Positions 1 to 61,781 of a stretch of 61,781 nt of DNA are shown here, in pieces. Both the position numbers and the translations under genes were made by a program. Within the stretch, counting starts at the first letter, position 1; every line of letters begins with the position of its first letter. Under the pieces are notes generated by a model. That model saw nothing but the letters and a program-made list of their open reading frames with translations, was not told where the DNA came from and made no database searches. This DNA is from a virus. The DNA is taken from IMG/VR virus record IMGVR_UViG_3300028374_000014, positions 1 through 61,781 of that record; one strand, 5' to 3'.

Positions 1-519
1 TGCGAAGATCGTCATCGGCAGTGATACGTCGACCACGTGTGTTTCATATGCATCACCATCTGTGAAGATCGTCATCGGCAGTGATACGTCGATCTGGTGT
101 GTTCCATACGCATCACCATCTGTGAATAGTGTTGTGGACAATGATGGATTAATAGTATGTGTCCCAAACGTGTCACCGTCAGTGAATAGTGCTGTTGTCA
201 GATTGCGGTTGGCAATAAGTGCATGACTCCCGAAAGAATCTGCATCTTCAAATAAAGTTGGAATAGGAAATTGTTCTGCCAGAAAGAGTGGTTTCTCAGA
301 AACTTGCGGATTATTTATATCTAACGGAGATCTTTTTCTATTGATAATGAAAACATCTTTGTTATTCTGGAATTCTGGCAAATTGATATAAGACTGCTTA
401 TACTTAGCATTAATAAGCTTTAAAGGATCTCTTAACGTTCCCTTAATGCCTTCCATGCTTTTACCCGACTCCGTTTCTTTCAGAGTCTTATAAAATTGTA
501 ATAGTTTATCTCTATTCAT
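1..519 (-). CDS. Repeat protein, N-terminal part (runs off left edge)
   Basis: The ATG at 519 opens a frame of 173 codons with no stop before base 1, so the gene is cut by the window edge. The first ~90 residues are non-repetitive and start MNRDKLLQFYKTL. From about residue 95 there are 20-21 residue units of the type [LI]FxDGDTFGTH: four full units and the start of a fifth are visible. The same repeat fills the protein at 24057-27080, though the N-terminal domains differ. The start overlaps the stop of the upstream gene by 8 bases, so the two are probably translationally coupled. Later units here drift (DAYGTH, DAYETH). Role unknown; a repeated fibre, whisker or virion-surface protein is the most likely guess. 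Confidence 0.75.
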   Translation of the reverse strand, partial: MNRDKLLQFYKTLKETESGKSMEGIKGTLRDPLKLINAKYKQSYINLPEFQNNKDVFIINRKRSPLDINNPQVSEKPLFLAEQFPIPTLFEDADSFGSHALIANRNLTTALFTDGDTFGTHTINPSLSTTLFTDGDAYGTHQIDVSLPMTIFTDGDAYETHVVDVSLPMTIFA

Positions 520-1450
520 TTATTGGTTGCTGCGGAGCTTTCTTACGTTGTATAATCGTTAATGATCGTGATTCGTTGCAGAACATGTTCCTCTGCACTT
601 TTAATCTGTTTTTCAAGGCTTCCCAAAATTGATCCATGAAATCATTCAAAGTTTCCATCTCAGTCAAGTATACCTTGTCATATAACACATCATAAACGTT
701 ATCTGAGGTTAAATCGTAATTTTTCAGATAATCTTCAACAACTGGAGATTGAATATCGACTATTAAACGCCAAGGTATGTTTTGGTCAACTTTGAAGCCA
801 AATCGTTGTGCAGCGTCTTTAAATGCTACAAAATTGGGATCTGACAAATAGTTCCATTTCTTTTCATCGTTGTCTATTGGATCATCTGTTAAGTCCACCA
901 CCAAACCGGTTACTCGAATATCTGAAAATTTTGATATCGTGAATGCTGTTTTATTGATTAATGAGAAGTTCTTGTTTTCTTTCAAATAGATAGATAAGTA
1001 ATCCACCATGTCTTCAACTGTTTTCGGTTTATATTTATTTCCCAAAATGTGCTTCTGAAAAACGCCGTATAGAGTGTTCATATACTTTTGGTACAATAGC
1101 TCAACATTCACCCATGCTCTTTTTGGTTCAAATGCCAATATCTTCGAAGTCTGGGTGTTTAAATTACCAGTAGTTAACAGTGAGTTCCAGTATTCCACTA
1201 AATCATTGAACATGTCTGCTGCAAAATTGAGCATCAATATCTTCTTTGTATTGTCTTGAGATATCGACTTCATTTTTCGTGGCTTCGGCAACACGACATC
1301 CCATTTGTTATCAATACGACCATAATATGGAAAGTCATACCAAGTATCTAGGAGTGTATTGCCATTTATTGGGGAGTCCATTACCTCTTGATACAATTTG
1401 CGTTCTTCGAAAAGACGCCTTGAATTTAAACTGTTTTTACCGAAAAACAT
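512..1450 (-). CDS. Hypothetical virion/baseplate-region protein, 312 aa
   Basis: A 312-residue soluble protein rich in aromatic and charged residues, with no signal peptide or membrane segment. I do not recognise the family. It follows the hub-like protein at 1450-4140 with a one-base junction and precedes the repeat protein at 1-519 with an 8-base overlap, so it belongs to the late tail operon. Position at the distal end of the baseplate genes makes a baseplate wedge or fibre-attachment role plausible, but that is inferred only from order. The N-terminal segment (MFFGKNSLNSRRLFEE) is basic and probably exposed. Confidence 0.6.
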   Translation of the reverse strand: MFFGKNSLNSRRLFEERKLYQEVMDSPINGNTLLDTWYDFPYYGRIDNKWDVVLPKPRKMKSISQDNTKKILMLNFAADMFNDLVEYWNSLLTTGNLNTQTSKILAFEPKRAWVNVELLYQKYMNTLYGVFQKHILGNKYKPKTVEDMVDYLSIYLKENKNFSLINKTAFTISKFSDIRVTGLVVDLTDDPIDNDEKKWNYLSDPNFVAFKDAAQRFGFKVDQNIPWRLIVDIQSPVVEDYLKNYDLTSDNVYDVLYDKVYLTEMETLNDFMDQFWEALKNRLKVQRNMFCNESRSLTIIQRKKAPQQPINE

Positions 1451-4140
1451 TATTTAGCTACCCTACCATTGCCATTATAATCTTTTTGAATCACTGTTGT
1501 GACATTAGTGCTCTTTGCGAGTCTATCTAAACAAGCACCGCCTCGTGAGCGTTGTGAGCGTTCACCATAATCTGGTGCCAACACAAGAAACTTTGAGAAA
1601 CTTAAACTTTTCACGTCTTTTGTATCATTCTCTTTTATACCAATTTTCAAACACTCTGATGAACTTTTTTTGCATGCATCATTGGTTATACGTGCACTAA
1701 CGCGATGAGATTGGCCTGTTCCGGCTGCTTCCCAATATGCGGTAAGTGTTGTTTTATACACACCAGCTTCAATAAAACTCTCAACAGCAATGATGCGGTA
1801 ATATCCAACTAACCCCATAATTTGCCCAATCGATCGTTCGGAGCGAGCGTTGCCTAACACAATAGTTGAAGGATTAACGTATATTAATTGACCGGGCACA
1901 TAGATATTGTTTCCTTCCATTTCGATCGAAGCTTGATAGAATTCTCTCAAACGTCCATATTGTGTGTTTCCTTCTGCCACTATCTGAGCTTCTCGCATGT
2001 ACGGCATATCAGCACGTGAAAAATTGATTGATTTGATTAAACCACGATCACGACCAATGATAAAATGATGAATCCCATCTAACATATCTTGCTCTCGGTT
2101 CATTAGGCGCGATTCTTCTAGATTTTCTTGTGTCGATAAGATGAAATATTCCATAATATCATCATCAGTTGGTTTTGTCGGGTTCCTAACGTTCGGTAAA
2201 TTTTCGATCAATACTCGATTGCATCCGTAAGGTGCAATCGGATCTTGACCTTCAACTTTTTTAGCTGTAAGGTATGTCATTGACGCTTTCACTGTTCGTT
2301 GCGGTACCTCAATATAGCATGATTCAGGCGTCAAGGCTGGTACCAAAAGACGCTCTATTACATCTTTTAAGAAGATTCGTCCAGACCAGCTTTCGCCTTT
2401 TTTACTGTTGTGAACCATATTGATATACCATTGTTTAAATAAATCTAGTGAAATTGGAATATCAGCCAGATTGATAGAGACTTTTTGTCCACTCGGCGCT
2501 ACCGAAGGATCATAAATAATAATATCCCCAACCAATGTCTGGAATGAATCACTAGTTAATCGGTTCGTTTCTCCGTGTATTGCTTTAAGTCCTATTTCAA
2601 GTATATCACCGAGATAAATAAAAGGTATTTCAAATGTTCCATTCTCTTCTTTATAGTTTTGTGATGTTCCTGCGTCAATTGATTCATCAATTGCGGCTTG
2701 ATCGATCTCATTATCAGAACCGAGATTAACTGGTCGAGTCACTTGACCAGTATATTCAGTTACCACTACCGTATCTTGTGGTTTTGTACCTTCTCTACTA
2801 ATTCTTGCCGCAAGACTGCGACGCTCTGCTGCAACCTTGCGATTATAAACATTTATTTCTGCCCCGGGATCTTCTCCAAACCCGAATTCCGCGGTTTTTT
2901 GAAGAGTTCTATTAAAAAAGCCGCGTTCCGCAGAAGCTTGAATTTTCTCCATGCTAACAACAATGGAATAAACATTTCCGTCATCCAGCATGTCATTAAG
3001 AAAAGAAGACCACATTTTTACTTTTTCAAATTTAGCCTCACTTGCAAGAGTGTCTAACTCTTTCTGTTGAGGTTCCAGATCTTTGTTTACTTGTTCAGCA
3101 TTGCCTGTGACAGTCTTTCCCTGCTCCTGCTTGAGACAATCCTGCAATTTTGTAACCTTGTTTCTCTGCTGTTGTTCTTCAATTATTTTTCTATCGTAAG
3201 CTCGACGGTACGGCTCAAATATATCACTTTCAGCAATGAATGATGCTACATCTATTCGAGCAATAGCTTCGAAAGTGATATTAACCGGACCTTCTTGACT
3301 AAAATCGATATTATGATTAGTTAAAGTACATGTAAAGATCCGTTGATCTTCCAACAAAGCCTTGTCTAATTCTTTGAGGTCGGCTCTGTTGTTTCCTGCT
3401 GAATCAAGAGTTCTCCAACCAACAACAGCACGCCAAGAAAAACGATTAGGATCGAATTCATTTTTATGACCACAACCGGTCGTATCATCCGCTTTGGCAC
3501 CCGTCGGAACACCGAATAACTCACCAAAACTTATTTCGGTTTCTGAACCATCTTTTCTAATTCCTTTTCTGGGAGTTAACAAATCTTGTAATGATTCGAA
3601 ACGAATGACCATCTTGGTTTCGATAATAGTGCTAGCTTCTGCTGGATTTGAACCTCTTAGTTTCCAATCGAAACTTTTAAGATTAACGCCGGAACCACGT
3701 GAAACTTTAGTATTTGTAATGTTATCCAAATCTTCGCGAGAAATGGATTCAGCAAAGGGCAATTCAATACTTTCCACTTCTTCGTTATTTTGGTATCTTA
3801 TTTTAAAAAGACGAAAAGTTGGTTGCAAGTGAGCTAACTGTTCAGGAGTGATATTCCAAAGCGCGGCAACATGTTTTCGCTTATTCATTTTTGTCGTCAC
3901 CATGGAAGGTTCACCATGAATAGACACAAAATTTGGGTAACTTCTTTGAAAATTGAACCGTACAATCGGATCATAATTTTCCAACAATACACATTGTGAT
4001 TGAAATTTTAGTTCTTGAAGAGGAGTATCAGCTAATTGTTCTTTTTCTTTCTGCTCTTCTTTCTGCTTTTCGATAATATATTTAGCTTCTTTTTCTCGCC
4101 CTCGCCGGGCGAGTTCAGATATAGATGGGGTATGAGACAT
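1450..4140 (-). CDS. Large baseplate hub-like structural protein, 896 aa
   Basis: An 896-residue protein that directly follows a LysM-domain protein in the tail operon. Residues ~10-40 form a charged, Lys/Glu-rich helix. The middle holds a Gln/Glu/Lys-rich coiled-coil-like stretch (around residues 315-370). The C-terminal third has a pattern seen in phage hub and gpD-type proteins: a beta-rich segment with YVPGQLIYVNPS, then a Gly-rich turn and GYYRIIAVESFI, as expected for a ring-forming hub fold. I infer a baseplate hub or hub-associated role from this and from the order tape measure - tube-initiator-like - LysM - this gene. It could instead be a wedge protein. No lysozyme or peptidase motif is visible. 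Confidence 0.6.
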   Translation of the reverse strand: MSHTPSISELARRGREKEAKYIIEKQKEEQKEKEQLADTPLQELKFQSQCVLLENYDPIVRFNFQRSYPNFVSIHGEPSMVTTKMNKRKHVAALWNITPEQLAHLQPTFRLFKIRYQNNEEVESIELPFAESISREDLDNITNTKVSRGSGVNLKSFDWKLRGSNPAEASTIIETKMVIRFESLQDLLTPRKGIRKDGSETEISFGELFGVPTGAKADDTTGCGHKNEFDPNRFSWRAVVGWRTLDSAGNNRADLKELDKALLEDQRIFTCTLTNHNIDFSQEGPVNITFEAIARIDVASFIAESDIFEPYRRAYDRKIIEEQQQRNKVTKLQDCLKQEQGKTVTGNAEQVNKDLEPQQKELDTLASEAKFEKVKMWSSFLNDMLDDGNVYSIVVSMEKIQASAERGFFNRTLQKTAEFGFGEDPGAEINVYNRKVAAERRSLAARISREGTKPQDTVVVTEYTGQVTRPVNLGSDNEIDQAAIDESIDAGTSQNYKEENGTFEIPFIYLGDILEIGLKAIHGETNRLTSDSFQTLVGDIIIYDPSVAPSGQKVSINLADIPISLDLFKQWYINMVHNSKKGESWSGRIFLKDVIERLLVPALTPESCYIEVPQRTVKASMTYLTAKKVEGQDPIAPYGCNRVLIENLPNVRNPTKPTDDDIMEYFILSTQENLEESRLMNREQDMLDGIHHFIIGRDRGLIKSINFSRADMPYMREAQIVAEGNTQYGRLREFYQASIEMEGNNIYVPGQLIYVNPSTIVLGNARSERSIGQIMGLVGYYRIIAVESFIEAGVYKTTLTAYWEAAGTGQSHRVSARITNDACKKSSSECLKIGIKENDTKDVKSLSFSKFLVLAPDYGERSQRSRGGACLDRLAKSTNVTTVIQKDYNGNGRVAK

Positions 4141-4476
4141 TTAGATATCCAGTAATTCCATAATCCGGTCTAGTGGCTTAGGAATTTGTATAACTTCCCC
4201 AAGCGAGACATTGGATTCTGTTGGTGTTTGATTAAACCACGCAATAACCCACCACAACGTTGAATCGCCGTAATGTTCATGTGCTAACTTGTAAAAACGA
4301 TCGCCAACTCTCCACGTGTGTCCAATCATGTTAAGTGATGAAATTTGCTTGGCTGTCGGATGAGTCAACTTAGCAATCGCATATTGGTCAATTTTCTTCA
4401 AACCTCTTTTTTCTAGAGATCTCTTATATTTATCTGTTAAGTTAGTGAACACTATTCTGTTATCGTATCTTGACAT
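4141..4476 (-). CDS. LysM-domain baseplate protein (gp53-like)
   Basis: A 111-residue protein. Its centre has a LysM-like core: W-R-V-G-D-R-F-Y-K-L-A, then HYGDSTLWWVIAWFN, ending with GEVIQIPKPLD. Small tail proteins with this domain (T4 gp53, P2 gpX types) sit in the baseplate and bind the hub or wedge. The gene abuts the hub-like gene (stop at 4141, next start at 4140) and follows the tube-initiator-like gene by 10 bases, the order expected for a baseplate module. It is shorter than T4 gp53 (about 196 aa), so the equivalence is by domain and place rather than full-length similarity. Confidence 0.75.
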   Translation of the reverse strand: MSRYDNRIVFTNLTDKYKRSLEKRGLKKIDQYAIAKLTHPTAKQISSLNMIGHTWRVGDRFYKLAHEHYGDSTLWWVIAWFNQTPTESNVSLGEVIQIPKPLDRIMELLDI

Positions 4477-4486
4477 TTACATGACC

Positions 4487-5395
4487 TCAATAAAATTCTA
4501 GTATAACACCATTATCATCAAGTCCTAATGCTGGTGAGCCATCTTCATTGTTCAATATTTGTGAGACTTTCGCTTCGCGTTGTTGTCTTGTCTTGCCTGA
4601 TTTATTTGTTGTCACACTTAAACCAGTTCGGCCATTATTTGACACGGCTGCTGCGGAATCATCTGCAATATCCTCTCCATATGGAAATGAACCTTTTCTT
4701 GCGGCGCGGCCTTTGAAACCGAGTTCATGGGTATGAAGGGCTGTATATGTTAAATTAACCTGCAATTCACGTGCATATATGCTGCCATCGTCAAAATGGA
4801 ATACTCCAGCTTTCAATTCCGGTGTAAATTTGAATCCTTCCATCTTACCAACAAGACCGGAATCTTTTGCTGTAGCTATAGGTGAATTCCCAGCGTTGAC
4901 ATCTTGAACCCAATTCATAAATTTAAGACGAAAGATAGGACTTGCTTGGATCGCATTAGCGTTATAAACTCCAACATTCGATGCACCTTGCACTGAACTG
5001 TCATATGTTGGGTATTGCATCTGTGCAAGAAGACTCATTTTCTTCATGTTTTCTTGAGCCTCCGCCATTGTTGCTGCTAATATTTTCCAACCGATTGTAA
5101 TTACCCGTTCCGTTCCTTTAAACACTTGGTGCGGATCATTTCTACCAAAAACGCGTTCCGAATTCCATTCGGGATCATACGAATCCGAAAATTCTGTAAT
5201 ATACGCTTTAAACGCCACTTCGGTACGAGTAGGAATGTGATATACCTGAACTTTAAGACCCAGATCGAACATTCGATCTGTTTCATCGTTGCGGTGAATG
5301 TTGTGCAATTTGTTGATAAGTTTTCGATTATTCGATGCGATCGAATTCGAATCACTTTCAATATTTTCATTAATATATGTTTTATTCTTAGGCAT
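4487..5395 (-). CDS. Probable tail-tube initiator / baseplate cap protein, 302 aa
   Basis: A 302-residue protein just downstream of the tape-measure gene. Residues ~60-135 carry the pattern FKAYITEFSDSYDPEWN, then VFGRNDPHQVFKGTER and a helix with EAQENMKKM and MQYPTY. I know this layout from phage tube-initiator or cap proteins, which nucleate the tail tube on the hub (role of T4 gp48/gp54). The N-terminal ~40 residues and the Ser/Asn/Gln-rich C-terminal ~60 residues look flexible. The call rests on this pattern and gene order. Confidence 0.6.
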   Translation of the reverse strand: MPKNKTYINENIESDSNSIASNNRKLINKLHNIHRNDETDRMFDLGLKVQVYHIPTRTEVAFKAYITEFSDSYDPEWNSERVFGRNDPHQVFKGTERVITIGWKILAATMAEAQENMKKMSLLAQMQYPTYDSSVQGASNVGVYNANAIQASPIFRLKFMNWVQDVNAGNSPIATAKDSGLVGKMEGFKFTPELKAGVFHFDDGSIYARELQVNLTYTALHTHELGFKGRAARKGSFPYGEDIADDSAAAVSNNGRTGLSVTTNKSGKTRQQREAKVSQILNNEDGSPALGLDDNGVILEFY

Positions 5396-5397
5396 TC

Positions 5398-7806
5398 TTA
5401 CTGATTCCCCGGCTTCCTGATATCTGTATCACTGTTTTGTATTCTACGAACTTCGCGACTCAGTTCTCTTTTTCCGCCGTAAACGTCTTCGACTTTGACA
5501 ACGACGATAATCTCTTGCGAGCCGCCGGTGCCACCTGCGCTGACGCCAGCAGCGTTTGTCGTTGTCGTTGTGTTACTGACAAATAATCGAGCTATTGATT
5601 CCAATGCACCGGGAGCCGCAGCATCGGCCTTTGTTATCGTTTTTCTGATCTCTTCATTTATCTGCTTGAAAAACACAACCTTCTCCGCGTCCAAACCTTG
5701 CACTTCTGACATTAATCCGGTCAAAGCCAACAAACCTTCGGAATCTAGGTTATCCATCCCGGCAGAAAGGGCCATTAAGCCGGCTGCAAACGATACCATA
5801 CCGATTCCAGCAGCAAATGCGATCGGGCTAGCCATTGTGAGCATTAAACCGATTAGAGAGGCTGTCATTGCGCCGATCTGTGCCGGTGATGCTTCCGTTA
5901 ATGTTGAAATAAGTGGTGTCAAGCCTTCTGCTGCCATTTTGACCCCCGCGCCGAGCATCAACCCTGCCGCTCCTGTTGCCAACATTACACCACCGATTGT
6001 TGCTAAAATTGGGATAGCTGGCGCGGCTGAGGCACCTGCTTTACCAGCAGACGCGCCGAACGACATCAGACCTTTTCCTGCTTGCGGTGCTGCTGTTGTT
6101 GTTGCAGCAAATGTTGGTATTAAACTTGACATTAAGCTACCAACCATTTTCAGGGGAGCTAAAATTGTCGGAAGTTTTGCGATCATAAAGATCCCTGTTA
6201 ATGCATGTCCAAGACCAACGGCACCATCAGTAAATTCGCGGATTGATTCATCCATATCGAAGAACCATGCCGACACTGTTTTTAAGTCATCTATAAGTGG
6301 CATGAACGACACTGCCCACGCTTGAGCAAGTTTCGTTAAATCGTCACTCAATGTCTGCGACATCTCAGCATTCTTCTGCATTTGTTCTTCAGTCATTCCG
6401 AGCGAGTTTGCCAATGTCTTGGACGTATTTCTATCATATTCCGTTACAGACTGATTGAAAATCTTCTGTGCCTGAGCCATGTCTGTGATTCCGGCAGCAT
6501 TCGCCAAAGCCATTCTTTCATATCGACCCATAGAGTCAAAATTCTTACCAGAAAGTTCCAGACTTTGAATCAACATTCGAATACGCTCTGACTCAGTAGC
6601 TTTCAGCATTTCAACAGAATTGAGGTAATCACCACCTAACAATGCATTAAGCTTACCGACACTTGTTGCCGCTCCTTCAAACGTATCATATTGTTTAACA
6701 AGACCAAGTAATTCCGATGTTGCGATATTTAATTCTTTGGAAGCTGCTTCCATCTCCATAAACACTTGAATGGTTTTTTCACCATGCTGTGCCAATTGTG
6801 GTAATGCGATGTTAATATCTTCAAAAACCTGTTGAACTGGAAGACCTGACCCTGCGAGGCCGACCATTTGAACTTGCAATGCTTTAGTTTGTTTTCCTGT
6901 ATAGCCGAGAGACTTACTCATTGTTTGATAGTGTTCGGCTGTTGCTTGCGTTGAAACACCCAATTGTTCAAGCATTACATTCTGCACACCCATTGCAATC
7001 TTCACCTCGTCAGACTCCGCTGAGAGCATGCTCATGCGATTCTCCAACTGGGCCATAGCTGCGGTCAAGTTGCCGACATCGACGCCATAGCGCGCCGACT
7101 GTAGGGCTGCACCGCCAAGTTCCTGAACATACTCACGTTGTGCACCGGTCGAACTGATAAAATCGGCTCTGGCTTGATCTTGCGCTCCGGCGACCATGAG
7201 AGTCATCTCTTGCACTTTCATCATCGATGAGCCAAGCAAGTTAGAAACAGTTACTTGTTCGGATAATTGCTCTTTAAACATTGCTGCCCATTGTTCAGCG
7301 CCGACAACAGAAGCCATATACAGTTGTGCTCCAACTGTTGTTTGTTTCCATTGATCATTGACACCGGTCAATAACGATATAGAGTTTTCGAGTGAAGTTT
7401 GAGCAGATACAGTAGCTTGAAGCTTGTCTTGCATTAACTGAATAGTTTCTTCTAGTTTCTTAGCTTCTTTCTTATATACTTCCAACTGCTTTGATTCAAT
7501 CTCAAACCCCTTTTCCCTTAGCTTCTGCGCCTGTCCCTTGAGAGTGATTATTTCTTCCCAATTATTTTTCTTATCTTTTTGTAGTTCCACTATCTCTTTA
7601 TCAATAGCGATAATAGTATTGTGTCTGTCTAAACGCTTCTCTATCAAACCTATGGCTGTCTTGTTTAATTCTAAATCTTTTTCCCGAATTGCAGTCAAAT
7701 CACTATAAAGTTTAACTTCAGCGCGAATGAGATCGAGCTTTCGGGCTTCAATCTTAACTTCCTGCTCTAATTGATCTAGAGATTTTTCTTTACTTTCATC
7801 TGCCAT
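5398..7806 (-). CDS. Tape measure protein, 802 aa
   Basis: An 802-residue protein: a long charged coiled-coil N-terminus (residues ~5-145, Lys/Glu-rich heptads), an Ala/Gln/Met-rich helical middle, and hydrophobic Gly/Ala-rich segments between ~540 and ~720 (for example around ILATIGGVMLATGAAGL and AFAAGIGMVSFAAGLMAL). This is the usual build of tape measure proteins, which set tail length, fill the tube and can enter the host membrane during DNA delivery. Position also fits: after the tail chaperone and before the tube-initiator-like gene. T4 gp29 (590 aa) is the functional counterpart. Stop and next start are two bases apart. Confidence 0.88.
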   Translation of the reverse strand: MADESKEKSLDQLEQEVKIEARKLDLIRAEVKLYSDLTAIREKDLELNKTAIGLIEKRLDRHNTIIAIDKEIVELQKDKKNNWEEIITLKGQAQKLREKGFEIESKQLEVYKKEAKKLEETIQLMQDKLQATVSAQTSLENSISLLTGVNDQWKQTTVGAQLYMASVVGAEQWAAMFKEQLSEQVTVSNLLGSSMMKVQEMTLMVAGAQDQARADFISSTGAQREYVQELGGAALQSARYGVDVGNLTAAMAQLENRMSMLSAESDEVKIAMGVQNVMLEQLGVSTQATAEHYQTMSKSLGYTGKQTKALQVQMVGLAGSGLPVQQVFEDINIALPQLAQHGEKTIQVFMEMEAASKELNIATSELLGLVKQYDTFEGAATSVGKLNALLGGDYLNSVEMLKATESERIRMLIQSLELSGKNFDSMGRYERMALANAAGITDMAQAQKIFNQSVTEYDRNTSKTLANSLGMTEEQMQKNAEMSQTLSDDLTKLAQAWAVSFMPLIDDLKTVSAWFFDMDESIREFTDGAVGLGHALTGIFMIAKLPTILAPLKMVGSLMSSLIPTFAATTTAAPQAGKGLMSFGASAGKAGASAAPAIPILATIGGVMLATGAAGLMLGAGVKMAAEGLTPLISTLTEASPAQIGAMTASLIGLMLTMASPIAFAAGIGMVSFAAGLMALSAGMDNLDSEGLLALTGLMSEVQGLDAEKVVFFKQINEEIRKTITKADAAAPGALESIARLFVSNTTTTTNAAGVSAGGTGGSQEIIVVVKVEDVYGGKRELSREVRRIQNSDTDIRKPGNQ

Positions 7807-7812
7807 AATCTA

Positions 7813-8136
7813 TTACTGGAAGGGCCACTCCAAACCGGTTTTGCGTTCAAATTTCGAAACCGCTGTTTTTAACTGTGCTTTTGAGCGATATGTTTTCGGG
7901 TTGTCTAATCCATAGTCACGAAATGTTTCCATATACTTTTTCTCTTTTGAAAGAGCGCTAGCAAATGAACTAACATCTGACTTTTTACCACTTATCTTTA
8001 CAGGAGGTGCATGTGCACCGAACATTCGTTGCAATAACATCTTCACAGCAGTACCAAACATAGAGACAAAAGACTCATCTAATTGACCACCTTGTGAAAC
8101 GTTTATCTCCATAGGAACCATCTCATCATCATTCAT
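7813..8136 (-). CDS. Conserved small tail-region protein, 107 aa
   Basis: A 107-residue protein between the tail chaperone and the tape measure. The C-terminal half reads as a compact helical domain: SGKKSDVSSFASALSKEKKY, then a GLDNP turn, and ending near KFERKTGLEWPF. I recall this pattern in small proteins at the same place in other phages, without a known function. A clear ribosome binding site (GAGGAA) lies 7 bases before the ATG. It is the first gene after the terminator at 8184-8208, so it may have its own promoter (candidate TATAGTGG at 8162-8169). Possible roles are chaperone or tape-measure partner. Confidence 0.65.
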   Translation of the reverse strand: MNDDEMVPMEINVSQGGQLDESFVSMFGTAVKMLLQRMFGAHAPPVKISGKKSDVSSFASALSKEKKYMETFRDYGLDNPKTYRSKAQLKTAVSKFERKTGLEWPFQ

Positions 8137-8161
8137 TATTATTTCCTCAATTCTCCGAAAC

Positions 8162-8169
8162 CCACTATA
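8162..8169 (-). promoter_or_regulatory. Candidate late promoter -10 element
   Basis: The minus strand reads CTACTTATAGTGGG here, just after the terminator at 8184-8208 and about 26 bases before the ATG at 8136. A close match (CTACTTATAATTGG) lies before the prohead protease at 30619-30626. The TATA-type core resembles T4-like late promoters. No -35 box is visible. Low-confidence by-eye call. Confidence 0.35.
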
Positions 8170-8183
8170 AGTAGGTAGAAAAC

Positions 8184-8208
8184 AAAAAAACCCTCAAAAT
8201 TGAGGGTT
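8184..8208 (-). terminator. Rho-independent terminator after tail chaperone
   Basis: On the minus strand an 8-bp stem (AACCCTCA / TGAGGGTT) with a 4-base loop is followed by seven T residues. The first stem bases are the last two bases of the TAA stop at 8207-8209, so it tightly follows the frameshift-extended chaperone frame. That supports the extended frame being the real gene end. Confidence 0.88.
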
Positions 8209-8389
8209 ATTTCTGCTGCTCAGATTGGTTTTTAACTTCTTGTCTAAACTTTTGGTATTTAGCCAGCAACCATTCTCTCAACTGTGGTGGTGTGTTATAT
8301 ACCTCTTTCCATGACAGAGTGCCGTTCGATATGACGACTAAGCTGAACATCTGGTTATATATCGCTTTACTTGAGTCGGGATCGAGGCC
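8207..8389 (-). CDS. Tail assembly chaperone, frameshift-encoded C-terminal half (gp51-like)
   Basis: A 60-codon open frame, one base shifted from the upstream gene, that begins exactly after a run of seven T's and ends at TAA 8207-8209 inside a terminator. It has no good start of its own (only an internal ATG at its 14th codon, without a ribosome site). The product is protein-like: GLDPDSSKAIYNQMF, then GTLSWKEVYNTPPQLREWLL. The motif 'hydrophobic ... G-x-h-S-W-x-E-V-Y-N-x-P-x-x-h-R' is what I expect from the second half of tail chaperones. Joined by +1 (or -2) slippage to the upstream frame it gives a ~357-residue fusion. A homopolymer sequencing error would give the same picture. Confidence 0.75.
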   Translation of the reverse strand, partial: GLDPDSSKAIYNQMFSLVVISNGTLSWKEVYNTPPQLREWLLAKYQKFRQEVKNQSEQQK

Positions 8390-9281
8390 AAAAAAACTCT
8401 GGCGTTAGCCCAACTTCCTCCTCGATGAGATTAGTGCAATAATCCCCTGCACACTGTTGTCGTGCTAACAGTTTCACCGTAGGTTGACACATCTTGTAAA
8501 TATCTCGCCAATACTTAGCATCGCGTGCAGGCATATTTGTGAAGAAATTATCCAACTTGGTTCTATCAGTTTCACCATTCACTGAAACAACAATTTTCTT
8601 CATATGATCAACATTGCCAAGTTGACCAAATCCCTGTTTGCGTTTGAATGCACCATATTGGAATAATTGGCGTTCTAACACTCCGTCAGATACTTTTGAC
8701 TCGACGACCACTTTGCTAACCGGGAGTTCAAACACTAAGTGCCCATCTTCATTAAGTGATACATTGAATACATCTTTAATATTATCATCCAAAAACCCTT
8801 TTTGGGTATGAAGATTGGATTCTTCATTATCTGACATATCTACTTCAATTTTATTCGCTGCGCGACAAGCGGGACAAGCGACTGTGGCTTCGAATGTTGG
8901 TCCATAGGCTGTTCGGCGAGCAGCAACCATAATGGCTAACCTATCACCTTCCAAAATCACCTTCGGATCAATGTCTTCCATCAGAATAGAATCAATAAAC
9001 TTATCAAATAAGATACCTTCACGCATATACTCTCGATTTGCTAGAATATCTTCATGATAAGCTGTCATCGTCTTGATTTCAACTTTCCCGGTTGATAAAG
9101 GGTTATTTGATGCGTATAGTTTACCTTCGGATGGAAGGTCCACAAACTCTGTTGTTGCTGTGTTCCAAAATTCCAAGCCTTTGTTTTTCGGCTTTTCTTC
9201 TTTTGATACAGCAAGGTCTTCCTGTGTCTCTTCAACATTATCAGGAAGACCTAGCCGATCTTGATTATTTCTGCTTTCCAT
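8367..9281 (-). CDS. Tail assembly chaperone / gp26-type baseplate protein, zero frame
   Basis: A 304-residue protein of the T4 gp26-type (T4_baseplate) family. The visible pattern is LPSEGKLYASNNPLSTGKVE, then MTAYHEDILANRE, a GDRLAIMVAARRTAYG helix-turn, and two Cys pairs: CPAC near the middle and C...C near the C-terminus, likely binding zinc. The family acts as an assembly chaperone of the tail or baseplate hub. The gene lies between tail tube and tape measure, the standard slot for G/GT-type chaperones. Only seven residues (WPRSRLK) follow the slippery FF codons at 296-297 before the stop, so the zero-frame end is probably the short form of a frameshift pair. Confidence 0.82.
   Translation of the reverse strand: MESRNNQDRLGLPDNVEETQEDLAVSKEEKPKNKGLEFWNTATTEFVDLPSEGKLYASNNPLSTGKVEIKTMTAYHEDILANREYMREGILFDKFIDSILMEDIDPKVILEGDRLAIMVAARRTAYGPTFEATVACPACRAANKIEVDMSDNEESNLHTQKGFLDDNIKDVFNVSLNEDGHLVFELPVSKVVVESKVSDGVLERQLFQYGAFKRKQGFGQLGNVDHMKKIVVSVNGETDRTKLDNFFTNMPARDAKYWRDIYKMCQPTVKLLARQQCAGDYCTNLIEEEVGLTPEFFWPRSRLK
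8390..8396 (-). promoter_or_regulatory. Probable programmed ribosomal frameshift site (T7 run)
   Basis: The minus strand has GAG-TTT-TTT-TGG in the gp26-like frame. The run of seven T's lets two Phe-tRNAs re-pair after a +1 or -2 slip, giving TTT-TTT-(T)-GGC and access to a 60-codon frame ending at 8207. The zero-frame stop lies 7 codons after the slip. Tail chaperones often use such shifts (-1 in lambda, -2 in Mu, +1 in SPP1). Confidence 0.7.
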
Positions 9282-9311
9282 TTAAAACTCTTTCATTAGG
9301 TTAAAAATCTA

Positions 9312-9863
9312 TTATCCACCAACAGGAGGATTGAATGTTTCTAGTTTAGCAAAATCATACTTGATTGTTAACGTAAGATCTGATAAATCTTCGTTATCAT
9401 ACGCTACATCACTCGGTTTAACGTTGGAAATCCACGCATTTTGCAGCGTCCAACGGTCTACCACACGACCTTCGGCATCAATCATGTCCAAAACAACTGA
9501 TTTACGAGAACCAAGGCTCATCGCCTCAACTGCTCGACGTTTTGAGATCGTGTTAAGATTCGTGAACGAAAGATTAGCATCAGGATTGATCCATTGATAG
9601 CCGGAATCACTAATGATTTGTTTCATCTTTTCAGACGAGTTATCATCAATGGGATCCACTAATGTGACATCAATATCCTGCCACGAAACTTTCGCAGGGA
9701 ATTTAAATTCATGATTAAGATAATCATGAGTAGCATTTGAAATCTCAAAATTTGGTCGGCCTGTTGACTTAACCAAATAGAAAATAATATCTGCCACACT
9801 CATGATGAACCGAAAGTTTTGTTTCGGTTCCATATTTGGTGAACTCCAGAATTGACCAGCCAT
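9312..9863 (-). CDS. Tail tube protein (gp19-like)
   Basis: A 183-residue protein immediately after the sheath gene. The pattern is typical of gp19-type tubes: NFRFIMSVADIIFYLVKSTGRP near the N-terminus, EFKFPAKVSWQDIDVTLVDP in the first third, and a C-terminal beta-strand region LTLTIKYDFAKLETF. The length matches T4 gp19 (163 aa). It polymerises as stacked hexamers inside the sheath. An AAGGAGAA ribosome site precedes the ATG at 9863. A later in-frame ATG would remove the first ~20 residues, but the chosen start has the better ribosome site. Confidence 0.88.
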   Translation of the reverse strand: MAGQFWSSPNMEPKQNFRFIMSVADIIFYLVKSTGRPNFEISNATHDYLNHEFKFPAKVSWQDIDVTLVDPIDDNSSEKMKQIISDSGYQWINPDANLSFTNLNTISKRRAVEAMSLGSRKSVVLDMIDAEGRVVDRWTLQNAWISNVKPSDVAYDNEDLSDLTLTIKYDFAKLETFNPPVGG

Positions 9864-9907
9864 TTTATATGATTCTCCTTAAAGTAATCGTGCTCATGTT
9901 AACTATA

Positions 9908-12778
9908 TTAGTCATCGAATTCTGCGCCAGTATTTGTGATCACAAAATCAATTGCGAAGAATTCCACCGTTCTTGTTGGAACAATGATGATTTTCGCATA
10001 CATGATATTTCGATCGACCAAATCATCTGTCGTAGTCGTCTCATCTAATATAAGCTTATATTTATTAATGCCGAATCGCGACTTCGCGTCATCTAAAATA
10101 GGTGAGGCAGAAGCTTTGAAACTTTTCCAAGTTTCTGCAACATTCGGCTCGAATAACGTTGTTGCTGCAACGCGTGAAATTCGCTTTTTCATGTCAATCA
10201 TCAAACGACGAACATTCACACGATCCAACGCTGAACTTTCAGTTTGCAACGTTTTTTGACCCCAAACCACAATACCTTCATTCGGCATTTTGGCAATTGA
10301 GTTGATTCGTGTACGATAAAGGTCATCGCGATCGTCGCTGTAAAGACGACGAGAAACGTTAACCACATCGAGGCCCGAATCACCCTTTGTCAAGCCACCG
10401 CGTGTGAATCCGGCTGGTGCGAACCAAGGCGCTGCCACTTTATCAGTGCGAGCCATTGTTCCGAGAGCCACCACAGAAGGCGGTACCCATACCAAACTAC
10501 CATTAAGGCTATCACGAATCTGTACCCACGGTTCGTAAGCTGCTCCATAAGACGTTGAGAGGCCGCGTGCTTTCATGTTGGATACAACCGTAGCTGTATC
10601 ACCTAAGCGGTCAGTGAACGTGTTAGAAGACTCCTCGCGGGCCGTGAAGCCGCCTTTAGGATCAATGAGTGCTAACGAATCACCACGATTCTCACAAATA
10701 CGTGTTAATAGACCAGTTAGACCTTCGTTTGTAAGACCCGGGATTACAGCAAGATTGTGATCAATTACTTCAGGATCACTAACTGCTTCAATCGCTTTCT
10801 TATATGTATAGTATACTGAATCACTTGTTTCCGTTGGTGTAGATGCAATTGCACTATTTCTAAACGGATTCATTTCTGTGATATCCACACCGTCAAAACC
10901 ACCGTATAATGGTGTAGTGAAACGGTTGTGATTATTATCAAGCAACGACTCATATCCAAATACTGCACTAATAGATGTTCCGCCTGCTCGACTACCTGAC
11001 ATATATTCTGCTGGCGCAGAAACATTGTTCAATTGTGTTGAAGAACCCGATACATCGTCAAGTGTAAAGACCCACGAATATTCGACAAACTCACCACCAT
11101 CTGTTTCACTACGATAATCGCCTGACAATGGTCTGACATAATCGGCGTATCCATCATCATGCAATGTAGAAGTAGCGGTACGAGTTGTTGTTACACCGTA
11201 ATAACTTTTAATCGCATCGCCAGTTGAGCCATCCGTTGCTTTAGAACGAAGTTGAAGTTCTGGGAATTCAAATGAGCCCGTAAAGATGAACGAACCAACA
11301 TTGACAAACTCTGTAGCCTCTTGATTAGCATGAGGTACAGAACCGGCGCCCTTCACTAATGAACCGGTAAACTGTGTTTGTTCGTCGGTTTCATCAGGGT
11401 ACATTTCGTTCGCTGAACCGGAAATCAATGCAAATGCTTTGTGTTTTTCCGGGCCAAATACGCCGAACGGAAGTGATGCAGGATTAACCATACCATTCAT
11501 GACAGAATCATTCATTTCAACACGAATGTATGAAGATCGATTGTCATATGTACCAATTTCCTTAAATCGTTTCTTGATGTCATCCCAACTAAGGTATTTA
11601 TCACCAATTCGAACTGCGATAAAGTCAGCCGAAGCCGGATTCAAATTACAACCACTATATCTTTCAATGATTTGCGGATTTGCGTCACTGTCTTGTGTGC
11701 GACGAACAACAACATCAAATGTGCCATATTCTTCTGACGTTGATGTAGAAGCTCGAACATTTTGAATAGAAATCTTCAGATTCTTAGAATCCCATGTGCC
11801 ACCAGTCAACGAATGGAGACGGAACAACTTCTGCAAGTTTCGTGGCTCAAACGTTGATACAGCAGCATCAAAATCTTGTGAGATAAACCAACCTGTTTTT
11901 GCAGCTTGATTTTTATATTTATATGTGCCACCAGAAACATCACCGCTGTGTGAACCCTCAAGTGCCATAACCATAGCAAATTGTGAACCAGCCGCGGAAG
12001 ATGTGACAAGTGTGTCAAGGTGACGCTCGTAAGATTCACCTAACCAGTAGTTGTATGTATCAGAGGCATCAAAAATGTCTGTGTTTGTAAGAATTGGATT
12101 CGTGTTGAACACGCGTCGAATATATTTGTCTGATGACCGATTGAAGTTAAAGTCTGTTTCAATAACTGTTGCGTCATTAGCATCTTTGATAATTGCTCGG
12201 AATTGCTTATTAGAGCCATTCGAAGTGAACAGCGTTGCAGAACCAGAATCCGTTCCACCGTCTCGTGTAGAACCTGACAAAACAATTGAGCCGGTTTGTA
12301 AGTACCAGACCGCTGCAAGAGCACCGGTCAATGCTGACTCAGTAGAGCCAGAGTCAATAACGAATAGACCATATGCTCCACCATTTGTTCCAACTGTTGT
12401 TGTTGGAGTATTATCAGTTTCCCATCCGGCTTTACCAGAGGCTTCGGCATTATCACTTTGATCACCAAGAAGACGAACAAAAGTTAATGGCGCGTTGTTG
12501 CGCAACCAAGCTTCGGCAGCATATGCACCGTACGTTGGTGATGCAGGAAGCGCTTCGCGCCAAACGTCACCATTCACGGTTCCGGGCGTCGGTGCACCGA
12601 ATACCTCAATAAATTCAGAAAATGAATTAACTTGAATTGGCTGCATCGCCGGGCCCTTTTGGGAACGGCCGACCACAACCGGGCCGATGTTATCTGTAGC
12701 AACGGACGGAAGCTGTGAATTATCTATTTCTCGGAACTCGACCCCGGGAGATATAAAGCGGAACTTTTTGACTGACAT
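9908..12778 (-). CDS. Tail sheath protein (gp18-like), 956 aa
   Basis: A 956-residue contractile sheath protein. The N-terminus has the sheath signature SPGVEFREID, then GPVVVGRSQKGP and SFSEFIEVFG. The C-terminal part has the conserved sheath polymerisation fold: GIVVWGQKTLQ, VNVRRLMIDMKKRIS, and the final strand VEFFAIDFVITNTGAEF. It is much longer than T4 gp18 (659 aa). The extra ~300 residues in the middle are Ser/Thr/Gly-rich and probably form surface-exposed domains, as in other large sheaths. It is followed by the tube gene after 44 bases. An AGGAGAA ribosome site and a TATAAAAT box lie upstream. Confidence 0.93.
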   Translation of the reverse strand: MSVKKFRFISPGVEFREIDNSQLPSVATDNIGPVVVGRSQKGPAMQPIQVNSFSEFIEVFGAPTPGTVNGDVWREALPASPTYGAYAAEAWLRNNAPLTFVRLLGDQSDNAEASGKAGWETDNTPTTTVGTNGGAYGLFVIDSGSTESALTGALAAVWYLQTGSIVLSGSTRDGGTDSGSATLFTSNGSNKQFRAIIKDANDATVIETDFNFNRSSDKYIRRVFNTNPILTNTDIFDASDTYNYWLGESYERHLDTLVTSSAAGSQFAMVMALEGSHSGDVSGGTYKYKNQAAKTGWFISQDFDAAVSTFEPRNLQKLFRLHSLTGGTWDSKNLKISIQNVRASTSTSEEYGTFDVVVRRTQDSDANPQIIERYSGCNLNPASADFIAVRIGDKYLSWDDIKKRFKEIGTYDNRSSYIRVEMNDSVMNGMVNPASLPFGVFGPEKHKAFALISGSANEMYPDETDEQTQFTGSLVKGAGSVPHANQEATEFVNVGSFIFTGSFEFPELQLRSKATDGSTGDAIKSYYGVTTTRTATSTLHDDGYADYVRPLSGDYRSETDGGEFVEYSWVFTLDDVSGSSTQLNNVSAPAEYMSGSRAGGTSISAVFGYESLLDNNHNRFTTPLYGGFDGVDITEMNPFRNSAIASTPTETSDSVYYTYKKAIEAVSDPEVIDHNLAVIPGLTNEGLTGLLTRICENRGDSLALIDPKGGFTAREESSNTFTDRLGDTATVVSNMKARGLSTSYGAAYEPWVQIRDSLNGSLVWVPPSVVALGTMARTDKVAAPWFAPAGFTRGGLTKGDSGLDVVNVSRRLYSDDRDDLYRTRINSIAKMPNEGIVVWGQKTLQTESSALDRVNVRRLMIDMKKRISRVAATTLFEPNVAETWKSFKASASPILDDAKSRFGINKYKLILDETTTTDDLVDRNIMYAKIIIVPTRTVEFFAIDFVITNTGAEFDD

Positions 12779-12797
12779 ATGGTTTTCTCCTGCTTAA

Positions 12798-12805
12798 ATT
12801 TTATA
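12798..12805 (-). promoter_or_regulatory. Candidate late promoter upstream of sheath
   Basis: TATAAAAT on the minus strand, about 20 bases before the sheath ATG, in the 115-base non-coding gap between the cargo gene at 12894 and the sheath gene. A small palindrome (ACTAAT-ACTT-ATTAGT) lies just upstream. The core resembles T4-type late promoters; no -35 box is seen. Confidence 0.35.
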
Positions 12806-12893
12806 GCATAAGATATAAGAATCTTTCACTAATAAGTATTAGTAAATTTTTGGGAAAGTAATTTTGATTTCAATTTGCCGGCGAAGGTGTTAT

Positions 12894-14060
12894 CTATAGA
12901 TGAAAATCTTCGCTATTATCACTGAACAACTTATGAAACTCGCGGCTTGGCATCTTTTCATATTCTTCACGATATGGAACAACTCTGATATATTTATCGT
13001 CTTTCCCAAGCAAATGGCCATTCGTAATATATTCCTCTCCATCGATTGTAAGAACAGAGTATGCTGATGTTAATTTAGCGCGGGATGGGAACGGTCCCAC
13101 AAAACTAGAATCAGAAGCCCATTGTGGTTGCAGCATTAACTGAACAATGTTCCACGGCAAATCTGTGTTCTCCTCACCGTACGAGTGCCGTGTTACACCA
13201 CTTGCTTTCACTCTTGTCGCTCCGAGAATTTCTATAATATCTCGAATTAAAGGAAGATATTTTTCTTTCGGTGGAGTGCCGCTTTGACCTTGTATACCTT
13301 TTAACGTTTTTGACTCTGGCTCCCAAGTAGCAATCACCTTTGGGTTGTTTACTTTATCATACAAAAGGATCATTGATGCGTTTTCTTCTAGTGTCATTAC
13401 ACCCAGACTGCCGCAGTTCTTCATCTTTTTACCAACAGCGCGGCATTTCTTGCTTTTAGTGTCCACCCACTTGTATCCATTAGGGTATTTTTTAAGAACG
13501 TCGAAATTAGGCAATTGTGTCCGTTCGTAGAATTTTTCTTTAGCTTCCGAATATTCTAAATTTTTATAAGGCCCTAAATCCGTTAATTTACCGTCAATAA
13601 TCGCTTGGATAAATTCCGAATTCAAAACATAACTTAAATCACCAATCATGCGCTTTTCGATATCTTCAATGATGTTGTCTATCTCTTCATCCGTAAAAGC
13701 GATTCTTTCCCCTAAAAATTCAATATCATGAACTTCAACAAATTTTTGATTTTTCCATTTTGGGTGGTTATAGTTGTAAAACTTCTCGTATCGCGGATCG
13801 CAGCAGGGTAATTCTCTTAAACTTTCAAGAAATTTTTTAATTTCTATATTATCAAAAATATCTGTCCTAGTGAAATTTCCGGCCTTTTCGAGCCCCTTTC
13901 CATAATGATCTGTTGCCCACTTTGCCACCAAAAAACTATTCTTTCCAAAAAGCTTTTGAAAGATGCGAGCAATATCTGGAGGGAAACCCAAAATTCTTTT
14001 CATATTGCCTTGGGAGTCCTCTTTGACAACGCCTCTCCAATTTTCCATTAGCTGTCTCAT
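12894..14060 (-). CDS. Putative head-packaged cargo protein with capsid-targeting-like N-terminus, 388 aa
   Basis: The N-terminus MRQLMENWRGVVKE matches a peptide shared with six other proteins here, and a V-K-E site after residue 14 fits gp21-type prohead protease cleavage. The body is helical up to ~200. It then carries GYKWVDTKSKKC, GKKMKNCG, a beta segment ATWEPESKTLKGIQGQSGTPP and a C-terminal domain with HSYGEENTDLPW. The conserved Cys pair and Gly/Gln motifs suggest an enzyme or binding fold I cannot name. It sits between tail-completion and sheath genes with no obvious tail role. I infer that it is packaged in the head and delivered with DNA. The function is unknown. Confidence 0.6.
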   Translation of the reverse strand: MRQLMENWRGVVKEDSQGNMKRILGFPPDIARIFQKLFGKNSFLVAKWATDHYGKGLEKAGNFTRTDIFDNIEIKKFLESLRELPCCDPRYEKFYNYNHPKWKNQKFVEVHDIEFLGERIAFTDEEIDNIIEDIEKRMIGDLSYVLNSEFIQAIIDGKLTDLGPYKNLEYSEAKEKFYERTQLPNFDVLKKYPNGYKWVDTKSKKCRAVGKKMKNCGSLGVMTLEENASMILLYDKVNNPKVIATWEPESKTLKGIQGQSGTPPKEKYLPLIRDIIEILGATRVKASGVTRHSYGEENTDLPWNIVQLMLQPQWASDSSFVGPFPSRAKLTSAYSVLTIDGEEYITNGHLLGKDDKYIRVVPYREEYEKMPSREFHKLFSDNSEDFHL

Positions 14061-14063
14061 AAT

Positions 14064-14138
14064 TTAATACCTCGCGGCGACATACAGGACGCATAGGGCA
14101 AATAAGAAACCAACAACAATTTCTATAACTCCAATCAT
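14064..14138 (-). CDS. Micro-ORF: 24-aa single-span membrane peptide
   Basis: A 24-codon frame, MIGVIEIVVGFLFALCVLY followed by VAARY. It is almost entirely a hydrophobic helix. Its ATG overlaps the TGA of the gene at 14135 (ATGA), and it ends three bases before the ATG of the gene at 14060. It fills the whole 74-base gap between two genes, which favours it being real. Small phage membrane peptides can act in lysis, host inhibition or anchoring; no function can be assigned. Confidence 0.45.
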   Translation of the reverse strand: MIGVIEIVVGFLFALCVLYVAARY

Positions 14139-14968
14139 TGACTATACTTCCCAAAAAGTTCATCAAATTCTTCGTCGGTTAATACGCTTTCTTCAAAACT
14201 TATTTCTACTGCATTTTCCCGAATGGCGATCGCCGGCTGTTCGCGATTATCACCTTCACCGATTATGTAACCTTTCACACGAATAGGTATCTCGGCTTTA
14301 AATATTCTCTCTTCTTCGTCGAAATTCTCCAAGTTATCATTCTGACCAAAATCATCATCAAAATACGCTTCATATTTCCAATCACCATTCTTAACTAAGA
14401 AATACTTGTGGTTTCCAGCTTTCGTCAAAAACGGTGTAAGCATCTCATTCATTTGTTGTTGGTATTCACAACGAAGCACAACCACATAACTTAAATCTAG
14501 ATATACAATATTCGGAATCATAAAGTGCTCATATACGACCTTCTCGTTTTCTTTCAAAGGTGCAACAGCTTTAAAGTTTAGTTTTCCTTCTTTCCGAAGA
14601 GCCCGGGCACGCTCAAATTCCGACGTTTTTGGACCATTGATGCGTTTCGACCATGCAATCCTCATACCACCTTTCTTATCTGGTGTTTCAGGAACAGCTG
14701 CCCAATACTTTCCTTTGAAATTCAAGTTTTTTGATGTCTTTGCTCGACGTGTGGTCATTTGAGGCAAAATCAAAACACCCTTTGCATCGCGCAATCTCAA
14801 ATCTTTCTTAACCTGATATGCTCGCTCTGCGCCAGTCCATACGAAAGGCACAGGTTTCCACCCTTTGTTAGTTGTAGCGTGAATGTTTAATTCTTTTACA
14901 AAGTCTAACACTGCCTGATCGATATGTTCCAAAGTGGAAAGATCTAGATTTACTGTTTTATTTTTCAT
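14135..14968 (-). CDS. Probable tail completion / sheath terminator protein (gp15-like)
   Basis: A 277-residue protein from the ATG at 14968 (an in-frame ATG at 14980 is also possible). The N-terminal pattern VNLDLSTLEHIDQAVLDFV, then GWKPVPFVWTGAERA and RDAKGVLILPQM, is one I associate with tail-completion proteins that cap the sheath and tube at the neck. The length is near T4 gp15 (272 aa). The Asp/Glu-rich C-terminus (SVLTDEEFDELF) may be flexible. It lies in a neck/tail-completion stretch, one base after the ART-like gene. The assignment is by pattern and position. Confidence 0.6.
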   Translation of the reverse strand: MKNKTVNLDLSTLEHIDQAVLDFVKELNIHATTNKGWKPVPFVWTGAERAYQVKKDLRLRDAKGVLILPQMTTRRAKTSKNLNFKGKYWAAVPETPDKKGGMRIAWSKRINGPKTSEFERARALRKEGKLNFKAVAPLKENEKVVYEHFMIPNIVYLDLSYVVVLRCEYQQQMNEMLTPFLTKAGNHKYFLVKNGDWKYEAYFDDDFGQNDNLENFDEEERIFKAEIPIRVKGYIIGEGDNREQPAIAIRENAVEISFEESVLTDEEFDELFGKYSQ

Positions 14969-14969
14969 T

Positions 14970-15632
14970 TTAGATATCATCCTCGGGGAGCAACGACATT
15001 TGGCGAGCGCGGTGTTTCTTACTAGCAATATATTTCAGTATATTTTCACCGCCCACATCACGATGCCACTTTAATCCGTCTGACAACTTACCCCAAGCTA
15101 ACATGATGGCTTGTTCGGGCTTATACACAACCAAAACGGGACCATCAGTGCGTCCTGTAAAGATTAGCCCATCCAATTTCTCTATAGTTCCGTCATCATT
15201 AATCAATTGTTGTGCTAATCTGTATGCTATTTCACTAGTGTAATTATTATCCAAATTTGAGCGAATACCTTCATCATTTAAGAAGTCTTGTAACCCCAAA
15301 TCATGAAATTTTTGTTCTATTGTTCTATTGTCACCCATTTTTCTTGACACACTTTTATCCAACACCAAGAAACGATCTGTTATGCTCACTGCAAACTTAA
15401 TCACAATATCACCATAAAGTCCCGATCCTGTTGATCCGTTTTCTAAATCATAAGTTGCGTACAAAGCTTTCCCGTAGGACGCGTCTGTGTTTTTCTGTAA
15501 ACTATATCCCTGAGTAAGCATCGATTTTATATCTTTAAAAGAATTTGTCCCGTGATATACCGTAGCTTTCCTACTATAAACCCGTTCATTTATGGTTTTT
15601 CTCCAATTTTCCATGATAAGTTTAAGATGCAT
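14970..15632 (-). CDS. ADP-ribosyltransferase-like cargo protein with capsid-targeting-like N-terminus
   Basis: A 220-residue protein from the ATG at 15632, chosen for the AAGGA ribosome site 8 bases upstream. It opens MHLKLIMENWRKTINE, the shared cargo peptide, with an I-N-E site at residue 16, followed by RVYS. The rest resembles H-Y-E type ADP-ribosyltransferases: VYHGTN (His27), SYGKALYATYD (Tyr53/Tyr58) and VLVVYKPEQAIML (Glu173/Gln174). These transfer ADP-ribose from NAD to host targets. T4 Alt is also a head-packaged ADP-ribosyltransferase, though with a different (R-S-E) motif. The catalytic assignment is by motif only. Confidence 0.6.
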   Translation of the reverse strand: MHLKLIMENWRKTINERVYSRKATVYHGTNSFKDIKSMLTQGYSLQKNTDASYGKALYATYDLENGSTGSGLYGDIVIKFAVSITDRFLVLDKSVSRKMGDNRTIEQKFHDLGLQDFLNDEGIRSNLDNNYTSEIAYRLAQQLINDDGTIEKLDGLIFTGRTDGPVLVVYKPEQAIMLAWGKLSDGLKWHRDVGGENILKYIASKKHRARQMSLLPEDDI

Positions 15633-16116
15633 CGAATTGTCCTTCGCGAGCTTTACGTGCTTCAACCGATACTTCAAATTTATGATCGGGTTGGCCGAAG
15701 AGTTCGTCGGGTTGTGCAACCTTGTGAATTTCGTACAGAATGTCACCCCATAAAATATAATCACCTTCTCTTACGAATAGGTTCTGATCTTCTGTTAATC
15801 TTCTTTTAAAGAAATGAACCGTAATCGCCGTTTTCTTATCTGGTCCTAAGCTGTCTTCGAAATTTGTTTCAATACCGCCCCACTCAACAACAGCGAACGA
15901 TTGAACTGGAGATAGAAAACTTTTGACAATAGCTTCACCGTATATATTCCATCTTGTACTAACTTGATCAATAGGGTAGTATAACAATTGCTGACCTCGG
16001 ATTCTTTCCGAGACTTCATCATTAATTTGCTTAACAAAATCGCGTTCTCTTTTATTGGTGAATAAAGGAGCCGGTGGCGTACTCAATCTTGACCATTTTT
16101 TGCCATCATCTGCCAT
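15622..16116 (-). CDS. Neck / head-completion protein (gp14-like), 164 aa
   Basis: A 164-residue protein with the pattern PPAPLFTNKRERDFVKQIND, then LLYYPIDQVSTRWNIYGEA, GDYILWGDILYEIHKV and a C-terminal EARKAREGQFD. I recognise this layout as a neck or head-closure component in T4-like phages, joining the portal vertex to the tail. Its last 11 bases overlap the start of the ART-like gene. It stands among cargo genes, between the major neck protein (19189) and the tail-completion gene (14135). Confidence 0.65.
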   Translation of the reverse strand: MADDGKKWSRLSTPPAPLFTNKRERDFVKQINDEVSERIRGQQLLYYPIDQVSTRWNIYGEAIVKSFLSPVQSFAVVEWGGIETNFEDSLGPDKKTAITVHFFKRRLTEDQNLFVREGDYILWGDILYEIHKVAQPDELFGQPDHKFEVSVEARKAREGQFDAS

Positions 16117-16130
16117 AATTTGTTCTCTCC

Positions 16131-17030
16131 TTAATCATGGCCGAAGCCTGCGTCAATAATTTTGATCACCTTTTTTTCATTGAACCCCAAATTATTGCTA
16201 TGAAAATCATCGGGATTAACATTGGCTACTCGCATTGCTTCCAAGAGCCGCGCGAAATTTGGATCAGGATTCTCATAATATTTGAACAAGGCGCTTAGTG
16301 CATCTTTATGCAACCGTTGTCCCTCTGGGTCTTTGTATAGTTTGTACGTACTAAATTGCAGTAGTGCTGATACTACTACCATACCATGTTTAATGCCACC
16401 AGAAGGTGGATAGTCAGACCTGTAAAGCTTTGTAACATTCCATTTATATTTCAATAATATCTTAACTGTATTATTAATGTCATGCGTTTTATGTCGTGAT
16501 CGTGCGAATTTCTGTAATTCATTACCAATAATGCTCGTAGGTTCAAAATTATTTGCTATCTTTTCACGGAATTGATCAGATATAGTAAATAATTTTGGGA
16601 ATAACATCTTGTATCGTTCTATTGAATTGTGTCCTTTACCTATTTGTTCTACATATTCGACAATAAACCACAAATAATCTCGGTCGTCGTACGCTTCAAT
16701 TTTAGGAAACGCATCAAGATTGAATTGATTGAATTTTCTAATTTCTTTTTTATTCTCGCCTATCGCTTTGTCGTATACTGATCTAACAATTTTAACAACC
16801 TCCCCACCGGGTGACTGGTAGGCCGCTCTGGTCAGGCCTTCGCCAAGGCAGGTGAAGTTATTGTTCTTAAAAAAGCGATAAAGACGAGAGTGTTTTTCTC
16901 TTAGGGTAATTTTTTTATGTTCTATTAGATTATCTAATTCATATGAATTCTGTATAAACGCATGCATTTCTTCAGAATACACATTTTCTTTGAGAACGCT
17001 TCTTCTGCAATTTTCAAATAGTTTTTGCAT
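16131..17030 (-). CDS. Protein-kinase-like cargo protein A, capsid-targeting-like N-terminus
   Basis: A 299-residue protein from the ATG at 17030, directly after the upstream stop. The N-terminus MQKLFENCRRSVLKE has an L-K-E site at residue 15, followed by NVYS. A kinase-type fold follows: a Gly-rich loop LGEGLTRAAYQS (62-73) with Lys80 in GGEVVKIV, a hinge-like YLWFIVEYVE (119-128), a catalytic-loop-like PDDFHSNNLG (273-282, Asp and Asn), and a DFG-like IIDAGFG (291-297). A paralogue lies at 31059-31901. Phage kinases can modify host RNA polymerase and other proteins (T7 gp0.7). Whether this one is active or a pseudokinase cannot be judged by eye. Confidence 0.6.
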   Translation of the reverse strand: MQKLFENCRRSVLKENVYSEEMHAFIQNSYELDNLIEHKKITLREKHSRLYRFFKNNNFTCLGEGLTRAAYQSPGGEVVKIVRSVYDKAIGENKKEIRKFNQFNLDAFPKIEAYDDRDYLWFIVEYVEQIGKGHNSIERYKMLFPKLFTISDQFREKIANNFEPTSIIGNELQKFARSRHKTHDINNTVKILLKYKWNVTKLYRSDYPPSGGIKHGMVVVSALLQFSTYKLYKDPEGQRLHKDALSALFKYYENPDPNFARLLEAMRVANVNPDDFHSNNLGFNEKKVIKIIDAGFGHD

Positions 17031-17031
17031 A

Positions 17032-18729
17032 TTATACAGGCTCCCAAAAGTTATATTTTTTATCAGGTGTCGCAATGTCGAATAAACGATCATCCAAGTT
17101 CGCATTTCTGTTATTAACCAACTTAGAGTTTGCATCAAGTGCAATCTTTCTAGTAAGTCCAAAAAACTTCTTTAAGTTCTTGTCACAATTTATAGCAGTG
17201 TCAAGAGTCAAAAGATATTCTGATCCATAATCAAGCGGACTTAAATCAAATCCAAATACGGCAGATGTAGGATTTTTTACAGGATCGAACCAAAGACTAC
17301 TCCGGGTTGATCCTATTTTGTAATCCAATCCAGACCGAACAGACCGCAAAGCTGATGCAAATTCTTTATCAATCATGAGCTCAGCAGCTTGCACCATTGA
17401 CACGAAAACAACTTTATATGAACGTCCTTTTATCAAAGTATTCGCAGAATCATTATAATATTTGCTTAACACTTCTAAAGTTTTTTCACGTTCAGCAGGG
17501 TCCGATATTGTTTTCAATGAATCATAGAATTTCTTAACGCAATTGTCCATATCGACGCCAAGCGTCGCTTCAACAAGTTTCAGTTTCTCTTCGAACGAGT
17601 ATTCCACCTGTTTCAACCCTAAATCAGACATTAAATTGATATCTACCTTGATAAATGTTGCAGGACCGCTGAATCGATATTCTTGCGTAAACCCTGTATC
17701 AGTTTTGTCAATAGATAAATTTCCATCTGAATATGTGGCGTAACCTCCGCTGTCTAGGTATAAGTTCTTAAATTGATAAGGTTCAATAATTTCTCCATTA
17801 TCTAACGTTATCTCGTCGCCGTCATTTACGAACGATTCAGCGGTTTCCATCAAAACTTTGGCATGTTGTTCATATTGGCTAACAGTATCTTGAATTGATT
17901 CTCTAATTTCACCCTGTGCAGTATACATAATTGGTTGGTATTTTTGTGACCACAAACCGTTCGTTAAACGATCCAACATCTTTTCACATGGTTGCAGTTT
18001 TTGACGATTAATTGGAATATCATGCATTTGTGCTATACGACGTGGAACATCCATTTGGCACATTTGTGCATCTTTAGCATTAAAGATTTCCTGTGGATTC
18101 TTTGCCAATTCGTCGACATCTTTTTCCAACTTTTGAGCCAAACCTTCCAATTTCTCTTTAGGATAATACACCAATGCTATCTTAAAATTATCTCGTGTTT
18201 CATTATCTGGCTTTTTGTTTATCATAAAGATAAAGTTAATTCCTCTATAAAGGGCATAGTTGCTAAATTGATTACTTTCTTTACCCGAAATACACCACTT
18301 AGTTGAAGCTCCGTAATAACAGCTAGCCTTGGTTGACAGAGGAGCAATAAATAGATATTTATCATCTTCGTATATTTTGATTGCGCCTGATTTAATGTCT
18401 TCACGTTTCTTCGTTTTTGATTTTCCCATAGATTGCAGTTTTTGCTGCAATTCAGGAAAACTCCATTGATAAATATCTTTTTCAGCACCTTGTAAACGTT
18501 GACGAACTTTGTGGAATCTTTGCGTCGTATCGATAACCTCTTTGGGACTGTGATTGTTTTTGATAGCTTGTTTTGCCATCCAATTAAGATACTTATCATC
18601 ACCGGAAGGATCATTATCTGACAATTGTTGAACAACCTCGATATCATCGGGATATCTTTTCATTATTTTGTCAATTCTTGCTTCCTGAAGAAAACCTCGG
18701 AAGTTATTGTATACTTTATTGTAACTCAA
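17032..18729 (-). CDS. Large cargo-like protein, capsid-targeting-like N-terminus, 565 aa
   Basis: The start is a TTG with a GGAGAAGAG ribosome site, overlapping the stop of a 50-aa gene (TTGA). The N-terminus SYNKVYNNFRGFLQE has an L-Q-E site at residue 16, followed by ARID, a divergent form of the shared cargo peptide. Residues ~130-185 carry LSTKASCYYGASTKWCIS, then FSNYALYRGINFIFMI. I recall this 'Y-G-x-x-T-K-W-C' motif from phage proteins of unknown function. The C-terminal half is Asp/Ser-rich and mixed alpha/beta. A head-packaged protein is my inference from the N-terminus and the cargo neighbours. Confidence 0.6.
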   Translation of the reverse strand: MSYNKVYNNFRGFLQEARIDKIMKRYPDDIEVVQQLSDNDPSGDDKYLNWMAKQAIKNNHSPKEVIDTTQRFHKVRQRLQGAEKDIYQWSFPELQQKLQSMGKSKTKKREDIKSGAIKIYEDDKYLFIAPLSTKASCYYGASTKWCISGKESNQFSNYALYRGINFIFMINKKPDNETRDNFKIALVYYPKEKLEGLAQKLEKDVDELAKNPQEIFNAKDAQMCQMDVPRRIAQMHDIPINRQKLQPCEKMLDRLTNGLWSQKYQPIMYTAQGEIRESIQDTVSQYEQHAKVLMETAESFVNDGDEITLDNGEIIEPYQFKNLYLDSGGYATYSDGNLSIDKTDTGFTQEYRFSGPATFIKVDINLMSDLGLKQVEYSFEEKLKLVEATLGVDMDNCVKKFYDSLKTISDPAEREKTLEVLSKYYNDSANTLIKGRSYKVVFVSMVQAAELMIDKEFASALRSVRSGLDYKIGSTRSSLWFDPVKNPTSAVFGFDLSPLDYGSEYLLTLDTAINCDKNLKKFFGLTRKIALDANSKLVNNRNANLDDRLFDIATPDKKYNFWEPV

Positions 18730-18878
18730 GTCTCTTCTCCATAAAATAAAAAGTCAGCAACGTTTGCAGCGAATTGCACAACATCTTGGGGGTCTTCATA
18801 AAATTCATTATCTTGATAGTATAGCTCATCTAAGATTTCGACATCTTCCGATGACCTAGACCGAAGAAATACAACCAC
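18726..18878 (-). CDS. Small acidic protein, 50 aa (GTG start)
   Basis: A 50-codon frame from GTG at 18878 to TGA, ending VVQFAANVADFLFYGEET. It fills the gap between two genes, and its TGA overlaps the TTG start of the next one by four bases, a sign of translational coupling. The product is acidic (EDVEILDELYYQDNEFYEDP). Oddly it is in the same frame as the upstream gene: the upstream TAA at 18882-18884 is followed by CAT-GTG. So it could be a re-initiated gene, or a stop-readthrough extension of the 100-aa protein. Confidence 0.5.
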   Translation of the reverse strand: MVVFLRSRSSEDVEILDELYYQDNEFYEDPQDVVQFAANVADFLFYGEET

Positions 18879-18881
18879 ATG

Positions 18882-19184
18882 TTATGCATTAGTTTTCTTC
18901 TTATGTTGCTCTAACAAAAATCCCACGTAGTAATTCGGGAATAAAATCGTTAACATATTTTTATACGAATCTTCCCAATAAGACATTTGCTCATTATCAA
19001 TCTCTTGTACTTCATTGTTTCGTACTCGCACCAAATGGTGATCACGAGGGTCCACACGGTCGTAAAACTGATCCACAATACCTTGCAAAATCGGTTCCAG
19101 ACTGTTCATAAACCGCGTCTTTGTAAAGTGATCCTTTTTAGATAAGTCGAGGGTCTTATTCCAGTTTTCAAGCAATTTCTTCAT
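18882..19184 (-). CDS. Small cargo-like protein, 100 aa
   Basis: A 100-residue protein whose start MKKLLENWNKTLDLS matches the shared cargo peptide but lacks a [hydrophobic]-x-Glu site at residue 14-16. The rest is helical and charged, with SYWEDSYKNMLTILFPNYYVGFLLEQ near the end broken only by ordinary polar residues. No family recognised. It follows the neck protein by four bases. If the shared peptide is a packaging signal, this member may be packaged without trimming, or be a non-functional relative. The frame stays open after its TAA for another 51 codons (see 18726-18878). Confidence 0.55.
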   Translation of the reverse strand: MKKLLENWNKTLDLSKKDHFTKTRFMNSLEPILQGIVDQFYDRVDPRDHHLVRVRNNEVQEIDNEQMSYWEDSYKNMLTILFPNYYVGFLLEQHKKKTNA

Positions 19185-19188
19185 TTCA

Positions 19189-20481
19189 TTATCCTACCAC
19201 AATTGGGATTGGGATTTTTTGCTGGATTTGGTCTACATCTTCAACCATCTCAGCGTCAGACCTCATAAGAGCAGCATATGTTAGTTTTTCCAGTTGCTCA
19301 TTCAATTGATCCCGAAGTCTGTTTTGTTCTGTTTTCCCTTCTTCTATCAGGGCTGGCCCGTTCAATGTCACATCTCTGCCACCGGGATATGGGATAGATT
19401 GCAATTTCGAACGAACATATCCCAATGATTCTTTGGCTAAAGCTAGAGCATATTGTCTAATCCATTGTTTACCCAATGCATTAATGTTCTTATAGGGTAT
19501 ATTCGAGAAAGGCAGTGTGTTAACATTGTTAATGCCATCAATACCAGTTCTCTTATCGCCGTCTTCTTCCCAAGCATCACTGGGGATATAGAACCTAATC
19601 CACAAGTTGTCAGGGCCAAGTGTATCGTGAGGTGTTGGATAAATTCTGAGCTTATTGTTCCGAATCTCGTAGGACCAGTGAGATAGGCGTGTGTACAAAG
19701 CGTTTTCATATTGAATCGATTGCAATTTATTCTGCCAAACAGGAATTACTTCAAAACTTGAATCATCGGCCCACTGGCCGTAGTTGTGGAAGTTACCAAC
19801 TGTTGTCAATCCACCATAGTAACCATAAAAACGCCATGCTGCTCGTGGTGTTTCAAAAAACACTTTTGTGACAAGAATTCTTTTATTACCTATGGACCCC
19901 GAAAATTCAGGTAAAGCGGAAATCGCTTCTTGAAGATCATAATCTTGTTGATTTGGCGTTGTCGCAATTGAAGCAGAATACTCTGTGTCCAATCCACCAA
20001 GGCTGGCTTCTGTTGCCAAACCATCAGCAACTCGACGTGCATACGCAAAACCGAATTTTGGGTATTTTAGGGAGATATGACTACCACCCAACGATGATGA
20101 CAATGTACCAGATAACAGATTACCGTCCTGATCAAAGCTACCAGATGTTCCACCGAGCATGTCAGAAAGAACATTTTCTGCTTGGTGCATGTTTACGATA
20201 TACGAATATTCCAGTACAGATTCTTCATAAGAAGCGTAAATGTTCTTTTCTTGGAGTTCAATATCTAGGATGTTGCCACCAAGCTTTAAATAGGTATGTG
20301 CTACTTGGTCTGCTGCCCCTGAGAGAAACGCAGCGTCATAGAGAGGCGATGTTTGCTCTGCATATATACCAAAGGGTAGGTTTGTTGCAACATTACCTAC
20401 TGTGCCCGATGCGGGCAGCACGTTAACCGGTGTTTGCTGGACCGGTGTTAGTGTTGGCAGTGCTGTAGAATTTGAACTCAT
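19189..20481 (-). CDS. Neck / head-tail connector protein (gp13-like), 430 aa
   Basis: A 430-residue protein just after the major capsid gene and its terminator. The middle has TPNQQDYDLQEAI, KRILVTKVFFETP, a Gly/Tyr-rich loop FYGYYGGLT, and WSYEIRNNKLRIYPTPHD followed by DNLWIRFYIPSDAW. This strand-rich region is what I associate with head-tail connector (neck) proteins of T4-like phages. The C-terminal ~100 residues are helical (LGKQWIRQYALALAKESLG) and end in a Glu/Gln-rich helix. It probably forms part of the collar joining head and tail. The specific T4 equivalence is uncertain. Confidence 0.6.
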   Translation of the reverse strand: MSSNSTALPTLTPVQQTPVNVLPASGTVGNVATNLPFGIYAEQTSPLYDAAFLSGAADQVAHTYLKLGGNILDIELQEKNIYASYEESVLEYSYIVNMHQAENVLSDMLGGTSGSFDQDGNLLSGTLSSSLGGSHISLKYPKFGFAYARRVADGLATEASLGGLDTEYSASIATTPNQQDYDLQEAISALPEFSGSIGNKRILVTKVFFETPRAAWRFYGYYGGLTTVGNFHNYGQWADDSSFEVIPVWQNKLQSIQYENALYTRLSHWSYEIRNNKLRIYPTPHDTLGPDNLWIRFYIPSDAWEEDGDKRTGIDGINNVNTLPFSNIPYKNINALGKQWIRQYALALAKESLGYVRSKLQSIPYPGGRDVTLNGPALIEEGKTEQNRLRDQLNEQLEKLTYAALMRSDAEMVEDVDQIQQKIPIPIVVG

Positions 20482-20507
20482 TGGTGTAACCCTCGAAATA
20501 TGACAAT

Positions 20508-20515
20508 CCTTTATA
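20508..20515 (-). promoter_or_regulatory. Candidate late promoter upstream of neck gene
   Basis: TATAAAGG on the minus strand, about 28 bases before the ATG at 20481, and downstream of the strong terminator at 20552-20581. A new transcript start is needed here if the terminator works well. The core is similar to other TATAA boxes in this window. By-eye call. Confidence 0.35.
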
Positions 20516-20551
20516 ATTAGGACAAACCAGAAGATATCGGAGTTTTAATTC

Positions 20552-20581
20552 AAAAAGAAAAAGGGAGCCGTCAGGCTCCCT
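20552..20581 (-). terminator. Rho-independent terminator after major capsid gene
   Basis: A perfect 7-bp GC-rich stem GGGAGCC / GGCTCCC with loop TGAC on the minus strand, followed by TTTTTCTTTTT. A second small hairpin (GCGTGT-CTA-ACACGC) lies just upstream between the capsid stop (20618) and this one. Ending the scaffold/capsid transcript here would keep capsid mRNA abundant relative to downstream genes. Confidence 0.92.
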
Positions 20582-20617
20582 CTAGCGTGTTAGACACGCC
20601 CCCAGCAATTATTAGGC

Positions 20618-22354
20618 TTAACCTACAAGGTCACGTACCCAGACAATTCCGTACATATCAGGACGAACCATTTGCTTACCGTATCGAGTCATAACACCCT
20701 TACGTGGAACAAAGTCTTCCGTACCGAAGATAACCGGAGTCATTTGCATAGGCACATAAGGTGCATATACATAACCCGATTCTAGGAATGACGAGCCTTT
20801 TCTCCCTACAAGAATCAACTGACGTGGGAAGTAAGGGTCGACATAAATGTCAAACTTCTTATTCACACTACCAGCATTGTAGGATCCAGCGTCGCCCTTG
20901 TCGTCGCCGACTGTAACGTTACCCACAAATCCACGCGTGAATTCAAGGATTGATACAACTTCCGGTGAGCAGACGATGAAGTTAGCTCCGCCTCGGCGCG
21001 TCTTACGGTGCATAACCGCGCTGACGTCGTTGACAACTTCGACAAGTGATTGATACCACTCGGAAATGTTACCCGTGAAGTCAGGTGGCGCAGTAGTAGC
21101 AGAAATGTCTTCACCTGTTTGCGTGTTAAGGAAACGACCCGGCTTACGCGACCAGTATCGAAGGTCTGCTGTAGCACCCTTGATAAGATCTTCAAGCACT
21201 TCCATATTGATTTCAAGTTCAATATGTTCAGCAAGAACAGACGTTAACTCAACTTCAGCGTCGAGGTTGTGATAAGCGTTCAAATCTTGACCCAATTCTG
21301 GTGTCCACTTCGCTTTCAACTTACGCGTTACCGCTGTGATTGCGATGCTGTCTACCTTCAAGTCAAGCTCAGGAATACCTTCATCATTTTCCAGACCCCA
21401 GATATCGGCGCCTACGACAGAACCAACGGCTCCACCTGCGTCGAAGTTATCTGCGACTGGAGCGTCCCATGCGCTCGCAGCATCAAGTGCTGTTGCTGCG
21501 TCACCCTCTGTGTGCGAACCAGAGATCACACGAGCGACTACAAGCACTGTATCCTTAGACGACCCCGAAAGGGAAGTCAAACGTCGTACAAGCTTGTATG
21601 CGCCGGCTGAGTCACGGGTTGCAGAAGATGAAAGGTCGGTATCCGTGATAGCAACAAAGTTCTTTTCGCTGAACTCATTACCTGCACTTTTGAACGATGC
21701 CAATGGAACCGTCGCAATAGCAACCACAGAACCAGAAAGGTCCGGGTCGAAATTGACCAACTTATCGATATCAGCGTTTGAACCACTATTTGTAGACGCG
21801 CCGACAGTACCGGACGCTACAAGAGTTGTTGCCGCTGTGAAAGATGCAGTTGGGTATGTGTAACCATTGTTCATGTTGTATGCTGAACGCTCGTTGTTCA
21901 GAGCATCAAGCAACACACCACCAGTGATTTCAGCGCCAACTACGCCTTGACCATAAATCGAAGAACCAGCAGCTTGTGAAAGGCGGTCATTCGTGTATGT
22001 AAAGTCAAGGAAGAAGATCAGACCAGATGGCAAGCTCATCGGCTGAACAGACACAAGGTCGTTCGCAATAAGATTACCAAAGACGCGACGGACGATCGGG
22101 AATGCGACAGACGCAAAACCCTCAACATCACCGCCACCCATGGTCGATGCTTCTGTAAGGACTTGTTTATATTCCTTTACAATTTGTCCAGCTTGATTTT
22201 CCAAAAGTCGTGACATCGTAGATCGTCGCTTGTCGTCACCCAAACCTTCAAGAAGGCCCGTGTTTTCCCATTTGCGAAGCATACGCTCATTTTCTTTTGC
22301 AAGATTTCGCTGAACCATGTTTTCAGTTAATAGATTATATAGATCTCTATTCAT
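20618..22354 (-). CDS. Major capsid protein (gp23-like), 578 aa
   Basis: A 578-residue HK97-fold capsid protein of the T4 gp23 type. The ATG at 22354 is chosen because GGAG lies 11 bases before it; a TTG nine bases earlier is too close. The N-terminal ~68 residues (LLTENMVQRNLAKENE ... EYKQVLTE) form a helical delta region. L-T-E at 66-68, followed by ASTMGGGD, fits the gp21-type cleavage site (T4 gp23 is cut after Glu65). Then come VASVAFPIV-like and SLPSGLIFFLDFTY motifs, and the C-terminus MTRYGKQMVRPDMYG. A long Ala/Ser/Asp-rich insertion (~150-300) may form a surface domain. It follows the scaffold gene by 25 bases. Confidence 0.93.
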   Translation of the reverse strand: MNRDLYNLLTENMVQRNLAKENERMLRKWENTGLLEGLGDDKRRSTMSRLLENQAGQIVKEYKQVLTEASTMGGGDVEGFASVAFPIVRRVFGNLIANDLVSVQPMSLPSGLIFFLDFTYTNDRLSQAAGSSIYGQGVVGAEITGGVLLDALNNERSAYNMNNGYTYPTASFTAATTLVASGTVGASTNSGSNADIDKLVNFDPDLSGSVVAIATVPLASFKSAGNEFSEKNFVAITDTDLSSSATRDSAGAYKLVRRLTSLSGSSKDTVLVVARVISGSHTEGDAATALDAASAWDAPVADNFDAGGAVGSVVGADIWGLENDEGIPELDLKVDSIAITAVTRKLKAKWTPELGQDLNAYHNLDAEVELTSVLAEHIELEINMEVLEDLIKGATADLRYWSRKPGRFLNTQTGEDISATTAPPDFTGNISEWYQSLVEVVNDVSAVMHRKTRRGGANFIVCSPEVVSILEFTRGFVGNVTVGDDKGDAGSYNAGSVNKKFDIYVDPYFPRQLILVGRKGSSFLESGYVYAPYVPMQMTPVIFGTEDFVPRKGVMTRYGKQMVRPDMYGIVWVRDLVG

Positions 22355-22379
22355 GGTTTTCAATTCTCCAAAAAGTTAA

Positions 22380-23981
22380 TTAATCGTTTAAAATTCCAGC
22401 TAGTTTCTTCCAACGCCCGGAGGTGTTTTCTGATACTATTGCCTTCTCTTCCTCTGCCCTCGGTCTACGAGAGTTTTGGAGCACTGATGATGCTGTTGGT
22501 TTATTCTTCAATGCTTCTGTGAGTGGATTATGATCTCTTCTCTTCATATCTGAGAGAGATCCCGCTGCACTTTCTTGAAGCTTAAATAAACGTTGAGCTT
22601 CACCAACTGTTGTGGCATCCGAAATTGCTTCGACAATCTTGTGTTTTTGCCGCTCATTCAGGGAGTTGTTTCCAAATACCTTCTGTTGCAACTGTAACTT
22701 AACGTTCTCTATATTAAGTTGTTGCATCAAATCTGCTACTTCTAGCAGCTTCTTCTTATAACTATTAGCTTTATTCTCCAAATTCCGATTTTCTTTTATA
22801 TATTTTTTGCTAATACGTTTTAATTGTGCTATTTTCTTTGATTCATTCACATAATCGTGAGTATCATTTTGTGTTCTTCGATCGCCCGGTGCGGAATGTG
22901 CTTTCTTCACCTTATCTTCCGCATCGTCATCATCTGATTTGCCGGGGTTATTAAGACGCGCTAATAACTTGTCAAATTCGTCATCAAAGTCTGCGTCACT
23001 ACGTGGGGACCAACCGGATGGTTGCTCTTCGACATCCGCGGTCAATCCTTCACTAACTTCTGCGTCAGAGACATCTTTATCAGAATATCCGCGTCCAACG
23101 ATTTCAGCCAATTCTTCATCTAACTCAATTTCTAATTCTTCTTGAAATGGTTTCTCGTTTTTTGTCACTTCTGTGTCTTCCCGTCCATAGTCGGGGCCTG
23201 CAACAGCAGTGCCGCTTGTTTGTTTTTGTCGTTGATTAATTTTATCCCATTGGTTACCAAACTTTTCGAACTCTGCATTGCGTTTTCCTTTTCTATCGAA
23301 ATAAGCGTCATCTTTTTCAACTGGAGTAAATTCACCTTTACGGGCATGAGCTTGGTCAGCCTTTGCAACGAGGCGGGCGGAACGTTCTTCTGGAGTCTCA
23401 TCAGCAAATGGCACACCTTCGTCCAAATACTCTTCAAACAATGATTCATCTAATTCGAATTCTTGCAAAAAGCTTTCTTCGCTATTTTCTGCGCCGGCCA
23501 ACTCTTGTGCAGCATCCTCATGAGACTGAGGGCCGGTCATTCCGCCGGGACCACCTTTGCTTGTATCCATCGTGTCGCCGTCTGTGCTCATGCCCATTAA
23601 GTCGTCAAAATCGATTTCAATTTCTTCTTCGTCTTCTGGACAAGGACACAAATCTTCACCATCACCGAATGACATTGGAACTTGATTATCCAAATAAGAA
23701 TTATTCCCAGCTTCAGGGTATTCCAAATCATCCTCAAAACCGAACATTTCAGGTTCTTCACCCATTTCGAAATCGTCATCGGGTCCAGCGAAACCAAGAT
23801 CTGGTTCTGGCTCTGGTTGCTCATCGAGGATTGACTCGGCAATTTTGCCCTCCAAAATCTGGTTCATATTGGACCTGATCTCAGACGCATATTTGCCTAC
23901 AAGATCTGTCTCAGCTTGTTGCCGAGCGGCCTCTCTTAATTTTTGTGACTCTATAAAAGCTTCTTTAAGAAGTGAAGACAT
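22380..23981 (-). CDS. Scaffold / prohead core protein (gp22-like), 533 aa
   Basis: A 533-residue highly acidic, low-complexity protein directly upstream of the capsid gene, the standard place of the scaffold. The start ATG at 23981 has a CAGGAG ribosome site. The N-terminus SSLLKEAFIESQKLREAARQ is helical, the middle (60-350) is Asp/Glu/Gly-rich, and the C-terminal ~170 residues form a coiled coil (LKRISKKYIKENRNLENK) then SLNERQKHKIVEAISDATT and a Ser/Arg-rich tail. T4 gp22 has the same build and is degraded by gp21. The LNERQKH motif also occurs in the protein at 32991-33839, hinting at a shared head-related interaction. Confidence 0.82.
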   Translation of the reverse strand: MSSLLKEAFIESQKLREAARQQAETDLVGKYASEIRSNMNQILEGKIAESILDEQPEPEPDLGFAGPDDDFEMGEEPEMFGFEDDLEYPEAGNNSYLDNQVPMSFGDGEDLCPCPEDEEEIEIDFDDLMGMSTDGDTMDTSKGGPGGMTGPQSHEDAAQELAGAENSEESFLQEFELDESLFEEYLDEGVPFADETPEERSARLVAKADQAHARKGEFTPVEKDDAYFDRKGKRNAEFEKFGNQWDKINQRQKQTSGTAVAGPDYGREDTEVTKNEKPFQEELEIELDEELAEIVGRGYSDKDVSDAEVSEGLTADVEEQPSGWSPRSDADFDDEFDKLLARLNNPGKSDDDDAEDKVKKAHSAPGDRRTQNDTHDYVNESKKIAQLKRISKKYIKENRNLENKANSYKKKLLEVADLMQQLNIENVKLQLQQKVFGNNSLNERQKHKIVEAISDATTVGEAQRLFKLQESAAGSLSDMKRRDHNPLTEALKNKPTASSVLQNSRRPRAEEEKAIVSENTSGRWKKLAGILND

Positions 23982-24056
23982 ATTTTTTACTCCTGTTATA
24001 AAATTCCATAATAAATATAACTCAAACCCCGCGCATGACAAAATATCTATAGATTA

Positions 24057-27000
24057 TTAGAAAAATGTTTTCTTTTCATCCCAAAATAAATCATAAGTAA
24101 TTCGGCCACCGGAGACAAACTTGTGCTTTATACCATAAAACGCATTGTTGGTTGCTTTGAGGGATGAAGCAATTTCCGAGCTTCCAAAACCGTCATCAGC
24201 ATTGTGGTTTCCAAATGTATCGCCGTCTACAAATAAGCTTCCCACTAAATAATCAGAATTCCACGAATGACTGCCGAACGCATCAAAGTTTTCATATAAA
24301 GACGCGCCCAATACTGTATTTGACTGGTGCGATCCAAATGTGTCACCATCGACGAACAAAGTTACTGGTATTGATATATCAATTCCATGATTTCCAAATG
24401 TGTCACCATCGACGAACAATGTTGCCGATATTTCCAGTGCCCCACTTGCTGAATGACTTCCGAATGTATCGCCATCTACAAACAATGTGACAGGAAGTGA
24501 AGTATCAACAGAATGACTTCCGAATGCATCACCATCTGCAAACAATGTGGCAGGAAGTGAAGTATCAACAGAATGACTTCCGAATGCATCACCATCTGCA
24601 AACAATGTTGAGTTTAATTGCGTAGCAGTGTTAAATGTATGGCTACCGAATGTATCGCCATCTGCGAATAATGTGACAGGAAGTGAAGTATCAACAGAAT
24701 GACTTCCGAATGTATCGCCGTCAACGAATAGTGTACCATTTAGAGTTAATTCAAATGTTGCAGTATGACTTCCGAATATATCGCCGTCTGTGAACAATGC
24801 TGCATCTAATTGTGTAGAAAACGAATGACTACCAAATGTATCGCCGTCTGTGAACAATGTTGCAGGTATTGACACCCCAACAGCATGACTACCGAATGTA
24901 TCACCATCAATAAACAATGTTGCAGGTATTGACATATCCACCACATGACTACCAAATATATCACCATCTGCAAATAGCGTCGCATTGTAAACTGTTGCCG
25001 TATTTACAGAGTGGCTACCAAATGTGTCACCGTCAGTGAACAGCGTTGCATCTACTGTTGGATTTACTTGATGACTACCAAATGTATCGCCATCTGCAAA
25101 TAATGCTGTATCTACTGTTGGATTTACTTGATGACTACCAAATGTATCGCCATCTGCAAATAGCGTCGCATTGTAAACTGTTGCCGTATTTACAGAGTGG
25201 CTACCAAATGTGTCACCGTCAGTGAACAGCGTTGCATCTATTGTGGGGTTTATTTGATGACTACCAAATGTATCGCCATCTGTAAGCAGTGTCGCAGAGA
25301 TATCTGAGTTCAGAGTATGTGTACCAAATGTATCGCCATCTGCAAACAGCGTTGTATCTATTGTGGGGTTTATTTGATGACTACCAAATGTATCACCATC
25401 GACGAATAATGTACCATTTAGTGATATACCCGCAAAATGATTTCCGAACGTATCACCATCTGCAAATAACGTTGTTATTACTGTTGGGTTCGTTTGATGA
25501 CTACCAAATGTATCACCATCGACGAACAGCGTTGTATCTATCGTTGGATTGACAGTATGACTGCCAAATGTATCACCATCAGTGAATAGCGTCGCGTTAT
25601 ATATCGTTGCTGTACTTGCAGTATGTGATCCAAATGTGTTACCATCGACGAACAGCGTTGCATCTATCGTTGGATTGACGGTATGACTGCCAAATGTATC
25701 ACCATCAGTGAATAGCGTTGTGGTTACTGTTGTACCAATGGTATGACTGCCAAATGTATCACCATCAGTGAATAGCGTTGTGGTTACTGTTGTACCAATG
25801 GTATGACTGCCAAATGTATCACCATCAGTGAATAGCGTTGTATCTATCGTTGGATTGACAGTATGACTGCCAAATGTATCACCATCTGCAAATAACGTTG
25901 TTATTACTGTTGGGTTCGTTTGATGACTGCCAAATGTATCACCATCAGTGAATAGCGTTGTATCTATCGTTGGATTGATAGTATGACTGCCAAATGTATC
26001 ACCATCAGTGAATAATGTGCCGTTTAGAAGCGTATCACCAGAAACAGAGTGAACACCAAATGTATCACCATCTGCAAATAATATCGCATCTATCGTTGGA
26101 TTGACAGTGTGTGATCCGAATGTGTCACCATCAACGAACAGTGTTGTTGTTACCGTTGGATTGACAGTGTGTGATCCGAATGTGTCACCATCGACGAACA
26201 GCGTTGTTGTCACTGTTATGCCAGTGGTATGACTGCCAAATGTGTCACCATCGACGAACAGCGTTGTTGTCACTGTTGGATCGATAGTGTGTGATCCGAA
26301 TGTGTCACCATCAACAAAAGTTGTTGTTGTTACTGTCGGGTTGACAGAGTGAGCGCCGAAAGAATCCGGCGTGTCTTCGAATAGTGTGCCATTAAGTGCT
26401 GTGGCAATTGAAGCAGTATGATTACCAAATGTATCACCATCAACAAAAGTTGTTGTTGTTACTGTCGGGTTGACAGAGTGAGCGCCGAAAGAATCCGGCG
26501 TGTCTTCGAATAGTGTTGTTGTTACTGTCGGGTTGACAGAGTGAGCACCGAAAGAATCCGGCGTGTCTTCGAATAGTGTGCCATTAAGCGTTGTAACAAC
26601 AGCGTCATATTCCACCTGCCATTCAACCGCGCCAACATTGACAGAGTTTCGGGCGCTCGGCGGGCCGCCGGCCTTAGTGCCAACCACCATAATTTCAACA
26701 TTAGCACCTGTGGCTGTCGTGAGAACGCTAGCGTTCCATGTATAACTCAATGTGGTACCACCAACCGTAATGTTGGTGTCAGTGCCGGCGCTGATTAGTG
26801 TGCCATTCTCCCACAATTCGATGCGGGCTTGTGGGGTACCCGTCTGGGCTTCACTAAATTGTTCACAATATGCGCGGAAAGTCTGGAGGTCTGTTCCTAC
26901 TGTGGGATCCCCGGATGGCGTGGGGAAGGAACAGCGCAGATCTGTATTGGAGTTGTTATTAGCGGCAGTTACGAATAACGAATCAGGACTATCGAGATCG

Positions 27001-27080
27001 GGATCATCAATATCGGTGACGGCTCCGGTGGAGGAAGTCTGCGCGATAATTGTATCTGGTTTTAGGTTTTCTGCGGCCAT
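24057..27080 (-). CDS. Giant DGDTFGSH-repeat protein, 1007 aa
   Basis: A 1007-residue protein. Residues 1-~165 form a beta-rich N-terminal domain (RIELWENGTLISAGTDTN, then a Gly/Thr-rich strand region), probably an Ig/jelly-roll fold. About 39 tandem units of 20-22 residues follow, consensus [TA]LFxDGDTFGSHxxxxxxx[TSP]; early units read LFEDTPDSFGAH. The ~60-residue C-terminal end is non-repetitive (KATNNAFYGIKHKFVSGG). Similar repeats (LFTNTNTFYxPTV) occur in other phage proteins, as I recall. It lies just upstream of the scaffold gene. Likely a long fibre, head decoration or whisker-like virion protein; not proven. Several DNA units are nearly identical, so unit number could change by recombination. 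Confidence 0.8.
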   Translation of the reverse strand: MAAENLKPDTIIAQTSSTGAVTDIDDPDLDSPDSLFVTAANNNSNTDLRCSFPTPSGDPTVGTDLQTFRAYCEQFSEAQTGTPQARIELWENGTLISAGTDTNITVGGTTLSYTWNASVLTTATGANVEIMVVGTKAGGPPSARNSVNVGAVEWQVEYDAVVTTLNGTLFEDTPDSFGAHSVNPTVTTTLFEDTPDSFGAHSVNPTVTTTTFVDGDTFGNHTASIATALNGTLFEDTPDSFGAHSVNPTVTTTTFVDGDTFGSHTIDPTVTTTLFVDGDTFGSHTTGITVTTTLFVDGDTFGSHTVNPTVTTTLFVDGDTFGSHTVNPTIDAILFADGDTFGVHSVSGDTLLNGTLFTDGDTFGSHTINPTIDTTLFTDGDTFGSHQTNPTVITTLFADGDTFGSHTVNPTIDTTLFTDGDTFGSHTIGTTVTTTLFTDGDTFGSHTIGTTVTTTLFTDGDTFGSHTVNPTIDATLFVDGNTFGSHTASTATIYNATLFTDGDTFGSHTVNPTIDTTLFVDGDTFGSHQTNPTVITTLFADGDTFGNHFAGISLNGTLFVDGDTFGSHQINPTIDTTLFADGDTFGTHTLNSDISATLLTDGDTFGSHQINPTIDATLFTDGDTFGSHSVNTATVYNATLFADGDTFGSHQVNPTVDTALFADGDTFGSHQVNPTVDATLFTDGDTFGSHSVNTATVYNATLFADGDIFGSHVVDMSIPATLFIDGDTFGSHAVGVSIPATLFTDGDTFGSHSFSTQLDAALFTDGDIFGSHTATFELTLNGTLFVDGDTFGSHSVDTSLPVTLFADGDTFGSHTFNTATQLNSTLFADGDAFGSHSVDTSLPATLFADGDAFGSHSVDTSLPVTLFVDGDTFGSHSASGALEISATLFVDGDTFGNHGIDISIPVTLFVDGDTFGSHQSNTVLGASLYENFDAFGSHSWNSDYLVGSLFVDGDTFGNHNADDGFGSSEIASSLKATNNAFYGIKHKFVSGGRITYDLFWDEKKTFF
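25681..25860 (-). repeat. Near-identical 60-bp tandem DNA repeats
   Basis: Inside the repeat-protein gene, bases 25681-25740 and 25741-25800 differ at only a few positions at their 5' ends (the 3' ~57 bases are the same), and 25801-25860 shares the first ~40 bases. The coding consequence is repeated LFTDGDTFGSHTIGTTVTT units. Other near-copies lie at 24481-24600 and 25021-25200. These are hot spots for slippage or recombination. Confidence 0.9.
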
Positions 27081-27342
27081 TGATTCCTCCGGGTCGGTGT
27101 TGGCGAGGTGTTTCCTTTTTTAGAGGGATTGTGGTCGCGTGGTCAACTTTTCGATATGCCCCCGACGTATTGGTCGAAAAACCCAATTAATCCGCGGCGG
27201 GGGCGTATATGAAGAGGTAAAAATGCAACAATTGCGGAACGCAGTCGAGAATCGAAAAACGTGGGGCCGCAATTGTTGTGTTCAAAGCGAGTGTATCCGC
27301 GGTGTTTACCTGAAAAATTCGGATCCACCTTTACCTTTTGTT
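27081..27342. other. Structured non-coding gap with two long inverted repeats
   Basis: The largest real non-coding gap here (262 bases) and GC-richer than its surroundings. It holds a perfect 12-bp inverted repeat (27226-27237 and 27267-27278, 29-base loop) and a second pair, GCCCCCG/CGGGGGC (27158-27164 and 27198-27204), that encloses ATTGG/CCAAT. Three CCGCGG sites occur at about 27193, 27298 and 27359. No T-run follows, so these are not standard terminators. Short open frames exist on both strands but look like chance. A 5' leader structure, attenuator or protein-binding site for the giant repeat gene is possible. Confidence 0.6.
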
Positions 27343-27741
27343 CTAAATAGTAAAGATACCCGCGGCGTCCCATGCGATTGTTACATCGCCACCAAGCGTT
27401 ACAGGAAGTCCTGAGATTGAACTTGAATTCAAAAATGCTACAAGTGTTGAAGTACCCGCGGTGCCGGTGTCGATATAAAGAATCACAACTTCACAGTTGT
27501 CGCCGGAGGTCGCGGAAAATGTAACATCGTCGGCGTCAAAAGTACCAGCTGTTATTGTCTTTCCTGTCATGTTTGCCGATGTCTCTTCGATACCGCCCGC
27601 GGCAATTGCGGACAAGAATTCATCTGTCGGATCATATGTTACATCTGCACCATCAACAAGAATTACTTTCACATTTCCTGTCATAATGTTGCAACCGTTT
27701 TGCTGCGTTTGCGTTTTGTAGATTGGGTAAAGTTGTGCCAT
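27343..27741 (-). CDS. Small virion-type protein, 132 aa
   Basis: A 132-residue beta-rich protein: KVILVDGADVTYDPTDEFLS near the N-terminus, then an Ala/Gly/Thr-rich segment, VVILYIDTGTAGTSTLVAFL, and a C-terminal DVTIAWDAAGIFTI. I recall similar proteins next to beta-repeat proteins in other phages, without known function. A TAAGGAG ribosome site precedes the ATG at 27741. It precedes the giant repeat gene after a structured 262-base gap. A decoration or fibre-associated role is inferred from its neighbours. Confidence 0.6.
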   Translation of the reverse strand: MAQLYPIYKTQTQQNGCNIMTGNVKVILVDGADVTYDPTDEFLSAIAAGGIEETSANMTGKTITAGTFDADDVTFSATSGDNCEVVILYIDTGTAGTSTLVAFLNSSSISGLPVTLGGDVTIAWDAAGIFTI

Positions 27742-27763
27742 TTTTCTCTCCTTAGTTTTTTAT

Positions 27764-28123
27764 TTAACGTATCAAAATCGTTGTTACTCTTACACTCGTG
27801 GAATTAGAACCAGAATTAACCAAAAATCTTGGTGGTTCCGCGATCAGCCTCCACGGACCTGAAAGTGTTTGATTATCCAAAGTTGGGTATATCTTAACAC
27901 CCGCGCTACTGACTTCATCTTGGGTCAATTCAAATGATCCAGTATACTCATCAAATAGATACACCACGCGGTCACTGGTCCAATATTGAGAACCAGAAGC
28001 CCACAACCCTTGGCCCCATTGTCCTAAATTACCTTTAGTGGGATCCCAGAGTTGTGGTATTTCTATCTTTTTATGTGTTTGCGTTACAGTGATAGTTTGT
28101 ACACCTAAAATCTTATCAGCCAT
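27764..28123 (-). CDS. Duplicated small virion-type protein, copy B, 119 aa
   Basis: A 119-residue beta-rich protein clearly paralogous to the one at 28700-29059: both start MAD[KR]I, share VQTITVT, LWDP, WGQG, TGSFEL and end SGPWRLIA-PPRFL-NSGSNS...ILIR/ILVR. The two copies have identical lengths and flank a lectin-like gene, which it overlaps by 8 bases. Small beta proteins of this sort in the head region could be decoration proteins. No function can be assigned from sequence. Confidence 0.6.
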   Translation of the reverse strand: MADKILGVQTITVTQTHKKIEIPQLWDPTKGNLGQWGQGLWASGSQYWTSDRVVYLFDEYTGSFELTQDEVSSAGVKIYPTLDNQTLSGPWRLIAEPPRFLVNSGSNSTSVRVTTILIR

Positions 28124-28700
28124 TATCTAAACTCCATTTTTTATTAAAATAATGACTTATTTCTGTAATAACGTTTTTTTCAACTTTTTCCAAAATTAAG
28201 AATTCTTTTATAATTCCGTTCAATCTTGGAGGTCTATGTGTTTTAAACGCCCTACCTAAATAGGTTAGACCCTCCATTAAGTCGACACTATTTTGAATCA
28301 ATTGCAATCCCGCTGAATCACTTTTCACTTCAATACCATTCTCAGCAGATAATATAATTTGACCAGAAGAATACAAATCAGCAATAATAAAAATTGTACA
28401 ATCTTCGGATTCTTTCAATTTTACTTCCATAAACTTAACTTCTTTATTTGAATCAAACAGCAAACCCTGCTCAGTTACTTCTGGTCGAAGTTTAGGAATT
28501 GTTTGCTTCAGTGGAAGCAGAACACCTGTTTTTATCTCTGAATCACTTAAATACAATACTATATTATCACTATAATTGTTAACAATATTGCTGCTGCGGC
28601 TCTTTTGTCTAATTCCATTTGCATCGCCGGTAACAGGCTCTGTAACATCGAAATTTGAACTATGAGAATTTCCGGTATAATAACCTTTTTCTCTAAACAT
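28116..28700 (-). CDS. Lectin/LamG-like small protein, 194 aa
   Basis: A 194-residue protein lying exactly between two paralogous 119-aa genes. The C-terminal end (RLNGIIKEFLILEKVEKNVI, then ISHYFNKKWSL) resembles the end of laminin-G or concanavalin-like domains, where 'I-x-x-Y-[LF]-x-x-K-W' is common. Strand-like segments NIVLYLSDSE and CTIFIIADLYSSG fit a beta sandwich. It may be a surface or carbohydrate-binding virion protein. It shares a base with the upstream gene and overlaps the downstream one by 8 bases. Assignment is tentative. Confidence 0.5.
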   Translation of the reverse strand: MFREKGYYTGNSHSSNFDVTEPVTGDANGIRQKSRSSNIVNNYSDNIVLYLSDSEIKTGVLLPLKQTIPKLRPEVTEQGLLFDSNKEVKFMEVKLKESEDCTIFIIADLYSSGQIILSAENGIEVKSDSAGLQLIQNSVDLMEGLTYLGRAFKTHRPPRLNGIIKEFLILEKVEKNVITEISHYFNKKWSLDNG

Positions 28701-29059
28701 TATCTCACCAAAATTATGCTAACTTTTACAGCTTGTGAATTTGATCCTGAATTAATTAAAAATCTTGGTGGTTTAGCAATCAACCTCCACGGACCAGATT
28801 GTACCTGACTTCCCACTTCATCTCGAATTGTAATACCTTCTGTTTCTGTATCTTCTTGTATTAATTCAAATGAGCCAGTAAAGTTATCAAAAACATACAC
28901 TATCTTATCACTAGAGTGGTATTGAGAACCTTGCTGCAAATGGCCTTGACCCCACGAGCCGGCATTTGCGGCGGACGGATCCCATAATCTAGGTAATGAT
29001 ATCTCTTCTGCTGTATTTGTTACAGTAATTGTTTGTACTTCTATAATTCTATCTGCCAT
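28700..29059 (-). CDS. Duplicated small virion-type protein, copy A, 119 aa
   Basis: A 119-residue beta-rich protein and the paralogue of 27764-28123 (same length, shared VQTITVT, LWDP, WGQGH, TGSFEL, SGPWRLIAKPPRFLINSGSN). It follows the bS21-like gene with an 11-base overlap. The pair probably arose by local duplication, with a lectin-like gene in between. By location in the head cluster it may decorate the virion. Confidence 0.6.
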   Translation of the reverse strand: MADRIIEVQTITVTNTAEEISLPRLWDPSAANAGSWGQGHLQQGSQYHSSDKIVYVFDNFTGSFELIQEDTETEGITIRDEVGSQVQSGPWRLIAKPPRFLINSGSNSQAVKVSIILVR

Positions 29060-29279
29060 TTTTCAATCCATTTTTTTGTCGACGATATGCAGCATTCGCT
29101 CGTTTTCTTCGTTTTTTGTCCGAAGGTTTTTCAAAGAATCGTTTCTCTTTCACGATTTCATGAATCCCTTCATCTTCTACTTGTTGCATCAATTTGCGAT
29201 ACGCTTTAGATAAATCTGTGTTTTTGTCTAAATGTACCACGATTCCTTCCCACTCTTTGTTTCTTCGGAATCTACTCAT
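29049..29279 (-). CDS. rpsU: Phage-encoded ribosomal protein bS21 homologue
   Basis: A 76-residue, strongly basic protein. The start ATG at 29279 has GGAG seven bases upstream. It matches the bS21 family pattern: VVHLDKNTDLSKAYRKLMQQ, then G(I)HEIVKEKRFFEKPSDKKR and KRANAAYRRQK. In bacteria bS21 sits on the 30S platform near the anti-Shine-Dalgarno end of 16S rRNA and helps initiation. bS21 is a known recurring ribosomal protein in phage genomes, where it is thought to replace the host copy and bias translation. It is odd that it sits inside the late head operon, overlapping a probable core protein gene and a virion-type gene. Confidence 0.82.
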   Translation of the reverse strand: MSRFRRNKEWEGIVVHLDKNTDLSKAYRKLMQQVEDEGIHEIVKEKRFFEKPSDKKRRKRANAAYRRQKNGLKNGR

Positions 29280-30003
29280 TTGCATTCTCCTGTGTCCCGG
29301 TATTTTTTATTGCTTTCTTTTCCCATTTTTTTTCACCCATTTGTAAAAATCGATTCATTTTCCTTGGTGACCAAATTCCTTTGTTGCCAGCCAACTGTTT
29401 AATAATATTGATATCCAAACCTTCACCTTGTGTTGCAGCCGATGTTTGAGCGGACATGAGACCAGAAGCCTCATTTAATGTCATACCTTTCTTCGGTGCT
29501 ACCATACCGATGTTGTCGTCATCTGGAGGCAATTGAACATTTTGCAAAGTGCTCCAATCCGGTTGATTTTGTTGTACTATTTGTTGTTGGGGAACTGTCT
29601 GTTGTTTCTGTTGTTGCTGGGTTGGGACTTGTTCCGGCGCAGTTCGAGCAAATTTACTAGCCATACCGTTGGCACGTTGACTAAGATGCTGATCTAATTC
29701 AGAATTATTTCGAATTTCTTGAATATGTTGTTTCAATTTTTGATCTGACTGCTGAACGCGCTGCTGCTGAGGTTGTGCTGTGTATTGTTGTGGTTGTTGC
29801 ATCATTGGTGCAGTTGTTTTAGCAATGCCTTTTGCTACCTCAGTGATAACGTGACTAATTACACCACCTCGAAGAACAGATTCCTGAATTTTATCTTGAA
29901 GGTATGATTCCTCCAAAATAAGTTCTTCTATCGTTTCTTCTACCATCTCCCGAACAATCGGTTTTATGATTCTTCTTAAATCTGACCGCTTTAATGTAGT
30001 CAT
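29272..30003 (-). CDS. Gln-rich probable prohead core protein, 243 aa
   Basis: A 243-residue protein right after the prohead protease. N-terminus: LKRSDLRRIIKPIVREMVEE, a motif partly shared with the gene at 38222 (LKRSEIEQIIKEEL). Residues ~70-160 are Gln/Pro-rich and disordered, and the C-terminus has a basic patch (KGIWSPRKMNRFLQMGEKKW). Candidate gp21-type sites (L-I-L-E, V-I-T-E) lie in the first 60 residues. T4 has core proteins (gp67/gp68) near its protease, so a core or scaffold-accessory role is inferred. No recognised family. Confidence 0.55.
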   Translation of the reverse strand: MTTLKRSDLRRIIKPIVREMVEETIEELILEESYLQDKIQESVLRGGVISHVITEVAKGIAKTTAPMMQQPQQYTAQPQQQRVQQSDQKLKQHIQEIRNNSELDQHLSQRANGMASKFARTAPEQVPTQQQQKQQTVPQQQIVQQNQPDWSTLQNVQLPPDDDNIGMVAPKKGMTLNEASGLMSAQTSAATQGEGLDINIIKQLAGNKGIWSPRKMNRFLQMGEKKWEKKAIKNTGTQENANE

Positions 30004-30004
30004 A

Positions 30005-30604
30005 TTATACTCCTAGTATATCATTCAAAATTCTGTTGACCTTGTAATTTTTAGTCCATATTCTCGGATCTCGATTCTCCCTCAATGTAACACGTTCCAT
30101 GAACGCGCCTTGAGTCGATGGATCCGAAACAAAATCAAAACATATAAGTTGAAAATCATCTTCTACCAAAACATTGCCGCCTTGATCTCTAGTTGAACCC
30201 AAACCACGGGACGAAATACCAATTTTAATATCCGCCTCAAAAAGCTTTCTTAATGTTTCTCCAGCAGGAGTTTCAAGTATCTCTACTTTTCCTTTAACAT
30301 CTTTACCTTCCATCCAAATATCAGTGATTACGTGTGAAACATTTTTCAATGATATAACAGATTCATCAGCGTGGTCCAACTCACCAAGGGCGCGGCGTTC
30401 TTTTACAAGTTGTTTGTAATTCTCTATTTCTCTTTGCAAGATGGCATACGGGTATACACGACCATTGCCGTTCTGAGCGTCTGCCCGTTGCAGCACACCA
30501 GCAACAATATATTTGTTTCGGTCGCCAAGCTCTTGTCGCTCCTTGAGAATTTCTAAATCATTCTCAAAGACCATACATTCTCTTAATCCGTACTTTTCTT
30601 TCAT
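30005..30604 (-). CDS. Prohead core protease (gp21-like, S80 type)
   Basis: A 199-residue serine protease of the T4 gp21 type, which digests the scaffold and trims capsid and internal proteins during head maturation. Visible signatures: YIVAGVLQRADAQNGNGRVYP (31-51, given in part), a conserved-His motif ELDHAD (His78), and IGISSRGLGS (128-137) carrying the catalytic Ser. The size matches gp21 (212 aa). The known cleavage rule for the family is [LI]-x-Glu. Such sites lie in the capsid protein (Glu68) and at residue 14-16 of six cargo-like proteins in this window. The protease gene follows a 22-codon micro-ORF and a possible promoter. Confidence 0.9.
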   Translation of the reverse strand: MKEKYGLRECMVFENDLEILKERQELGDRNKYIVAGVLQRADAQNGNGRVYPYAILQREIENYKQLVKERRALGELDHADESVISLKNVSHVITDIWMEGKDVKGKVEILETPAGETLRKLFEADIKIGISSRGLGSTRDQGGNVLVEDDFQLICFDFVSDPSTQGAFMERVTLRENRDPRIWTKNYKVNRILNDILGV

Positions 30605-30618
30605 GCTTTAATTCCTTC

Positions 30619-30626
30619 CAATTATA
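30619..30626 (-). promoter_or_regulatory. Candidate late promoter upstream of prohead protease
   Basis: The minus strand reads CTACTTATAATTGG, 15-20 bases before the protease ATG at 30604 and overlapping the approach to its GGAAGG ribosome site. It closely matches the sequence before the gene at 7813. By-eye call; no -35 box. Confidence 0.35.
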
Positions 30627-30679
30627 AGTAGAGCCGCGAAATGCTGAATTCTCTAAATAAAATAAAAGGCAGTTTTGAG

Positions 30680-30748
30680 TCATGCCAAGGACTTTAGTAT
30701 GCAGCCGTTTTTGCAACGACGCACTGGTTGGATCATCCACCGTGCCAT
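30680..30748 (-). CDS. Micro-ORF with perfect Shine-Dalgarno, 22 aa
   Basis: A 22-codon frame, MARWMIQPVRRCKNGCILKS then LA, ending in TGA. It is preceded by AAAGGAGGTGAT, the full complement of the 16S rRNA 3' end, seven bases before the ATG: by far the strongest ribosome site in the window. The peptide is basic and has two Cys (C-K-N-G-C). It could be a real small protein, or a leader peptide that loads ribosomes ahead of the protease gene. An overlapping frame in the same stretch is open for ~60 codons but has no good start. Confidence 0.5.
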   Translation of the reverse strand: MARWMIQPVRRCKNGCILKSLA

Positions 30749-30783
30749 TATATCACCTCCTTTTGGTGTTTAATTGCCCAACA

Positions 30784-31062
30784 CTAACTATAGGTGTGAT
30801 CGACCCTCATTCCATTATCTCCAAAAAGCTTATCTAAAACGTATGTGGTGCCGGAGCTAATAAATCCAAAAAACAAAGAGTGTATCAATCCAGCCCACGG
30901 AGACGTGAAAAACAACGAAACAAGAACTCCGGCCCAAAATCCCATGCACATGCTACACTTGAATAAATACCAATCAGGACGGATACTGTCAAATATTTTA
31001 CCATATAATAGCATATTGGTTAACCCATAACAAACTAAAATGAACAAGATTAAATCAATCAT
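30784..31062 (-). CDS. Inner-membrane protein, DUF1360-like, 92 aa
   Basis: A 92-residue membrane protein with two or three hydrophobic segments (LILFILVCYGLTNMLLYG at 4-21; FWAGVLVSLFF; LIHSLFFGFISSG). Between them is K-C-S-M-C-M-G-F-W-A-G, a Cys-x-x-Cys-x-G-x-W-x-G motif typical of DUF1360 small phage and bacterial membrane proteins. Function unknown. Its ATG overlaps the TGA of the kinase-like gene upstream (ATGA). Its neighbours suggest late expression. Confidence 0.65.
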   Translation of the reverse strand: MIDLILFILVCYGLTNMLLYGKIFDSIRPDWYLFKCSMCMGFWAGVLVSLFFTSPWAGLIHSLFFGFISSGTTYVLDKLFGDNGMRVDHTYS

Positions 31063-31901
31063 CCAACCTCTCCGAATGCAATATCGAACAATTTAATGTT
31101 ATAATCTTCATCGCAGCCGACATTGGGAGAGTAGAAGTCTCTTTGATCAAGTTGTTCTTCGACAAAAGCGTTTCTTAATCTAAAAAAGTTAGGATCGGGG
31201 TTATTGTAATATTCATACAGCTTTTCGATAGATTCTTTATTATCTTGTTGGTGTTCGTCGCCCAGTGATACCCGGTAGTGATCATAATTCAATGATCTCA
31301 AAAGCTCTTGCATCATCCTAGCCAAAGTTTTTGACTTTGTATCTGTTGTGATATGTTGTTGTTTCAGTTTATAGAATTCCAACATTTTTCGTACTATTTC
31401 TAGGCCGTGGTGACTAAAATGACCTTTTCTACCGCTTATACCTTCTACAACTGATGTTAATTTGGGGAACATTTTCTCCATTGTCTTTGATGGTTCATCT
31501 GACAGTGGGATAACCTCTTCCACTACAAACCACAAATAATCTTTTGTATCGTATTCCATTACTTTAGGAAAAATACCGTATTTATCCCTATTGAAGATTT
31601 CAATTTCTATTTTATTCTGTTTTCTTGGACTTTGCGATAATTCATCAGGTCTATCATTAATATACAAAACCATCTTTAAAATTTCACGTTCTCGGGTCCA
31701 ATATATCTTTCTAAAAGATCCCTCTTTTCCCGGGATAAGTTCACTTTTTTTCGTGTCCATGTACTGATGAAGTATTTTCAGACGCTTCAAAGGATTGCTA
31801 AATTTCTCTGTTTTTCTCGATAGTCTGATAAAATCACGTAATTCCGAAGAATATACGTCTTCTGTCAAGAATCTTCTCCAACTTTCAAACAACAATTTCA
31901 T
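31059..31901 (-). CDS. Protein-kinase-like cargo protein B, capsid-targeting-like N-terminus
   Basis: A 280-residue protein from the ATG at 31901 (the codon before is TTG), overlapping the upstream TGA. It opens MKLLFESWRRFLTE with an L-T-E site at residue 14, followed by DVYS, nearly as in the paralogue at 16131. The kinase-like elements are conserved in order: PGKEGSFRKIYW (Gly-rich loop region), Lys76 in EILKMVLY, hinge YLWFVVEEV (122-130), catalytic-loop-like QRDFYSPNVG (Asp255, Asn260), and DFG-like LFDIAFG (Asp273). The His expected two residues before the catalytic Asp is replaced. Paired with 16131 it forms a small cargo kinase family, probably delivered with DNA. Confidence 0.6.
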   Translation of the reverse strand: MKLLFESWRRFLTEDVYSSELRDFIRLSRKTEKFSNPLKRLKILHQYMDTKKSELIPGKEGSFRKIYWTREREILKMVLYINDRPDELSQSPRKQNKIEIEIFNRDKYGIFPKVMEYDTKDYLWFVVEEVIPLSDEPSKTMEKMFPKLTSVVEGISGRKGHFSHHGLEIVRKMLEFYKLKQQHITTDTKSKTLARMMQELLRSLNYDHYRVSLGDEHQQDNKESIEKLYEYYNNPDPNFFRLRNAFVEEQLDQRDFYSPNVGCDEDYNIKLFDIAFGEVG

Positions 31902-32125
31902 CAATCGTAATCCCCGTCTACAGCGAATGGGTCATAGTTCCACATTATATCATCTTTTTTCTCTGCGAATTTCCAATTTGGTTCATCGCGGGAAGAAGAC
32001 CATATTTTAGTAGCAACTTCCACCTCGTGTTCATCGCCAATAAGTGAACGTATCTCTTCAAGATGCTCAGTTGCCTCATCGATTGTAATCATCTCTTTAT
32101 CTAATGCCAAACATATGATACACAT
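31901..32125 (-). CDS. Small acidic protein, 74 aa
   Basis: A 74-residue acidic protein: MCIICLALDKEMITIDEATE, a helix with HLEEIRSLIGDEHEVEVATK, then KIWSSSRDEPNWKFAEKK and an Asp-rich end. I recall C-x-x-C proteins with this EA-helix in other phages, with no function known. The KIWSS...W segment resembles an orphan frame near 38111-38209. Its stop overlaps the start of the kinase-like gene, and it follows the gene at 32127 by one base. Confidence 0.55.
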   Translation of the reverse strand: MCIICLALDKEMITIDEATEHLEEIRSLIGDEHEVEVATKIWSSSRDEPNWKFAEKKDDIMWNYDPFAVDGDYD

Positions 32126-32126
32126 T

Positions 32127-32393
32127 CTATAATCCCGTTAATTCCATGTTGTTAAGTGTTGACTTCAACCTGACCACGCTGTAGTTATCTAGATTAACAT
32201 GTTTTTGAGTATATCCAGCCGATAATTCTTCTTTGCGGTTCGGCGAAACTGTTCTCATGTAATCTATTCGCACAACAGCTTGACCAAGCTTTTCTGCTTT
32301 ATAACACCAAAATCTTGCTTTGTCTGTGACAAAATATATTCTATTAGATAGTAACCCTTGCGAATTGTATAAGCAGTGCCTTTCCTTATTCAT
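32127..32393 (-). CDS. Hypothetical protein, 88 aa
   Basis: An 88-residue soluble protein with a basic, aromatic first half (NRIYFVTDKARFWCYKAEKL) and a polar second half. No family recognised. Its start overlaps the stop of the gene at 32390 by four bases and its stop is one base from the next start, so it belongs to the same late operon between portal and protease. Confidence 0.5.
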   Translation of the reverse strand: MNKERHCLYNSQGLLSNRIYFVTDKARFWCYKAEKLGQAVVRIDYMRTVSPNRKEELSAGYTQKHVNLDNYSVVRLKSTLNNMELTGL

Positions 32394-33001
32394 TTTTTAC
32401 TCTTTTTATAGTGTTCCAAAAATAGTTGTTTCACTTCTTTTTTCATATTCTCTTCATAAACCCGATAATTTGCTCCAGATGGGAAATCATTTGGATAAAT
32501 CGTTCCTTTCTGTGTCGCATGAGGAACGTCACCCAAATCAGTAGTATATTCGTCTTCTGGTTCTGCATATTTCCCTATTTCCACTTCTTCCTGAGCTTGA
32601 CGGAAGATCATGAATGGGCGCTCCTCTTCAATAAATTTGCCAACAGAAAACACGGCAACTTGTGTCGCATTAGGTTGTTCATCATTATCATAGTATGTGC
32701 CTTCCATCGTTCCATATAAACTGCCACCTTCGATTGTTGCAGGGTCAACTACGCCGGCCTTTGTTAAGTGTTGAAATAACCGGTTTTGTGCATCATACAC
32801 CATATCAGTGTTTGTTGCATCAGGCTTAGTTATTGTAGTAATCTTATTTTCCGAAGGTTGCACAACAATATCGATATCAATATGATCAAAAATCATATAA
32901 TCACCTTTCAAATTGCGGCGTACCTGCAAGCTTATGCTCGACTGAGCAGCAGTTGATTGCGATTTCGATTCGGGGTCTCTAATTGTAACTTTAACCGTCA
33001 C
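32390..33001 (-). CDS. Hypothetical structural-region protein, 203 aa
   Basis: A 203-residue protein with a beta-rich first half (ISLQVRRNLKGDYMIFDHID, then IVVQPSENKITTI), a central LYGTMEGTYYDND, then VAVFSVGKFIEEERPFMIF, and a Lys-rich C-terminal helix (KKEVKQLFLEHYKKSKK). The arrangement resembles small head-cluster proteins of other T4-like phages, but I cannot name it. It overlaps its neighbours by four and eleven bases. Confidence 0.5.
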   Translation of the reverse strand: MTVKVTIRDPESKSQSTAAQSSISLQVRRNLKGDYMIFDHIDIDIVVQPSENKITTITKPDATNTDMVYDAQNRLFQHLTKAGVVDPATIEGGSLYGTMEGTYYDNDEQPNATQVAVFSVGKFIEEERPFMIFRQAQEEVEIGKYAEPEDEYTTDLGDVPHATQKGTIYPNDFPSGANYRVYEENMKKEVKQLFLEHYKKSKK

Positions 33002-33839
33002 CTTTTTCTTCCTCTTTATTCATTTCTTCCAAAAGTTGCTGAATTCTCAAAATCTGCGGTATCATCGTCTCCTCTTTTACCGGTAGTTTCGAATAACTAT
33101 CTAATAATTTACCAACTTTGTCAATTTTTTCATTAATTTCCAAATCACAAACGGAATTTGGTCCATCACATGTCATTTTGAGTTCATTCTTCAATCCCTT
33201 GATCTCCTCATTTAAAAATGTTTTAAAAGATACACCAGAATCACTAATGGAAAATATGTATTTTCTAATTGTATGTTTTTGCCTTTCGTTTAACACTTCT
33301 CCGTACATTTCGTTAAATTTCTTAACATAAATGTTATAGGTAATTGAATCAATAGGTTCTACAGTCGCAGAAGCCCGTTGTGCCTCAGAAATTAATCTCG
33401 ATGAAATCTGGGATTCCAACAAAACCTTATCCTTTGTCGGCATGTCATCAGCGTTAAAATAATGATATAGCGTCCCCAAAAAGCGGTATTCAGGTACGAA
33501 ATTCTCCCAAATATCATCTCTCAGTTTTGAATTAATCTTATTGATGAGTTTTGTTTGCTCATTGAACAACTTCTTTGCATCAATTTTGTCACGACGGCGC
33601 GATACCTCACTAATCATTCGATCAACAATCTTGGAATCCAAGTCTTTATGCGTATATAAATCTCGATAACATAAATAATCCTTCGCCATTTGTGACTTCG
33701 GATCAAAATTGTGCGTCAACACTTCCATAACAATGGATTTGTACTTGTTATCCTTGCTATAGACAGTCTTTGCCACTTCTTTGATCAGTATTTCATAAAG
33801 AAAAGCGGTATTTCTTTTCTTATTGTGCTTAATATTCAT
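32991..33839 (-). CDS. Helical head-cluster protein, 282 aa
   Basis: A 282-residue, largely helical protein directly downstream of the portal gene with a one-base junction. N-terminus: KKRNTAFLYEILIKEVAKTV. Residues ~180-195 read GEVLNERQKHTIRKYIF, echoing LNERQKHKIVEAI in the scaffold. The C-terminal tail is Glu/Lys-rich. Proteins with this N-terminal pattern occur downstream of portals in other marine phages I remember, without a proven role. A core or scaffold-interacting function is inferred from place and the shared motif. Confidence 0.55.
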   Translation of the reverse strand: MNIKHNKKRNTAFLYEILIKEVAKTVYSKDNKYKSIVMEVLTHNFDPKSQMAKDYLCYRDLYTHKDLDSKIVDRMISEVSRRRDKIDAKKLFNEQTKLINKINSKLRDDIWENFVPEYRFLGTLYHYFNADDMPTKDKVLLESQISSRLISEAQRASATVEPIDSITYNIYVKKFNEMYGEVLNERQKHTIRKYIFSISDSGVSFKTFLNEEIKGLKNELKMTCDGPNSVCDLEINEKIDKVGKLLDSYSKLPVKEETMIPQILRIQQLLEEMNKEEEKGDG

Positions 33840-35785
33840 TACTCATCCTCTATAGTTATAATTTCGGTTGGCTTGTCGTCTTCTTGTTTTTTAACAAAAT
33901 TACGAATCTCAGTAACCATACTTTTAACTTCATTTGATTTTCTATCTTGTTGTTCCATAACAACAGGAGGTTTGTTTCCTTGAGCTAATTCGAATAAGCC
34001 GTTTAGCCCGGGCATGCCAGCACGAACGTTTCTGCGTGTATCACGAGTCTTCTCGTGGCCCCATTTTGCTTTATTTGAGCGTTTGCGAGCACCCATATCT
34101 CTGCGGTCGTCTTTCACCTTGCGGTATTTTTTACCTTTAGCTCCGGGGGTTGTATACTCGTCACGTTTGCCGGGTGTCGCTAATAGATCATTATCTTCTA
34201 TGTCTGAATCACCTTCGTCTCCGAAATCATCTCCGAAACCGCCCATGTCGTCTCCCATTCCCATGTCGTCTTCCATTCCTCCGATGTCGCCCATATCATC
34301 ATCTAGGCCGCCCATACCGCCGAATCCTGCCTCGCCTGCTGCGGCGATTTGTTCAAGTTCTGATTCATATTTCAGATCATGCTTCTTTTCACGCTTCATG
34401 CGGACAATATCTTCATGCGGCAATTGGAAAACCTTTTCCATTGTGTAACGATGACTAAATCCAACTTCTTGCATCGCCTGCGCAGCGTCTACTTTTGTGC
34501 GAACAGTTTCAAGTTCTTGCAATTCAGCAATTTTCGACGGATTGTTCAATGATAAAGAAAACGACAGTGCATCTTCTTCAGGATAACCTAACAAAATCAA
34601 ATGGATAACACCGATTTTCTCCAATTCAGAAACAACTGGTTTTTGAAGGCGCAAAACTGTTCGAGCGAATCGAATATCTTTCTGTGATAGTGTTTCTTTG
34701 TCTTCAGATGATGAGTCATCCCGAATAAGATAGGATTGTGGAATTTTTAGTGCTGCAATAAGTTTTGCTTGAAGATATTTAATGTCATCAATATCGCCTG
34801 TGTATTGTCCACCTTTGAGTGTTTCAATTCTTGTGCCGGTCTCGCCACGAACAGGAATAAAGTAATCTTCATCAACTGACAACGGATTATATCTCAAATC
34901 AACGCGACCAGTGTCTTCATCAACAATTTGGTGACGCTTCATGTTAGTAATGATTTCTTCCATGTACTGTTCCACTTGTTGTGGGGGAACGGCACCAACA
35001 TCGATATAGAATACTCGACGTTCAGGTGATCGAACGATACGATACGCCATGACTGAATCTTCCAGCAAAATTAACTGTCGCCAAATACGACGTGCTGGTT
35101 CGAAGAAGCTAGTTCCATATGGTGCATATTTATCGTGACCAAGAATTCGGAAGTGAAGAATTTGCCAATTTTCGAATGTCATACCAGCGGAGTTCCACTG
35201 GAATTGTACATACATTGGATTTGTTTCGTCTTCTCCTTCCATTCTTTCAATTTCTTCCGGTGGAACTGGCAAGATTGTACTAACACCGTAATCAGGATCG
35301 ATATCGGCATACAAAAAGAAGTCGCCATATTTGCACATTGAGCGGACCCAATAATACAAGTTATGTTCAACATTCAAAACGTTATAATAGAGATTTTCTA
35401 AGATAACCTTCAACTCTTCATTTTGGCAATCGACCCTTACCAGTGGTGACAACGGTGAACTTGTTGTCATTTCATCAGAAACAATGTCAAGCGCTGAGGC
35501 CATAATCGGCTCGTATTCCATTTGATCGAATTCCCTATATCGCTCTGCACGGTTCTGGTTGGCCATACGTTGCGTTTGTAGGTTTTGGAAGGGGTTGTAC
35601 CCGCGTTTCTTGAAGTGTTGCCCTGAGAGCGACTTGAAGCGGTTTGAGAACACGTTCATGTGTGTTCTGCGGAGCTTGTGGTATGTTTGTGTCCGTCTAT
35701 TCGTCAGCGGACCACTGAACATACGAGTTAATCGCTTGAACAGGGTTGTCTCATGATTCTTGGGATTGCGTTTTTGATCTGCCAT
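33839..35785 (-). CDS. Portal protein (gp20-like), 648 aa
   Basis: A 648-residue portal. Typical gp20-type signatures: REFDQMEYEPIMASALDIVSDE near residue 80-100, PYGTSFFEPARRIWRQLILLEDSV, then RSPERRVFYIDVGAVPPQQV, LRYNPLSVDEDYFIPV and a QAKLIAALKIPQSYL helix. It forms the dodecameric DNA gate and binds TerL. The C-terminal ~150 residues are unusual: a Gly/Asp/Met-rich stretch (GGLDDDMGDIGGMEDDMG) followed by a basic region (KGKKYRKVKDDRRDMGARKR). T4 gp20 (524 aa) lacks this extension. A TATAAGAA box lies upstream. Confidence 0.92.
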   Translation of the reverse strand: MADQKRNPKNHETTLFKRLTRMFSGPLTNRRTQTYHKLRRTHMNVFSNRFKSLSGQHFKKRGYNPFQNLQTQRMANQNRAERYREFDQMEYEPIMASALDIVSDEMTTSSPLSPLVRVDCQNEELKVILENLYYNVLNVEHNLYYWVRSMCKYGDFFLYADIDPDYGVSTILPVPPEEIERMEGEDETNPMYVQFQWNSAGMTFENWQILHFRILGHDKYAPYGTSFFEPARRIWRQLILLEDSVMAYRIVRSPERRVFYIDVGAVPPQQVEQYMEEIITNMKRHQIVDEDTGRVDLRYNPLSVDEDYFIPVRGETGTRIETLKGGQYTGDIDDIKYLQAKLIAALKIPQSYLIRDDSSSEDKETLSQKDIRFARTVLRLQKPVVSELEKIGVIHLILLGYPEEDALSFSLSLNNPSKIAELQELETVRTKVDAAQAMQEVGFSHRYTMEKVFQLPHEDIVRMKREKKHDLKYESELEQIAAAGEAGFGGMGGLDDDMGDIGGMEDDMGMGDDMGGFGDDFGDEGDSDIEDNDLLATPGKRDEYTTPGAKGKKYRKVKDDRRDMGARKRSNKAKWGHEKTRDTRRNVRAGMPGLNGLFELAQGNKPPVVMEQQDRKSNEVKSMVTEIRNFVKKQEDDKPTEIITIEDE

Positions 35786-35794
35786 ATGTAAACC

Positions 35795-35802
35795 TTCTTA
35801 TA
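35795..35802 (-). promoter_or_regulatory. Candidate late promoter upstream of portal
   Basis: TATAAGAA on the minus strand in the 43-base gap between the cargo gene at 35829 and the portal ATG at 35785; the same bases also run into the AAGAAGG ribosome site. Similar TATAA cores precede the sheath, neck and protease genes. Low confidence, since an AT-rich leader would look alike. Confidence 0.3.
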
Positions 35803-35828
35803 GTGGTTTTCCTAATAAAATTTTCATC

Positions 35829-36395
35829 TTAGAACATTCTATCCGTGTTGATTATTGGAGCACCGTCCTTATTATGAATTAACCTACCGTTGACATAATA
35901 AAAAGCTTGGTAGTATTCTTCGTCAGTTTTTGGTCGCCTTTGTTTTATAAATTGTGCAGGTCCGAGATATCTAGTTGTTTCATTTCTTCTAAGGAATGTG
36001 CATTTTAGGCCATGCGGTTTTTTGTCATCATACCTGATATATTTAAATCGAAGTTCGGGCATGCCGAATGTTCGGTCCATGGAAAAAGGATATATTATTT
36101 CATAATCTGATAATATCTGTATGTATTCCTTTGGAAGATTTTCTTCTGGGATTGGCTCGATGTCATACCATCCACCATCATATACAAATCCTTCATCGTT
36201 GGTGGTAACAAAGCCATCCAACTCTGGGCCTACCATACATGTTGTTATAACCGGGTGGGGCGCGGTGTCAGAATCTTTTACCAGTGCCAATACCAGACCA
36301 GCGTATTTTTTCCTTAAAAGCTTATTATAATGATCCAAAAAGCCGTTGTTGGATTCACTAATAACTTTTCTCCAACTTTCGAACAGTTTCTTCAT
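35829..36395 (-). CDS. Putative head-packaged cargo protein, 188 aa
   Basis: A 188-residue protein opening MKKLFESWRKVISE, the clearest form of the shared cargo peptide, with an I-S-E site at residue 14. The rest is mixed alpha/beta: ITTCMVGPELDGFVTTNDEG, a GGWYDIEPIP strand, and a C-terminal EEYYQAFYYVNGRLIHN. No enzyme motif recognised. The start overlaps the terL stop (ATGA) and the portal gene follows, so it is made with the head proteins. I infer packaging into the head and delivery with DNA. Confidence 0.55.
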   Translation of the reverse strand: MKKLFESWRKVISESNNGFLDHYNKLLRKKYAGLVLALVKDSDTAPHPVITTCMVGPELDGFVTTNDEGFVYDGGWYDIEPIPEENLPKEYIQILSDYEIIYPFSMDRTFGMPELRFKYIRYDDKKPHGLKCTFLRRNETTRYLGPAQFIKQRRPKTDEEYYQAFYYVNGRLIHNKDGAPIINTDRMF

Positions 36396-38020
36396 CCTTT
36401 TAACAACCCCGCGTATTTTCTATATAACCTTGCTTGGTCAGCAATATCGTTCTTTTTGTTTCTGCCAAGAAAGGGCCCCATAACAAAACCGCTTTTTACT
36501 GTTGAAAAATCGGCTGTTCTTGACCGCCTAGATATGGCGTTTAATGTTGCAATTGTGTATTCTTGTTCACGAGTATCAGCTTCCAACACTGTATCTCGAA
36601 TCCAGCAAGCAAGAGCGAAAGACATAATTAAGTCATCGTTGCGACCGCTCATGGCTTGTGTTTTACCACTAGTCCAAATAAACGTTCGCATTTCGTCCAA
36701 AAGCCTACGAGAATAAATCGTGATTGTTTTGTTTCGGATGAATTCTTCCATCTTTCCGATAATTTGTGGTTTCGTTTTGCCTGATGTGGCAAAGCCCTTG
36801 GCAACACCGTTGGTTACTTGTGCCAAATTGGGTTCTACATATTCATGAGTTGATTTCTTCTCATAATATATATTAGGATACTCCATATTTTCCAATTCGG
36901 TAAGGACTGAATACCCAAGCATATTAGATTCTACCACAATCATCGCTGTGCCCCACTCTTTACCAGCATCATTTAACATCTTTGCAAAGAAGTCATATTC
37001 TGGCTGACCGCGATATTCTGCAACAACATGGTTAGTTGTAGCGTTAAGCACATGAAACGTGGAGTAATCGCGACCATCACCACGAGCAACGTCAGCCGTT
37101 ATTAGATAAGTACAATTTGGATTGTATTCTTGCCAGATCCAATAATTTCTATCGTAACCAGTTCGACGCAAAGGGTCACCATATAATTCACCAGTTATCT
37201 CATTATAGTCTTCCAAGAATTGGTGTATAAACTCCATATCTTCAGGGTCAACAACTGTCTCACCGGAAGCGTTAAAATTGCACAACAATTCTTGAGCTAC
37301 CTGTCGCCGGTCCATATTTTTTGTTTCATTTTCAAACCACTCATCATCACGATCAGGATGCTCATCCCACATAATTTTAGTAAGCTTGAAACCATTGTCG
37401 CCGGCTTCGGCTTCTGTGCACATTTTGTGGAAAAAGTTACCTACACCATTGGGAGTAGAGAGAATAGCACATGACCCACCTGTTGAAAGTGTTGGATACA
37501 TTGAAGTCCACAGTTCGTCGATTCCCTCAACGTGAGCAGCTTCGTCAACAATCAGCAAAGAAAGAGCTTCTGAACGACCTGACGTGCTCTGCGTTGATTC
37601 TGCTTTAATCCAAGAACCATTTTCAAATTCCAACACCGCACGGTTGTTCGTTGTTGGTTTAACAATCTGTAACCATTCTGGGATATTTTTGTACATCATC
37701 TGCACCTTTTTGACGAGGTTGGACGCTGTTGATACTTTCGTCGCTACACATAGAACTGTTTTATCTCGTCTAAACAAAATAAACCACAGCGCGTAGGCTG
37801 CGGTTACTGTTGATATACCTAACTGTCGTGCTTTCAATACAATGTTAAATCGGTCTGTTTCAAAGCTTCTTACCAAATCCTCTTGGAAGGCAAACATTGT
37901 GAAAGGAATTCTCCCCTTTTCAGGATGAGAAATCTTGCAGTAATTGTTAATAAAGTAATTCGGATCTTCGAAACACTTCTTAACCTCCTGTTTTATCTTT
38001 TGCGGTGGTATATATGACAT
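36392..38020 (-). CDS. terL: Terminase large subunit (gp17-like)
   Basis: A 542-residue packaging motor. ATPase part: ARQLGISTVTA (64-74, Walker A type, as in gp17 classes), LLIVDEAAH (155-163, Walker B and catalytic Glu) and ILSTPNG coupling motif (186-192). Nuclease part: ITADVARGDGRDYSTF (Asp310), VVESN (362-366) and GRNDDLIMSFALA (Asp462/463), the RNase-H-type metal site. It binds the portal, packages and cuts DNA. The ribosome site AGAGGA lies six bases before the ATG, inside the 3' arm of a terminator-like hairpin (38021-38054), which may restrict translation. Confidence 0.95.
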   Translation of the reverse strand: MSYIPPQKIKQEVKKCFEDPNYFINNYCKISHPEKGRIPFTMFAFQEDLVRSFETDRFNIVLKARQLGISTVTAAYALWFILFRRDKTVLCVATKVSTASNLVKKVQMMYKNIPEWLQIVKPTTNNRAVLEFENGSWIKAESTQSTSGRSEALSLLIVDEAAHVEGIDELWTSMYPTLSTGGSCAILSTPNGVGNFFHKMCTEAEAGDNGFKLTKIMWDEHPDRDDEWFENETKNMDRRQVAQELLCNFNASGETVVDPEDMEFIHQFLEDYNEITGELYGDPLRRTGYDRNYWIWQEYNPNCTYLITADVARGDGRDYSTFHVLNATTNHVVAEYRGQPEYDFFAKMLNDAGKEWGTAMIVVESNMLGYSVLTELENMEYPNIYYEKKSTHEYVEPNLAQVTNGVAKGFATSGKTKPQIIGKMEEFIRNKTITIYSRRLLDEMRTFIWTSGKTQAMSGRNDDLIMSFALACWIRDTVLEADTREQEYTIATLNAISRRSRTADFSTVKSGFVMGPFLGRNKKNDIADQARLYRKYAGLLKG

Positions 38021-38054
38021 AAAAAATCCTCTAGCTGTTATAACTAGAGGATTT
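38021..38054 (-). terminator. Terminator-like hairpin overlapping terL ribosome site
   Basis: The minus strand has an 11-bp perfect stem (AAATCCTCTAG / CTAGAGGATTT) with a 9-base loop (TTATAACAG), followed by a T run that ends at the terL ATG. The 3' arm holds AGAGGA, the only plausible terL Shine-Dalgarno. So the element may both end upstream transcripts and, in longer transcripts, hide the terL ribosome site. The loop also contains a TTATAA box like the candidate late promoters. Confidence 0.75.
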
Positions 38055-38110
38055 ATGAAATTAGAGAGGATTTAAGTTTTAGCTATCAATCTTATATATT
38101 TTTCTTTCCA

Positions 38111-38209
38111 TTATTCTGAGTCAGGGACTAAATGTAATGTATCATCAATATGTTGTTCCATTATCTGCCATGTTTGCCGATCATATGGTTTATTCGAGGA
38201 CCATATTTG
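38111..38209 (-). pseudogene. Possible gene remnant (32 codons, no start)
   Basis: A 32-codon frame without a start codon: QIWSSNKPYDRQTWQIMEQ, then HIDDTLHLVPDSE and TAA. It resembles the KIWSS...W...E segment of the 74-aa protein at 31901, and both share the DNA string GACCATATTT on the plus strand. It lies in the 201-base gap between the small gene at 38222 and terL. It may be a decayed paralogue; chance similarity cannot be excluded. Confidence 0.25.
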
Positions 38210-38221
38210 TTAATCTCATCT

Positions 38222-38542
38222 CTATTTCGTTCTCATTAACTCTTGTACCACTGCTCTGACTGGTTCCAAAACCTTTTGTGCTGATGCTTCATCGCCTACT
38301 TTTTGATGCTGAATATAGGCATCAACGATATCACCAAGGCCGGCCTTTTCCAAAACAGGAAACAATACTGATAGTCTATAAATATCGTCAGGCAATCCGC
38401 CAGACTCCTTAAAGTAAATTGACAGCAATTCTTGAACTTCCGTTTTCGAAGTTGTTCCCAGAATCTCGGTCACAAGCTGTTTGCGAGAACGCGTCAATTC
38501 TTCTTTAATAATTTGTTCTATTTCTGATCTTTTAAGTTTCAT
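38222..38542 (-). CDS. Small helical protein upstream of terL, 106 aa
   Basis: A 106-residue, all-helical protein from the ATG at 38542. N-terminus LKRSEIEQIIKEELTRSRKQ, similar to LKRSDLRRIIKPIV in the head-core-like protein at 29272; a V-T-E site follows at about residue 29. The remainder reads as alternating amphipathic helices (DIYRLSVLFPVLEKAGLGDI, then AQKVLEPVRAVVQELM). Position just before terL is that of a small terminase subunit in T4 (gp16), and the size is near the lower limit for one, but no DNA-binding motif is evident. Core protein is the alternative. Confidence 0.5.
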   Translation of the reverse strand: MKLKRSEIEQIIKEELTRSRKQLVTEILGTTSKTEVQELLSIYFKESGGLPDDIYRLSVLFPVLEKAGLGDIVDAYIQHQKVGDEASAQKVLEPVRAVVQELMRTK

Positions 38543-38717
38543 ATGTTTTTTCTTCAAAGTGAACTACATGTTGGTTAGGTGTCGGCCAAGAACGATATTC
38601 AAACTCTATTCCCTTCTGGGCTCGACCAAAATAGGTGTTCTTAAGTGAAAACATGATTTGTGTACCTTCCTGTATTACGAGAGGATTTTTAATAACGACA
38701 ATTTCACAATGTCTCAC
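38532..38717 (-). CDS. Hypothetical protein, 61 aa (GTG start)
   Basis: A 61-residue protein starting at GTG 38717, one base after the upstream stop, and overlapping the next gene's start by 11 bases. Mixed beta content (VVIKNPLVIQEGTQIMF, IEFEYRSWPTPNQHVVHF). No family recognised. The tight junctions on both sides argue that it is real. Confidence 0.5.
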   Translation of the reverse strand: MRHCEIVVIKNPLVIQEGTQIMFSLKNTYFGRAQKGIEFEYRSWPTPNQHVVHFEEKTYET

Positions 38718-38718
38718 A

Positions 38719-39255
38719 TTACACCTTACCGAGAAATTTCTTGAACCTCAGTTCTGGTTTATAGCCTTCGTCCAACATTCGATCAATTTTGTTCATCATT
38801 GATTCACGTTCGTCGGCTTCTTCGTTGTATTCCGGTAACTCTTTCAATTGCCCAATTTCAAATACTTTTTGGGCTTGAACAAATGTGCGTACATTTGATG
38901 TTTGTTGCATCACTGCATTAAACGTATCATCCTGTGCCTTCAGTGTCAGAGTAGAACCCATGTCACCTTTATATTCCTTTTTGATAAAGTCTGCCAATTT
39001 ATCTAGATATTGTTCGATTTCATCTTCAAACTTATCTTCGTGAGATTTCTTAATGTTAACTTCGGTGTGATAAGTGATCACCAAGTTAGAACCGTTAATT
39101 TTTACACCAAAACCGTCTATAACTCGACTATCCTTAATTGGATCACCTTCTTCGCGCTGCAAAACACCTGTTTTTCGGCCACCATAAGGGTGGTCTTTAG
39201 CGTCTGCTGCAATCTGATGGATTGCTTGAATTATTTCATAAACTGATTTAGCCAT
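38719..39255 (-). CDS. Hypothetical structural-region protein, 178 aa
   Basis: A 178-residue protein: N-terminal helix YEIIQAIHQIAADAKDHPYG, then RVIDGFGVKINGSNLVITYH, a Lys/Glu helix, and a helical C-terminus with SMMNKIDRMLDEGYKP ending KFLGKV. I have seen the DGFGVKINGxNLVI pattern in other phages near terminase or structural genes, with no function given. An AAGAGG ribosome site precedes the ATG at 39255. Its start overlaps a 38-aa gene by 8 bases. Confidence 0.55.
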   Translation of the reverse strand: MAKSVYEIIQAIHQIAADAKDHPYGGRKTGVLQREEGDPIKDSRVIDGFGVKINGSNLVITYHTEVNIKKSHEDKFEDEIEQYLDKLADFIKKEYKGDMGSTLTLKAQDDTFNAVMQQTSNVRTFVQAQKVFEIGQLKELPEYNEEADERESMMNKIDRMLDEGYKPELRFKKFLGKV

Positions 39256-39364
39256 TATTTTTTACCTCTTCATTTCCTGCAACATGTCGTTTCGGCTTTC
39301 CGCACATTTCCTTAACAACAGAACCAAGATTTTCTTTAAGAATTTTTTTAAATTTATTATTCAC
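39248..39364 (-). CDS. Small basic protein, 38 aa (GTG start)
   Basis: A 38-codon frame from GTG 39364: MNNKFKKILKENLGSVVKE, then MCGKPKRHVAGNEEVKNNG. GGAGG lies seven bases before the GTG, a good ribosome site. The frame overlaps both neighbours by 8 bases (upstream gene stop; downstream ATG), as coupled genes do, and fills the only gap between them. Basic, probably helical at the start. No family recognised. Confidence 0.55.
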   Translation of the reverse strand: MNNKFKKILKENLGSVVKEMCGKPKRHVAGNEEVKNNG

Positions 39365-39740
39365 TCTCTGGCCTCCAACCGGATTCCCATTTCTCTTCTC
39401 TACCTTCGATATGTTTTATAAAACACCGATAACAACAACCCCATTGATTCATCTTTATGTCGTCAATAGCGTTAAAGTGTATTTTGTATAGAGAACACAC
39501 TTGACAATTATCCAAGGCGTTTTCATCAGTAAGTAGTTTTTTTGATACTAGATATCCGGTTTTATTTTCGTAGTTCTTTTCTTTGTACGCCGAATTCAAT
39601 TTCTTATACAGCTTATCAACTTGTCTGATAAACTCTTCTTCGTCCTCATCAGTCCAGTCGGCTCGTGGAGAACGTGTACACTCTACCCCATATTTTTGCT
39701 CTATTTGGTATTCCACTGCTGCTAACTTTTCATAATCCAT
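39357..39740 (-). CDS. Zinc-binding-like hypothetical protein, 127 aa
   Basis: A 127-residue protein from the ATG at 39740 (GAGAGAC upstream), starting MDYEKLAAVEYQIEQKYG. A helical, acidic first half (WTDEDEEEFIRQVDKLYKK) is followed by a Cys cluster: C-Q-V-C in DNCQVCSLYKIHF, and C-C-Y-R-C in WGCCYRCFIKHI. The two Cys pairs ~25 residues apart suggest a zinc site. No defined family. Part of the small-gene cluster between the lipase and terminase. Confidence 0.5.
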   Translation of the reverse strand: MDYEKLAAVEYQIEQKYGVECTRSPRADWTDEDEEEFIRQVDKLYKKLNSAYKEKNYENKTGYLVSKKLLTDENALDNCQVCSLYKIHFNAIDDIKMNQWGCCYRCFIKHIEGREEKWESGWRPESE

Positions 39741-39753
39741 TATTTGTCTCTCA

Positions 39754-39864
39754 TTATTTCTTAGATTCTGGCCCGTTGAATGGCAAAGGTATACCACCAA
39801 GATCTATCAGCGCTGTCACCACCTGATCGTTCTTCACTATTCCCACAACTTTAACATATATATC
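39754..39864 (-). CDS. Orphan small frame after a TAG stop (30-36 aa)
   Basis: After the TAG that ends the gene at 39865, the same frame stays open for 36 codons: DIYVKVVGIVKNDQVVTALI, then DLGGIPLPFNGPESKK and TAA. The sequence is protein-like. The only usual start inside is GTG at 39846, without a clear ribosome site. It may be a short GTG gene of 30 aa or a stop-readthrough tail of the upstream 44-45 aa product. A similar arrangement occurs at 18726-18884. Confidence 0.35.
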   Translation of the reverse strand, partial: DIYVKVVGIVKNDQVVTALIDLGGIPLPFNGPESKK

Positions 39865-39999
39865 CTAACCTTCCGGTGCAAACTGGGGGAGTTTCTGTTT
39901 TGTGGCATCGTCTATAATGAGGTCGACATATTCTATGGAATCGTGCGTACCGCCACATGTTCCTTCGCGGGGGAATGTGCGCCATTGGTCGGTCATCAT
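39865..39999 (-). CDS. Small hypothetical protein, 44 aa
   Basis: A 44-residue frame from the ATG at 39999 (a second ATG follows directly): MMTDQWRTFPREGTCGGTHD, then SIEYVDLIIDDATKQKLPQF. It starts ten bases after the stop of the lipase gene. The frame continues upstream without stop into the lipase gene, but the chosen start gives no overlap. No family recognised. The ribosome site is weak. Confidence 0.4.
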   Translation of the reverse strand: MMTDQWRTFPREGTCGGTHDSIEYVDLIIDDATKQKLPQFAPEG

Positions 40000-40009
40000 T
40001 TTACAATAC

Positions 40010-40882
40010 TTATTCTTCACTAAAATATTCCTTTGCGTCTCTGTAGCCGTATTCCATGCTTTGCAAAATTCGATCATGATCAAAATCTAATGAACTATAT
40101 GGCAGTTTTCCATTTGGTCTGATCACGTTAATCTTGACAAATCTTTTTTCCCGAAAGGTTTTAGGTGATTTAATAGCTGATTCATTGTACAACTGAGCAA
40201 TTTTCAAATCGTTCTCAATAATTTCATTCATCATAATTCCCAAGATGCGAGGTGCATCTTGCGTAACCTTGGGCTTCTTGATATTAGAAATGAGGTATCT
40301 ATCTTGTGCTAGTATTACATCAACTTCATCAACCCCACCTACTTCAATAGCAATCTTGAGAGGAGTAACATCTCGAATACCACCGTCAGTGTACCATTGT
40401 TCGCCAATTTGAACAGGTGTCAACATTACAGGGAATGCAGCAGATGCTTCAATATATTTGAGTACATTTTTGTTTCTGTTTGTTTTATAAGAGATAGTAC
40501 CATTATTAAGTGATACAACCCCCATGTAGAAATCGACATCAGATCTATATAACATGTCTGTGTCTAATTTTTCATTGATTATCTTTGACAGAGGTTTTGA
40601 ATTGTACACACTTTTTTCCCAAGGAACCGTTACCGGCCAAGCAAACCATTTCTTGTATATACTTTTTGTATCAATTTCTCTCCACAAACCGACCAGTTCT
40701 TTCAACGCCGTGTCTTGATTCTCTTTTTTATACTGACACAACAACGAACCATTCAATGCACCAACCGATACACCCGACACAACGTCATAACGACGGCCTT
40801 GATCCACAATTAAATGTTTTAGTGCTCCAGCTTGATATGCTCCCTTGGAACCGCCGCCAGATAAGACAAGGGCGCGTTTCAT
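40010..40882 (-). CDS. Patatin-like phospholipase
   Basis: A 290-residue patatin-family lipid acyl hydrolase. The oxyanion-hole loop SGGGSKGAYQAG is at 8-19, the nucleophile elbow GVSVG at 37-41 (Ser39) and the catalytic Asp165 in DGG (165-167): a complete Ser-Asp dyad. There is no signal peptide, so it acts in the cytoplasm or is exported by other means. The length is usual for bacterial patatins. Its start overlaps the stop of the upstream small gene (ATGA). Patatins cleave membrane phospholipids. In a phage late operon next to small membrane proteins, a role in lysis or envelope disruption is possible; effects on host lipids or an anti-defence role are alternatives. Confidence 0.88.
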   Translation of the reverse strand: MKRALVLSGGGSKGAYQAGALKHLIVDQGRRYDVVSGVSVGALNGSLLCQYKKENQDTALKELVGLWREIDTKSIYKKWFAWPVTVPWEKSVYNSKPLSKIINEKLDTDMLYRSDVDFYMGVVSLNNGTISYKTNRNKNVLKYIEASAAFPVMLTPVQIGEQWYTDGGIRDVTPLKIAIEVGGVDEVDVILAQDRYLISNIKKPKVTQDAPRILGIMMNEIIENDLKIAQLYNESAIKSPKTFREKRFVKINVIRPNGKLPYSSLDFDHDRILQSMEYGYRDAKEYFSEE

Positions 40883-41067
40883 CCGGTTTCCCCTAAATAA
40901 TGTTTAAGCAATTTTGTGTATTGTTCACCGAGGCGGCGCCGTTGTACTGGTCGTGAAATTTCAGTAATTGATTCTTTATTAATTCGCTTTAGTCGTTCTT
41001 CAAATTCGGCAGAACTTATTTTTTTATGGGTGGGTTTGTGGGGTTTCAAGGTAAGCTTCCTTCGCAT
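40879..41067 (-). CDS. Small basic hypothetical protein, 62 aa
   Basis: A 62-residue basic protein: MRRKLTLKPHKPTHKKISS, a helix AEFEERLKRINKES, and RRLGEQYTKLLKHYLGETG. It overlaps the upstream membrane gene by 44 bases in another frame, more than is usual here, so the true start may be later. Its TGA overlaps the lipase ATG. No family recognised. Confidence 0.45.
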   Translation of the reverse strand: MRRKLTLKPHKPTHKKISSAEFEERLKRINKESITEISRPVQRRRLGEQYTKLLKHYLGETG

Positions 41068-41224
41068 TTTGATAAAGTTTAATTATTCTGTTTTCTTCAG
41101 GTAATTCACATGTTTGTCTAGCTGCATTATAATATAGATTCTTTGGATTCATAAACGCTAGCAATACGCACACTAATAATGCCAATACCAACAGCGATAT
41201 ATTTGATCCTTTGCTATTACTCAT
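41024..41224 (-). CDS. Small single-span membrane protein, 66 aa
   Basis: A 66-residue protein with a short polar N-terminus, a strong hydrophobic helix (ISLLVLALLVCVLLAFM at 9-25) and a soluble C-terminal part containing a Cys (RQTCELPEENRII). Start and stop overlap neighbours. The build could suit an o-spanin-like or other lysis-cluster protein, but the hydrophobic stretch has no clear lipobox, so it is probably a membrane-anchored protein. Confidence 0.5.
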   Translation of the reverse strand: MSNSKGSNISLLVLALLVCVLLAFMNPKNLYYNAARQTCELPEENRIIKLYQNAKEAYLETPQTHP

Positions 41225-41709
41225 AGTCCTATCTTGTTTACTTCACGATGCAATAAAAACATCCCAATCGAGACAGCAATTCCACTAGAAAAGTATACTG
41301 GTTTCTCCAACCTATCCCACAGGGTTCTTTTATGTTGTTTTTTTAAGCTCTTGTATAAGTCATCAATCTGATCATTTTTGAGTGTCAAGCGGTTTTCCCA
41401 CATCTTCTCTTGCCATTTTAATTCGGTAGTTGCGTTATCAAGTTTTAATTGCAATTGCAGTGTAGCTTTTGTAACCTCGTAATCTACTCTAGCTTGTGTC
41501 TTTGCTTCAGAAACACTAACGGTTGTTTGCAGTTCTGCAAAAGCTTCCGGCGATAACAACACGCCGGCATATGTCGCTGTTTCGCCAGCTTGAACATACG
41601 ATATTTTCTTTTCTTGTGCGAAAGCTTTTGGCGCAGAGAACAGGATAGCCGTGAGTATTATAAAATATGTAATCGTAAAAGCCAAATTATCTTTAGTCCA
41701 TTTAGTCAT
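41221..41709 (-). CDS. Membrane-anchored coiled-coil protein, spanin-like, 162 aa
   Basis: A 162-residue protein. An N-terminal hydrophobic segment (FTITYFIILTAILF at 11-24) ends in APKAFAQE, which looks like a signal-peptide cleavage region. A long charged helix follows (residues ~65-130, KLDNATTELKWQEKMWENRL), then a second hydrophobic segment near the C-terminus (VYFSSGIAVSIGMFLL). The helix-plus-membrane build recalls spanin-like or envelope-spanning proteins. It overlaps both neighbours by four bases. Function inferred only from build. Confidence 0.45.
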   Translation of the reverse strand: MTKWTKDNLAFTITYFIILTAILFSAPKAFAQEKKISYVQAGETATYAGVLLSPEAFAELQTTVSVSEAKTQARVDYEVTKATLQLQLKLDNATTELKWQEKMWENRLTLKNDQIDDLYKSLKKQHKRTLWDRLEKPVYFSSGIAVSIGMFLLHREVNKIGL

Positions 41710-42848
41710 TTTTTATCCTTTTTTCTGTAATACTCAACGTACCCCCAATCAAGTTTACTAACTCTTTCGTATTCAGGAGTATCTTGGAGTTTGCTAATTG
41801 CCCTCTGTGCCGTCATCAATTTTGATTCAGTAAATGGAACATCTTCTGACCATTTTACTTCTTCGACAAAGCCAATATCGGGTAAAACATCAGTCTTGAA
41901 CCAAATCGCTATTATCTGACCTTCATCTTTCGTAATATGTGTTGTTTGAACAGATGGTAAAAACGTTCCATATGTTAATGATATAGCGTCTACAGTGTCG
42001 GTACCGAATTTTATGTATGGCGGCGTCTGTAACAGCTTATTTGACGCCATTATCTCACCTGCTCGCTTGGCAGTAGTGAAATGAATAAAGGAGTCATTCT
42101 CGATAGACATCTTAAACATAACCTGATCTTCTTTTTGATCAAATCTTGCGACCAGATCTTCTCGAACTCGACCACGAACATGCTTTAGTTTACCAAGGTT
42201 TTCTAATTGTGTTAAAACATCATGTTGTGGTTTACGCCATTTAAACGCCAGTGGATGCCTTTCCCAATTCGTATAATACGGATCTTTTTTGGCAGCTTTG
42301 ATGGCTGCTCGGAACGAACACTCAGGATAACCTTGATTTTTAGGAAGAGGTTCCTTTTCGACATCATTACGCTTTTGATCGTAATATATCCAGATATCTA
42401 ACGCTTCTGGAGTTACGGAGTTTCTGTCAGACATTAACCACGTATCGTGTTTATCACACAGTTCCATAGCAATATCATACAGAAGCGGCCCGAAGCCTTG
42501 AGATGCCTTCACCCATTGTATCATCATCCCGCCGCAAACATCTTCGTAGGATAACCACATCATTCCATAAATGGGAGCGCCTGATTTATGGTCTAGTGTA
42601 CTACCGTACATATCAGTTAGAAAAATCATTGCATGATTCTTCGGAGTAAACTTTACTGATACATTGATATCTTCTGGGAGTTCGTTAGGTGATACGGCGT
42701 CTTCCTGCAACATATCATGGAAACCGTAACTTCCATACGCAGGATCTACCGGTGCTTGCTGTGTGTCAAATGCAGTATCTTGTTTTGCGGGTAAGGCATA
42801 ATTTTGTACTAGCCTATCCCATTCTTCTTTCCAAACTTTTTTACTCAT
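41706..42848 (-). CDS. GNAT-like protein with second C-terminal domain, 380 aa
   Basis: A 380-residue two-domain protein. Residues ~60-160 share with the neighbour at 42841 the pattern ASQGFGPLLYDIAMELC, then SDR...S/TPEAL-WIYY, resembling the acetyl-CoA-binding core (motif A, Q/R-x-x-G-x-G/A type) of GNAT acetyltransferases. Residues ~250-350 form a different domain with FIHFTTAKRAGEIMASNKLL, ISLTYGTFLPSVQT and IGFVEEVKWSEDV, which weakly recalls H-Y-E ADP-ribosyltransferase folds. Substrates unknown. The N-terminus lacks the cargo peptide. Overlaps its neighbours by 4 and 8 bases. Confidence 0.45.
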   Translation of the reverse strand: MSKKVWKEEWDRLVQNYALPAKQDTAFDTQQAPVDPAYGSYGFHDMLQEDAVSPNELPEDINVSVKFTPKNHAMIFLTDMYGSTLDHKSGAPIYGMMWLSYEDVCGGMMIQWVKASQGFGPLLYDIAMELCDKHDTWLMSDRNSVTPEALDIWIYYDQKRNDVEKEPLPKNQGYPECSFRAAIKAAKKDPYYTNWERHPLAFKWRKPQHDVLTQLENLGKLKHVRGRVREDLVARFDQKEDQVMFKMSIENDSFIHFTTAKRAGEIMASNKLLQTPPYIKFGTDTVDAISLTYGTFLPSVQTTHITKDEGQIIAIWFKTDVLPDIGFVEEVKWSEDVPFTESKLMTAQRAISKLQDTPEYERVSKLDWGYVEYYRKKDKK

Positions 42849-43482
42849 ACGAAAATTCGTCCCAATTTGGGTTAATATCTAAACTACCTCTATCCATTGC
42901 ATCCGTAGATTCTTCAGGTCGAAATCTACCATATGATTCAAAGGCTTTAATCGTGTCCATGTTATCTTTTCGATATATCTTAGACAATGGCGATTGCGGA
43001 AATGGCTGCGCGCCGCCGTATGCTCTAGAATACTCGACTGAATTCATTGTGCAATTATCTTTTTTTGTTGGAGTTAACGTATTTTTCAAGTCGTCCAATT
43101 GTAGAATTTTTACCTCGGGGCGATTCTTGAGGTAAAATAACCACACTTTGTATGCAGCTTCTGACACAACAACACGATCGCATGTTAAACCGCCGGCATC
43201 TGCACTAGCATATTCCATTGCCACGTCATACAAGAGTGGCCCAAAACCCTTATCCGCTTTGGACCAAGTAACTTGGTATGCGTTCAGGCATGGACCGTAT
43301 TCTATCCCGTAACCGGGACTTGACACTGGCAAGTGTTCTATTTCTACATTCGCGTGTACATGGTTTCTGGAATCGTCTACTAAATAAAAGTCGATCGCAT
43401 TTTCATGGGGTTTCTCGTTATAATAAACTACCAGTCTTCCCTTGATAGCCATTTCTGTATTTACTGATTCTTCATTGATCAT
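42841..43482 (-). CDS. GNAT-like protein, 213 aa
   Basis: A 213-residue protein whose core (AYQVTWSKADKGFGPLLYDV, then AMEYAS and CDRVVVSEAAYKVWLFYL) is paralogous to the first domain of the next gene (41706). The K-G-F-G-P-L-L-Y-D segment fits the pyrophosphate loop of GNAT folds. The C-terminal ~70 residues are polar and may be unfolded. Tandem copies suggest duplication followed by fusion of an extra domain in the downstream one. No substrate can be assigned. Confidence 0.45.
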   Translation of the reverse strand: MINEESVNTEMAIKGRLVVYYNEKPHENAIDFYLVDDSRNHVHANVEIEHLPVSSPGYGIEYGPCLNAYQVTWSKADKGFGPLLYDVAMEYASADAGGLTCDRVVVSEAAYKVWLFYLKNRPEVKILQLDDLKNTLTPTKKDNCTMNSVEYSRAYGGAQPFPQSPLSKIYRKDNMDTIKAFESYGRFRPEESTDAMDRGSLDINPNWDEFSYE

Positions 43483-43903
43483 CTCGATATCTCATAAAGT
43501 AAGTAGGGACGCGATATCCTACCATATTTGCTATGTTAATTCTTCCTCTGCCATCGCCGACCTGACAATTGTTATCATATTTGATAACTATTACGGGCGG
43601 CACACCGGTTTGCATCCATTTTGAAGCTTTCAACATCCATTGATATCCGCGAAAATCTTTCAGATCTTTGATCGTTGATGTTTCAGACAATGACAACCAT
43701 TTTGCCAAACCCCTGTCATATTCATAAAAATCAGGAACCTCTAATTCCCCTATATACTTGTGATCAAAATCATCTAAGTATAGATCATCATCAATATGCT
43801 CCAGAGATCTTATTGCACACAACATATCATGCAATAAACTTGCGCTCATATCAGTGTAATTATCTGGTATCCTGACCAATTCGGTCCAATGAACATCATT
43901 CAT
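43472..43903 (-). CDS. ParB/Srx-like small protein, 143 aa
   Basis: A 143-residue protein from the ATG at 43903. The C-terminal half, VPPVIVIKYDNNCQVGDGRGRI then NIANMVGYRVPTYFM (shown in parts), resembles the ParB/sulfiredoxin-type fold, where D-G-x-x-R precedes a helix and 'G-x-x-V-P'. Such domains bind or hydrolyse nucleotides or nick DNA. The N-terminal part is helical and acidic (YLDDFDHKYIGELEV). It overlaps the gene at 42841 by 11 bases. The family call is tentative. Confidence 0.45.
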   Translation of the reverse strand: MNDVHWTELVRIPDNYTDMSASLLHDMLCAIRSLEHIDDDLYLDDFDHKYIGELEVPDFYEYDRGLAKWLSLSETSTIKDLKDFRGYQWMLKASKWMQTGVPPVIVIKYDNNCQVGDGRGRINIANMVGYRVPTYFMRYRDDQ

Positions 43904-44285
43904 ATGTCCACCCCATTTCGTGTGCAATCTGTCTCAAAGTCTTTTCGGGGTTTTCTCGTATCTCGTTTGCCATTTTCTTCTCGTCTTCTTTAACATTCTT
44001 CTCAATTTCTTTCTTTTTCTCTTGATATTCCTTTTCATTTCTCTCTGCATCACCAAAGTATTCATCAAGATTTTCTCCCACTTCTTTGTCAATTTGCCTA
44101 TCAGTTAAATCGATTAATTCGCGTTCTTTATCAGCGAGATCACGTTCTTGTTTTAAAAGGTCAAATATTTTAGAAACATTTCCTTTTCCGCTAAAAAGAA
44201 GACTAAGAACAAAGCCTATAATGATCACAAAAATATACCAATAAGTTTTAATGAAAATCCATATCTTTTTCAAAGTTTTCTTCAT
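43896..44285 (-). CDS. Membrane-anchored coiled-coil protein (i-spanin-like), 129 aa
   Basis: A 129-residue protein: a basic N-terminus (MKKTLKKIWIFIKTY), one hydrophobic helix (WYIFVIIIGFVLSLLF at 16-31), then a nearly continuous charged coiled coil (residues ~45-118, Glu/Lys-rich). This N-in, C-out build is that of inner-membrane spanins (Rz type), which disrupt the outer membrane at lysis. No neighbouring lipoprotein partner is obvious. A structural membrane-linked role is an alternative. It follows the holin-like gene by seven bases. Confidence 0.5.
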   Translation of the reverse strand: MKKTLKKIWIFIKTYWYIFVIIIGFVLSLLFSGKGNVSKIFDLLKQERDLADKERELIDLTDRQIDKEVGENLDEYFGDAERNEKEYQEKKKEIEKNVKEDEKKMANEIRENPEKTLRQIAHEMGWTYE

Positions 44286-44292
44286 AACATCC

Positions 44293-44535
44293 TCACGGGC
44301 CGCTTGTTGCCTCTTCTTTTGTCATCCAGAGTTGCACAACATCTCGTACTTTTTTACCTAAGTTATAAGATAACAATGCGAAGAATACTGTCAACATCGA
44401 TGCGGGCACTTCTATCGTACTGAGCCAAAAGTGGACCATTACTACAAATGTTACCCAAAATGAGATTCGACCTAAACTAAATTTTTTGTTTTCTGTGATT
44501 ATCGCTAACCAATCAATTTCCTTGAGTTTTTTCAT
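44293..44535 (-). CDS. Small two-span membrane protein (holin-like), 80 aa
   Basis: An 80-residue protein from the ATG at 44535, chosen for the GGAGGG ribosome site six bases upstream. Two hydrophobic helices (SFWVTFVVMVHFWL and MLTVFFALLSYNLG) are separated by a short polar turn (STIEVPAS), with a charged C-terminus (KKVRDVVQLWMTKEEAT). The size and topology suit a class II-like holin, and a spanin-like gene follows. No endolysin is visible in the window, so lysis function is inferred. Confidence 0.45.
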   Translation of the reverse strand: MKKLKEIDWLAIITENKKFSLGRISFWVTFVVMVHFWLSTIEVPASMLTVFFALLSYNLGKKVRDVVQLWMTKEEATSGP

Positions 44536-44566
44536 CGCTAACCCTCCAAGTTGCGATATAAATAGT

Positions 44567-47500
44567 CTAAACTTGGACATGTGCGTAACCATTTTTCTTT
44601 TCAATTGTAATTTGTGTGTCTACAACGTCCTTGAAAGGGTCAAGATGTGATATCAAAATAACCTTAGAAAAATAGCTTTTAATCATCTCTAAAATGCGAA
44701 TAAATCCATCTTTTGTTTCTTCATCAAGCTCCGTGGCAGGTTCATCCAATATGAACAAGTCCCCCTTTGGCATCGTGGACACAGATAGCAGTGCGAGACG
44801 AATTGCGGTCGCTGCAAGAGTTTTTTCAGCGCCAGAACCGGTTTCAATTAATCTGGGATTATGTTTTGGGTGTTTAATGAAAATTTCGAGTTTATTATCG
44901 CTTGATTCGAAGAAAACTTCAAACTCAACAACATTTGCCAAGATTTTCGATATTTCTTGGTTAATAGCCGGCAGTCTTTTCTTGATAATATCAAAGGGGA
45001 TACCATTGGAGTGCATGCAACGCTTATACAGATCATAAGCAGTGTATTCCTTGCGCTGTTGTTCCAATTTTTGTCGTTCTTCGATAACATTTTCCAATTT
45101 TTGGTCAAAGTACCCTCTTTTAGCGTACATTTCACTAAGATTGTTCTTCGTTGCCGAAAGAGTCTTCTTTAACTCTTTAATTTGTGTTATCACTTCTGCC
45201 TGTTGCACTTTCTTTTCTTCCAAAGTGTTAATTTTACCGATATTTTCATCATAAACCTCTTTTTTTGACTCCAGTTCATGAATTTTTACGTTTGAAAACT
45301 TTATTCGACCTTTGCACTCACTAATTTTCGAACTCAAAAGAGGTATTGTGTGCTCTTTAACCTTAGTATGGTATTTTTTCATTGTTTCAAGCGTTTCTAG
45401 CTGGCTTTCGATGTGTTCGGAATCAATATTCTCTACCTTCTTAACATGTGCCGTATACTCACTATTAATTTTATCATATTTATCCCTAATTTTCTCTACA
45501 TTACCTATATCTTGTAATGTTTGGTACGCAGATTCAACTAAGCTACAAGAAGAATACTCTGAGTTACACGGAGCTTCTTTCAAGTGTCGTTCTGCGTCTT
45601 CAATTCTATCAATAGTGTTTTCATAACGAATTAAATCATCAAATTTTTCTTCTATTTGTTCCTGCAAGCGATTCAACAAGTCCTTATCTTTGATTAAATT
45701 TTCATATGAGATATTTTCTATCTTTTCTTCAAGTTCCGAAAGATTTTCCTCATTTGCTTCCAATTGTTCTTCGTAACCTTTCAACAACAGTTCATCTGTT
45801 CGTAACTCTTGACGAAATTCTTTAAGGTCTTTAACCAAACCTGAAATATCTTCCAATTCCTGTGGTACCGAGGAAACAAACGCAGTTAAATCTAACAACT
45901 CAGTATTCTTATTTTGAACTTCTCTTTCCAGAAGTTTAACTTCTTTCGTGTATTTATTAAGTTTGTCATAAACGTTTTTCTTTTCTTCTGTTAATTCTTC
46001 TAACTTTGCTTCGTAATCAACTGACTCTAACATCTTTAATGCACCTTTCAAGTCAGAAGAATGCTCGTTAGCCACTTTAAACTTTTTCTCAAAGAAATCG
46101 AGATCAAGAAATTTTGCCAATGTTTTCTTTCGTTCTGTTGAGCGCTGATCGATAAAAGTTAATGAGCCGAACTGCGCTGAAAAGGATGTGACCAAGAAAT
46201 CGTCCAAGGTACCAATCACAGACCGTATCTTATTGTCCGTGTCGCGGCGTGTAAGGCCGTTTAACGACTCTTCCTCACCGTTCACTACCTTAACAAAAGA
46301 AACGTCTGTGCGTGCCTCCTGCGTGACCTCACCGTGTAGCTTCTTTTTGTATTTTTCCGAAGTTCTTTCTACAATATACTTCTCATTATCAATTTTGAAC
46401 ACAACGCGACCACGAGAATTGTCCTTATGTTGATTAATCATATCACAATTCTTTCTAACATTTTTCGAGGTACTATTGAACAACGTGTACATTAGCGAAT
46501 CAATGATACTTGATTTGCCAGAATAACTTTTTCCAAAAATGCCCACCAAACCATTTAAGGATGAAAAATCGACTTTGTTTCCTTTGCCATAATTAAACAG
46601 ATTATCCCACTCAAGGTCTTCTACAGACCAGTGCACATTGCGAACCATCTCCTCTTCTGATAACACCTCTGAATTAATTTTACTGTTAATTTTTACGATG
46701 TCTTTTGAGATATCCTTTTCAATATCATAATCAACCAAGTATTCTTTAATCAGTTCTTCTTGAACCTTTGTGTCTCGAAGATTCTTTTTGGAAAATTCGT
46801 CATCAATGTTAACCTGTATTCTACCTTTCTTTGTTGCTCGATTCAGAAAGGACACTGACTGTGGTTTAAATTTGCGTTTAGCAACATCCATTGCCTTACG
46901 CATCACATCTAATGAAATATGATAATCTGAGACCAATCTCAACCTTGCATTAGATGGCACACTGATCTTATATGGGATTCTGCCCTTTGGAGTGAGAGAA
47001 ATTGTTACAAACGGTTTCGGGTTTGTAAGCTGCACATGGCGACAATCATAATCTTTTTTGTCTTTAATTTCCCAAATCAAATAACCTTTGTCATTTGTTT
47101 CACCAAAATTCTGTGTTATTAGACTACCGGGGTATCTCACCTTGCCTAACTTATCTAGTGTTTGATTTGTTTTGTGAATATCGCCGAGCAAAGCGTAATC
47201 ATATTTTACCAATTCTTCTAACTCTAGATCGCCATGCTCTAAAACACGACCAATATCTGTCACCGAGTTACTAACGCAACCGTGGTAAATAGCAGCATTA
47301 AGTTTTTTATCATCAATGATCGATGGCCAATTGTCTTCATCGAAAATCGATAAGTGATAAAAATCTATATCAGGAAACCGGAATATATTCGCGTCGCGGG
47401 AATAGAACAAGTTATCATTATCAATGTTATTTACCACCGGTGTAATAGAGTCCATACGAGATGGTGTACGAAGTAAACCATCATGATTACCGGGAATAAC

Positions 47501-47725
47501 AATAGTTTTTGTGATATCGGCAAGCGTTTGCAAAAAGCGCGTTGCCATATCAATATATTCTGGGGATATTTGTGTTTTCGTATGTGCGACGTCACCGGCG
47601 ACTACAATATAGTCGGGTTTCTCTTTACGTAAGTCTGTATAAAGCTGATCAAATACATTTTCGTATACATCATGATACTTAAGGTTACGAATATGAACAT
47701 CCGCAATGTGTGCAATTTTCAACAT
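44567..47725 (-). CDS. Fused Mre11/Rad50-type recombination nuclease (gp47-gp46 fusion)
   Basis: A 1052-residue single chain. Residues 1-~340 are a calcineurin-type nuclease: IADVHIRN (Asp9, His11), VAGDVAHTK (Asp45), IPGNHDG (Asn80, His81), YHGC (His148), GDIHKTN (Asp182, His184). Residues ~370-1052 are an SMC-type ATPase: Walker A GKSYSGKSS (398-406), a long coiled coil with a mid Cys pair (PCNSEYSSCSL, zinc-hook-like with wider spacing), a signature ETGSGAEKT and Walker B LFILDEPATELD (near 990-1001). In T4 and E. coli these are two proteins (gp47/gp46, SbcD/SbcC) that process double-strand ends for recombination-dependent replication. I see no stop or frame break at the join. Confidence 0.92.
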   Translation of the reverse strand: MLKIAHIADVHIRNLKYHDVYENVFDQLYTDLRKEKPDYIVVAGDVAHTKTQISPEYIDMATRFLQTLADITKTIVIPGNHDGLLRTPSRMDSITPVVNNIDNDNLFYSRDANIFRFPDIDFYHLSIFDEDNWPSIIDDKKLNAAIYHGCVSNSVTDIGRVLEHGDLELEELVKYDYALLGDIHKTNQTLDKLGKVRYPGSLITQNFGETNDKGYLIWEIKDKKDYDCRHVQLTNPKPFVTISLTPKGRIPYKISVPSNARLRLVSDYHISLDVMRKAMDVAKRKFKPQSVSFLNRATKKGRIQVNIDDEFSKKNLRDTKVQEELIKEYLVDYDIEKDISKDIVKINSKINSEVLSEEEMVRNVHWSVEDLEWDNLFNYGKGNKVDFSSLNGLVGIFGKSYSGKSSIIDSLMYTLFNSTSKNVRKNCDMINQHKDNSRGRVVFKIDNEKYIVERTSEKYKKKLHGEVTQEARTDVSFVKVVNGEEESLNGLTRRDTDNKIRSVIGTLDDFLVTSFSAQFGSLTFIDQRSTERKKTLAKFLDLDFFEKKFKVANEHSSDLKGALKMLESVDYEAKLEELTEEKKNVYDKLNKYTKEVKLLEREVQNKNTELLDLTAFVSSVPQELEDISGLVKDLKEFRQELRTDELLLKGYEEQLEANEENLSELEEKIENISYENLIKDKDLLNRLQEQIEEKFDDLIRYENTIDRIEDAERHLKEAPCNSEYSSCSLVESAYQTLQDIGNVEKIRDKYDKINSEYTAHVKKVENIDSEHIESQLETLETMKKYHTKVKEHTIPLLSSKISECKGRIKFSNVKIHELESKKEVYDENIGKINTLEEKKVQQAEVITQIKELKKTLSATKNNLSEMYAKRGYFDQKLENVIEERQKLEQQRKEYTAYDLYKRCMHSNGIPFDIIKKRLPAINQEISKILANVVEFEVFFESSDNKLEIFIKHPKHNPRLIETGSGAEKTLAATAIRLALLSVSTMPKGDLFILDEPATELDEETKDGFIRILEMIKSYFSKVILISHLDPFKDVVDTQITIEKKNGYAHVQV

Positions 47726-47728
47726 GTC

Positions 47729-47953
47729 TTATCCATATAGAAGTTCTTTAACATTCAAAGCGATCCAATACTGCGTGAAATCGTCGTTGCTTTGTACTGG
47801 CAGGACTGTCAATTTTTTGCAGTTAGGACACTTTAAAGATTCGGCTTTTCCTTTTTCCAATTGCTCCTTGGTAGACACTTCAGAACAAAAGTAACAGATT
47901 CCGTATTTTGCTTTTGCCAAAGCTTTGCGATTGTATATACATTTAGTATTCAT
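47729..47953 (-). CDS. Small zinc-ribbon protein, 74 aa
   Basis: A 74-residue protein with two Cys pairs, C-Y-F-C (20-23) and C-P-N-C (42-45), a zinc-ribbon spacing, and a basic N-terminus (MNTKCIYNRKALAKAKYG). It lies between primase and the recombination nuclease (overlap of 4 bases with the primase gene; 3-base gap to the nuclease). Such small ribbons often bind nucleic acid or a polymerase. No family named. Confidence 0.6.
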   Translation of the reverse strand: MNTKCIYNRKALAKAKYGICYFCSEVSTKEQLEKGKAESLKCPNCKKLTVLPVQSNDDFTQYWIALNVKELLYG

Positions 47954-48900
47954 ATGGCGATCCTCAGTTTTTCTTTCAGCAAATTTGAAGAAGTTATCAG
48001 AGTTGATGTCTTCTTTAATTCTGCGAATTGCTCTTTACTTAAATCACCAATGTCGCCGCTCAATACTGTTGTATCAATAGCGTGTACTTCAACATCATAT
48101 CGGAGTAATTCTTCAGCAATCCGATGCATTTTTTTCACTGCATCAGGATCTAGGGCTAAGTAGATTGGTGTGTCATGCTTTATAATCTCTTTAAAGGTCT
48201 TACTCCTTTTTCCAATTGTTGAACCTAGAAGAGGTATAGCGTTAGTTGCTTTAATAGCGTCAAAGACACCTTCCACAACAGTTAAATCACTTTCCCAATC
48301 AACATATAACTCATTAAATATTATTTTTTGTTTGTTTGCCTTTGGGTTCCAATATTTTGTTGATAAGCTCTCGCGATAAGCTCTCGCCACAAAATAGTTT
48401 ACATCACCGCTACTATTAAATGATGGTATGATGATTCTGCCGCCATAATCTCCATATGGACAGTAACCCATTTTCCAATATAAAATATCGTAATCTGCTA
48501 GGCCGCGGCTGGCAAGATAATTTTTTGCCATCCGGTATTCTTGATTGTTTTGATGTTTAGTTAAGGTTCGAAATTCCTCGGGTAGTTGTAGTGCGGGTTC
48601 AACAAATTTTTCTTCTGAATAAAGATCATCCAAATACTCCCTTAAATCGGTGGGCAACCCTATCTCATCATCAAATTGCTTCCACAATTCCTTTTCTGAT
48701 ATAGTTCCCCATTTTCGGACTAATCGGTGTAGTTTAAATCCGCTATATTCGCAGATCCAACACTTCCAACAATTCTTGTCCAAGTTAACACTTAACTTGT
48801 TTTTGTGGTGATTACATTGAGGGCATGAAAAGAGATATTCTTTTCCCTCTTGTCGATATGATCCTAATACACTCGTTAAGACTTCGAGTTTTCTTCGCAA
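47950..48900 (-). CDS. DnaG-type primase
   Basis: A 316-residue primase. N-terminal zinc ribbon: Cys26 and Cys29 in CPQC, Cys47 and Cys50 in CWIC. Then a helical linker and a TOPRIM catalytic core: RIIIPSFNSSGDVNYFVARA, LTVVEGVFDAIKA (catalytic Glu) and YLALDPDAVKK (DxD-type acidic pair). It makes RNA primers for the lagging strand. Shorter than E. coli DnaG (581 aa), as in phage primases, and lacks a helicase domain. The start is a TTG with GGAGAACTACT upstream, within the end of the RuvC-like gene (25-base overlap). Confidence 0.88.
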   Translation of the reverse strand: MRRKLEVLTSVLGSYRQEGKEYLFSCPQCNHHKNKLSVNLDKNCWKCWICEYSGFKLHRLVRKWGTISEKELWKQFDDEIGLPTDLREYLDDLYSEEKFVEPALQLPEEFRTLTKHQNNQEYRMAKNYLASRGLADYDILYWKMGYCPYGDYGGRIIIPSFNSSGDVNYFVARAYRESLSTKYWNPKANKQKIIFNELYVDWESDLTVVEGVFDAIKATNAIPLLGSTIGKRSKTFKEIIKHDTPIYLALDPDAVKKMHRIAEELLRYDVEVHAIDTTVLSGDIGDLSKEQFAELKKTSTLITSSNLLKEKLRIAI

Positions 48901-49415
48901 AGTAGTTCTCCAGCACGGGCTATAACGTACGCATCGGCTCTGTCATGCGATCCGGGCTTGGGGTTGCCATACCGGGTCAGGTTATAAGAGAAGCCGCTCA
49001 CACTTGATTCTACTACGTCTAGGACGTGCTGTTTACTATCTTTCCCAGAAAAGCCTTTTGTGTCAATTCCAACCTTTTTTCTAGCTGTTACGGCTCGAAT
49101 CTTTTCGGGTCTAACTCCAAAGATTTGTTCACAAATTAATGTGTATACCGCGTTAACTTCGGATAATTTCACTATTGTTTTTGTTGAGGTGCGGCCGCGG
49201 GCAAAGCCAAGTAACCGTTCCTCGATATATATATCCGTTATTTCATACTTTTTATTTAGCTCGATCATTAGATCGTTAAATTCAGTCGCCAAATCGTTTG
49301 TATGAGGGTATTTTTTTCTGTTTCGTGTATCTAATATATCTGAATATTCTAATTCTCCATCATCCAAAACACAGATGCCAGAAATTGTGCTTGAAACGTC
49401 TAGACCTAAAATCAC
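48876..49415 (-). CDS. RuvC-like Holliday junction resolvase
   Basis: A 179-residue RNase-H-fold nuclease starting at GTG 49415. Acidic residues fit RuvC: LGLDVSST (Asp5), IYIEERL (Glu in the middle), and a C-terminal GSHDRADAYVIA with two Asp. The spacing matches RuvC (about 170 aa). It probably resolves branched DNA before packaging, the role of T4 endonuclease VII. It overlaps the 59-aa gene upstream by four bases (GTGA) and the primase downstream. Confidence 0.85.
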   Translation of the reverse strand: MILGLDVSSTISGICVLDDGELEYSDILDTRNRKKYPHTNDLATEFNDLMIELNKKYEITDIYIEERLLGFARGRTSTKTIVKLSEVNAVYTLICEQIFGVRPEKIRAVTARKKVGIDTKGFSGKDSKQHVLDVVESSVSGFSYNLTRYGNPKPGSHDRADAYVIARAGELLCEENSKS

Positions 49416-49591
49416 TTCTTATCCTTTCTTATTGCATTGTAAACATACCCTGTTTTCGTAAACCTGATATGTGCTCTTAATTTTTTGTGTTTTTGTTCAC
49501 GAACGGGGAAAGCCAAGTTTCCTTTGTCATCAATCCACAAGCCACATCTTCGGTGATTATTGAAATGATGTTTGGAAACAACTAACATCAT
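49412..49591 (-). CDS. Small basic protein upstream of RuvC-like gene, 59 aa
   Basis: A 59-codon frame that fills the gap between a fibre-like gene and the RuvC-like gene: MMLVVSKHHFNNHRRCGLWI, then DDKGNLAFPVREQKHKK and a Lys/Arg-rich end. Its ATG overlaps the TGA of the upstream gene and its TGA overlaps the GTG start of the RuvC-like gene, so it is coupled at both ends. Strongly basic; it may bind nucleic acid. No family recognised. Confidence 0.65.
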   Translation of the reverse strand: MMLVVSKHHFNNHRRCGLWIDDKGNLAFPVREQKHKKLRAHIRFTKTGYVYNAIRKDKK

Positions 49592-50676
49592 ATATCCAAC
49601 TTGAGTTTGTAAGTTAGATCACGTGTTTCTTTTTTCTTCACTGGCTTCGCGGTTTTTGCAACCGCTAATAGATTTTTGTCCTCGTCATAAATTTGAACAT
49701 GAGAAATGTAAGTTATCTTCTCAAAGCTACCTGTAGGATCATTATAACCTGTTTTTACAACATTGGTAATTTCAGTTTCTCTAGGTTCCTTATAACCCCT
49801 TGAAGAAGTAAAGGCAGTTAAATCTTGGCCGTGGGCAAGATATGTAGGATTGTTGGAATGGTTAAACTCACCAGAATTAGCATGACAAAACATCGTTAAA
49901 ACTGGGATTTCTTTTTGTCCTTTAAAATCAATTGAGAAACTTGCTGACTCAAGAATTCCACTACCAAACCCTGACTCAATGCCTGCTCCAAAACGTGACC
50001 AGCGAGCTGTTACGGGTGTGGCATCATTATTGTAATCCAATGTTGTAGGAGAGATATTCCAACTGCCTGTCAATACAATAAATCCCTCTTTGTATAAACA
50101 CACGCCCGCAATTGATCCGCTACCGCTACTGGCAATTGGTGCAATTTGTGTTAGTACTCCATTCTTACCAGTATCTTGTGCTTGCGCGACCAAGGTACCG
50201 GTAATAAAAAATTTAAGATCAACTGTGCCGGGTTTAATTTGTGAGCCATAGTACATTGATGAGATATCAATTAAAGACATTTCTTGCTTATCCTTTTCGC
50301 CATAAGAAGACGAATAGGCAAAATGAGGACTCCAAATTTTATAATAGTCTAATGTATTACGCAAAGAAGACGTAATATAAGGGTGGGCACCATTTAATGC
50401 ATAATGCTTTCTTTCTAACGACGAAGTAACGAACAGCAACGCTGAACCGGTAATTTCATCACCATAGATGTAATTTTCATTAAATTGTGTTTGTGAGACT
50501 GCACTGAGATTATAATTGTGGCTATTTTTGATTAAAAAGCTGTATACATCCAGCGATGAAGACGGCCACAATTGTGACTCATAGATCGTTCCATCATAAA
50601 TGTAGAAGGATTGTTTCGGGTAAGCTTTGACTACATTATATAATAGGTCTTGTTTTTTGAATCTCTTAACTGACAT
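49588..50676 (-). CDS. Tail-fibre/baseplate-like protein, paralogue 2, 362 aa
   Basis: A 362-residue Ser/Thr/Tyr/Gly-rich, beta-dominated protein without signal peptide. It shares with the gene at 50697 the order of motifs: a Gly/Ser-rich middle, an [IV]CLYKEGFIVLTGSW strand (YYQAGIAVLTAS in the paralogue), an N-[NP]-TY loop, then ISHVQIYDEDKNLLAVAKTA, PVKK and a final L-x-x-[KR]LD. I recall this C-terminal pattern (LLAVAKLSxPIKK...VRLD) in virion structural proteins of T4-like marine phages. It is probably a baseplate-linked fibre or proximal tail component. Confidence 0.6.
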   Translation of the reverse strand: MSVKRFKKQDLLYNVVKAYPKQSFYIYDGTIYESQLWPSSSLDVYSFLIKNSHNYNLSAVSQTQFNENYIYGDEITGSALLFVTSSLERKHYALNGAHPYITSSLRNTLDYYKIWSPHFAYSSSYGEKDKQEMSLIDISSMYYGSQIKPGTVDLKFFITGTLVAQAQDTGKNGVLTQIAPIASSGSGSIAGVCLYKEGFIVLTGSWNISPTTLDYNNDATPVTARWSRFGAGIESGFGSGILESASFSIDFKGQKEIPVLTMFCHANSGEFNHSNNPTYLAHGQDLTAFTSSRGYKEPRETEITNVVKTGYNDPTGSFEKITYISHVQIYDEDKNLLAVAKTAKPVKKKETRDLTYKLKLDI

Positions 50677-50696
50677 TCGACCAACACCTCAATGTT

Positions 50697-51770
50697 TCAG
50701 TAGTCCAAGCGAGTACGGAGATTCAATGGCACACTAGGTGTCTTTTTGATAGGTTCAGATAACTTTGCAACTGCTAGGAGAGCGCCATCAGGAGCGTGTA
50801 AACCAATTGTGGTAATATACGCTACTGGCTCATCTGTGCTTACCTCTTTTACTCTAATCTTTGAACTATCAGTATATGTTGGATTGGCACTGTAGTTAAA
50901 ATCATTCGACCCAACCCGACACATGTAAATGCGGGAATTTACTTCCACTGTGTTGTTGAAATCTAGATCATTCCAGCGACCACGAAGTGAATCAGCAGCG
51001 TGTTGGATTGTTGTACCAGTCAATACTGCGTTCATGTCAGATGAACTCAAGAATGTACCGTAATCTTGTGTGTTTTGATCACCACTGGTAGACCCTGTAA
51101 TATTAAACAATGATGCTGTCAACACGGCGATACCAGCTTGATAATAAATTAGACCAACTTTGTCGCCCACTAAATGCCCACTTGATTGGGATATAAAGCC
51201 GTTACTGGCCGAGAGCACAGCGTATTCACCGGAAGGAGAATTCACCAAGAATGTCGAAGTTGCATCAGAATCTACAATAGATGTTGAAGAAGACAATGCA
51301 CCAGTCATCGCGCCGCCAGTATAAAGTTTAAAGTTAAAGTTTCCTTTTTTCAATTCATCTTTAACTAACAAGCGATCGAATGTGACGAAAACGCATTCTC
51401 GAAGTTTTGAACCGCCGGCGAGAACGTCGCCATCTTGGTCAAACTCGCGAATTGTGCCATCAATATCATGACCCACTAACTTTTGCGCAAATTGGTTATA
51501 GAGATTAATTTTCTTAGCATTCTGAACATTCGTTGAAGAAGATAAGTCTGAGTTTGCAGAGTATCCTACAAAGACCTGACATATAGAATTAGCTGAAGAC
51601 GAAAGAACAGGATAATCATAGATACTTTGAAACATACCATGACTAAAATTCTTGACATTTTCATCCGAATATGTCCCCGAAACAACTGAGCCAGTGATAG
51701 CGATTGCCTCGTTAATAAGTTGTCTAACAGAGACAATATCGTCTCTTTCAAAAGATTTGTAAATACTCAT
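50697..51770 (-). CDS. Tail-fibre/baseplate-like protein, paralogue 1, 357 aa
   Basis: A 357-residue paralogue of the gene at 49588 with the same closing motif (ITTIGLHAPDGALLAVAKLS, EPIKK, and RTRLDY). Residues ~140-290 are Ser/Thr/Gly-rich strands. Both N-termini have a helix followed by Tyr/Ser-rich repeats. The pair probably forms hetero-oligomers or alternates in the baseplate or fibre base. It follows the 306-aa structural gene by 15 bases. Confidence 0.6.
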   Translation of the reverse strand: MSIYKSFERDDIVSVRQLINEAIAITGSVVSGTYSDENVKNFSHGMFQSIYDYPVLSSSANSICQVFVGYSANSDLSSSTNVQNAKKINLYNQFAQKLVGHDIDGTIREFDQDGDVLAGGSKLRECVFVTFDRLLVKDELKKGNFNFKLYTGGAMTGALSSSTSIVDSDATSTFLVNSPSGEYAVLSASNGFISQSSGHLVGDKVGLIYYQAGIAVLTASLFNITGSTSGDQNTQDYGTFLSSSDMNAVLTGTTIQHAADSLRGRWNDLDFNNTVEVNSRIYMCRVGSNDFNYSANPTYTDSSKIRVKEVSTDEPVAYITTIGLHAPDGALLAVAKLSEPIKKTPSVPLNLRTRLDY

Positions 51771-51784
51771 TTATTATGCTCCGA

Positions 51785-52705
51785 TTATTGATCTCGTATA
51801 TATCTTACTGGTACATCTAATGTCCGACCGGTTTTCGCGCCTGTAACTCGTACAATGGTATCGATGTAATCCATTGTATCTGTCGAGGCGTCTTTATCCG
51901 TCATGTCGACATCAGCGCCCAATTGGTCGAAAAAGTATGCTGACGTGTTTAAGTCTAAAGAAGCAAGAATTTTGAATTCTAAAATTGTTCCGCGGGGGCC
52001 TGAAACAACTTGTCCTTCACTTGTATCTCGCACAGAGTTTTCTGTAACAAAGTTGATATCTGTTCCCAAAGAGAAATTGTAACTAGCGATATGATCGTCA
52101 TCGATATAGGATGGCACAGCTTTTGTCTTACCATTTTTAGAAACGATCGAACCAAGGCGGTGATCAATTTCCACAATATATCGAGTTTCGACTAGGCCGT
52201 CATCCAACAACCTAGTGGGTGAAATTTCAGTTGTATCAAGCCCTTGGTCAACACGAACGCGGGCGCCGCCAGCATCGGGATTTTCGCCATACATAATACC
52301 GTTGTCTGGTTTAAATAAGTCTTCAGTTGTTTTATTAACTGCTACAACGAAGGCCCCGATAGACCCGCCTGATGCTCGGCGGGCAGTTGCAGGGTCATAC
52401 ACTTCGTTAAGTTTTAGTATTGGGAGGTATAATAAGTCTTGTCGCGGAATCGTAACCAAATTGTGCTTTAAAGCTGCACCATTGTCCGTGAAGGCTTCCA
52501 ATACGGGTGATTGAAGGATTTCTAAATCATAATACGCTGAACCGGATGAATGATTTTTGTTATATAACTCATAATTGATTTCATCATCACCTAGAGAAAA
52601 CTTAACAATTTGAAATTGTCCGTCTCCACGTGCGAGACGCTCCCGACCGGTATCGGTCAGAACAACATCGATTATAATATCTCCATCATTTTTTAGTATA
52701 CCCAT
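51785..52705 (-). CDS. Baseplate/fibre-connector-like structural protein, 306 aa
   Basis: A 306-residue protein. N-terminus: IIDVVLTDTGRERLARGDGQ, then KFSLGDDEINYELY. This 'L-T-x-x-G-[KR]-x-[KR]-L-A' start recurs at the N-terminus of the gene at 58734 (LQLTKLGKQKLALGQF...FDDDDILYD), so the two share an N-terminal domain. The rest is beta-rich and acidic. I recall this N-terminal pattern in structural proteins of T4-like marine phages, likely a domain docking on the baseplate. Function inferred from this and gene order. Confidence 0.6.
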   Translation of the reverse strand: MGILKNDGDIIIDVVLTDTGRERLARGDGQFQIVKFSLGDDEINYELYNKNHSSGSAYYDLEILQSPVLEAFTDNGAALKHNLVTIPRQDLLYLPILKLNEVYDPATARRASGGSIGAFVVAVNKTTEDLFKPDNGIMYGENPDAGGARVRVDQGLDTTEISPTRLLDDGLVETRYIVEIDHRLGSIVSKNGKTKAVPSYIDDDHIASYNFSLGTDINFVTENSVRDTSEGQVVSGPRGTILEFKILASLDLNTSAYFFDQLGADVDMTDKDASTDTMDYIDTIVRVTGAKTGRTLDVPVRYIRDQ

Positions 52706-52763
52706 TATCTCTTCTCCTCAATTCCGCTGTATTAAATAGCCTTACTTACAATAAATATCATTT

Positions 52764-55652
52764 TTAATTTTCTACCAAAGAATTTAGAATATCGTAAAAT
52801 GATCTTGGGTTATCTGCTATTATATCATCACTTACGTTACTTGTTATTTTAAAACTCTCTGTCTTGTAGTCGAATGTTACATTTAAATCGATTTTTCTAC
52901 CAGTAGATTTAGATGTAAATCGAATTTTAAATTTTTTACCCCAAACTGGTTCTCGGGTCGGCCCTAAAAACATTTCGTCTAATTCGGGGTCAAATGTTGT
53001 TTTGTTAGTTAGTTCTGATTTTGCCAAATTCATATCCTTTTGCTGATCTGCGACATTAATCTTGATATATTTTTTAGCTGATTTTGTTTTATATTGATTT
53101 TTAACATACTCAAAATTAACTACATTAATGACAGGGTAAACTGCGCCATCATTATTAACCAACTCTAGTTCGTAAATATGTGTAGGATTTGAAATATTTC
53201 CATGCACATCTTTCGACCGGAAGATATAGTAGTATTTTCTATTTGGTTGTAAGTTTTCTGCAACGTATGTTACTTCCAGTGTATTGGCGTCTTTTCTGCC
53301 AGCCATTGTTGTACTAACTTCTGCAATTTTTCGTGTTACAAAGTCGCCATAGTTTCGGGGTTTTGTTATTGTTCGAAATATTTCAAATGTTTTACTAGGG
53401 TCGTCTCCACGATATTTTAAAGGAATAGACTTATCTGCGCGTTGAGCACGTTGCTGTTTTTTTATCTTTTCTACGTCTTCTTCCAAAAGAATGATCGGGA
53501 ATTCCTCACGTTCTCCAAAGCCGGTACATAGAGATATTGCAATTTTATCATCCACTCCAATATACGGTATAAAATCCACTTCCGGTGGTACTGGGGGTCT
53601 ATCAACTATTTGAATTGGTTCAAATTCCTTCTCCATAATTTCGGCAAGAATAAGCTTTGGGCGGTTATTGATCTTCAAACGCGCAGTATCATCATCCAAA
53701 AACCCAACTACTTCAGGATCGTCCCCAATAGCTTCATAATTATACTCGTTGCCAATTACGACATGATAAGACCAAATCTTGTATACATATTCTTTTTCGT
53801 ATTTAACCTGCGTGTCAACAAATGAAATTCTATCTATCTCATTTGAGTTTAAAAACCAAAAGTTTTGAATAGGGGGAGATACACGACGACCCTTGTTTTT
53901 AACTTCATGTTTTGATACTCTGTATATCACTGGTTCTGAGTGTGCCTTATCACCAGATAACATTTGGCAATATGTTCGAAGATAATTCTTAATGTATGTT
54001 CGAAAGTTACCCAACAATATAATCCGCAATAACTGTGTATAAAACTCGTCTAGTTCATCATTCTCATCGAGATAGGCATCAATTAAAATACCGAAATCAG
54101 TTGCGTCTAATTCGTCCAAAGGTACAAGAGGGTTTCCTTGTTCAATAGAAGCCACCAATTCATCCGCTTGTTCTTCGTCGGATTGTAAAGGATTTTCTCG
54201 TCTATTGGACCCCAAGTTATTTGATGGCAGTGCACCTTGTAGCGCGTTGACTCCACTCACATCAGATTTCTGAATAGGTTTAACATTTTCTTTAGTAAAT
54301 TGCAGATTCTCCCACCATGCCATAATATCCCATGTTTTAACAGATTCATTATCTAGTATATTCAAAGAATCACTATTATCTAATTTTCTAGAAAGGGCCA
54401 TGTCTTTTTCGATAATAGTAGTTGGGAACCCTCGTCTTTGTGCAATCATATCTCTAACGAAAGAGATGAGAAAATTCTTTCCCATTTTCGAATTTTGCAA
54501 AAATTGTGAGAATTCTGTCGTTGCGGCAGTTTCTAAATCAATTTGAACTGACATAGGATAGGTTTTTGATCGGGTCAGTGCCTCATCGAACAAACCTTGA
54601 GTTATCTCATCGGGAGAGAACATAATATCTTTAAATCGCGATGTCATATCTCTGCGCCAGAATTCGCCAGTATCTCTTATACTATTCGTCCAAGTGTCAA
54701 AATACTGTGCTAAATCACGAATTTTTACTTCACCTTCTTGATTTAAAAACTTTTGTAGTATATTTTCTGCTTCACCATCTAATGTCAGCAAGCTTTCTAT
54801 ATTCTTATCTACAGATAAGTTTCTAAGATAAGATATCATCGCGTAAACGTTTGGCATCAACTGTTCACTAATGCTATTTTTACGAGTTAAAGATTCATAA
54901 TTCTTAATGTAAAAATTGTAATTCACTTTAATTTCTGAAGATTTAGTGATTGCATTGGTTTGTGTATCTGAAGTTGGGAGAGTATAAGTAAACGATATAT
55001 CTTCCAGTGGTTCATTCAACAGAACTAATGGATCATACGTCAATTTGTTTATACCACCACCATTGATCAACGCCGCCCAATACGTTTTACTGAAACGGCC
55101 TTTGTTTTCGAATTTGGTTTTATGGGGTTTTAGATAACACACCGCGTCTTTGTTCGGAAACATGCTTTCAGTCCCGGTCGCCTCAAGATTAGCTACACGT
55201 AAATCAAACAATTTACCCGATTCTTGAAAACGCGTTTGTGGCGCGCCGAATTCGATATTACCATTTCTAGTAAACCAATAACGTGTTAATATTTGTCGCA
55301 AATGGTCATTAACTTCAATATCATATTTGATAGGTACTGTAGGATCAAACTGAGTTCGGTTCAGATTTGTTATTGTTGTTCGTTGGGGTGAATACGTTTG
55401 TGTTTCTACAAGATTAATCTGATCGCCGGAACTTTGCCCCACAATTGGGTTTACAGTTGTGCAATTTGTTTTATTAGGTATTTCGGTGCCAACGAAAGCA
55501 GAAACAGGATTGAAATTCTGCACATTCCGGACGCCTTCTGTGACTGCGGCCTTGATATCCGCGGTTTTTTCTTGCCGTTCCGACTCTTCTACAGACTGTA
55601 AACTCACAGTTGCAGTTTGAGTCGCTATTTGAAATTTCTTAAACATTGTCAT
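52764..55652 (-). CDS. Large structural protein with FN3-like segment, 962 aa
   Basis: A 962-residue virion-type protein. The N-terminal helix (ATVSLQSVEESERQEKTADI) is followed by an Asn/Thr-rich region, a helical middle (residues ~240-560), and a C-terminal part with a fibronectin-III-like stretch (VAENLQPNRKYYYIFRSKD then GNISNP) and Lys/Asn-rich strands. The start overlaps the stop of the gene at 55649 (ATGA). Gene order places it with the other large baseplate or fibre proteins. No enzymatic motif seen. Confidence 0.6.
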   Translation of the reverse strand: MTMFKKFQIATQTATVSLQSVEESERQEKTADIKAAVTEGVRNVQNFNPVSAFVGTEIPNKTNCTTVNPIVGQSSGDQINLVETQTYSPQRTTITNLNRTQFDPTVPIKYDIEVNDHLRQILTRYWFTRNGNIEFGAPQTRFQESGKLFDLRVANLEATGTESMFPNKDAVCYLKPHKTKFENKGRFSKTYWAALINGGGINKLTYDPLVLLNEPLEDISFTYTLPTSDTQTNAITKSSEIKVNYNFYIKNYESLTRKNSISEQLMPNVYAMISYLRNLSVDKNIESLLTLDGEAENILQKFLNQEGEVKIRDLAQYFDTWTNSIRDTGEFWRRDMTSRFKDIMFSPDEITQGLFDEALTRSKTYPMSVQIDLETAATTEFSQFLQNSKMGKNFLISFVRDMIAQRRGFPTTIIEKDMALSRKLDNSDSLNILDNESVKTWDIMAWWENLQFTKENVKPIQKSDVSGVNALQGALPSNNLGSNRRENPLQSDEEQADELVASIEQGNPLVPLDELDATDFGILIDAYLDENDELDEFYTQLLRIILLGNFRTYIKNYLRTYCQMLSGDKAHSEPVIYRVSKHEVKNKGRRVSPPIQNFWFLNSNEIDRISFVDTQVKYEKEYVYKIWSYHVVIGNEYNYEAIGDDPEVVGFLDDDTARLKINNRPKLILAEIMEKEFEPIQIVDRPPVPPEVDFIPYIGVDDKIAISLCTGFGEREEFPIILLEEDVEKIKKQQRAQRADKSIPLKYRGDDPSKTFEIFRTITKPRNYGDFVTRKIAEVSTTMAGRKDANTLEVTYVAENLQPNRKYYYIFRSKDVHGNISNPTHIYELELVNNDGAVYPVINVVNFEYVKNQYKTKSAKKYIKINVADQQKDMNLAKSELTNKTTFDPELDEMFLGPTREPVWGKKFKIRFTSKSTGRKIDLNVTFDYKTESFKITSNVSDDIIADNPRSFYDILNSLVEN

Positions 55653-58600
55653 CTTCTTTTTGTAAATACTCCAGAATTCAACCTGAATGCTTTTTTGATA
55701 TTTTTGAAGTTCCTGAATTCACGAACCCGATCTATGGCTTTAATTTGCGCTTGATCGAATGTGACAGATTTCTTGTTCTCTTTGTTAAATGTAAGAATAA
55801 AGTAATCGTTATAGATAGGTAATTCGTCATAAAGTCTTTTTTCTTTTTTATCAAAAATGGCAGCATCATACCGTACAATACGACAGAGCATGTCGTTATG
55901 AGGATAACTTTCAATATTATCTGTAGTTAATTTTTCCCAAATCGGCTTTTTAACAAAAGTATTTCGATCATTTGATTCAAAACTCATTAACCCCTGTACC
56001 TCAACAATATTCATGTAGTTTAGTATAAAAGAAGAAATGTTTTCATCAGTAATGTCCCCGATGCCGCCCTTGGGAGTAAAAATATTCTTCGTGACGCCCT
56101 TAATTCCCAATGATGAAGCAAACAGGGATTTAATCTGATTTGGCATTGAGGCCACATCTTTTTGTACAATTTGTTTTTCATCCAGAACGTTTATTGGAGT
56201 TTTAAGATCGTAGTAGTAAGATAGTTTCGATTGGTCGCGTTTATTCGTCTCAAAAACTTTCTCGTTCAACGAAAGAGATTGATTGTTTTTGTAAGAGTTA
56301 GCGATATTCTTCATCGCAGCAAGTGCTGATGCTTTAACGGTGTTATTTGACTGATTAACCTCCAAATCCTTTCCAGTGAATGACTCATCTTTAAACACTT
56401 GTTCTTCGGGTACTTCATTCGGTTTTTCTTGTTCTGTGCGTGGTATTGTAATTCCTAAATTTGTTGACAAATTATACAGTCTTTTGTTAACCAATTTTTC
56501 GTTTCTGTTTATGCCATCAGGCACTTCTACGTTTTCAATGCCGCCATCTGTGGCTTCAACAAGCTTAAGTTCCAACAAATCGGCTTTTTTGACATCATAA
56601 GAATTCAAAGGGGTCATATATTCACGCTCATTAGGTGAAAAGTTCATCTTGGATACAGTAAAATGAGATAAATAATTATTAAATGTGTTATCGTTCGGCG
56701 AATATGATCTCTGTGTCGTGTTTAGACTAATTGGTGTCTTAACGTTATTATAATATTTCTTAGTTTCCGATTCGGCTCGGAGCTTAAACTTCTCTATACT
56801 CATAGAAGACAAGCCCTCCTCGTTATCATATGTCACAATTTCGTTGTTATTTGAATATTCTAAGAATTCCATGCCTTTAAACTTTATTGTATTGGAATCA
56901 AAAACATCCTTAAATTGATATTCGACTGTAATAGTATTATCCAAAAAACTTGATTTGCGAATTGTATCAGAAGCAATTGGATCCGCTTTACTGAAATTAC
57001 GAACGAATCGTTTTTGCAAAAATACGCGCTCCATGAAGCTTCGAAAAGCTTGAACAACTTCCAACATTTTCTGAATCGTTTGTATAGTTGCTTTCACAGG
57101 GTCAACAAAATCCAAAAAGATGTTTACAATATTGTCATCCAAATTATTAAGTAATAATGATACATTTACCGTAAACTCTACAACATTACCTTGCCATTTA
57201 AATGTTTTTTGAGAAAGCTTATCTTTATAAAAAGAATTTAACTTCCCTGTCTTAGAAATGTGATGGCGAGGATCCAAAGCTTCTTGCAAATATTTAGATA
57301 TAAACTTTTCAACCTTTTCAACCTTTTTGTACACATTATTGACAAAAGTAATGGTACCGTCCTCAATGACGAGTTTTATGTAATAAGAGTATAAACCATC
57401 TGTTACATTTTTCATCTCATGGTCTAGGGCAGTAAAAAACCTCAAATCATTAAAACTTATATTTAGTTCTCGTATCGTTCCCCTTACTTCCTTATTAATC
57501 GGGTTGATATAATCACTCTTTTGGAATGACCCAAAATTCTTTTCAGAACCATCAGCTATCACAAAATTATCTATTTCATCATTAAAATATTCTATATCTT
57601 CTAAAATCGTACCGATATGATTGGCGCGTTTAATCTTATGAACTCTTCGACGAGCAATTTCAATCTTCTTAATAGGGGAAAGCTTTAACATCTTGTTACC
57701 ACGTGCTTCGTCATTCTCACGCAAAAGAGCACCGAAAGATCCTAAGTCTTTAAGAATGCTTTTGTAGTTTATTCCGAAAGCCATTTTGGCTCGAAGTTCA
57801 TCATCTTGAGTGATACACAAATCAGTAAAATATTGTCTTCTTTTGGTATCAGACGGTAGGTCAATTTCTTTGTTTTTTATTGATGACAAAAGATCATTAG
57901 CAGATCCAAAATCAATAAGAGTTTCTTTCTGTGCGCGAAAGGCGCGGAAGTCTGTCACTACAGTGTTTGGAACTTTCTCTGCTGTTAACTTTTCTGTAGT
58001 ATCATATTTAGAATATTCTTCTGTTTCCGGGTTGTATTCCACCGGGCCATTGTATAAAACATTCGCCGAATCAATAAAGATATTGGATTCCGAAACAATT
58101 TTGCCATTATTGAATACATTTTCGATTGTCAACGAAGAACTTGCTGACTTAATCTTATTGTCTTCTATATCAATATTAAAATCTTCTTGTATGGCATTGA
58201 TATCAAAATACGAATACGCCAAAATGCTCAAATAATCGGGGCTAACATCTCTAAACTTAAAATTAATTCTAATAATATTTTCTTGGATTTCTTCGTCGTC
58301 AGTGAGTTCGACATCGATATCTGAAACGTATTTTGTAGCAACATTAATTAAACCTTGTTGTCTTAATGAATCGACAGCATCGCCAGTAATCAAACTAAAA
58401 TTGTCTATCACGTTAGCCATAACATCTTTTGATGTTATCATAACAATTTTAACTCGTAGATACTTGTCCATAAAATCTTTATTAATAAAGTTGGAATACG
58501 GAGAACTATCAGTATTACTTTCAAACATTGCCTCAACATCGATTGATAATACATCAGTCTCCTGATGGCCGGGTCGAACGTCTGTTAGTGGTAATACGAC

Positions 58601-58750
58601 AAAGCGGCCGCTACGGGGGCTTTGTTTCACGATAACGTCATCGCGCACGTGAGGATTATCAGTTTCAATGTTATTTAAGAATACAGCATCTAGGTCGATG
58701 CTTTTTATATAAATTTTTGGAAATAAACTAGAATCAATCATCGCAGTCAT
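55649..58750 (-). CDS. Very large baseplate/tail structural protein, 1033 aa
   Basis: A 1033-residue protein, mixed alpha/beta, Asn/Lys/Asp-rich, with no membrane segment. N-terminus: DSSLFPKIYIKSIDLDAVFL; the C-terminus is basic and ends FRLNSGVFTKRR. It overlaps the gene at 58734 by 17 bases and the next one by four. Size, composition and place among other structural genes suggest a baseplate wedge or tail-associated scaffold protein. I do not recognise the family. Confidence 0.55.
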   Translation of the reverse strand: MTAMIDSSLFPKIYIKSIDLDAVFLNNIETDNPHVRDDVIVKQSPRSGRFVVLPLTDVRPGHQETDVLSIDVEAMFESNTDSSPYSNFINKDFMDKYLRVKIVMITSKDVMANVIDNFSLITGDAVDSLRQQGLINVATKYVSDIDVELTDDEEIQENIIRINFKFRDVSPDYLSILAYSYFDINAIQEDFNIDIEDNKIKSASSSLTIENVFNNGKIVSESNIFIDSANVLYNGPVEYNPETEEYSKYDTTEKLTAEKVPNTVVTDFRAFRAQKETLIDFGSANDLLSSIKNKEIDLPSDTKRRQYFTDLCITQDDELRAKMAFGINYKSILKDLGSFGALLRENDEARGNKMLKLSPIKKIEIARRRVHKIKRANHIGTILEDIEYFNDEIDNFVIADGSEKNFGSFQKSDYINPINKEVRGTIRELNISFNDLRFFTALDHEMKNVTDGLYSYYIKLVIEDGTITFVNNVYKKVEKVEKFISKYLQEALDPRHHISKTGKLNSFYKDKLSQKTFKWQGNVVEFTVNVSLLLNNLDDNIVNIFLDFVDPVKATIQTIQKMLEVVQAFRSFMERVFLQKRFVRNFSKADPIASDTIRKSSFLDNTITVEYQFKDVFDSNTIKFKGMEFLEYSNNNEIVTYDNEEGLSSMSIEKFKLRAESETKKYYNNVKTPISLNTTQRSYSPNDNTFNNYLSHFTVSKMNFSPNEREYMTPLNSYDVKKADLLELKLVEATDGGIENVEVPDGINRNEKLVNKRLYNLSTNLGITIPRTEQEKPNEVPEEQVFKDESFTGKDLEVNQSNNTVKASALAAMKNIANSYKNNQSLSLNEKVFETNKRDQSKLSYYYDLKTPINVLDEKQIVQKDVASMPNQIKSLFASSLGIKGVTKNIFTPKGGIGDITDENISSFILNYMNIVEVQGLMSFESNDRNTFVKKPIWEKLTTDNIESYPHNDMLCRIVRYDAAIFDKKEKRLYDELPIYNDYFILTFNKENKKSVTFDQAQIKAIDRVREFRNFKNIKKAFRLNSGVFTKRR

Positions 58751-59771
58751 CCGCTAAATCTGGGCGTGTAACATCAGTTCTATATATTCCGCGAGGAATA
58801 GAAATTTGTGTATCGGAGCATTTTCTGTAAGATCCGTAGATACCTTGGCGTCGTGATTCTGGAACATACCTACAAAGTGCTTCTAAAGGGATCTCGTCGT
58901 CGACCTCAATGACCAAATAATACTCGACGTTTTCTGGTGTTATATTATTGTCTTCAAAAGCATTGAAAAATTCTTCATCGTCATAGATGTCATCACGCAC
59001 GAAGGGTTTTTGCTTAAAGTAAAGTGGGATTAACTCTTCCTGTTTGTATGTTGTATTTCCACCAGAAGTAACATTAGTATCTTTTTCTTCTACCATAAAC
59101 ACTTCTATATCAAAATTGTCATTCTTAAACATCGAATTAATTTCTTCCAAATCAATAAAGATATCTTGATTCACTACTTCAACAATTGTCCCGTCATCAA
59201 ATTCTTCTATATCATTTTCCAGCACGGTTCCTTCAAAACCTTGAAAAGAAATTTCCTCGAATAGCTCTTCAGAAATCCCCTTAAATACATTAATAGGATA
59301 TATATTATCTTTAAGATTTATTTGAGGTATTCTAACCGGTGCAACTGCTCCAGAGATAACTGGTGATGCTGAAAGTATATCACCAGCATAAAGCTCTAAA
59401 GCCCAAGCTGGTGCATATACACTTGAATATTTTGAATTACCTAGTGAGGAATTCGAATTGTAGGTCCGCTCTACTTCAGACTGGTTAAACGTAACATATT
59501 CGCCTTCTCTAAGATTAGCGACATTTTTTTTGTATTCCGTTTCAACGCCGGCCACAATTGTTTGTGGTTTTGTGTATACCGTTTCTTCCAGCAATCTAGT
59601 TTCAACTTCTTCCGAACTCGCTGTTAAGGATACATATTGACTATCATATAGAATGTCATCGTCATCAAAAGAATAGTATTCAGGCATAAATTGGCCCAAT
59701 GCTAACTTTTGTTTACCAAGTTTGGTAAGTTGCAAATTTATTACTTCTTCTTTATCATCGAATATACTCAT
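58734..59771 (-). CDS. Structural protein with shared N-terminal docking domain, 345 aa
   Basis: A 345-residue acidic protein from the ATG at 59771 (the previous codon is TTG). N-terminus: SIFDDKEEVINLQLTKLGKQ, then KLALGQFMPEYYSFDDDDIL, matching the N-terminal pattern of the gene at 51785. The rest is Glu/Asp-rich beta structure; near the C-terminus are LCRYVPESRRQGIYGSY and a Cys (KCSDTQISIP). It lies just after the lipoprotein gene. Probably a baseplate or fibre adaptor. Confidence 0.55.
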   Translation of the reverse strand: MSIFDDKEEVINLQLTKLGKQKLALGQFMPEYYSFDDDDILYDSQYVSLTASSEEVETRLLEETVYTKPQTIVAGVETEYKKNVANLREGEYVTFNQSEVERTYNSNSSLGNSKYSSVYAPAWALELYAGDILSASPVISGAVAPVRIPQINLKDNIYPINVFKGISEELFEEISFQGFEGTVLENDIEEFDDGTIVEVVNQDIFIDLEEINSMFKNDNFDIEVFMVEEKDTNVTSGGNTTYKQEELIPLYFKQKPFVRDDIYDDEEFFNAFEDNNITPENVEYYLVIEVDDEIPLEALCRYVPESRRQGIYGSYRKCSDTQISIPRGIYRTDVTRPDLADDCDD

Positions 59772-59784
59772 CAATCATAATTAC

Positions 59785-60480
59785 TTAGAGATTTGATTCT
59801 TTGCAATTATAATATACTTGTAGATCTAACTCACCATGTATATCCGTCTCTTTCATCGGGGCACGGCCACGGGCAATATAGTTAACTGTTATTTCCATAT
59901 CTTCATTGACATATGGTCGCAAATCAATAGAGCCGTCAAATTGCGGATTAACCGTTTCTTCGTCCGCGTTGTTGAACCACATTAGCGGTAAATCATCTTC
60001 TGTTTTTAAGATCGCGAATTTAACAAAAGATAAATTGCCGGGACTGACCGACAATCTCGCACCAGTGATATGAATGTGGTCTGAATGGTAAACATACCCC
60101 AAATTATATCCTCTCGCGGTTCGGTTTTTAATGTTTATTGTGCGACTTCCTGTTTTAGTGTAAAAGATTCCAGTATAAATAGGTTTTGTAACGTATACCG
60201 TAACTTCGGTCGTTTCTTCAACCATTTGACATTCCACAACAGTTGATTCTCCTGAATTGTTTGGATCATCAGAAGGCTTCCGTGGGTCTTCAGAAGGATC
60301 GTAAGCCGTAGAATTATCACGGTCTGGGGACGGTTCATAAAAGTAGTAAGAGTCGTCCTCCGTCGATTGTACGGGGTTTGGCGGAGCCACTGATTCGTTA
60401 TCAATTGCATCAGGTGCTCTCTTAAAGAATCCGCAAGATATTGCCAAAACCATGATCATCATTAAAATAATTTTTTTCAT
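59785..60480 (-). CDS. Phage lipoprotein, 231 aa
   Basis: A 231-residue protein with a clear lipoprotein signal: MKKIILMMIMVLAISCGF, where a basic N-end, hydrophobic core and lipobox L-A-I-S-C predict lipidation at Cys16. A Pro/Ser/Asp-rich linker (~20-80) follows, then a beta domain (EVTVYVTKPIYTGIFYTKTG, later LRPYVNEDMEITVNYIARG) with Cys near both ends. It is located inside the tail structural operon. Options are a host outer-membrane lipoprotein that blocks superinfection (as T5 Llp does), an o-spanin-like lysis part, or a receptor-modifying factor. The lipidation call is firm; the role is open. Confidence 0.75.
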   Translation of the reverse strand: MKKIILMMIMVLAISCGFFKRAPDAIDNESVAPPNPVQSTEDDSYYFYEPSPDRDNSTAYDPSEDPRKPSDDPNNSGESTVVECQMVEETTEVTVYVTKPIYTGIFYTKTGSRTINIKNRTARGYNLGYVYHSDHIHITGARLSVSPGNLSFVKFAILKTEDDLPLMWFNNADEETVNPQFDGSIDLRPYVNEDMEITVNYIARGRAPMKETDIHGELDLQVYYNCKESNL

Positions 60481-60492
60481 TTTTTCTCCTTG

Positions 60493-61781
60493 TTACGTTG
60501 TGGGCGTTCCATCGTCATCACTACCGCCAAAGCCACCGAGGTCGCCAAGGCCGAAACCAGCACTATCTGAGAGGTCTTGGTCACCGGGCGCTGGGCCTTC
60601 TTCTTCCGGTGGGACGGTATCACCGCCTGTTGTGTCACCGCCTGTGAAATCAGGCGGCGGGGGGTTACCAAGGTTAAAGTCAGGACTTTCCGCGGGAATC
60701 ACTTCGTTGCCGGTGGAAGTAGTGGAAGTACCGCCTGTTGTGTCACCGCCGGTGGAAGTAGTGGAAGTGCCGCCTGTTGTGTCACCGCTTGTTGTGTCAC
60801 CCGTTATTCCTCCATGAAACTGTGGATCATCGAGGATGAGTGCTGCGTCGGGTTGATTGAACGTTTGGAACGTTTGTTCTGGAATTGACTCAACCGGTTC
60901 GAACTCTTCTAACTCGAACACCGGTCGAAGAGTTAACTTCTCGTTTGTCGACGTAAGTTTACGTGGCTGTGATTGACCGGGTTGACGAATTGCAGAGTTT
61001 TTGCTTCGGCGTCGTTGTGTTTCATCATTTGTTTCAATATGAATTCCAGACTCAATTTTGGCCATTTCGATAATTGTGCAGAAATCATAAGGCCAATTGT
61101 ATGAGTATTCAGGGATGCTAAACAAATCTGTTCCTTTCGTTCGAAAACGGAACCTCGAATCTTCCCGAGAAGCCAATACTTTGTTACTATAATCCCACTC
61201 AGCTTTTTTCTTCACTTTAAAGATTTGCCATCTAATCTTTTCCGAATAGAATGGGAGCATCTCATTTTCAGAAAATTCATTACCAATTGTAACTGATACT
61301 TGTTTAAGTTGTGGTTCTGGAGCAACATTGTGCCAGATTCGTTTCAAATCTTCTCTAGTTAATTCCATCTTGAATTCAAAAAAGAACATCGCAATCGGAT
61401 CAACCTTTGGACTACCACTGGATCCATCGAATGTAAGGAAATCGAATTTTGGTGGTATCACATATTTTGGCATTACGTTGATCGTATTTCTCAATGCTGG
61501 TCCGACATTTTGTGAGCCGGCTTTTGCTGCATCCAAAAGTTCTTGCTTGATTCCAAAATATTTCCTTCCTCTGGCCGTATCGTAGAATGGGATCGCTACC
61601 ACTGCTTCTTCAATAATTCGCTTTTCTGCCAGTTGACAAAGATCGACCGGATCTTTTGAGAAACCCACAACATCGGCGAGAGAACCGGTGGAATCTGGGT
61701 CTGTGATTGATACAGTTGGGGTCACTGGATAAGCGTCATCCTCGGAGGTATCGTTGCTATTGTTGGTCGCGTGAGCGATGG
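60493..61781 (-). CDS. Large tail/baseplate protein, C-terminal part (runs off right edge)
   Basis: The frame is open through the right window edge (codons ...AHATNNSNDTSEDDAYPV precede the GTG at 61725), so only the C-terminal ~429 residues are seen and the true start lies outside. The visible part has DLCQLAEKRIIEEAVVAIPF, then GRKYFGIKQELLDAAKAG, VMPKYVIPPKFDFLTF and DPIAMFFFEFKMEL, followed by an acidic region. I recall the AEKxIxEAVVAIPF pattern in very large structural proteins of T4-like marine phages. The last ~110 residues are low-complexity: GDTTGGTSTTSTGG-type repeats and Asp/Gly-rich end. The 'GDTTGG' DNA units are repeated at 60620-60810. Confidence 0.65.
   Translation of the reverse strand, partial: IAHATNNSNDTSEDDAYPVTPTVSITDPDSTGSLADVVGFSKDPVDLCQLAEKRIIEEAVVAIPFYDTARGRKYFGIKQELLDAAKAGSQNVGPALRNTINVMPKYVIPPKFDFLTFDGSSGSPKVDPIAMFFFEFKMELTREDLKRIWHNVAPEPQLKQVSVTIGNEFSENEMLPFYSEKIRWQIFKVKKKAEWDYSNKVLASREDSRFRFRTKGTDLFSIPEYSYNWPYDFCTIIEMAKIESGIHIETNDETQRRRSKNSAIRQPGQSQPRKLTSTNEKLTLRPVFELEEFEPVESIPEQTFQTFNQPDAALILDDPQFHGGITGDTTSGDTTGGTSTTSTGGDTTGGTSTTSTGNEVIPAESPDFNLGNPPPPDFTGGDTTGGDTVPPEEEGPAPGDQDLSDSAGFGLGDLGGFGGSDDDGTPTT
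60619..60805 (-). repeat. Short tandem repeats coding GDTTGG / TSTTSTG
   Basis: Within the C-terminal tail of the right-edge gene, units such as accgcctgttgtgtcaccgc and ggtggaagtagtggaagt recur several times on the plus strand. They encode Gly/Asp/Thr/Ser low-complexity sequence. Replication slippage could change the copy number. Confidence 0.75.

What the first reader, a model, noticed from the sequence alone, without database searches (positions are those of the whole stretch)
12894..36395. A family of head-packaged 'cargo' proteins marked by a shared N-terminal capsid-targeting-like peptide
Seen: seven proteins with unrelated bodies (12894, 14970, 16131, 17032, 18882, 31059, 35829) start with variants of M-x-x-L-[MFL]-E-[NS]-W-R. 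In six, a [VIL]-x-E site follows at residue 14, 15 or 16: V-K-E, I-N-E, L-K-E, L-Q-E, L-T-E, I-S-E. Three continue with VYS. The major capsid protein has L-T-E at Glu68, where T4 gp23 is cut (Glu65), and a gp21-type protease is at 30005. Known: T4 internal proteins and Alt carry a ~10-residue capsid-targeting sequence cleaved by gp21 at [LI]-x-E. Inference: this phage packages and injects an expanded effector set, including two kinase-like and one ADP-ribosyltransferase-like protein. The peptide differs from the T4 sequence (MKTYQEFIxEA), so it may be a distinct, undescribed tag.
Basis: partly seen in the sequence, partly recalled or inferred. Interest (0 to 1): 0.9.

Follow-up and report, generated by a model that had tools for sequence, protein, structure and literature searches.

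The report
Address tag for proteins packed in phage heads
Marine relatives of phage T4 appear to mark many unrelated enzymes with a short, removable address label that loads them into the virus head for delivery into the host; the label is a longer, undescribed form of the one known from T4, and it lets such cargo be read directly from a genome.

Summary
The window is a 62-kb T4-like phage fragment with a gp23 capsid protein and an S77/gp21 protease. Six gene starts carry the M-x-x-L-[MFL]-E-[NS]-W tag (0.05 expected in shuffles). Five of these, plus the divergent 17032 protein, have [VIL]-x-E at residue 14-16. The tag is widespread in uncultured marine T4-like phages. In 120 non-redundant proteins collected on residues 1-8 only, [LIVM]-x-E falls at W+6 in 90 (background about 2 per position). 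All 15 tagged contigs of at least 150 kb encode the protease. Only two phage-derived contigs among 84,980 cellular genomes carry it.

The tag is not wholly distinct from T4's. Its W8, [FYH]11, [LIV]12 and E14 fall on T4 CTS residues Y4, F7, I8 and E10, the residues mapped for targeting and processing. A second class (MKITKxxLKxIIKEEL) shares this register and the same genomes. Homologous cargo swaps tag classes.

Experimental bridge: enzymes found by others in cyanophage virions (SAM lyase, kinase, NMNAT) start with T4-type tags, and that SAM lyase is homologous to a class A cargo.

Packaging and cleavage of the window's own proteins remain untested. Its kinase and ART assignments are weak.

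The parts
31059..31901 (-). class A tagged protein, MKLLFESWRRFLTE|D (tag codons 31860-31901); body resembles a protein kinase by motif only
   Evidence: translation; full core W-x-x-F-L-x-E14; paralogue of 16131; AF2 pLDDT 49; no Pfam hit at gathering score
35829..36395 (-). class A tagged protein, MKKLFESWRKVISE|S (tag codons 36354-36395), unknown body, between terminase and portal
   Evidence: no Pfam or PHROG hit
12894..14060 (-). class A tagged protein, MRQLMENWRGVVKE|D (tag codons 14019-14060); weak similarity to a 1146-aa protein of G012
14970..15632 (-). class A tagged protein, MHLKLIMENWRKTINE|R (tag codons 15585-15632); homologous to tagged L149/L113 proteins, ART-like by motif only
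   Evidence: 31% over 137 aa, E 1.7e-13 to L149; alignment A3; AF2 pLDDT 43
16131..17030 (-). class A tagged protein, MQKLFENCRRSVLKE|N (tag codons 16986-17030), W replaced by C and one residue inserted; paralogue of 31059
17032..18729 (-). divergent, T4-like tag MSYNKVYNNFRGFLQE|A; homologues elsewhere start with IWKQF/SWRNYVNE-type tags
   Evidence: core F-R-G-F-L-Q-E at E16; homologues; PHROG 17056 1e-14, function unknown
18882..19184 (-). class A tag without cleavage site, MKKLLENWNKTLDLS
30005..30604 (-). S77 (T4 gp21-type) prohead protease
   Evidence: PF03420 1.4e-24; phrog_207 head maturation protease 5e-49
20618..22354 (-). gp23-type major capsid protein; predicted cleavage V-L-T-E68|A (Glu codon 22151-22153)
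   Evidence: PF07068 1e-72; alignment by eye with T4 gp23 FLTE65|A
22380..23981 (-). probable gp22-type scaffold, MSSLLKEAFIESQKLREA
   Evidence: position next to gp23 and N-terminal resemblance to T4 gp22 and to orthologues in L298/L299; no PHROG hit
29272..30003 (-). probable prohead core protein next to gp21 with a class B-like N-terminus, MTTLKRSDLRRIIKPIVREMVEETIEELILEE
   Evidence: class B-like gene downstream of gp21 in 43 of 76 protease loci
38222..38542 (-). class B tagged small protein, MKLKRSEIEQIIKEELTRS

Best explanation
The peptide is a removable capsid-targeting sequence. Late in infection, tagged proteins bind the prohead core through their N-terminal helix. The gp21-type protease then cuts after [LIV]-x-E, freeing the mature enzyme inside the head, from where it is ejected with the DNA. 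The tag is an N-terminally extended form of the T4 CTS. Its conserved W8, F/Y11, L/I12 and E14 occupy the places of T4 Y4 and F7 (targeting) and I8 and E10 (processing). Marine T4-like phages use it, with a second class (MKITKxxLKxIIKEEL), to load a changing set of host-modifying enzymes. Shown here: the motif, its spacing, its register, its distribution, tag exchange on homologous cargo, and homologous cargo in published virion proteomes. Inferred: binding, cleavage and injection in this phage.
For: (1) In 120 non-redundant proteins collected on residues 1-8 only, [LIVM]-x-E ends at W+6 in 90, background about 2 per position; most exceptions carry insertions and keep [LIV]-x-E at W+7 to W+11. 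(2) Without any tag filter, [LIV]-x-E peaks at residue 14 over 1,610 genes of 9 genomes, 98 against about 32. (3) Register: aromatic/His at W+3 in 108, LIVM at W+4 in 100, E at W+6 in 91 of 115; T4 IPIII mutants map targeting to residues 4 and 7 and processing to 8 and 10 (PMC9026906); T4 MKTYQEFIAEA read directly. (4) 15/15 tagged contigs of at least 150 kb have S77, 18/20 of at least 100 kb; all 23 tagged contigs with a substantial gp23 have S77. (5) In GTDB only two contigs match, both phage; one has the protease next to the tagged gene. (6) Homologous cargo with exchanged tags. (7) Two conserved genes beside gp21 have N-termini like classes A and B. (8) In S-CREM2, 5 of 6 annotated starts with the T4 register are MS-detected virion proteins (52 of about 220 overall), including SAM lyase, kinase and NMNAT; the S-SCSM1 NMNAT and S-CRM01 kinase, also reported in virions, start MKSFLQFLKEA and MISFDQFLSEK; the S-CREM2 SAM lyase and NTase are homologous to class A cargo.
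Against: No virion of a class A or B phage has been analysed, and no isolate with the exact tag was found. 18882 and some others lack a site. In the window the W+3 position is mostly V, T or S rather than aromatic. Among large control contigs S77 is also common (2 of 4 of at least 100 kb), so co-occurrence mainly shows that the tag is confined to T4-like phages. One tagged fragment with gp23 cut at its edge (G085) has no detectable S77 in 85 kb. The authors of the cyanophage proteomes note that such enzymes might be contaminants.
Confidence: 0.87

Rival explanations
1. The shared start is a DNA- or RNA-level element, such as a translation enhancer or a recombination cassette, and the peptide is a by-product.
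For: Identical residues share codons more often than expected in G007, G018 and G019 (0.63-0.71 against 0.42-0.46). T4-type phages are known to shuffle modules.
Against: In the window, G032, G022 and G012 codon identity equals genome expectation. The [LIV]-x-E site is kept when residues are inserted. Different residues at the DNA level (classes A and B) keep the same protein register.
Confidence: 0.04
2. The tag addresses proteins to another part of the virion or infected cell (tail tube, baseplate, membrane) and the [LIV]-x-E motif is part of a binding helix, not a cleavage site.
For: Some tagged proteins lack a site. Several cargo genes in the window lie between gp23 and the tail sheath.
Against: The site matches the S77 specificity, the capsid protein has the same L-T-E|A site, and the conserved positions match the T4 CTS mutagenesis. 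Prohead core genes beside gp21 have similar N-termini.
Confidence: 0.07
3. The proteins are a paralogous family with a conserved N-terminal domain that arose by duplication, not an address tag.
For: Two window proteins (16131, 31059) are paralogues.
Against: 83 class A bodies fall into many folds: NUDIX, SAM lyase, ART-PolyVal, Fic, Pkinase, 2H phosphoesterase, amidase, HAD. Mean column identity over the whole alignment is 5%, with only E6, M1, W8 and E14 conserved. Homologous bodies occur with class A, class B, T4-type or no tag.
Confidence: 0.02

Closest known systems
T4 capsid targeting sequence (IPI, IPII, IPIII, Alt)
   Same: N-terminal, short, on unrelated bodies, ends in [LI]-x-E, gp21-type protease in the same genome; positions -6, -3, -2 and 0 relative to Glu coincide with T4 Y4, F7, I8 and E10
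   Different: Four residues longer with a conserved MKxLxEN lead; Trp instead of Tyr/Phe at -6; used on several proteins per genome (1-6 class A calls in the nine genomes) with much wider enzyme content; sequence not found in isolates
Cyanophage virion-associated enzymes (S-CREM2 SAM hydrolase, kinase, NMNAT; S-SCSM1 NMNAT; S-CRM01 kinase)
   Same: Same kinds of cargo; SAM lyase and NTase homologous to class A cargo; N-terminal F-x-x-F-[LIF]-x-E register
   Different: Short T4-type tag (Glu10), not the ENWR form; the tag was not noted in the passages read of the two proteome papers
phiKZ/SPN3US head propeptides
   Same: Propeptides removed after Glu by a protease distantly related to gp21 (PMC9026906, PMC5694885)
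   Different: Cleavage at S/A-x-E, mostly much longer propeptides, other phage lineage
Polyvalent proteins of phages (PMC5512222)
   Same: Overlapping effector domains, e.g. ART-PolyVal, predicted to be virion-packaged
   Different: Multidomain fusions; no capsid-targeting peptide described in the text searched

Membership tests
T4-type capsid targeting sequence | Short N-terminal peptide shared by otherwise unrelated proteins | tested here: met
   120 non-redundant members, many folds
T4-type capsid targeting sequence | [LI]-x-E cleavage motif at a fixed place at the end of the peptide | tested here: met
   [LIVM]-x-E at W+6 in 90 of 120; unbiased peak at residue 14
T4-type capsid targeting sequence | Targeting residues (T4 Y4, F7) and processing residues (I8, E10) conserved in register | tested here: met
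   weaker in the window itself, where W+3 is often V, T or S
T4-type capsid targeting sequence | gp21/S77 protease encoded in the same genome | tested here: met
   15/15 contigs of at least 150 kb; window itself
T4-type capsid targeting sequence | Ten-residue sequence close to MKTYQEFIAE | tested here: not met
   Class A is 14 residues with a different lead and Trp at -6; so a variant, not a copy
T4-type capsid targeting sequence | Tagged proteins present in the head and cleaved after Glu | not testable with these tools
   No virion proteome of a class A phage; indirect support from cyanophages
S77 prohead protease (gp21) | PF03420 above gathering score | tested here: met
   87.2 bits, cut-off 27
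phiKZ-type head propeptides | S/A-x-E cleavage motif | tested here: not met
   LIVM at the P3 position (W+4) in 100 of 115

The most novel reading that the evidence does not exclude
Marine T4-like phages use an address code of at least two undescribed extended capsid-targeting classes (A: MKxLxENWRKYLNE; B: MKITKxxLKxIIKEEL) that share the register hydrophobic-x-x-hydrophobic-hydrophobic-x-Glu with the T4 peptide and resemble the N-termini of conserved prohead core genes beside gp21. Through this code roughly 6-13 proteins per genome, including SAM lyases, kinases, Fic proteins, ADP-ribosyltransferases and NUDIX enzymes, would be loaded and delivered, and cargo swaps tags by recombination.
Probability: 0.62. 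Interest if true: 0.86.

Novelty: new variant of a known kind. Interest (0 to 1): 0.78.

Why it matters
It turns the head cargo of uncultured T4-like phages into something that can be read from sequence. Hundreds of hypothetical proteins become predicted injected effectors with a predicted mature N-terminus. It also offers an explanation for a puzzle in cyanophage proteomics, where SAM hydrolase, kinases and NMNAT keep turning up in virions and might have been dismissed as contaminants: those checked here start with a T4-type targeting peptide. And it suggests that the packaging signal is a small register of four residues, open to direct mutational test.

Tried and rejected
Searching named phages for the exact class A or class B consensus: none; pattern scan of nine relatives including T4: none. 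Literature text search for the peptide strings: only chance or non-phage hits, which does not exclude figures or closed papers. AlphaFold models of the window kinase-like and ART-like proteins came out at pLDDT 49 and 43, so no fold search was run on them. The DNA-cassette idea was tested by codon identity and not supported overall. G085, G075 and G080 were examined as possible counterexamples: G075 and G080 share 72-77 proteins with tagged genomes but lack the head module; G085 stays undecided. The general statistic '[LIV]-x-E in MS-detected versus undetected S-CREM2 proteins' is weak (P 0.02-0.19); only the strict T4 register is informative, and that test was made after seeing the data. The residue-14 peak of class B is partly built into its search pattern; its further peaks at residues 18 and 22 are not.

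Full report
What the window is. It is a 61,781-base IMG/VR virus record with a gp23-type capsid protein (PF07068, 1e-72), an S77 prohead protease (PF03420, 87 bits, cut-off 27) and genes that look like terminase, portal, scaffold, sheath and tape measure in T4-like order on the minus strand (by sequence and position). Nearest named relatives by gp23 are Microcystis phage Mel-JY01, Flavobacterium phages immuto, Rhodothermus phage RM378 and jumbo metagenomic genomes, all below 60% identity.

The observation. Six starts match M-x(2-4)-[LIVM]-x-E-[NSGD]-[WFC] against 0.05 expected in shuffles; the seventh protein (17032) has only the core F-R-G-F-L-Q-E. Six of the seven have [VIL]-x-E at residue 14, 15 or 16; 18882 has none. 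16131 and 31059 are paralogues. The capsid protein has V-L-T-E68|A where T4 gp23 has F-L-T-E65|A.

Distribution. From all loci held at that point, 120 non-redundant tagged proteins were collected using residues up to W only. The motif [LIVM]-x-E ends at W+6 in 90 of them, against about 2 at other positions. Most of the rest carry insertions of one to a few residues before the same motif, for example WRKYQKEILHE and WRRFKKDILNE. A filter-free count over 1,610 predicted genes of nine genomes shows a peak of [LIV]-x-E at residue 14 (98 against about 32).

Co-occurrence with the protease. All 15 tagged contigs of at least 150 kb encode S77, and 18 of 20 of at least 100 kb; the two others share 72-77 proteins with tagged genomes but lack gp23 and the head module. 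All 23 tagged contigs with a substantial gp23 match have S77. One fragment with gp23 cut at the contig edge (G085) shows none. Controls: S77 in 3 of 24 permuted-pattern contigs (2 of 4 of at least 100 kb), so the result mainly says that the tag is confined to T4-like phages. In 84,980 cellular genomes a longer pattern (about 0.02 chance hits expected, my estimate) hits two contigs, both phage-derived; in one the S77 protease lies two genes downstream.

Relation to T4. Mutational work summarised in PMC9026906 maps IPIII targeting mainly to residues 4 and 7 and processing to 8 and 10 of MKTYQEFIAE (sequence read). Counting back from the cleaved Glu, class A has W at -6, F/Y/H at -3 (108 of 115), LIVM at -2 (100 of 115) and Glu at 0 (91 of 115). 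The same register appears in short forms on homologous bodies (MDKWFRYINE, MRKWWEFIEE, MTDFKNKWNKYLTE). The tag is therefore best seen as an extended T4-type CTS.

A second class. Many genes of the same genomes start MK[IL]xKxxLKxIIKEE[LI], with [LIV]-x-E at 12-14 and often again at about 18 and 22. Read in register they have L at -6 and I at -3 and -2. A and B genes sit next to each other in islands (G012, G032, G007). The window has one such gene (38222) and a class B-like core gene beside gp21 (29272). In protease loci, a B-like gene lies downstream of gp21 in 43 of 76, and a gene starting like MSDWSSFxxDxxxxDxWRxYLNE in a smaller set. The tags may copy N-termini of prohead core proteins; this is inference.

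Modularity. Homologous bodies carry different tags: L050_10600 (A) against G022_111104 (B), 54% over 254 aa; deoxyribonucleotidase with A, a shorter W form, or none; SAM lyase with A or degenerate forms. Codon identity within tags is at genome expectation in four of seven genomes tested and above it in three, so selection acts on the peptide, with some recent duplication likely.

Cargo. Among 83 class A proteins Pfam finds NUDIX, SAM lyase (PF23780), ART-PolyVal, Fic, Pkinase, 2H-SAK, amidase_2, HAD_SAK and DUF3293; PHROGs adds deoxyribonucleotidase, methyltransferase, ParB-like and polynucleotide-kinase-like. Most have no hit. The window's own bodies have none at the gathering score.

Experimental bridge. 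The S-CREM2 virion proteome (PMC10665884, Table 3) contains SAM hydrolase, APH/ChoK-like kinase and cytidylyltransferase. Their N-termini are MKDFDSFLEEF, VKRFDAFLTEE (GTG start) and MKNFSSFLTEA; ORF13 (MKDLHSFLTEQ) and ORF136 (MQTFSMFFSED) are also MS-detected. Over the whole genome six annotated starts fit the strict T4 register, the five above and ORF175 (55 aa, not detected). With 52 of about 220 proteins detected, 5 of 6 has a hypergeometric probability of about 0.003 (my calculation; the register came from T4, but the test was made after inspecting MS hits; one search gives 0.0006 for 5 of 5 without ORF175). The S-SCSM1 NMNAT detected by MS (PMC9602691) starts MKSFLQFLKEA, and the S-CRM01 kinase reported in virions (as cited in PMC10665884) starts MISFDQFLSEK. 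The S-CREM2 SAM lyase is homologous to the class A-tagged SAM lyase (33% over 158 aa, 2e-13), and MS-detected ORF156 to a class A-tagged nucleotidyltransferase (30% over 235 aa, 5e-32). The authors list contamination as an alternative; a shared targeting peptide argues against it.

Mechanism and confidence. Shown: peptide, site, register, distribution, exchange, and homologous cargo in virions. Inferred: binding to the prohead core, cleavage by S77, ejection with DNA, and the benefit to the phage (for example SAM removal against restriction-modification, as proposed for S-CREM2). Confidence that class A is a capsid-targeting and processing peptide: 0.87.

Noticed in passing
L300 (LR756508.1, 484-kb uncultured T4-like genome) 1-41608; window 38222-38542 and 29272-30003: A second N-terminal class, MK[IL]xKxxLKxIIKEE[LI]xxVLxE, on about twenty or more unrelated small proteins in a 41-kb stretch; also present in tagged marine genomes and in this window.
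   Followed up: partly
L433/L435 (S-CREM2), L436 (S-CRM01), L437 (S-SCSM1), L441 (P-SSM2), L440 (P-TIM68): Enzymes reported in cyanophage virions (SAM hydrolase, kinase, NMNAT), and homologues in P-SSM2 and P-TIM68, start with a T4-type targeting peptide, mostly MKx[FY]xxF[LIF]xE; not mentioned in the passages of the two proteome papers read.
   Followed up: partly
L283:1966-2544 (G022): S-adenosylmethionine lyase (PF23780, 5e-14) with a class A tag: a candidate injected anti-restriction enzyme.
   Followed up: partly
L431 5281-8919 (minus strand): A 1213-aa protein in the head module starting MKNFNNIWRNYLTE|TKLRVFDFDDTL, a HAD-like start joined to a long unknown body; the gp23-bearing contig shows no S77 protease in 85 kb.
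   Followed up: partly
L306, L307 (GTDB MAG contigs PBSV01000031.1, PAAD01000063.1): Phage contigs binned into bacterial genomes; L306 is a cargo island with several class A tags and one class B tag and a 461-aa ART-like protein (ART by eye only).
   Followed up: no
window 40010-40882: Patatin-like phospholipase start (MKRALVLSGGGSKGAYQAGALKHLI ... GVSVGALNG), by eye.
   Followed up: no
L242:11291-14731 (G012) and orthologues in G025, G032: Conserved proteins of about 1,140-1,180 aa starting with NWFxxLxEE-type peptides and a second L-x-E a few residues later; no PHROG hit for the G012 one.
   Followed up: no
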